From a virus, in IMG/VR virus record IMGVR_UViG_3300028802_000065, positions 1 through 20,314 of that record: DNA of 20,314 nucleotides. One strand, given 5' to 3'. The position numbers and the translations under genes were made by a program. Under the pieces are notes generated by a model, which saw only the letters and a list, made by a program, of their open reading frames with translations, had not been told where the DNA came from and ran no database searches. The stretch's first letter is position 1. Every line of letters begins with the position of its first letter. Of the stretch, positions 1 through 20,314 are shown in pieces.

Positions 1-2
1 TG

Positions 3-1832
3 CCGGAAGCTACGCCGGTGATTTCGATGTTTCAATACATCAGCGGCAACAATCAGCGCATGTATGCCGGCAACCTCAACAAGCTCTATGACGTTACGAC
101 ACCTGTGCCGGTAGAGATCAAGGCAGGACAAACATCAGGCAATTACGTCGCCAGTCAACTTGCCAACCAGGGCGGCGACTGGATGATTGTGCTGAACGAC
201 ACAGGCGACTACCCGCTGCGCTTCAACGGCACCACTTGGGTTACGCTGGATGGCACGCCGCCCGCCAACTGGCTCAACAACACCGCCTACGCCGTCAACG
301 CCAAGGTGACTGACGCGGCTGACGGCTCGCGGTGGAAGTGTGCCGTGGCGAATACCAGTGCCGCCGCTGGTACCTTTGCGGACGATCGTATTGCGCGCCC
401 GACTTTCTGGACCGCGGATCCGTTTGCGTCAGACGGCACAAGCTGGATCACCGGGCCGCCAGAGTCCAGCGTCGTCAACGGCCACAACCTGACCTATGTC
501 TGGAAATATCGCGGCCACCTCTACTTTATCGAGGGCGGCACCATGAATGCGTGGTATCTGCCGATCAACGCGGTTGGCGGCACGCTGCAAATGATTCCGC
601 TGGCGGGCGCGGCCACCAAGGGCGGCAAGCTGCTCGCCGGGTTTACATGGTCGCTCGACGCCGGCGACGGCATTGACGACAAGTGTGTCTTCATGACCGA
701 CCAGGGCGAGCTGCTTATCTTTACAGGCTCGGATCCGTCGACAATCGCCAACTGGCGCCAGGAAGGCCGATACCAGACCTCGGTGCCGCTCGGCATGAAC
801 GCCCATATCGCGGTTGGTGGCGACGTGATGATTGCTACCGTCGACGGCATTATCCCGATCTCGGCGTCCATTACCAAAGACAGCATGCAGCTCGAGTTGG
901 CCGCCATCACCCGCGCCATCAAGCCCATGTGGCGCGACATGGTGAACGCCAGGCGCACCTATCCATGGACGCTGTGCAAATTTGACGAATACGGCGGCAT
1001 GTTTGTCACCTACCCCGGCGGCAATGCCGGCAGCTGGTATTGCGGCGTAGTCAACATCGCCACTGGCGCCTGGGCGCGCTATGTCGGCTGGGACGCCATG
1101 TGTTTCTGCCGGCTGCGCTCCGATATGTTTTTTGGGACGCAAACCGGCAAGATCATGCAGGCCGATCGCACCGGCTATGACGATGGCGTGCCATACATCG
1201 CGACAATGGTGGGCGGCTGGGAGATGTTTTCCTCGCAGTCGTCAACGCTGGTATGGCGCCAGTCCAGGGCCGCCTTCTCTGCCCGCGCCGGCGAGCCGTT
1301 TCAGCCGCAACTGTCCTGCACCACCGATTACGTCATTGTTATTCCAACACCGCCATCCGCGGCGCCGGATCCGGGCGTGCCGGATGTCTGGGGTCAGGGG
1401 CTGTGGGGGCCGGATTTAAGACCACCCGTTCCGTCGCCGTGGAAAAACGCCACTGTGTATACTGCGGGTACAAAAGTGTACGACCCCGCCAATCCACCCA
1501 ACAACACGCTCTGGACTGTTGCCATTAATCATACCAGTGCGGCAACTGGCCTGTTTGCCGCCGATCGCGCCGCGCACCCAACCTACTGGACAGCAGCAGG
1601 AACATATCCATCCCCCCCGACGCCGACCGCACCGGAGATAGCGCAATACGCGCAGTGGGATCAGCCGGCGCCGTCGACGCCTGTGATGCGATCCACCATG
1701 TGGATATCGATCGGCTACACCGGGTTCAGTCATGCCCCGATTTGCCAGGTGACGGTGGCGCAGCAGGCGCGGCCGGAAGTGGAATTGATATCGATTGCAG
1801 CGACGTATGAACCTGCTGGCGTCAACGTCTAG
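3..1832 (+). CDS. Phage tail/connector structural protein, 5' end outside the window
   Basis: The frame is open to the left edge, so the gene probably begins upstream; a GTG at 18 and an ATG at 27 are possible internal starts, but no good ribosome-binding site precedes them. The 604 residues after the GTG are rich in beta-type sequence, with W/G/Y repeats. The C-terminal part (RSTMWISIGYTGF, then RPEVELISIAATYEP) resembles short-tailed-phage proteins often annotated as tail or packaged-DNA-stabilisation (P22 gp10-like) proteins; that match is from memory and moderate. Two similar modules of about 50 residues lie at 270-413 and 1440-1592. The position just before the ejection-type genes fits a connector or tail-hub role. 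The exact family is uncertain. Confidence 0.6.
   Translation, partial: PEATPVISMFQYISGNNQRMYAGNLNKLYDVTTPVPVEIKAGQTSGNYVASQLANQGGDWMIVLNDTGDYPLRFNGTTWVTLDGTPPANWLNNTAYAVNAKVTDAADGSRWKCAVANTSAAAGTFADDRIARPTFWTADPFASDGTSWITGPPESSVVNGHNLTYVWKYRGHLYFIEGGTMNAWYLPINAVGGTLQMIPLAGAATKGGKLLAGFTWSLDAGDGIDDKCVFMTDQGELLIFTGSDPSTIANWRQEGRYQTSVPLGMNAHIAVGGDVMIATVDGIIPISASITKDSMQLELAAITRAIKPMWRDMVNARRTYPWTLCKFDEYGGMFVTYPGGNAGSWYCGVVNIATGAWARYVGWDAMCFCRLRSDMFFGTQTGKIMQADRTGYDDGVPYIATMVGGWEMFSSQSSTLVWRQSRAAFSARAGEPFQPQLSCTTDYVIVIPTPPSAAPDPGVPDVWGQGLWGPDLRPPVPSPWKNATVYTAGTKVYDPANPPNNTLWTVAINHTSAATGLFAADRAAHPTYWTAAGTYPSPPTPTAPEIAQYAQWDQPAPSTPVMRSTMWISIGYTGFSHAPICQVTVAQQARPEVELISIAATYEPAGVNV
270..413 (+). repeat. 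W-module, copy 1
   Basis: Encodes a module beginning W-L-N-N-T-A-Y and ending SAAAGTFADDR..P.FWT. The order W..Y..G/N..V..W...H/N.S...F..DR....WT resembles CBM5/12-type carbohydrate-binding modules (inference). It pairs with copy 2 at 1440-1592. Confidence 0.6.
1440..1592 (+). repeat. W-module, copy 2
   Basis: Encodes W-K-N-A-T-V-Y-T-A-G-T-K-V and ends HTSAATGLFAADR..P.YWT. It is clearly related in protein sequence to copy 1 but diverged in DNA, so it is an old internal domain duplication and not a recent repeat. A Pro-rich linker precedes it. Confidence 0.6.
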
Positions 1833-1843
1833 GGAGATGCGTA

Positions 1844-2374
1844 ATGCCTGCCATGGGCGATCTGTTTGCGCCGGCGTACCGCGCCAATGACCCTGCCTCG
1901 GTGCAGGCAGTAAACGACTGGCAAAACCGCGTCTTTAACGTCAACCCTGGCAACATCGAACAGACCCGCAAGCCGGTATCGTTCAATACCGGCAACCCCG
2001 GCGGCATGCTGGATCCAGAGGCGCTGCGCATGATGGCGCAGGGTGGCCCGTATGACTTCAATGCGCGGCGCAATGCCATCGCCGCGGCGGCGGTCCCGCA
2101 GTCGGCAGCGCAGCCGACCGGCCAGCAATCCTACTACGGCCAAGGCGGCACCGTTCCTACGGCGACCGGCGGCACCATGCCGGTCATGGGCGGCTATGAC
2201 AGCCTCGGCGGGCCATCTAACCCGTATGGCGGCCTGAGCCTGAGCGACTGGAATACGTTTGTCGGCCATGTCGGGCTGGACGCCGCCAACAAGTGGGCGG
2301 CACAGAATGCGTCAAATACGCCGGCATATCAGCCGCCGACCTATCAAGACAGCTTTGGGGGAGGGCCGGCCTGA
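1844..2374 (+). CDS. Low-complexity virion-type protein (176 aa), function unknown
   Basis: ATG start with a GGGAG ribosome-binding site at about 1832-1836. The protein is Gly/Ala/Pro/Gln-rich and shows no catalytic motif. Residues 132-151 (SLSDWNTFVGHVGLDAANKW) closely match residues 76-95 of the gene at 3482, and residues 74-83 (ARRNAIAAAA) are a weak version of a helical motif found in four further downstream proteins. The stop overlaps the next start (TGATG at 2372-2376), so the two are translationally coupled. Given its place between a tail/connector gene and the ejection-type genes it is probably a minor virion component; that is inference from order only. Confidence 0.7.
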   Translation: MPAMGDLFAPAYRANDPASVQAVNDWQNRVFNVNPGNIEQTRKPVSFNTGNPGGMLDPEALRMMAQGGPYDFNARRNAIAAAAVPQSAAQPTGQQSYYGQGGTVPTATGGTMPVMGGYDSLGGPSNPYGGLSLSDWNTFVGHVGLDAANKWAAQNASNTPAYQPPTYQDSFGGGPA

Positions 2375-3468
2375 TGGACTTGGCGAGCGGTTACTCCGAC
2401 AGCATCAATTACGGCAACGGCTACACGCCGCTGGCTACAGGTGCGATCAACAACAACAACGCCGAGTATCAGCGCAATCAAATGGCGATGGCGCTGATGG
2501 CGCAGCAGGCACAGAACAATGTGTTTGCGTCGGGCGGCGGCTTCGGCGCTCAGACTGCGGCCTACGCGGGTGCGGGCGCCGACTACGGGCGTGCCGTCGG
2601 TGGTGGCGGCAACATCTACGCCCCCAGCGGCGGCGGTGGCGGCTACGACGACGGCGCGGGCCTCAACCCGTCTACCGCGCCAAACGGCGGTTACTACAGT
2701 ACCCCCGCCGGTCAGGCTTTTCTGTCAAGCTACGGTCAGGGCGGCATTGGCAGCGATCGGGGCCAGTCACCAAACCAGCCGGGTAACGCGCCGATCCCAT
2801 CGTTCTGGCAGGGCGTGCGGGACTGGACCGGCATGACCTCGGGGGCGCCGTCATACGAGGCACCTGCGCCAACGCCGCAAGCCTACGGCCCCGGATACTT
2901 CGATAACACCTTCGGATCTGCCTACGCCAATCAGCAAAAAGCCATCAACTCGAAACCCGTGGACTGGGACAAGACCTTTAGTACCATTACTGCACCCTAC
3001 GCGCCGCAAACCTATTCCGGCGGCGGCATTGGCGGTGAAAGTGCGCGCGACCCCTATCAGGACTGGCTGAAAAACAGCGCCGCTTCTCAGGGATACGGGG
3101 CATTACCCCCGTTCTGGCAGGGGTTGCGGGACATGGTAGGCATGGGCCAGCCCGGCGGCGGCGGTTACGACCCCTATGCGGGCCTCGGCAACCGGGGCCA
3201 GCCGGGCGTCACCGACCCGATGGGCTACGGCACGGGCGGCTACCAAGGCAACGCCATTCCCGATCAAGCCCAGCAGAACCGCGCCCCGGTTCAGGGCGGC
3301 ATGACCGATCCGTTCTGGCAGAACATCCGCGACATGATGGGCGCGGACCCCAAGGACCAGTCCCGCCTGCCGCAAGGCGGTGCGTACCCCGGCGCGACCA
3401 ACCCCAATTACCAGCCGGGAGGGATGGCCCCGCAACTGCCTTACCAGTCCTGGCTGAACGCCAGTTAA
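2374..3468 (+). CDS. Gly/Gln/Pro-rich virion-type protein with three FWQ boxes (364 aa)
   Basis: The ATG at 2374 is chosen over upstream in-frame starts because it overlaps the preceding stop and follows GGGGGAGGG at 2357-2366. The protein is rich in Gly, Tyr, Gln and Pro, probably extended or disordered. Three copies of FWQ[GN][VLI]RD[WM]xG lie at 2803, 3112 and 3313, and a second short motif (YQDWLKNS in the middle, YQSWLNAS as the last residues) occurs twice. Residues 31-45 (EYQRNQMAMALMAQQ) carry the helical motif shared with neighbours. No enzyme motif is visible. It may be a multivalent binding or scaffold component of the virion (inference). Confidence 0.7.
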   Translation: MDLASGYSDSINYGNGYTPLATGAINNNNAEYQRNQMAMALMAQQAQNNVFASGGGFGAQTAAYAGAGADYGRAVGGGGNIYAPSGGGGGYDDGAGLNPSTAPNGGYYSTPAGQAFLSSYGQGGIGSDRGQSPNQPGNAPIPSFWQGVRDWTGMTSGAPSYEAPAPTPQAYGPGYFDNTFGSAYANQQKAINSKPVDWDKTFSTITAPYAPQTYSGGGIGGESARDPYQDWLKNSAASQGYGALPPFWQGLRDMVGMGQPGGGGYDPYAGLGNRGQPGVTDPMGYGTGGYQGNAIPDQAQQNRAPVQGGMTDPFWQNIRDMMGADPKDQSRLPQGGAYPGATNPNYQPGGMAPQLPYQSWLNAS

Positions 3469-3481
3469 GAGGACGACGATC

Positions 3482-4327
3482 ATGCCCGGAGAATTTGACC
3501 ACCTGTTTGCGCAGATGTCGCCAAGCGACATCGCCACCTGGCAACGTACCATGCAGGGTGCCGGCCAAGGTGCCGAGGCGGCCGGTGCGCTTGGCGCGCG
3601 GGGCAACCAGCGTGACGCCATTGCGCAGGCGATGATGGCGCAGCAGGCCCCACAGCAATCCTACGGCGGCGGCGGGGGCTGGGGCGGCGGTTTGCCTGCC
3701 GGAATGTCTGCCAGCGACTGGGCGACGTTCTCTGGCATCGTGGGGCGAGACGCCGCTAATCAGTGGCTCGGCAACCAGAACCTCGGCAGCGGTCCCGGCA
3801 ACAGTGGCGTTGCGGGACCAGGAGGCGCGCCTAGTGGTGGCGGCTTCAGTGGTGGCGGATACGGGCCGTTTGGTGGCGGCAACAACGCCGCAGGCCCGAC
3901 CGGCATCAGCCCCGCCGAGGCCAACCAGGCAGCAGGTCAGCAAGGCCGCGGGGCGCCCGCGCCCAGCCCTGGCCTAGAGACTGGCTACGCCACTACAAAC
4001 GATGCCGGTAAGGGCGTCTATGGTGGCTGGGGCCTGAATGCTGCCCCAGTCGGTTACGGCTACACCGGGAGTATGTTTGGGGTCGACTACGCCCCCACAC
4101 CGCCGCCTAACGACCTTACCGACCCGGCGTGGGGGCTGGTGATGAGTGTCGACCCATCAGTCATGAATGCCATGGCTATGAGCAGCGTAGGCGGCGACGG
4201 CGGCGTCGGCGTCAGCGGTGTTGGCGGCAACGGTAGCGGCATGGGCGGCGGCTACGGCTTCGGCATAGGGCCAGGCCCTGGCGGCGAGAACAGCGTCGGA
4301 CCCAACGGCGAGGCAGGACCATACTGA
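3482..4327 (+). CDS. Gly-rich virion-type protein (281 aa), related to the gene at 1844
   Basis: ATG start preceded by AGAGGA just after the previous stop. The N-terminal 60 residues look helical and contain NQRDAIAQAMMAQQA (about 42-56), the motif shared with its neighbours. Residues 76-95 (SASDWATFSGIVGRDAANQW) match the module in the protein encoded at 1844, about 15 of 20 identical. The remainder is Gly/Ser/Asn/Pro-rich and ends in a run of Gly-rich segments. The stop overlaps the next start (TGATG at 4325-4329). The function is unknown; order and composition suggest a structural or internal virion protein that shares a fold element with the gene two places upstream. Confidence 0.7.
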   Translation: MPGEFDHLFAQMSPSDIATWQRTMQGAGQGAEAAGALGARGNQRDAIAQAMMAQQAPQQSYGGGGGWGGGLPAGMSASDWATFSGIVGRDAANQWLGNQNLGSGPGNSGVAGPGGAPSGGGFSGGGYGPFGGGNNAAGPTGISPAEANQAAGQQGRGAPAPSPGLETGYATTNDAGKGVYGGWGLNAAPVGYGYTGSMFGVDYAPTPPPNDLTDPAWGLVMSVDPSVMNAMAMSSVGGDGGVGVSGVGGNGSGMGGGYGFGIGPGPGGENSVGPNGEAGPY

Positions 4328-4821
4328 TGATCGACTACGTCTATGGATACGACGACATCGTCTCACAGTTCGTGGCTGCGCTGGTTCCGGCGTGGCAGGG
4401 TCGCGAGCTGCCGCCGATGATGGCGACCATAGGCGTAATCGCCAGGGACAACGCGCAGGCCCCTGGCCGGCTGGTGGCCGGCATCCTCTATAACAACTAC
4501 GACAAGCAGGCCGGCGTCATCGAGATGTCGGGCGCGGCGCTGCCTGGCGCCAGGTGGCTGACGCGGCAGACCATGTGGCGTGCCTACCAGTATCCGTTTC
4601 TACAGCTCGAGTGCCAGATGGTGGTCAACCGCGTGCCGGCCGACGACAAGAGCCAGCTGCGGCAGCTGATCGCCTTCAACTATGAGCCGACGCTACTGCC
4701 GCGCATGCTCGGCCGCGATCGTGACCTGGTAGTGTGCCGCCTGACGCGCGAGGCCTGGGAGGCCAACAAGTTCAATCGCCGGCGTGATGTCCTGCACGTC
4801 GCAACCGAAAAGGCCGCATAG
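4327..4821 (+). CDS. GNAT-fold acetyltransferase-like phage protein (164 aa)
   Basis: Unlike its neighbours this is a globular sequence. The segment LVAGILYNNYDKQAGVIEMSG, then ARWLTRQTMWRAYQYPFLQLECQMVVNRV, follows the strand-strand-helix-strand order of GNAT acetyltransferases found beside tail and ejection genes in short-tailed phages. The usual GNAT acetyl-CoA loop (Q/RxxGxG/A) is not obvious, so it may be a structural relative without activity. It starts on the TGATG overlap and ends directly against the next ATG. Its target is unknown; modification of a virion or host protein is possible. Confidence 0.6.
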   Translation: MIDYVYGYDDIVSQFVAALVPAWQGRELPPMMATIGVIARDNAQAPGRLVAGILYNNYDKQAGVIEMSGAALPGARWLTRQTMWRAYQYPFLQLECQMVVNRVPADDKSQLRQLIAFNYEPTLLPRMLGRDRDLVVCRLTREAWEANKFNRRRDVLHVATEKAA

Positions 4822-5130
4822 ATGCCCGCTCAGTATCTCGATCCGAGATCCGATCAGCAGCGTAACGACATCACGCAGGCGCTGATGAATATACAAAACC
4901 CGCCGCCGCAAACGCCTATGCCGTCAATGCCGCAGATGCCGATGGCTGACGCTGGCGGCATTCCGCAACAGGGCATGCCCGCCCCAGGTGGAATGCCGCC
5001 CCAGGGGGCGCCTATTGGGCAAGGTATGCCCCCGCAAGGAATGCCGGGAATGATGCCGCAGCAGGGCATGCAGGCGCCCATGGCGCAGCAACCCATGCAG
5101 CAGCCAATGCAGCAACCGATGCAGAGGTAG
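4822..5130 (+). CDS. Met/Pro/Gln/Gly-rich small protein (102 aa)
   Basis: ATG immediately follows the TAG of the GNAT-like gene. Residues 1-25 hold the conserved-looking part, with QQRNDITQALMNIQ at about 12-25; the rest is an extreme low-complexity tail of MPQ/GMP units ending in three PMQQ-type repeats. Such a tail is probably disordered. The head carries the same helical motif as several adjacent virion proteins, so this may be a minimal form: a targeting helix plus a disordered tail. An AGAGGTAGG ribosome-binding site for the next gene overlaps its stop codon. Confidence 0.65.
   Translation: MPAQYLDPRSDQQRNDITQALMNIQNPPPQTPMPSMPQMPMADAGGIPQQGMPAPGGMPPQGAPIGQGMPPQGMPGMMPQQGMQAPMAQQPMQQPMQQPMQR
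5092..5127 (+). repeat. 12-bp tandem repeat, three units (PMQQ, PMQQ, PMQR)
   Basis: Units of 12 bases, each encoding P-M-Q-[QR], repeat three times just before the stop, differing by single bases. They are likely to vary in copy number by slippage. Confidence 0.8.
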
Positions 5131-5133
5131 GCC

Positions 5134-6555
5134 ATGAGCTTTCTATTCGGAGATCAACCGACACCGCCTAACCCGTACCAGACTGCGGCTGCTCAGACCG
5201 GCACCAACGTCTCGACGGGCGTGGCGAACTCTTTTCTCAACAACGTCAACCAAAACACGCCTGACGGCTCGCTGCGCTATGACGTAACGGGCAACTACGA
5301 CTGGACTGACCCGTCTACCAACCAGAAATACAACCTTCCAACGTTTACCTCGACGCAGTCGCTGTCACCGCAGGGCCAAGCCATCAAGTCGCAAACCGAC
5401 GCCGCTAAGATGAACTTGGCCGGCCTCGCCAATTCGCAGTCGGCCAGCATCTCAAACCTGCTCGGCAGTGCTTTTAATCCTTCAGGTGCGCCGTCAGGCG
5501 GCAACGCGCAGAACCTCGCCAATATCGGCCAGGCGCAAACGTCATTTGGCGACAGCGGGGCAATCCAGAAATCGCTCAGTGGCGACTACGGCGACATCAC
5601 GCGCTCTTACGGTCCCGCCGACAATTTCTCGGCCGATCGGCAGCGGGTTGAAGATAGCCTGATGCAGCGCATGAATCCGCAGTTGCAGCAAGAGCAACAG
5701 CGGGTCCAGCAGCAGCTTGCCGACCAGGGCATCCGCTACGGCTCGCAGGCCTACACCTCGGCCATGGACAACTATTCTCGCCAGGCCAACGACGCGCGCT
5801 TTGGCGCCATTGGCCAGGCCGGCCAGGAACAGGCGCGCATGAACCAGATGGCCGCGGCGCAGGCCGAGTTTCAAAACGCGGCGCAAAACCAGGGTTACCA
5901 GCAGGCGCTCGGCGCCGGCACGTTCGCCAACGCCGCGCAGGGGCAACAATACTCCCAGGATGCGGGGCGGGCCTCGTTTGCCAATGCCGGCCTGGCGCAG
6001 CAACTGGCGCAGCAGCAGTCCATCTTCAACGCGCAAAACGCGCAGCGCAATCAATCCATGCAGGAGCAGTACGCGCAGCGCAACCAGCCGCTTAACGAGA
6101 TCTCGGCGCTGATGAGCGGATCCGCGGTGAGCCAGCCTAACTGGCTTAATTCGCCGTCGTCACAGATAGCCACTACCGACATAGGCGGGCTGATTAACAA
6201 CAACTTCAATCAGCAGATGCAAAATTATCAAGCTCAGTCTGCCAATACCAACAACCTGCTCGGCGGCCTTCTTGGCCTTGGCGGTAAGTTGGGCGGGGCC
6301 GCAATCATGTCGGACGAGCGCGTCAAGGATGTTGGGCCTAAGATGGCGACAGTATTCGCCGCTGACCCTGACGGCGAGAAGCACACGCTGCCGATATATG
6401 CGTTCAACTATAAGGATGACCCAAGCTCAACCACGCATATCGGGCCGATGGCGCAGGATGTCGAAAAAATCGACAAGAGTGCTGTCACCACGCGCAAGGG
6501 CGTTAAGCACATCTATCCCGCTAAGGTGATGGGCAACATTCTGAGGGCCTCATAA
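5134..6555 (+). CDS. Gln/Ala-rich virion protein with C-terminal Peptidase_S74 self-cleaving chaperone domain (473 aa)
   Basis: ATG with AGAGGTAGG just upstream. Residues 1-100 are Asn/Thr/Ser-rich; about 170-330 are Gln/Ala/Asn-rich and probably long helices (LQQEQQRVQQQLADQG, GNAQ-type repeats). A glycine hinge (LLGGLLGLGGKLGG) leads to MSDERVKD, whose S393 and K398 fit the Ser-Lys dyad of the S74 intramolecular chaperone, followed by PIYAFNY and HIGPMAQDVE typical of that family. In known members the domain trims itself off after helping a trimer fold. At about 81 residues after the cleavage Ser it is at the short end. The helical body and the neighbours suggest an ejection or tail-interior protein more than a fibre. 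Stop and next start overlap (TAATG). Confidence 0.75.
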   Translation: MSFLFGDQPTPPNPYQTAAAQTGTNVSTGVANSFLNNVNQNTPDGSLRYDVTGNYDWTDPSTNQKYNLPTFTSTQSLSPQGQAIKSQTDAAKMNLAGLANSQSASISNLLGSAFNPSGAPSGGNAQNLANIGQAQTSFGDSGAIQKSLSGDYGDITRSYGPADNFSADRQRVEDSLMQRMNPQLQQEQQRVQQQLADQGIRYGSQAYTSAMDNYSRQANDARFGAIGQAGQEQARMNQMAAAQAEFQNAAQNQGYQQALGAGTFANAAQGQQYSQDAGRASFANAGLAQQLAQQQSIFNAQNAQRNQSMQEQYAQRNQPLNEISALMSGSAVSQPNWLNSPSSQIATTDIGGLINNNFNQQMQNYQAQSANTNNLLGGLLGLGGKLGGAAIMSDERVKDVGPKMATVFAADPDGEKHTLPIYAFNYKDDPSSTTHIGPMAQDVEKIDKSAVTTRKGVKHIYPAKVMGNILRAS

Positions 6556-8516
6556 TGGTCGACTGGGCAACACTGGGAATGTCGGGCCTATTGGCCCCCA
6601 CTGGCGGCGGGGCTTATAGCGCCCAAGAGGTGCGCCGCCGCATTGCGCTGGCAATGCTAATGAAGAAAAGCACTGCGCCCAAGACGATTGGCGAAGGGTT
6701 GTTTTCGGTGGGCGACAGCCTTAGCGATGCGTTCACGGCGCGGACACTGGCGCAGCAAGCTCAAACCGAGAGTGAGGCGAGCGACAAGGTCATCAAGAGT
6801 ATGGACCCTGCTCAGAAGCTCGCCGAGGCCAATGTACTTGCGGACGACGAACCAACCACACCTGTCCAAACCGCTGCGCTGTCGACGGCTGCCACACCCC
6901 CGCAGCCAACCACTATGCCGCCACGGCAGATGTCGCCGATGGCGCAGCAAGCGGCGCTGATGCCGACCGAGCGACCGCCAGCGTTTTTTCCGTCCACACC
7001 ACAAACGGCGTTATCCGCGCCGCCGTCGCATTTGGCGTTGAGCCAGCCCCCGCCGCCCAACGCCAACGTGCTCCGCAATCCGCTCCCGGCGATGCAGAAC
7101 ACCGCGTCTAACTATGACGCAATGCCGCCACAGCCCTCCCCGCCAGGCCCCGGAAGCGATGCCGGCGGCGCCATGAACCCTGTCCAGGGTTCGCAACTGA
7201 CCTCGCTGATGAGGCCGCCACAGGCCGCCCAGCCGTCGCCTTATGCGCCGACTGCCGCGCTACAGAACCCCAACGTGCGTGACGGTATCACCGAGACGCT
7301 AGTGGCGCGCAACGGAGCATCGCCGCCGCCCGGTCCACAGTTCGCCCAGGCAACACCGCCAAGCCCGTTCCCGCCAGTTGCCCGCGATGTCAAGCCGATC
7401 CTGCCGGGTGGGGGCTTCCCGCAGACCACACCTCAGATCCAGCCTGCGCCACCGGATCCGCGCACTGCAATCCGCACCGCGCCGCGGCTTCCGGACGAGT
7501 ACGTGCCACCGGAGAGAGATCCGCAGCCTGAGCCGCCCGCCAAGCCTGGCGTGGGGCCTATCGAGAAGCAGATGATCCGGCAGTACATGAACGCCGATAT
7601 TGACCCACGCATCAAGGCGGCGGCGCAGCAACGGATCGATGCCGAGCGGGCGCAACTCGCAATCCCCTATGAAAACCAAGTACTCAAGTATAAGGCCGAT
7701 ATTGCCAACTGGCAGAAACGCCAGGAGCAGACGCTCGGCTACAGGATGGGGCTGCCAAAGCAGCGCGCGGAAACCGAGAAGGAGTATGCGACCACTGACA
7801 AGACCCGTGCCGAGATCCCCAAGGCCCAGGCCGAGGCCGACACAGCGGTACTCACCAATAAATTCTATCAGCGCCACGGCCGCGAGCGCGAGCAGTTCCT
7901 GAAGGATTTCACCTCTGAGAAGGAGCAGGTCAGTAAGATCGTTCCCATGCTCCGCGACACCCAGATCGCCAAAGAGGCACTCGACAGCGGAGCCGTCGTA
8001 TCCGGCTTTGGAGCCGACGCCAAGCTGAACGCAGCGAGGATTGGGGCCAAGATCGGCAGCAACGACGCGAAGAAGATTGCCGAAGAAAGCGAGAAGTACC
8101 AGAAGGCGATGGATCGCACGATTAGCTACGGCGTCATGCTGGTTAACGGCAAGGATCCGCGCGTTACCGAAGGCGACGTGGCGATGGCGAAGGGTCAGCT
8201 GGGCACGCCTGACATGCAGGAGGCGTCCAAGCGCAAGATCATCGAAGTCATGCAGGCCGACCTGCATGGCAAGATCGACAACTATGAGGGGCTGCGCGAG
8301 CAGTATCTGCGCGGCGATCCGCAGCACCGCTTCTACAAAGTCGACGTGCCTGCGGCCGGCGCGAGCAACGCGGAGGGCACCGGCACGCGCGACATCCTGC
8401 TCAAGAACCCGACCAACGAGGCGGTCATCCGCGAGTTCGATCGCATCCATGGTCACGGGGCTGCAAAACTTGAGCTGAACCGGGCCAGGCGTCGTATGAG
8501 CCGGGAGGACGATTGA
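6555..8516 (+). CDS. Large internal virion/DNA-ejection-type protein (653 aa)
   Basis: ATG overlaps the preceding stop, with GAGGG at 6543-6547. The N-terminal 65 residues form a conserved-looking segment (AQEVRRRIALAMLMKKS, then IGEGLFSVGDSLSDAF) recurring in alphaproteobacterial podophage internal proteins as far as I recall. Residues about 90-340 are a long Pro/Gln/Ala-rich linker. From about 345 to 480 charged coiled-coil sequence follows. The C-terminal part (LDSGAVVSGFGADAKLNAA, then DRTISYGVMLVNGKDPRVTEGDV) resembles the end domain of phage ejection proteins. No lysozyme or transglycosylase motif is seen. It probably helps carry DNA across the cell envelope together with the next gene (inference). 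The ribosome-binding site of that gene lies in its last codons. Confidence 0.65.
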   Translation: MVDWATLGMSGLLAPTGGGAYSAQEVRRRIALAMLMKKSTAPKTIGEGLFSVGDSLSDAFTARTLAQQAQTESEASDKVIKSMDPAQKLAEANVLADDEPTTPVQTAALSTAATPPQPTTMPPRQMSPMAQQAALMPTERPPAFFPSTPQTALSAPPSHLALSQPPPPNANVLRNPLPAMQNTASNYDAMPPQPSPPGPGSDAGGAMNPVQGSQLTSLMRPPQAAQPSPYAPTAALQNPNVRDGITETLVARNGASPPPGPQFAQATPPSPFPPVARDVKPILPGGGFPQTTPQIQPAPPDPRTAIRTAPRLPDEYVPPERDPQPEPPAKPGVGPIEKQMIRQYMNADIDPRIKAAAQQRIDAERAQLAIPYENQVLKYKADIANWQKRQEQTLGYRMGLPKQRAETEKEYATTDKTRAEIPKAQAEADTAVLTNKFYQRHGREREQFLKDFTSEKEQVSKIVPMLRDTQIAKEALDSGAVVSGFGADAKLNAARIGAKIGSNDAKKIAEESEKYQKAMDRTISYGVMLVNGKDPRVTEGDVAMAKGQLGTPDMQEASKRKIIEVMQADLHGKIDNYEGLREQYLRGDPQHRFYKVDVPAAGASNAEGTGTRDILLKNPTNEAVIREFDRIHGHGAAKLELNRARRRMSREDD

Positions 8517-9910
8517 TGGCTGAAGATCCTGTCGAACTGATGCGGCGTGCAGCAGAGGCCGAGCGCGCTCCGTCAGCGCCGATCTCTGACAGCCCGCTAA
8601 CGGGTGCCGTCGACTATCGCCCACCGCCGGCGCCGCGTGAGCCGACCAAGCCCTATACCGGCCAACTCGCCCCCTTCAGCAAAGACGAAACGGGTAACGT
8701 TACGTTTGATCCCAATGCCGGCCTGTTAGGCGCTCTTAAGGCACCGTTCGACTGGGCCTATGGCGTCCGCACCGGCACCATCCCCGCCGACGTGCGCAAC
8801 CCGGACTATATCGGCGGTGCGGCAGACGCGGCCTTTACCTACGGGCCTGGCGCGGTGGCGAGCCGTGTCGGCACCGGCGGTGTAGTAGCCCCGTCGCAGG
8901 AGGCACTGCGCGCCTCGGGAGATGCGCGGTTTAATGACTTTCGCGCCAGCAACCAGATATTCCCGACCTCCGGTTATCAAGGGTTTCTGAAGCAGACCGC
9001 AGCTGACCTCGAAAGGGGCGGCTTCTACAAAGACCCCGGAGCGGCGCAGCACCCTCACCTAGCAATCCAGAAGGCGCTGGATGACGCGGCGAAAAGACCG
9101 TTTATCACGACCGCCGAAATTGACGCCCTTAAAACTCAGCTCGACGCCTCTGGCCTGAAAGGCAAAGAGCTAAAGGGCACCATGCAGGCCCGCGAGGCGC
9201 TGTACGGTTTCCTGGGCCAGCATGGCACCGATGAAATGAAGAAGGGTGTCGGTGACTGGCGGCAGATGATCCATTCCGAATACCTCACCGGAAAGGACAC
9301 CGCCAAATCATACAAGAATATTGCTGCGGCGCGGGGGCCGGAATTGTCCGCCAAGCAAGCGCGCGACAGTATGGCCGACGTATTGGTAAATATGGAGAAG
9401 GGCAGCAAGGCCACTCAAGGATTTACTCCCGCCGAGGGTGCTGCCATGAAAACGGCGCTGGACGCCACGCCGAGCATCAATAGGGCGCAGCGACTTGGCG
9501 ATACGCTACAGTTTCGCAGCACTGGCTCGATACTCGGCGGCGGCGGACTGGTCAGTGCGTTGGGTGCGGGGCTGGCTGGGCACCCCACAACTGCCGCGAC
9601 ACTCGCAGTCCTGGGCGTATTGGCAGGAGGCGCGGGTACGGCGGCTCGCACATACGCCAATCGTGGCGCTCGACGGATGGCTAACGAAGCCGACAATTAC
9701 ATCAGGGGGCGATCGCCGCTGGCCGCCGAGCAATTCGCGACAGCGCCATCGAACTTCGCCGCCACCCCGTGGGCACAGCCTGGCCGCACCATGAGCGGCG
9801 GCATGATCGAAGCTGCAATGGAAGCGCGCCGGCGCGAGCTAGAGCAGAAGCAGGCCATCCAGCCAACCTACCGCGTGCTGCCTGACGGCACTATAGAGGA
9901 GCTATCGTAA
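8516..9910 (+). CDS. Ejection/DNA-transfer-type virion protein with hydrophobic segment (464 aa)
   Basis: The ATG at 8516 overlaps the previous stop and follows GGGAGGA at 8503-8509; a TTG one codon upstream is less likely. The N-terminus is Pro-rich. The middle, about residues 130-300, is helical and begins with a conserved-looking block (ARFNDFRASNQIFPTSGYQGFL). Near residues 345-385 is a Gly/Ala/Leu-rich hydrophobic stretch (LVSALGAGLAG, TLAVLGVLAGGAGTAA) that could enter a membrane. A hydrophobic segment near the end of an internal virion protein is typical of proteins that form the ejection channel in short-tailed phages. The stop overlaps the tail fibre start (TAATG), and the fibre's ribosome-binding site lies inside this gene. 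Confidence 0.6.
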   Translation: MAEDPVELMRRAAEAERAPSAPISDSPLTGAVDYRPPPAPREPTKPYTGQLAPFSKDETGNVTFDPNAGLLGALKAPFDWAYGVRTGTIPADVRNPDYIGGAADAAFTYGPGAVASRVGTGGVVAPSQEALRASGDARFNDFRASNQIFPTSGYQGFLKQTAADLERGGFYKDPGAAQHPHLAIQKALDDAAKRPFITTAEIDALKTQLDASGLKGKELKGTMQAREALYGFLGQHGTDEMKKGVGDWRQMIHSEYLTGKDTAKSYKNIAAARGPELSAKQARDSMADVLVNMEKGSKATQGFTPAEGAAMKTALDATPSINRAQRLGDTLQFRSTGSILGGGGLVSALGAGLAGHPTTAATLAVLGVLAGGAGTAARTYANRGARRMANEADNYIRGRSPLAAEQFATAPSNFAATPWAQPGRTMSGGMIEAAMEARRRELEQKQAIQPTYRVLPDGTIEELS

Positions 9911-11298
9911 TGCCGCGTGACGGTTCTAATATCTATCATCGTCCGCCTGGCACGGACGGCGTCCCCAACTACACGATCGAAAGCGCCAAATACAACGCCA
10001 ACGTGGCCGACGTAGAGCAGGATCTTAACCTGCCGCGCCCGATCGTGGCTGGCGGCACCGGGGCCAGCAGTGTCGACGGCGCGCTCGACAATCTCTCTGC
10101 CGAGAAGTTCAAACAGGTCGTTACCAACTGGGACACCAATGTCTGGCGCGCGGGGTCGTTTTACGCCGCAACCTCGGCGACCGGGACGGCTCCGATCCCC
10201 GGCAAGGCGTTTGCAGGTGTTGCCTACTTCGCCAACGCGACTGACTTTGTGCTGGAAGCGACCAACGTCACCGACCCCGGCAATATCAAATACATCCGCA
10301 AGCAGACGGCTGGCGTGTGGGGTGCATGGGCCACAGTCGACACCACTAAGAAAAACTACATCATCAACGGCGCGATGATGGTTTCGCAGGAGTGGGGTAC
10401 GACACCGCAAGGCTTCGCGGCGGGCGGGAGGTATCCGGTAGATCAATTCTGGGTAGTCGGATCTTCAGCAGGCGCCATAGCGTTCGGCCAAGTCGGCGGC
10501 CTGACGCCGGGCGGCTCTCCTAACAGGATAAGAATTACCGTCACAGCCCCGGACACATCTGTTGGGGCGACAGATAATCTGATGATACAGCAGTCGCTGG
10601 AGGGGGGCAGGATAGCAGACCTCCGATTTGGCACGGCAAGCGCAAAGACGGTCACTATTCAATTCGGTGTGCGCGCACCTGCCGGGACTTACTGTGTCGT
10701 CCTGCTTAACGGCACTTCGTCCAGATCATACGTTGCTGAGTACACCATCACCGCGCCAGAGGCCAACATAGACGTTGTCAAGTCGGTAACCATACCGGGG
10801 TCCACGACTGGAGCGTACGCGACAGACAATAATTCGGGGATGGCGATCAGGTGGGGCTTGGTGGCGGGGGCCAACTTTCAGCGCGCGGCGGGTTCGTATG
10901 TCAATTTTGAAGCTGTCGGGTCATCCAACCAGTACAACTTCATGCAGACGGCATCGACGCCGAACAACGTGTTTGAGCTGTTTGACGTGTCACTCACCGA
11001 AGGCGCATCCGCGCCGCCGTTCGTGCTGCCAGATTACGGCAGCGAGCTGCTGGCGTGCCAGCGGTGCTTCCAGGTTTTAGATAGTGTTGCGTTCTATACG
11101 ATTTCTGCCAGTTTTGATTATCCGAACTATATCTATCCGACGACAATGCGGAGCGCTCCAGTAGTAATACCCGCGCCTACTGGCCCCGGCATGCTGGACA
11201 TGACGTTTCAAGGGGGCTTAAGTGCTTGTTTCATGCTCTCTCCGGGGGCGTCACAAACTGTTTCAGGCGGCATATTAAAACTAGATGCAAGGATGTAG
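9910..11298 (+). CDS. Tail fibre / receptor-binding protein (462 aa)
   Basis: ATG with AGAGGAG at 9895-9901. Residues 41-61 contain PIVAGGTGASSVDGALDNL, the GGTGA motif common in the neck of phage tail fibres. About residues 78-145 form a small beta module ending in GVWGAWATVD. From N149 (NYIINGAMMVSQ) to the end is a recurrent phage C-terminal beta domain with QQSLEGGRIADLRFGTA, VTIPGSTTGAY and ELLACQRCFQ. It probably recognises the host surface and may bind sugars. From about 10440 onward codons such as AGG, AGA and ATA become noticeably more frequent than in neighbours, which suggests the receptor-binding half was exchanged between phages. Two small genes follow at once. Confidence 0.8.
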   Translation: MPRDGSNIYHRPPGTDGVPNYTIESAKYNANVADVEQDLNLPRPIVAGGTGASSVDGALDNLSAEKFKQVVTNWDTNVWRAGSFYAATSATGTAPIPGKAFAGVAYFANATDFVLEATNVTDPGNIKYIRKQTAGVWGAWATVDTTKKNYIINGAMMVSQEWGTTPQGFAAGGRYPVDQFWVVGSSAGAIAFGQVGGLTPGGSPNRIRITVTAPDTSVGATDNLMIQQSLEGGRIADLRFGTASAKTVTIQFGVRAPAGTYCVVLLNGTSSRSYVAEYTITAPEANIDVVKSVTIPGSTTGAYATDNNSGMAIRWGLVAGANFQRAAGSYVNFEAVGSSNQYNFMQTASTPNNVFELFDVSLTEGASAPPFVLPDYGSELLACQRCFQVLDSVAFYTISASFDYPNYIYPTTMRSAPVVIPAPTGPGMLDMTFQGGLSACFMLSPGASQTVSGGILKLDARM

Positions 11299-11301
11299 GG
11301 C

Positions 11302-11577
11302 ATGGCGGATTACCAACTTACCCAAACCGAGAAGGTCATTCGCCGTACTGTGGATGGTGCGAGCATCCCCAACGACCCCGCCAACCGCCACTACGCGGAG
11401 TACCTCAAGTGGGTCGAGGACGGCGGCGTGCCCGATCCCTACGTGCCGCCTGAGACGCCGCCGCCACAGGCCAGCAGCGCGCAGACCATCGCCTACGACC
11501 ACGAAAACCGCATCCGTGCGCTGGAGGGGCAGCCGCCGCTGGCGCTGGGCGACTTCGTAGACAAGATGCGGCCGTGA
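11302..11577 (+). CDS. Small phage protein following the tail fibre (91 aa)
   Basis: ATG with AAGGA at 11288-11292, three bases after the fibre stop. The sequence contains NDPANRHYAEYLKWVEDGG and a PYVPPETPPP linker, then AYDHENRIRALEGQPPL. This pattern (short helical head, proline linker, helical tail) is common in small phage proteins after tail fibres, some annotated as tail-fibre-associated or assembly proteins. No catalytic residues can be pointed out. The stop overlaps the GTG of the next gene. The role is inferred from position only. Confidence 0.7.
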   Translation: MADYQLTQTEKVIRRTVDGASIPNDPANRHYAEYLKWVEDGGVPDPYVPPETPPPQASSAQTIAYDHENRIRALEGQPPLALGDFVDKMRP

Positions 11578-11789
11578 TCCCGGTGCTGGTGCTGATCATT
11601 CTGCACTCAGGCACCGGCACGCCGATCGAGCTAAACACGGCGACAGTCACCCACCTGCGTAACCCGGAGCCAAGCAATCCGGCGTTTACGCCCAACGTGC
11701 GCTGCCAGGTCAACATGACCGACGGCAAGTACGTCACGGTTTTAGAAAAGTGCGAAGAAGTCCGAAGGCTAATGGAGGCTACAAAGTAG
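11574..11789 (+). CDS. Small hypothetical protein with hydrophobic N-terminus (71 aa)
   Basis: The GTG start at 11574 overlaps the previous stop (GTGA). The first 10 residues (MIPVLVLIIL) are hydrophobic and could be a short signal or anchor; the body contains two Cys (C45 and C60 by this start) and reads as a small beta/helix domain (TVTHLRNPEPSNPAF, VRCQVNMTDGKYVTV). No family is identified. It opens a run of small envelope-type genes at the end of the late operon, so a lysis or envelope role is possible but not shown. Confidence 0.6.
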   Translation: MIPVLVLIILHSGTGTPIELNTATVTHLRNPEPSNPAFTPNVRCQVNMTDGKYVTVLEKCEEVRRLMEATK

Positions 11790-11798
11790 GAGGCCAAC

Positions 11799-11975
11799 AT
11801 GAGCGCAGGTATTTGGTTTTGGCTGTTGTGGGTGCTGACGCTGATCTTTGGCGGGTGGGGGATGAACCCGTGGCGACCGGCGGGCGTGCCGTGGGCACCG
11901 TTCGGAAGCTGGCTAATCCTGTTCATCCTGATCGGCCTCCTTGGCCTGCATGTGTTCGGCTCGCCGGTTCGGTAA
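11799..11975 (+). CDS. Small protein with two predicted membrane segments (58 aa), possible holin
   Basis: ATG with a perfect AGGAGG at 11788-11793, five bases upstream. The protein has two hydrophobic segments: about residues 5-19 (IWFWLLWVLTLIFGG) and 37-53 (GSWLILFILIGLLGLHV), separated by a Pro/Trp-rich loop (MNPWRPAGVPWAP). Two segments and a short length are compatible with a class II holin, but no endolysin gene is present nearby to support that. The strong ribosome-binding site and tight packing make it a real gene. Tryptophan content is unusually high. Confidence 0.65.
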   Translation: MSAGIWFWLLWVLTLIFGGWGMNPWRPAGVPWAPFGSWLILFILIGLLGLHVFGSPVR

Positions 11976-11978
11976 GGG

Positions 11979-12074
11979 ATGCTGACAGTGTACGTCGCCC
12001 ATTGGTGGCTGGCGCTATTTGCGGTTATCGTGGTGACCCTGCTCGCGCTTGGCGCGCAGATACTCTGGGGGTAA
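11979..12074 (+). CDS. Very short single-pass membrane peptide (31 aa)
   Basis: ATG three bases after the previous stop; the purine run AAGGG directly before it is too close to be an ideal ribosome-binding site, so translation may be coupled to the upstream gene. The peptide MLTVYVAHWWLALFAV continues into one hydrophobic helix (about residues 10-28) and ends QILWG. It lies between a two-segment membrane protein and a lipoprotein. Function is unknown; a lysis accessory peptide is possible. Confidence 0.5.
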   Translation: MLTVYVAHWWLALFAVIVVTLLALGAQILWG

Positions 12075-12076
12075 CC

Positions 12077-12265
12077 ATGTGGAAGGCTTCACTGTTGCTG
12101 CCGCTGCTTCTGACCGGCTGTCTGACGCTGGAGGAACAGCGGGTGATCGAGGATAGCTACCGGCTGCGCTACTACACCCGCGCCGAGGTGGACGCCATCA
12201 ACGCCGCCATTGTCTGCCGGGAACAGGCGCGCAACCTGGTGCAGATTGCGCGCTGTAATCGTTAG
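12077..12265 (+). CDS. Small lipoprotein (62 aa)
   Basis: ATG two bases after the previous stop. A signal sequence (MWKASLLLPLLLTGC) ends in the lipobox L12-T13-G14-C15, so the mature protein probably begins at C15 and is lipid-anchored. The mature part is helical (LEEQRVIEDSYRLRYYTRAEVDAINAAI) with two further Cys near the end. A lipoprotein at the end of a late operon could be an outer-membrane spanin subunit, but the mature region lacks the Pro-rich character usual for Rz1 and no inner-membrane partner is identified, so this is only a possibility. The same frame is open far upstream, but that part is Arg-rich and unlikely to be coding. Confidence 0.65.
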   Translation: MWKASLLLPLLLTGCLTLEEQRVIEDSYRLRYYTRAEVDAINAAIVCREQARNLVQIARCNR

Positions 12266-12273
12266 TGTATAAT
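12246..12273 (+). promoter_or_regulatory. Possible promoter for a short transcript
   Basis: A perfect TATAAT lies at 12268-12273, three bases after the lipoprotein stop, with a weak -35 (TTGCGC, 12246-12251) 16 bases upstream. A transcript from here would meet the terminator after about 70 bases. The -35 is poor, so this may be chance. Confidence 0.25.
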
Positions 12274-12313
12274 GCCGGCACCTGTTGTGATGAACGGGCG
12301 GTATGGTGTAGAG

Positions 12314-12355
12314 ACGCCCGGTAATCAGTCCCCCTGAGCCGGGCGTTTTCTTTTT
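12314..12355 (+). terminator. Rho-independent terminator closing the late operon
   Basis: ACGCCCGG (12314-12321) pairs perfectly with CCGGGCGT (12339-12346), a G+C-rich 8-bp stem with a 17-nt loop, followed by TTTTCTTTTT. It works in the rightward direction; the leftward side has no T tract. CGGGCG at 12295-12300 could pair instead with CGCCCG at 12315-12320, an alternative hairpin that would break the terminator. Confidence 0.85.
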
Positions 12356-12603
12356 CGTTCCCTCTCGGTAAACGCCCTGACGCCAGTGCGGTGTGCGTGC
12401 TTGCACATATCCATGAACTGCTGTTCCGACAGATGGATCACAGAGGTCCCGACGACGACCTCGAGCATCAGACCGTCGAGGATGATGCAGACCGTATCGT
12501 ACCCGTCCATGTCGGCGTACTCGCAGGTGTCGATCGTGTCGCCAATCAGCGTGTGCAGCTTGTCCTTGAAGTGTTCCGACAGATCTTTGAGCATGCGTTT
12601 CAC
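12325..12603 (-). CDS. Small hypothetical protein, last gene of the leftward operon (92 aa)
   Basis: The GTG start at 12603 overlaps the upstream gene's TGA (GTGA) and has GGGAGG about seven bases before it; an in-frame ATG at 12594 is an alternative. The sequence is a compact acidic/helical domain (MLKDLSEHFKDKLHTLIGDTIDTCEY), with a strand region (DTVCIILDGLMLEVVVGTSVIHL) and a basic tail (RERKRKRP). The end of the gene runs through the rightward terminator hairpin, so the two transcription units overlap at their 3' ends. No family is recognised. As part of an early leftward operon next to a regulator it may act on the host soon after infection (inference). Confidence 0.65.
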   Translation of the reverse strand: MKRMLKDLSEHFKDKLHTLIGDTIDTCEYADMDGYDTVCIILDGLMLEVVVGTSVIHLSEQQFMDMCKHAHRTGVRAFTERERKRKRPAQGD

Positions 12604-12758
12604 CTCTGTGCCTCCCTTTTTTCCCAGATCTCTTTGGCCTTCTCGGCCTTCTCGCGCGTTTTGATGTTGGTCTGCACCCAGGTAATCAGCGTATTGGATA
12701 CGCGCACGACGGAATAACTGCCGTGTGGACCTTCCTTGATCTCATAGGTTGCTTTCAT
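12600..12758 (-). CDS. Small charged hypothetical protein (52 aa)
   Basis: ATG at 12758 with GGAGGG a few bases before it on the minus strand. The reading frame extends further upstream, but that part would overlap the neighbouring gene out of frame, and the strong ribosome-binding site selects this start. The protein begins MKATYEIKEGPHGSYSVVRV, a strand-rich half, and ends in a highly charged helix (REKAEKAKEIWEKREAQR). It overlaps the upstream gene by ATGA and the downstream one by GTGA, so three genes are translationally coupled. Function unknown. Confidence 0.65.
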   Translation of the reverse strand: MKATYEIKEGPHGSYSVVRVSNTLITWVQTNIKTREKAEKAKEIWEKREAQR

Positions 12759-12850
12759 CCCGCCCTCCACTCGCTGATGATGGCGGCATAGATCGTAATC
12801 AGGATCACCACCGTAATGGTGGCGGCCAGGATGTAGGTCAGATCGTACAT
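12755..12850 (-). CDS. Very short single-pass membrane peptide (31 aa)
   Basis: ATG at 12850 on the minus strand; MYDLTYILAATITVVILITI continues YAAIISEWRAG. One hydrophobic helix (about residues 6-24) fills most of it. A weak AGAAGG precedes the start. Its stop forms an ATGA overlap with the next gene's start, good evidence that it is translated. By coincidence or not it has the same length and topology class as the peptide at 11979-12074 on the other strand. Function unknown. Confidence 0.55.
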   Translation of the reverse strand: MYDLTYILAATITVVILITIYAAIISEWRAG

Positions 12851-13074
12851 GGGGTGGCCTTCTCGATGGGGTCGCGGTCAAGGTCGCGGCGCAGGTTAGT
12901 CATATATTCACTAGCCAGCTCGGCGTTGATGTCGGCCGAGCTGACAAACAGCCACGCCGCCACCCAGATGCCGCCGGGAATGACGGCAATTTCGCTGCGG
13001 GGGTCGATCTCGACCACGCCAGGTTTTGCGTGTCGTTTGGCGGCAATGGCTCGCGCTACGTCTATCGGTGTCAT
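12838..13074 (-). CDS. Small hypothetical protein, first gene of the leftward operon (78 aa)
   Basis: ATG at 13074 (MTPIDVARAIAAKRHAKPGV) with CGGAG about eight bases upstream; a longer in-frame start would run through the promoter/operator region and is less likely. The N-terminus is helical and basic, the middle strand-like and hydrophobic (EIAVIPGGIWVAAWLFVSS), the end charged (LRRDLDRDPIEK). It overlaps the following membrane peptide gene by 13 bases. No family recognised. It would be the first product expressed from the leftward promoter facing the HTH regulator gene. Confidence 0.6.
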   Translation of the reverse strand: MTPIDVARAIAAKRHAKPGVVEIDPRSEIAVIPGGIWVAAWLFVSSADINAELASEYMTNLRRDLDRDPIEKATPCTI

Positions 13075-13116
13075 GTGGTGCTCCGGTTGAAAACGAAGCA
13101 GTAGTCTGAGGCCGGC

Positions 13117-13132
13117 ATTGACACAAGTCAAT
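13117..13132. promoter_or_regulatory. 16-bp palindromic operator between divergent transcription units
   Basis: ATTGAC-ACAA-GTCAAT, perfect 6-bp arms with a 4-bp centre. The left arm contains the rightward -35 (TTGACA) and the right arm offers TTGACT as a leftward -35. One bound dimer could block both. The HTH protein encoded at 13156 is the obvious candidate ligand. Confidence 0.6.
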
Positions 13133-13146
13133 ACTGGGGCTAGCCT
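13118..13146 (+). promoter_or_regulatory. Putative rightward promoter of the HTH regulator, near-leaderless
   Basis: Consensus TTGACA (13118-13123), 17-bp spacer, weak -10 TAGCCT (13141-13146). Transcription would start within a few bases of the ATG at 13156, which has no ribosome-binding site, as in lambda cI from PRM. Confidence 0.5.
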
Positions 13147-13155
13147 TAATACATT

Positions 13156-13392
13156 ATGAACAGACACCCGACAGTAAAGAAGCTACTTGCCGACATCGAG
13201 GCGTACCTCGACAAGACCGGCACGTCACGCAGTACCTTTGGCCTCCAGGCCACAGGCGACGGCTACCTCATCAGCCGCATCGAGCAAGGCAGAACGCCGA
13301 CACTCGACACGATCGAGAAGGTCTACCGCTACATGGACCGCAAGACTAAGGCAGTACGTTCATCACACACCCGGAGAAACCATGTTACATAA
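13156..13392 (+). CDS. Small HTH transcriptional regulator (78 aa), repressor/Cro-like
   Basis: ATG at 13156 with no Shine-Dalgarno sequence. Residues about 11-60 (LADIEAYLDKTGTSRSTFG, then DGYLISRIEQGRTPTLDTIEKVYRYM) have the layout of small alphaproteobacterial XRE-like helix-turn-helix proteins: a helix, a turn with TGTSRSTF, a recognition region and the R..G..P.L.T......Y pattern. A basic tail follows. It sits at a divergent promoter with a palindrome, next to a leftward operon, the classic place for a phage switch regulator. It is likely to bind that palindrome and control both directions. Too small for a repressor with a self-cleavage domain. The stop lies inside the next gene. Confidence 0.7.
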   Translation: MNRHPTVKKLLADIEAYLDKTGTSRSTFGLQATGDGYLISRIEQGRTPTLDTIEKVYRYMDRKTKAVRSSHTRRNHVT

Positions 13393-13741
13393 AATACTCA
13401 TCACGGCTGCATTGCTGGCCTCGCCGGCAACGGCGCAGGATGTTGAATACATCACGCCAAAAATCCCAACCGAGGCCGAGAAGATCGAGGCGCTCAAGCT
13501 GGCCTATGTCCTCAATGGCAATTCGATGGTTGGCCCCACCATTGACCTCACCGACCCCAAAGTGCTGGAAGCCTACCGCGCCGCCATCGCCGCCGCCGAC
13601 CCTGTCATCGAGGACAGCGGGCCAGGGATCTGGCCCAAGCTGGAAAAGCCCAAGCTGGTCAAGAAGGCGGAAGCCGACATTTGCACACGCCACAACATGC
13701 GCAAGTCAATCCGCGGCAAGTCATGGAGGTGCGTGCGATGA
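13382..13741 (+). CDS. Small secreted protein with signal peptide (119 aa)
   Basis: ATG at 13382 with CCGGAG seven bases upstream; the frame is open further left but the signal peptide fixes this start. MLHKILITAALLASPATAQ is a typical signal sequence with an ATA-Q type cleavage site around residue 18-19. The mature part is helical (TEAEKIEALKLAYVLNG, DPKVLEAYRAAIAAADP) and ends in C-T-R-H-N-M-R-K...W-R-C-V-R, where two Cys could form a disulphide in the periplasm. This C-terminal signature appears familiar from rhizobial and phage small proteins but has no function I can name. It overlaps the preceding regulator by 11 bases and the next gene by ATGA. Confidence 0.7.
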   Translation: MLHKILITAALLASPATAQDVEYITPKIPTEAEKIEALKLAYVLNGNSMVGPTIDLTDPKVLEAYRAAIAAADPVIEDSGPGIWPKLEKPKLVKKAEADICTRHNMRKSIRGKSWRCVR

Positions 13742-14007
13742 GCGAGTACATGCCCGAATACAAATTTGCCGCCATTGCCGAGCAGCTGGTGGCGTCCCTG
13801 ATCAAGGGCGCCGAGGACAACGTCCACGAAGCCAATGCCCTGCTCGACAGCGTCAGGATCCTGACCGAGGAAATCCGCAAGCACGTCGAGGAACACACTC
13901 AGATGCTCAACGACGCCAGCCACCGCACCAAGACCTATGGCGAGCGGGTGCTGGAGGCGCACAAGGAGTACATCAACGGCGGCAAGCATGAGGTGCCGTC
14001 ACCATGA
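13738..14007 (+). CDS. Small helical protein (89 aa)
   Basis: ATG at 13738, overlapping the previous stop, with GGAGG at 13725-13729 and eight bases between. The sequence (MSEYMPEYKFAAIAEQLVAS) continues as amphipathic helix with heptad-like hydrophobic spacing (VHEANALLDSVRILTEEIRKHVEEHTQML) and is probably a coiled coil that oligomerises. The tail is basic and hydrophilic. No catalytic motif, no known family. The stop overlaps the GcrA start by ATGA, so the two are co-translated. Confidence 0.65.
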   Translation: MSEYMPEYKFAAIAEQLVASLIKGAEDNVHEANALLDSVRILTEEIRKHVEEHTQMLNDASHRTKTYGERVLEAHKEYINGGKHEVPSP

Positions 14008-14444
14008 CCGGCATTGTCTGGACCGTCGAAATCATTGTTGCCTTCCGCGAGCTGCACGCCAACAAGGCCGGATTATCGTTCTCCGAGATAGCGGCAAAGC
14101 TGTCTGCGGCGTTCAACATCGAGCTGTCGCGCAACGCCTGCATAGGCAAGGCCAGGCGGCTGGGCCTGCCTATGCGGGACGCTACGCCGCGCAAGCCGCC
14201 CAAAAGGGAGAAAAAGATGCGTGTTCGTGTCGACGCTCCTATTCCGCCCAGGATCAGGAACAGAACGATCGGCCCCGGCATAGACATCCTCCAGCTTAAT
14301 CACAGCAACTGTCACTGGCCGCTCGGCGGGGTCGAGGATCATCCGCCGTATCTATACTGCGGAAACCCTGCCGAGTTCGATCGACCGTACTGCTATGATC
14401 ACTGCAAGAAAGCCTACAACTCTCCAACCAGGCAGTGGCAATGA
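14004..14444 (+). CDS. gcrA: GcrA-family cell-cycle transcription regulator (146 aa)
   Basis: The N-terminus (VWTVEIIVAFRELHANKAGLSFSEIAAKL, then SRNACIGKARRLGLP) matches the GcrA DNA-binding domain: W6-T7, a helix-turn-helix and the NA.IGK..RLGL signature. A basic linker (about 60-85) is followed by the C-terminal sigma-binding region: L.Q.NHSNCHWPLG with C103 and W105, YLYCG with C119, and PYCYDHCKKAY with C130, H133 and C134. In Caulobacter, GcrA binds sigma-70 and activates promoters carrying CcrM-methylated GANTC. A phage copy could redirect host transcription or serve phage promoters. It is coupled by ATGA overlaps to genes on both sides. Family call is firm; the role is inference. Confidence 0.85.
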   Translation: MTGIVWTVEIIVAFRELHANKAGLSFSEIAAKLSAAFNIELSRNACIGKARRLGLPMRDATPRKPPKREKKMRVRVDAPIPPRIRNRTIGPGIDILQLNHSNCHWPLGGVEDHPPYLYCGNPAEFDRPYCYDHCKKAYNSPTRQWQ

Positions 14445-14914
14445 CCATCATCCTCGCCATCGACCCCGGCCTCACCGGCGCTCTGGCGGTCTACATGACG
14501 GGCCTGCCCCATCGCGTGTCGGTCTACGACATGCCGGTGGTCGACGGCGAAATCAACCACCACCAACTCAGCCACATGATCCGGTCATGGGCGCCCGACG
14601 TGGCCTGTATCGAGCGGGTGGGGCCAATGCCGCGCGATGGCGTCAAGCAGGCCTGGCGTTTTGCTTCTGCCTACACCGCCGCGCGGGTGGTGGTGGCGCT
14701 ATTGAATATTCCAACAACACTGGTGACGCCAGGCAGCTGGAAGAAGGCTATGAAGGTGGCCGGCGGGCCAGACGGCAAGGAAGAGTGCCGCGCAAAAGCC
14801 ATCCAAATGTTTCCGGCGTGCGCAGAACACTTTGGCCGCAAGAAAGATGCTGGTCGCGCCGAGGCGGCACTGCTGGCGGTCTACGCATCACAACAGGGGA
14901 CACTCCATGACTGA
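14441..14914 (+). CDS. ruvC: RuvC-like Holliday junction resolvase (157 aa)
   Basis: The ATG at 14441 overlaps the GcrA stop; a GTG two codons earlier is possible. The fold is RNase H-like: IILAIDPGLTGALAV with catalytic D8 in strand 1, ACIERVGPMP with E58, and KKDAGRAEAALLAVYA with D136 and E141 in the last helix, matching the acidic residues of RuvC in phage-type variants. At 157 residues it is slightly shorter than bacterial RuvC (about 170). It would cut four-way junctions made during recombination-dependent replication or before packaging. The next gene starts inside its last codons, and an exonuclease gene lies a few hundred bases downstream. Confidence 0.85.
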   Translation: MTIILAIDPGLTGALAVYMTGLPHRVSVYDMPVVDGEINHHQLSHMIRSWAPDVACIERVGPMPRDGVKQAWRFASAYTAARVVVALLNIPTTLVTPGSWKKAMKVAGGPDGKEECRAKAIQMFPACAEHFGRKKDAGRAEAALLAVYASQQGTLHD

Positions 14915-15161
14915 TCAATATTTCACCCTGGTTTTCAGGGGCAGCATTCGCGACTTCAAAGAACCGCTAAAAACGGAAACCCCGTTCGGCATCCCGGTTG
15001 CCGCCTGCGTTGGTGATGCCTTCGCGGAAACCGACCGCATCGAACAACTGGAGGCGGCGCTGCGGAAGATCGCCAATGGCGAGGATAATGGTCGCTTAAT
15101 TGGTGTCACCGGAATGTACGAGATCGCCCGCGCCGCCCTCCAACCGGAGCAGGACAAATGA
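14907..15161 (+). CDS. Small protein with RIEQLEAAL helix, first of a duplicated pair (84 aa)
   Basis: ATG at 14907 overlaps the resolvase stop, with AGGGGA at 14894-14899; a longer in-frame start inside the resolvase gene is rejected. The N-terminal half (MTDQYFTLVFRGSIRDFKEP) is a small strand-rich region. The C-terminal half has TDRIEQLEAALRKIANGED and ARAALQPEQDK, a short coiled coil plus tail common in small phage proteins. That half is repeated in the next gene with near-identical DNA. Function unknown. Overlaps the next ATG by ATGA. Confidence 0.65.
   Translation: MTDQYFTLVFRGSIRDFKEPLKTETPFGIPVAACVGDAFAETDRIEQLEAALRKIANGEDNGRLIGVTGMYEIARAALQPEQDK
15035..15070 (+). repeat. Direct repeat A, copy 1 (copy 2 at 15202-15237)
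   Basis: Thirty-one identical bases (15035-15065 and 15202-15232) encoding part of RIEQLEAALR, then one mismatch and four more matching bases, 167 bp apart. A second pair of about 30 bp, differing at two positions, encodes the common C-termini at 15132-15161 and 15296-15325, 164 bp apart. Confidence 0.85.
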
Positions 15162-15325
15162 ACGAAGCAGAACTGGGTTTTGAATTGAAAAATGCCTTAG
15201 CCCGCATCGAACAACTGGAGGCGGCGCTGCGGGAGATTGTTGACTTCCCGAACATTGGCGAGCAGGCCGCACGGCAGATGTCACTGATCGCCAGTGCCGC
15301 CCTCGCACCGGAGCAGGACAAATGA
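15158..15325 (+). CDS. Small coiled-coil protein, second of the pair (55 aa)
   Basis: ATG at 15158 overlaps the previous stop by ATGA. MNEAELGFELKNALARIEQL continues EAALREIVDFPNIGEQAARQMSLIASAALAPEQDK. The helix and the last residues (APEQDK) copy the end of the preceding protein, but the strand-rich N-terminal half is missing. It therefore looks like the product of a partial tandem duplication. It overlaps the nuclease gene start by four bases. Function unknown; it may pair with its paralogue through the shared helix. Confidence 0.65.
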   Translation: MNEAELGFELKNALARIEQLEAALREIVDFPNIGEQAARQMSLIASAALAPEQDK

Positions 15326-16056
15326 CCATCGAATACGACCACCACTCCCCATCCAGCTGCAACCTGTTTGCCGCAGCCCCCGCCATGTGGGTGGCCGAAA
15401 AGATCCTGGGCGAAAAGCGGCCCGCCTCGGCCAGCATGCACCGCGGCACTGCCACCGAGGCCGGCGTGGCGCACGGTCTTAAAGACCTCAAAGCCGATTT
15501 GCCGGCATGCATCAAGGTGGCGCAGTCCAGGTATGATGCGCTGATGGCGCTGTCTCCCGACGCCAGGCGAACCGCCTACCGCGGCGACCTGGCGCCAATG
15601 GTGGCCTCTGGCCTCAAGGCGTTGCGCCCCTACGGCGAGCCGTCAGAGCTACAGGGTCGCATGGAGTGGAAGCCCGATGAGCTAAAGTTTCCCATCATGG
15701 GGTTCTTCGATTTCAAGTGGGCGCACAAGGGTGCGCTGGTGGAGCTGAAGTGTACCGAGAAGATGCCGTCGAAGATCAAGGTTCCCCACGCCAGGCAGGC
15801 CGCCTTCTACGCCACCAGTGACAACATCGACACGCGATTGACTTATGTCACGCCAAAGAAGTGCGAGACATACCAGCTGGAAAACATCAGGGAACACCGG
15901 CAGGCACTGGTGAACATCGCCAAGACCATCGAGCGACTACTGTCGGAAAGTGATGATCCGCAATATTTCATCGATCACACAATCCCAGACCTTGACTCTT
16001 TCTATTGGTCAGGGCCTGCTGCTCGGCAAATGGCCTACAAGTATTGGGGGGTCTGA
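15322..16056 (+). CDS. PD-(D/E)XK nuclease, RecB/Cas4/YqaJ-like exonuclease (244 aa)
   Basis: ATG overlaps the previous stop. The core is plain: HRGTATEAG with E46 in the first helix, PIMGFFDFKW with D130, ALVELKCTEKMP with E141 and K143 (E-x-K), and the helix HARQAAFYA with Q159 (QxxxY-type). This is the order of two-metal nucleases of the RecB/lambda-exonuclease superfamily. It begins MTIEYDHHSPSSCNLFAAAP, typical of phage members where the N-terminus recognises DNA ends. It probably resects double-stranded ends for strand annealing, with the resolvase upstream and an SSB-like protein downstream. Whether it is a processive exonuclease cannot be told from sequence alone. Confidence 0.8.
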   Translation: MTIEYDHHSPSSCNLFAAAPAMWVAEKILGEKRPASASMHRGTATEAGVAHGLKDLKADLPACIKVAQSRYDALMALSPDARRTAYRGDLAPMVASGLKALRPYGEPSELQGRMEWKPDELKFPIMGFFDFKWAHKGALVELKCTEKMPSKIKVPHARQAAFYATSDNIDTRLTYVTPKKCETYQLENIREHRQALVNIAKTIERLLSESDDPQYFIDHTIPDLDSFYWSGPAARQMAYKYWGV

Positions 16057-16140
16057 AAAGACGCCCCTCCTCCGATCCTGGGTTCGCCAGGGTGGCATCC
16101 GCAGCAGGCCTTATTGCTGTATGTGAAAGAGAGAAACGCT

Positions 16141-16872
16141 ATGTCTACAGGTAACGGACAACAGAAGAATATCTTTGGTTTTTCGACTGCTCCCTCCACC
16201 GGAGCCGACTTTACCCCCATCGTCAAGTACGACGCCCGCGCAGGCCGCGTGTTTCGTGTCGATCGCACGCAAGGCGTCGACGGCTTCACCGGCGAGCAAG
16301 TCGATATTACAGCGATGTTTAGAGCCGTGTTCGATCTCGAGAATGTCGAGGTGGGCTGGATGCTGTTTGCAGCCGGCCAGGCGCCGTCCATGGCGCTGGC
16401 GCCTCTCTCTGACGTAACTGCCGGCAAGGCATTTCCGCCCGAGCCGTCTACCTTACACAAGCAAGGCGTTCGCGTGCTGATCAAGCTCGCCAAGGCCTGC
16501 GGTGGCGACAAGCCGGTGCGGGAGATTGCGTCGGTTGCAAAGGCGTTCCTGGGCGCCATGGAGCAACTCTATCTCACCTACCTCGATGAGCGTGAAAAGA
16601 ACAAGGATCCGAACGGCAACTACCAACTGCCCGTGGTGTCCTTGCTTAAGACCGAGCCGGTGACGAGCGGTAGCGGCGCGCAGAAGTCGACCAACTACCG
16701 GCCAACGTGGAAGATCGATGGCTGGGTGCCGCGGCCGGATGATCTCATCTACATGCCGGCTGCTGCATCTAGTGCTGTGGCGGGTGCCGCACCTACTACC
16801 GGCTCAACGCCTGTGCCGCCGCCGCCGGATTATTCGGCGCCCAAGCATAATCTTGCTGACGACTTCGGTTAA
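16141..16872 (+). CDS. Probable ssDNA-binding or recombination-associated protein (243 aa)
   Basis: ATG at 16141 preceded by a purine-rich AAAGAGAGAAA; the frame is open about nine codons further left from a TTG, less likely. A strand-rich globular part covers about residues 1-205 (TPIVKYDARAGRVFRVDR, VDITAMFRAVFDLENVEVGWM, TNYRPTWKIDGWVPRPDDL), followed by an Ala/Pro/Thr-rich linker and a short acidic end, NLADDFG. A disordered linker with an acidic, aromatic-containing tip is the layout of SSB proteins and T7 gp2.5, and the location between an exonuclease and a primase-helicase fits. I do not recognise the globular domain itself, so the assignment rests on layout and context. Confidence 0.5.
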   Translation: MSTGNGQQKNIFGFSTAPSTGADFTPIVKYDARAGRVFRVDRTQGVDGFTGEQVDITAMFRAVFDLENVEVGWMLFAAGQAPSMALAPLSDVTAGKAFPPEPSTLHKQGVRVLIKLAKACGGDKPVREIASVAKAFLGAMEQLYLTYLDEREKNKDPNGNYQLPVVSLLKTEPVTSGSGAQKSTNYRPTWKIDGWVPRPDDLIYMPAAASSAVAGAAPTTGSTPVPPPPDYSAPKHNLADDFG

Positions 16873-16880
16873 GCGGGTCT

Positions 16881-16925
16881 AAAAGAAAAAGGGCTGCGAG
16901 GGCGGTGACACGAACCCTCGCAGCC
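16881..16925 (-). terminator. Strong hairpin, terminator-like in the leftward direction
   Basis: GGCTGCGAGGG (16892-16902) and CCCTCGCAGCC (16915-16925) form an 11-bp perfect stem with a 12-nt loop. The A-rich tract AAAAGAAAAA before it (16881-16890) becomes TTTTTCTTTT after the hairpin on the minus strand. On the plus strand only TTCCC follows, so rightward termination would be partial at best. Confidence 0.65.
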
Positions 16926-16964
16926 TTCCCATGATCCCATCTTACCCGAAATCACAGGTGTACC

Positions 16965-19013
16965 TTGAATATATCATTCAATGACGAGTTCGCCACCCCC
17001 GCACAATGGGCGCGAGAGTACCGCCATCTAGGCCTGCAAATCATGCCGGGATACATGCCTGGCGAGGTGCCCAAGGGCGAAGCCTGGAAGCGTCCCAGGG
17101 TCAAGGACTGGCGCCAGTACCAGGACGTGCTGGTTACCGACGAAGTGTTCCTGCCCTGGTACGGCCCCGGCGGCGAGCATATCAGCCGGCCTAACATGGG
17201 CACCATATGCGGGCGTGCTTCCGGCAACCTCTTCATCATCGATCTGGACGTACACAAGAAGCCAGAGGCCGCAGCGTGGTGGGAGGGCGTGGTTGCTACC
17301 CACAACAACCGCATGGCGCTGGAGACGGCCGAGCAGCGCACGGGCGGCGGCGGGCGCCAGATCCTGTTCTACGCCCCGGCAGGCTACCGCACCCCCACCT
17401 GCAAGACTTCGATCGGCGTGGACATCCGCGGCCAGGGAGGCTTCGCCGTACTAGCGCCCAGCATCCACGACAGCGGCGGCACCTACGCCTGGCTCGAGGG
17501 CATGGCGCCGTGGGACGAGGCCGGCATCATGATGGCCCCGGACTGGCTCTTACGCGAGATAGAGGCCCTGGTGGCGTTGCACGGCGGGGACACTACCGTC
17601 CACCGCACAACGTCAGGCGCCGGCGGTAATGGCGCCGCCTATGACGGCTTCGGGCACCAGACAGACCTGCGCGAGCAAAAGATGACCGAACTGGTATGGG
17701 GCGCCGTGCTTGACCTCTACCGCACTTCCCCCATCAAACCGGACCCGGTCGCTGAAGCGGTAATTGTTGCAGAAAAGTATCAGGTGTACGAGGACCAGGT
17801 GGCCCCCCGGCAATACGACCCTGCCCTGTCCAAGGCCGAGATGCTCGATAGGGAAGGCCGCGGGCGCGGGTTGTTTCATGTGAAATGGCAGTACGCCATG
17901 CGGCAGTGGAACACCAAGGTGGCTGAAGAGGCCGGCAAGCCAGGCAAGGATAAATTCGGAACCGACAAGACCGAGGCCATAGTTTATCCTTCAGGGACTT
18001 CCCTAATCCTTACATCCGCCGAGTTCCTGGCCGGCTACACGCCGCCCGCCTACCTCATCGATGATGTCATACAGCGCGGCTACCTCTACAGCCTCACCGC
18101 CCGCACCGGGCACGGCAAGACCGCCGTGGCACTCTACATGGCCCAGGCCATCGCCCGCGGCGTCGACATGCACGGCTGCAAGGTACTGCCCGGCACCGTG
18201 CTGATCCTGGCCGGCGAGAACCCCGACGACGTGCGGGCCAGATATTTCGTGCTCGGCCACACCTACGGGTTTGATCCAACACAGGCCAAAATCCGCTGGA
18301 TCCCAGGCGTCAAGCACCTGCCCAGCCACATGGACATCATCCGCAAGGAAACCGATGAAATTGACGACCTCGTCCTGGTCCTGGTCGACACCGCGGCGGC
18401 ATACTTTCCCGGCACCGAAACCAACTCCAACTCCGAGCAGGGCGAGTACGCCAGGCTGCTGCGGCAGATGACGTTTCTCAAGAACAAGCCGGCCGTCATC
18501 GCGCTGTCCCACCCCGTCAAAAACGCCTCCAAAGACAACCTGCTGCCCATGGGCGGCAGTGCCTTCCTCAACGAAGTCGACGGCAACCTGACCCTGTGGG
18601 CCGGCGTCGATCGCCAGACCACCCTGCACTGGCAAGGCAAGTTCCGGGGGCCTGAGTTTGACCCCATGACGTTCGAACTGGTGGAGGAACACTGCACCGC
18701 GGTCAAGAACGAGGCCGGCGTGCTGCTGCCGTCCGTCGTCGCCAAGCCCATGGCAGAGGTCGAAGTAGAGGCAGCAGAGGACAGGGCCGAGCAGGAGGAG
18801 AACAGTCTAATGCGGGCCATGTACGGCGCCCAGGCGGCATCCTTCACCAAGCTGGCTGATCAACTGGGGTGGAAAAAGCGGAGGGTCCAGAGGCTCATGG
18901 AACGCTTGGACGAAGGCAAGTTCGTGGAGCAGAAAAGAAACAAGAAATACATGCTTACGAACAAGGGCACCGAGGCGATCGGGGGTTTAAAGATAGGTCA
19001 CCGCCATGATTGA
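16965..19013 (+). CDS. Replicative primase-helicase: Prim-Pol plus RepA/DnaB-type ATPase (682 aa)
   Basis: TTG start at 16965 with CAGGTG five bases upstream; no in-frame ATG precedes it before a stop. The N-terminal Prim-Pol (archaeo-eukaryotic primase) domain covers about residues 8-200: NLFIIDLDVHK with D93 and D95, TGGGGRQILF at 126-135 (most relatives have His where Q132 stands), and GVDIRGQGGFAVLAPS with D153. A linker follows to about 350. The helicase domain has Walker A TARTGHGKT (378-386), Walker B LVLVLVD (469-475) and a sensor-like ALSHPVK (513-519). A winged-helix end (about 605-672; KLADQLGWKKRRVQRLMERL) closes it. It would unwind and prime phage DNA. Ends overlap the next gene by eight bases. 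Confidence 0.85.
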   Translation: MNISFNDEFATPAQWAREYRHLGLQIMPGYMPGEVPKGEAWKRPRVKDWRQYQDVLVTDEVFLPWYGPGGEHISRPNMGTICGRASGNLFIIDLDVHKKPEAAAWWEGVVATHNNRMALETAEQRTGGGGRQILFYAPAGYRTPTCKTSIGVDIRGQGGFAVLAPSIHDSGGTYAWLEGMAPWDEAGIMMAPDWLLREIEALVALHGGDTTVHRTTSGAGGNGAAYDGFGHQTDLREQKMTELVWGAVLDLYRTSPIKPDPVAEAVIVAEKYQVYEDQVAPRQYDPALSKAEMLDREGRGRGLFHVKWQYAMRQWNTKVAEEAGKPGKDKFGTDKTEAIVYPSGTSLILTSAEFLAGYTPPAYLIDDVIQRGYLYSLTARTGHGKTAVALYMAQAIARGVDMHGCKVLPGTVLILAGENPDDVRARYFVLGHTYGFDPTQAKIRWIPGVKHLPSHMDIIRKETDEIDDLVLVLVDTAAAYFPGTETNSNSEQGEYARLLRQMTFLKNKPAVIALSHPVKNASKDNLLPMGGSAFLNEVDGNLTLWAGVDRQTTLHWQGKFRGPEFDPMTFELVEEHCTAVKNEAGVLLPSVVAKPMAEVEVEAAEDRAEQEENSLMRAMYGAQAASFTKLADQLGWKKRRVQRLMERLDEGKFVEQKRNKKYMLTNKGTEAIGGLKIGHRHD

Positions 19014-19815
19014 GATTGCCTGGGCGCGCAGGACCGAAGACGGCCGGATTGTAGGGGTCGACCAGGTAGCCGGCGGGCTGGCGTGCGCCTGCGTCTGTAC
19101 TCAGTGCGAGCGCACCCTCGTCGCCGCCAAGGGCGATATCTACCGGCACCACTTCCGGCACCACGCCGACGGCTCGACGTGCGGGGGAGGGCAGGAGACG
19201 GCCCTGCATATGCTCGCCAAGGATATCGTGATGCGGGCAGCGTCCATCCTCCTGCCCGACGCCGAGGCCAGGGACATCGCCTCGGCAGAACTGGAACCTG
19301 TGCTGGGCGAGGTCAGGCCCGACGTGCTGATCCACACGCCGCAAGGTGATGTCGCCATCGAGATCGCCGTGGAACATCGTACCGGGGAGGTCAAGATCGA
19401 CCGCCTGGCCGGCATGAACCTGCCCGCCGTCGAAATCGATATCAGCATCTACCGTGGCGTGCTTATGAGCGCCGAGGAGCTGGAGAAGGCCGTCCTCTCA
19501 ACCGCCGCCAGGCGATGGCTCAGGGTCAGGAAGGAGCGGGAGAAGCCCCCCTCGCCCCGCAAGCCCAAGAACTGGATAGCGCACTGGCGTGGTGCGCCGG
19601 GGCAGTTCCCTGTTGCGCGTATTCCAGTGTCGGCGCCGGCGGTCGCCAGGGTCGAGGCGCCAGTCTCAGCGCCGTCAGCCCCCCTTGAGCACTACTGCCA
19701 CTGTGGCCGGTGGGGACCGTTTGGGTATGGCGTTAACCTTCAGCAGGGGAGGCTTGGGAGGTGGTATTGTACCGAACACAGGCTGGAACTTTTAAACCGA
19801 ATTGTCGTACCGTGA
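19006..19815 (+). CDS. CoiA-like nuclease with terminal zinc-binding modules (269 aa)
   Basis: ATG at 19006 overlaps the helicase stop. The N-terminal part has CTQC (C31, C34), then IYRHHFRHH and C59, a zinc-ribbon-like head as in CoiA competence proteins, followed by QETALHMLAKDIV. The nuclease-type core is ELEPVLGEVRPDVLIHT (D106), VAIEIAVEH (E119, H124) and PAVEIDIS, matching the CoiA/restriction-like PD-(D/E)XK pattern with an A in place of the usual catalytic Lys position (K130 could substitute). After a Pro/Ala/Val linker, the last 41 residues carry CHCGRWGPFGYGV and WYCTEH (C231, C233, C255, H258), a second zinc site. Probably a DNA-processing enzyme working with the helicase; substrate unknown. 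Confidence 0.65.
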   Translation: MIEIAWARRTEDGRIVGVDQVAGGLACACVCTQCERTLVAAKGDIYRHHFRHHADGSTCGGGQETALHMLAKDIVMRAASILLPDAEARDIASAELEPVLGEVRPDVLIHTPQGDVAIEIAVEHRTGEVKIDRLAGMNLPAVEIDISIYRGVLMSAEELEKAVLSTAARRWLRVRKEREKPPSPRKPKNWIAHWRGAPGQFPVARIPVSAPAVARVEAPVSAPSAPLEHYCHCGRWGPFGYGVNLQQGRLGRWYCTEHRLELLNRIVVP

Positions 19816-19990
19816 AAAGTTCCATCTGCATCGTACGTACCGCGGTACGACGGCGGTACGACGGGTACGAACCAGAATTAACATCATGAAAACTAAACAC
19901 TATTTTCGTACCGATACGTGCGTATGCTGCATACTTTGTTGCAGCGTACGTACGCGTAGTAAGCGTAGCGTAAGCGTCCGGTACTTCTTA
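19805..19990. other. GTACG-repeat region with AT-rich core: candidate replication origin or operator cluster
   Basis: TCGTACC or its complement GGTACGA occurs at 19805-19811, 19844-19850, 19855-19861, 19864-19870 and 19906-19912. Perfect palindromes CGTACCGCGGTACG (19836-19849) and GCGTACGTACGC (19944-19955), and a near-perfect GTATGC-t-GCATAC (19922-19934), add to them. GGTACGAA (19864-19871) and TTCGTACC (19905-19912) flank a 33-bp stretch that is about 73% A+T in a G+C-rich genome. AAGCGT repeats at 11-bp spacing (19961, 19972). Position next to primase-helicase fits an origin; repressor operators are the alternative. Confidence 0.5.
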
Positions 19991-20013
19991 ACGGAATAGA
20001 CCTTGAAGTGACA

Positions 20014-20025
20014 CATAACGTTATG
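20014..20025. promoter_or_regulatory. 12-bp perfect palindrome, possible operator
   Basis: CATAACGTTATG is a perfect inverted repeat 36 bases before the start of the HTH gene at 20062. It differs from the GTACG palindromes and may be the binding site of another regulator. No convincing -10/-35 pair was found around it. Confidence 0.4.
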
Positions 20026-20034
20026 CCACAGTAA

Positions 20035-20053
20035 GCCTCCACTTAACGGAGGC
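20035..20053 (+). promoter_or_regulatory. Hairpin that sequesters the ribosome-binding site of the next gene
   Basis: GCCTCC (20035-20040) pairs perfectly with GGAGGC (20048-20053), loop ACTTAAC. GGAGG is the Shine-Dalgarno of the ATG at 20062, so the fold would hide it and reduce translation until opened. Six G+C-rich base pairs, stable enough to matter. Confidence 0.55.
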
Positions 20054-20061
20054 GATATTCG

Positions 20062-20247
20062 ATGGCGCACAGATATCCAAATGCCCTCGGGCACACGATC
20101 AGGTCTGCCGCAAGGGAACTCAAGGTAGACGAGAAGACCTTCAGGGTGGCGGTAAGAAACGGGGAGGTGAGCTGTGTCGACTTCGGCAACGTGAAGAGGA
20201 TCACATTCGCAGAAGTGGAAAGGCTACGGAAAATTTTCAAAAGGTAA
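20062..20247 (+). CDS. Small excisionase-like/HTH_17-type DNA-binding protein (61 aa)
   Basis: ATG with GGAGG nine bases upstream. The sequence (SAARELKVDEKTFRVAVRNG, then EVSCVDFGNVKRITFAEVERL) follows the MerR/excisionase pattern: S-x-A-A..L.V...T...A...G......G...R....V..L, with a short wing between helix and end. Such proteins act as DNA-bending accessory factors in excision or as small transcription regulators. No integrase gene is in the window, so excision is unproved; regulation of the adjacent repeat cluster is equally plausible. Its translation may be controlled by the hairpin over its ribosome-binding site. Confidence 0.65.
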   Translation: MAHRYPNALGHTIRSAARELKVDEKTFRVAVRNGEVSCVDFGNVKRITFAEVERLRKIFKR

Positions 20248-20259
20248 GAGGCCCATCAC

Positions 20260-20314
20260 ATGGCGAAACCCAAGCAAGACACCCGCCCCCTTGGCGCCCC
20301 CAACAGCTGGGCCA
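20260..20314 (+). CDS. Start of another gene, cut by the window edge
   Basis: ATG with AAGAGG about nine bases upstream, 12 bases after the previous stop. Eighteen codons are visible: MAKPKQDTRPLGAPNSWA. The basic, Pro-rich beginning gives no identification. Confidence 0.6.
   Translation, partial: MAKPKQDTRPLGAPNSWA

Follow-up and report, generated by a model that had tools for sequence, protein, structure and literature searches.

Near-complete loss of the CcrM target GANTC in a clade of short-tailed soil phages

Avoidance of GATC is classical in coliphages such as T7 and phiX174, as reported in PMC5014478 and in a 1984 paper as cited there. For GANTC, the target of the methylase CcrM, which alphaproteobacteria use in running the cell cycle, depleted pelagiphages and the Pelagibacter NP1 provirus have been published (PMC9516812), and our re-test of pelagiphage HTVC011P gave 1 GANTC against 85. 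Alphaproteobacterial phages with GANTC methylases of their own also exist (PMC5537653, PMC7139368). Herein, we describe a large clade of soil podoviruses with near-complete GANTC loss, often combined with a gcrA gene, which is new as far as the open-access literature subset shows.

The window, by which we mean the whole stretch of 20,314 nucleotides that was analysed, is a 20.3 kb virus record (IMG/VR IMGVR_UViG_3300028802_000065) with an exactly counted G+C content of 61.4%, and is part of a soil short-tailed phage. Its features are as follows.

1-20314, no strand: the window, a GANTC-depleted short-tailed phage fragment with 4 sites
18-1832, plus strand: tail protein of phrog_5107 (a family named amidase), with a phiGT1 homologue that bears the annotation tubular tail B
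462-466, no strand: residual GAGTC, within the ORF 18-1832
593-597, no strand: residual GATTC in Met-Ile-Pro codons; GATCC stands here in 28 of 28 aligned homologues that share these residues
5134-6555, plus strand: virion structural protein with a C-terminal Peptidase_S74 domain
5673-5677, no strand: residual GAATC in Met-Asn-Pro codons; GAACC stands here in 31 of 31 aligned homologues that share these residues
14004-14444, plus strand: phage GcrA (PF07750), with DNA-binding and sigma70-interacting parts
14435-14914, plus strand: RuvC-like Holliday junction resolvase
15994-15998, no strand: residual GACTC, within the ORF 15322-16056
16965-19013, plus strand: primase-polymerase with an AAA_25 domain

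PHROG labels the family of the 18-1832 product amidase, probably wrongly, as the phiGT1 homologue has the annotation tubular tail B or phage stabilisation protein. The window is related to short-tailed phages that measure about 40-44 kb. The cultured ones are the Rhizobium phages RHph_N2 and I3_18, the Sulfitobacter phages pCB2047-C and phiGT1, and EBPR podovirus 2, and about a hundred further loci lie on IMG/VR contigs. A prophage search for the host with the single tail protein gave no match, and a search with the tail alignment returned distant prophages only, mostly from Rhizobiales, with no clade member among them.

GANTC in the window and in related soil phages

The first-pass annotation had found, by eye, four GANTC sites where independence predicts about 70 at about 61% G+C, and had described GATC as common. 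The exact count gave the same four sites (GAGTC 462, GATTC 593, GAATC 5673 and GACTC 15994), an independence expectation of 70.3 at 61.4% G+C, and 120 GATC in the window, seven of them within the first 1 kb. Markov models of order 1, 2 and 3 predicted 61.6, 53.1 and 31.9 GANTC, and 100 dinucleotide shuffles of the window had a mean of 61.2 (sd 7.5). When codons were shuffled synonymously within each gene (500 shuffles, 17 reading frames, 16.9 kb), 31.7 GANTC were expected (sd 4.1, minimum 21), which corresponds to an observed-to-expected ratio (o/e) of 0.13 and a z of -6.7. The depletion thus stands against the third-order Markov model (4 versus 31.9) and persists under codon shuffling (4 versus 31.7±4.1). 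Since codon and amino-acid composition already disfavours GANTC, the figure of 70 overstates the gap about twofold; composition accounts for about half of the 4-to-70 gap, but not for the depletion.

Under the codon shuffle, GANTC was the rarest against expectation among the 256 words of the form XYNZW (0.13; next, 0.57), while GANNTC (0.97) and GATC (1.11) were normal. All four forms of GANTC were equally low, with one site each and an o/e of 0.11-0.15. GGNCC was also low in the window (0.58, codon shuffle). A role of the residual sites as promoters was rejected: 4 of 4 sites in the window lie in coding sequence, as do almost all of those left in the clade.

The same pattern was seen across the clade. 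In 21 related soil records (742 kb pooled), 57 GANTC were found against 2,284 expected (0.025); the next-lowest XYNZW word was CTNAG (0.47), and GATC stood at 1.09. GA and TC separated by a 0-, 2- or 3-bp gap were undepleted, and both classes of GANTC were avoided (GAWTC, 0.016; GASTC, 0.038). The codon-shuffle z was about -7 to -14 in each full-length record, with per-record expectations resting on a simple greedy ORF caller. Among 74 loci of at least 7 kb, some of them overlapping in one contig, 42 had zero GANTC and 71 had an o/e below 0.1. Five records of 35-44 kb (G016, G022, G024, G029 and G040) contained no GANTC against 97-117 expected, and three others (G002, G004 and G033) contained one each.

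Two further observations were made in these records. Other palindromes were low in the 21 records under an order-2 Markov model (CCTAGG, 0.14; CGTACG, 0.15; CACGTG, 0.18). In record G041 (L158:1-9000), 19 of its 28 GANTC lie within the first 9 kb, which encodes an S24-type repressor, a ParA-like ATPase and an HTH_36 protein and adjoins GANTC-poor phage genes; this part is either a recently acquired lysogeny and partition module or a chimeric assembly.

Selection on the DNA word and its phylogenetic reach

Aspartate or glutamate followed by a TCN serine codon necessarily spells GANTC. In the clade, serine after these two residues is encoded by TCN in 21 of 714 cases (2.9%), versus 65.5% after other residues. 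The corresponding values are 72% versus 66% for T7, BUCT555 and Mx8 together, and 66% versus 70% for 50 kb of phiCbK. In addition, [DE]S dipeptides are scarce in the clade, and conserved residues at GANTC positions show synonymous recoding in homologues. The shift from 65.5% to 2.9% therefore points to selection on the DNA word itself. We hold it as almost certain that genome-wide purifying selection removes GANTC in this phage lineage, mainly via synonymous codon choice.

Could composition, codon usage or neighbour-dependent mutation explain the rarity of GANTC with no selection acting on the site? Codon and amino-acid makeup does reduce the expected 70 sites to roughly 32-38, and the scarcity of [DE]S dipeptides is in keeping with such an effect. 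However, an 8- to more than 50-fold depletion is left after codon shuffling, only the exact gapped palindrome is affected, and the serine codon choice flips only after Asp or Glu. Given the codon-shuffle and serine-codon tests, we regard this explanation as refuted, with next to no chance of being correct.

A second alternative is that the phages have merely taken on, by amelioration, the ordinary GANTC shortage of alphaproteobacterial hosts. In host genomes GANTC is depleted at least 2-fold (PMC3973325), with which our values for host chromosome stretches (0.31-0.52) agree, and the cultured alphaproteobacterial relatives lie at the host level (0.30-0.39), as does Bradyrhizobium phage ppBjS10J-1 (0.33). 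Partial sequences gave 0.39 for roseophage SIO1, 0.51 for phiCbK and 0.40 for Bajun. Relatives from non-alphaproteobacterial hosts were at 1.00 (Mx8) and 0.78 (BUCT555), and T7 was at 1.36. The clade, at 0.025 pooled, is about ten times lower than hosts and cultured relatives, and many of its records have zero GANTC, which makes amelioration very improbable. Collectively, the claim of the first-pass annotation that the phage is selected to avoid GANTC is strongly supported: the effect is at the synonymous level, extends across the clade, and is absent in relatives from non-alphaproteobacterial hosts.

In a FastTree phylogeny of the tail protein 18-1832, in which some forks are open, 93 of 109 rows had an o/e under 0.1 and fell in a single, supported clade (99 rows) that excludes the host-level relatives; depletion thus tracks phage phylogeny. 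A small nested group within the depleted clade (G034, L070 and L076) is back at 0.20-0.35; no methylase family was detected in these records, which are fragments. Five phage-like loci (L253, L267, L252, L245 and L247) from alphaproteobacterial or proteobacterial MAGs, several of rumen or gut origin, showed the opposite word choice, with GATC low (o/e 0.04-0.19) and GANTC mildly low (0.57-0.79).

A 471 kb Rhizobiales contig closes with a related phage that starts near a tRNA-Thr at about 441.4 kb and encodes a primase-polymerase alongside portal, terminase and tail genes. The last 26 kb of the contig, counted from 444.9 kb onwards, hold two GANTC, versus an o/e of 0.27-0.29 in the 40 kb ahead of the element's region. 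The ORFs tested included no integrase and the second border lies off the contig, and we therefore treat this element as a putative provirus. The genome that bears it has a GcrA and matches to the PF01555 methylase family, one of the latter scoring like the CcrM-type methylase of R. johnstonii, a protein in which the RAMA domain was confirmed. A PF00589 integrase was absent from 22 soil records and present in RHph_N2, I3_18, pCB2047-C and EBPR podovirus 2. Strict lysis as the cause of GANTC loss was rejected: the putative provirus beside the tRNA-Thr is GANTC-poor, and phiGT1, without an integrase match, is at the host level.

GcrA and the candidate selecting agents

The window GcrA matched PF07750 with 78.5 bits (cut-off, 26.9), aligned to the solved C. 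crescentus GcrA over the DNA-binding and sigma70-interacting parts, and keeps the RNA.IGK..RLG motif, with a 5-residue insertion before it. In most GcrA proteins of the clade, the two helices ahead of RNACIGK are likewise separated by about five residues more than in C. crescentus GcrA, which might alter DNA recognition. Protein searches with GcrA found no close phage relative. A truncated, sigma-only GcrA was rejected, the short forms being start-codon artefacts. In a 6.9 Mb uncultured Rhizobiales MAG (G045, the genome of L223), about eight gcrA-like genes lie on different contigs, and its contig C123 contains a GANTC-poor phage stretch.

The first-pass annotation had also paired GANTC loss with GcrA. 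The co-occurrence holds, as the domain was confirmed and gcrA exceeded the cut-off in 15 contigs of the clade besides the window, of 42 scanned. The causal link does not, since the two traits dissociate both ways: phiCbK and Bajun carry GcrA yet retain host-like GANTC (0.51 and 0.40), and three near-full-length depleted records (G033, G008 and G010; o/e 0.01-0.08) had no gcrA by profile or signature search. GcrA was thus rejected as the cause of GANTC loss; its carriage neither requires nor explains the loss. In a phage genome nearly without GANTC, phage GcrA has almost no methylated target on the phage's own DNA. As a separate trait, it would have to act on host promoters or host sigma70 and not via methylated GANTC of its own DNA. 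It is conceivable, though improbable, that a GANTC-free genome and phage GcrA form one strategy, in which methylated GANTC would serve as a host-only address steering GcrA and sigma70 to host promoters, untitrated by phage DNA, while the phage would be invisible to CcrM-coupled control.

As for the selecting agent, we propose that a GANTC-recognising activity of the host distinguishes host DNA from that of the phage through CcrM methylation. Most likely this would be a restriction nuclease; one example is a solitary enzyme of the HinfI type, from which orphan CcrM would shield host DNA. Fast-replicating phage DNA is expected to be poorly methylated, and loss of sites would then protect it without the need to carry a methylase. 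Such an agent would have to read GANTC anywhere in the phage genome. Methylases of PF01555, PF02086 and PF05869 were found neither in the window, a fragment, nor in the clade records scanned; EBPR podovirus 2 (0.30) and phiGT1 (0.39) carry PF01555. Orphan CcrM can make DNA resistant to restriction enzymes that share its specificity, and could allow a solitary enzyme to be maintained (PMC3488263). Since no adenine methylase was detected in the clade, and since solitary restriction enzymes can find shelter under orphan methylases, a nuclease sparing CcrM-methylated DNA fits best, and we give a restriction activity of this kind about an even chance of being the agent. Against it, the authors who reported equal depletion in phages of Pelagibacter found no R-M system in the hosts (PMC9516812). 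Moreover, RHph_N2 retains 60 GANTC with no adenine methylase detected, and therefore GANTC restriction cannot be general.

A less probable, though still substantial, possibility is that CcrM and GcrA themselves select: GANTC on many-copy phage DNA could titrate CcrM or GcrA-sigma70, or could be methylated and bound by GcrA, disturbing phage transcription or replication. Nearly all alphaproteobacteria have CcrM, and methylated GANTC is bound by GcrA (PMC3973325, PMC3667746), gcrA is frequent among the clade phages, the GANTC-poor putative provirus sits in a chromosome with a CcrM-type match, and CcrM titration or interference with GcrA and RNA polymerase predicts identical depletion. However, the depletion is coding and genome-wide rather than a promoter effect, and the GcrA-bearing phages phiCbK and Bajun remain at host-like GANTC.

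GANTC might also be shed as the counterpart of GATC in coliphages, in avoidance of methyl-directed repair or another CcrM-coupled process. GATC is lost to an equal magnitude in T7 (0.04) and Mx8 (0.03). Yet we know of no GANTC-directed MutH-like nicking established in alphaproteobacteria. Restored GATC sites reduce the phiX174 mutation rate, but the cause is unsettled even for GATC (PMC5014478). We therefore consider this route unlikely, and prefer a restriction activity that spares CcrM-methylated DNA.

Comparison with known systems

The existence of 35-44 kb records free of GANTC is a clear signal that DNA with this word is harmed in alphaproteobacteria by some factor, either distinct from CcrM or acting through it. 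CcrM is regarded as a purely regulatory orphan methylase, and such clean phages suggest that its mark doubles as a self tag.

The pelagiphages, whose hosts have CcrM, resemble this clade in having lost nearly every copy of the CcrM word, with the loss split by phage clade (PMC9516812); they are AT-rich marine autographiviruses, whereas the present clade consists of G+C-rich soil podoviruses near RHph_N2 and pCB2047-C, often with gcrA. T7 and phiX174 have likewise lost the target of a host orphan adenine methylase, but there the pair is Dam and GATC in gammaproteobacteria, and here it would be CcrM and GANTC, with GATC normal. Phages that encode GANTC methylases deal with the same word by methylation, whereas this clade lacks the word and has no detected adenine methylase. 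The phiCbK-like phages (PMC3556154) share a phage-encoded GcrA with the window; unlike the clade, they are giant and keep host-like GANTC (0.40-0.51 in the stretches tested). The clade thus pulls apart two ideas that are usually joined, the carriage of GcrA and the avoidance of its DNA target.
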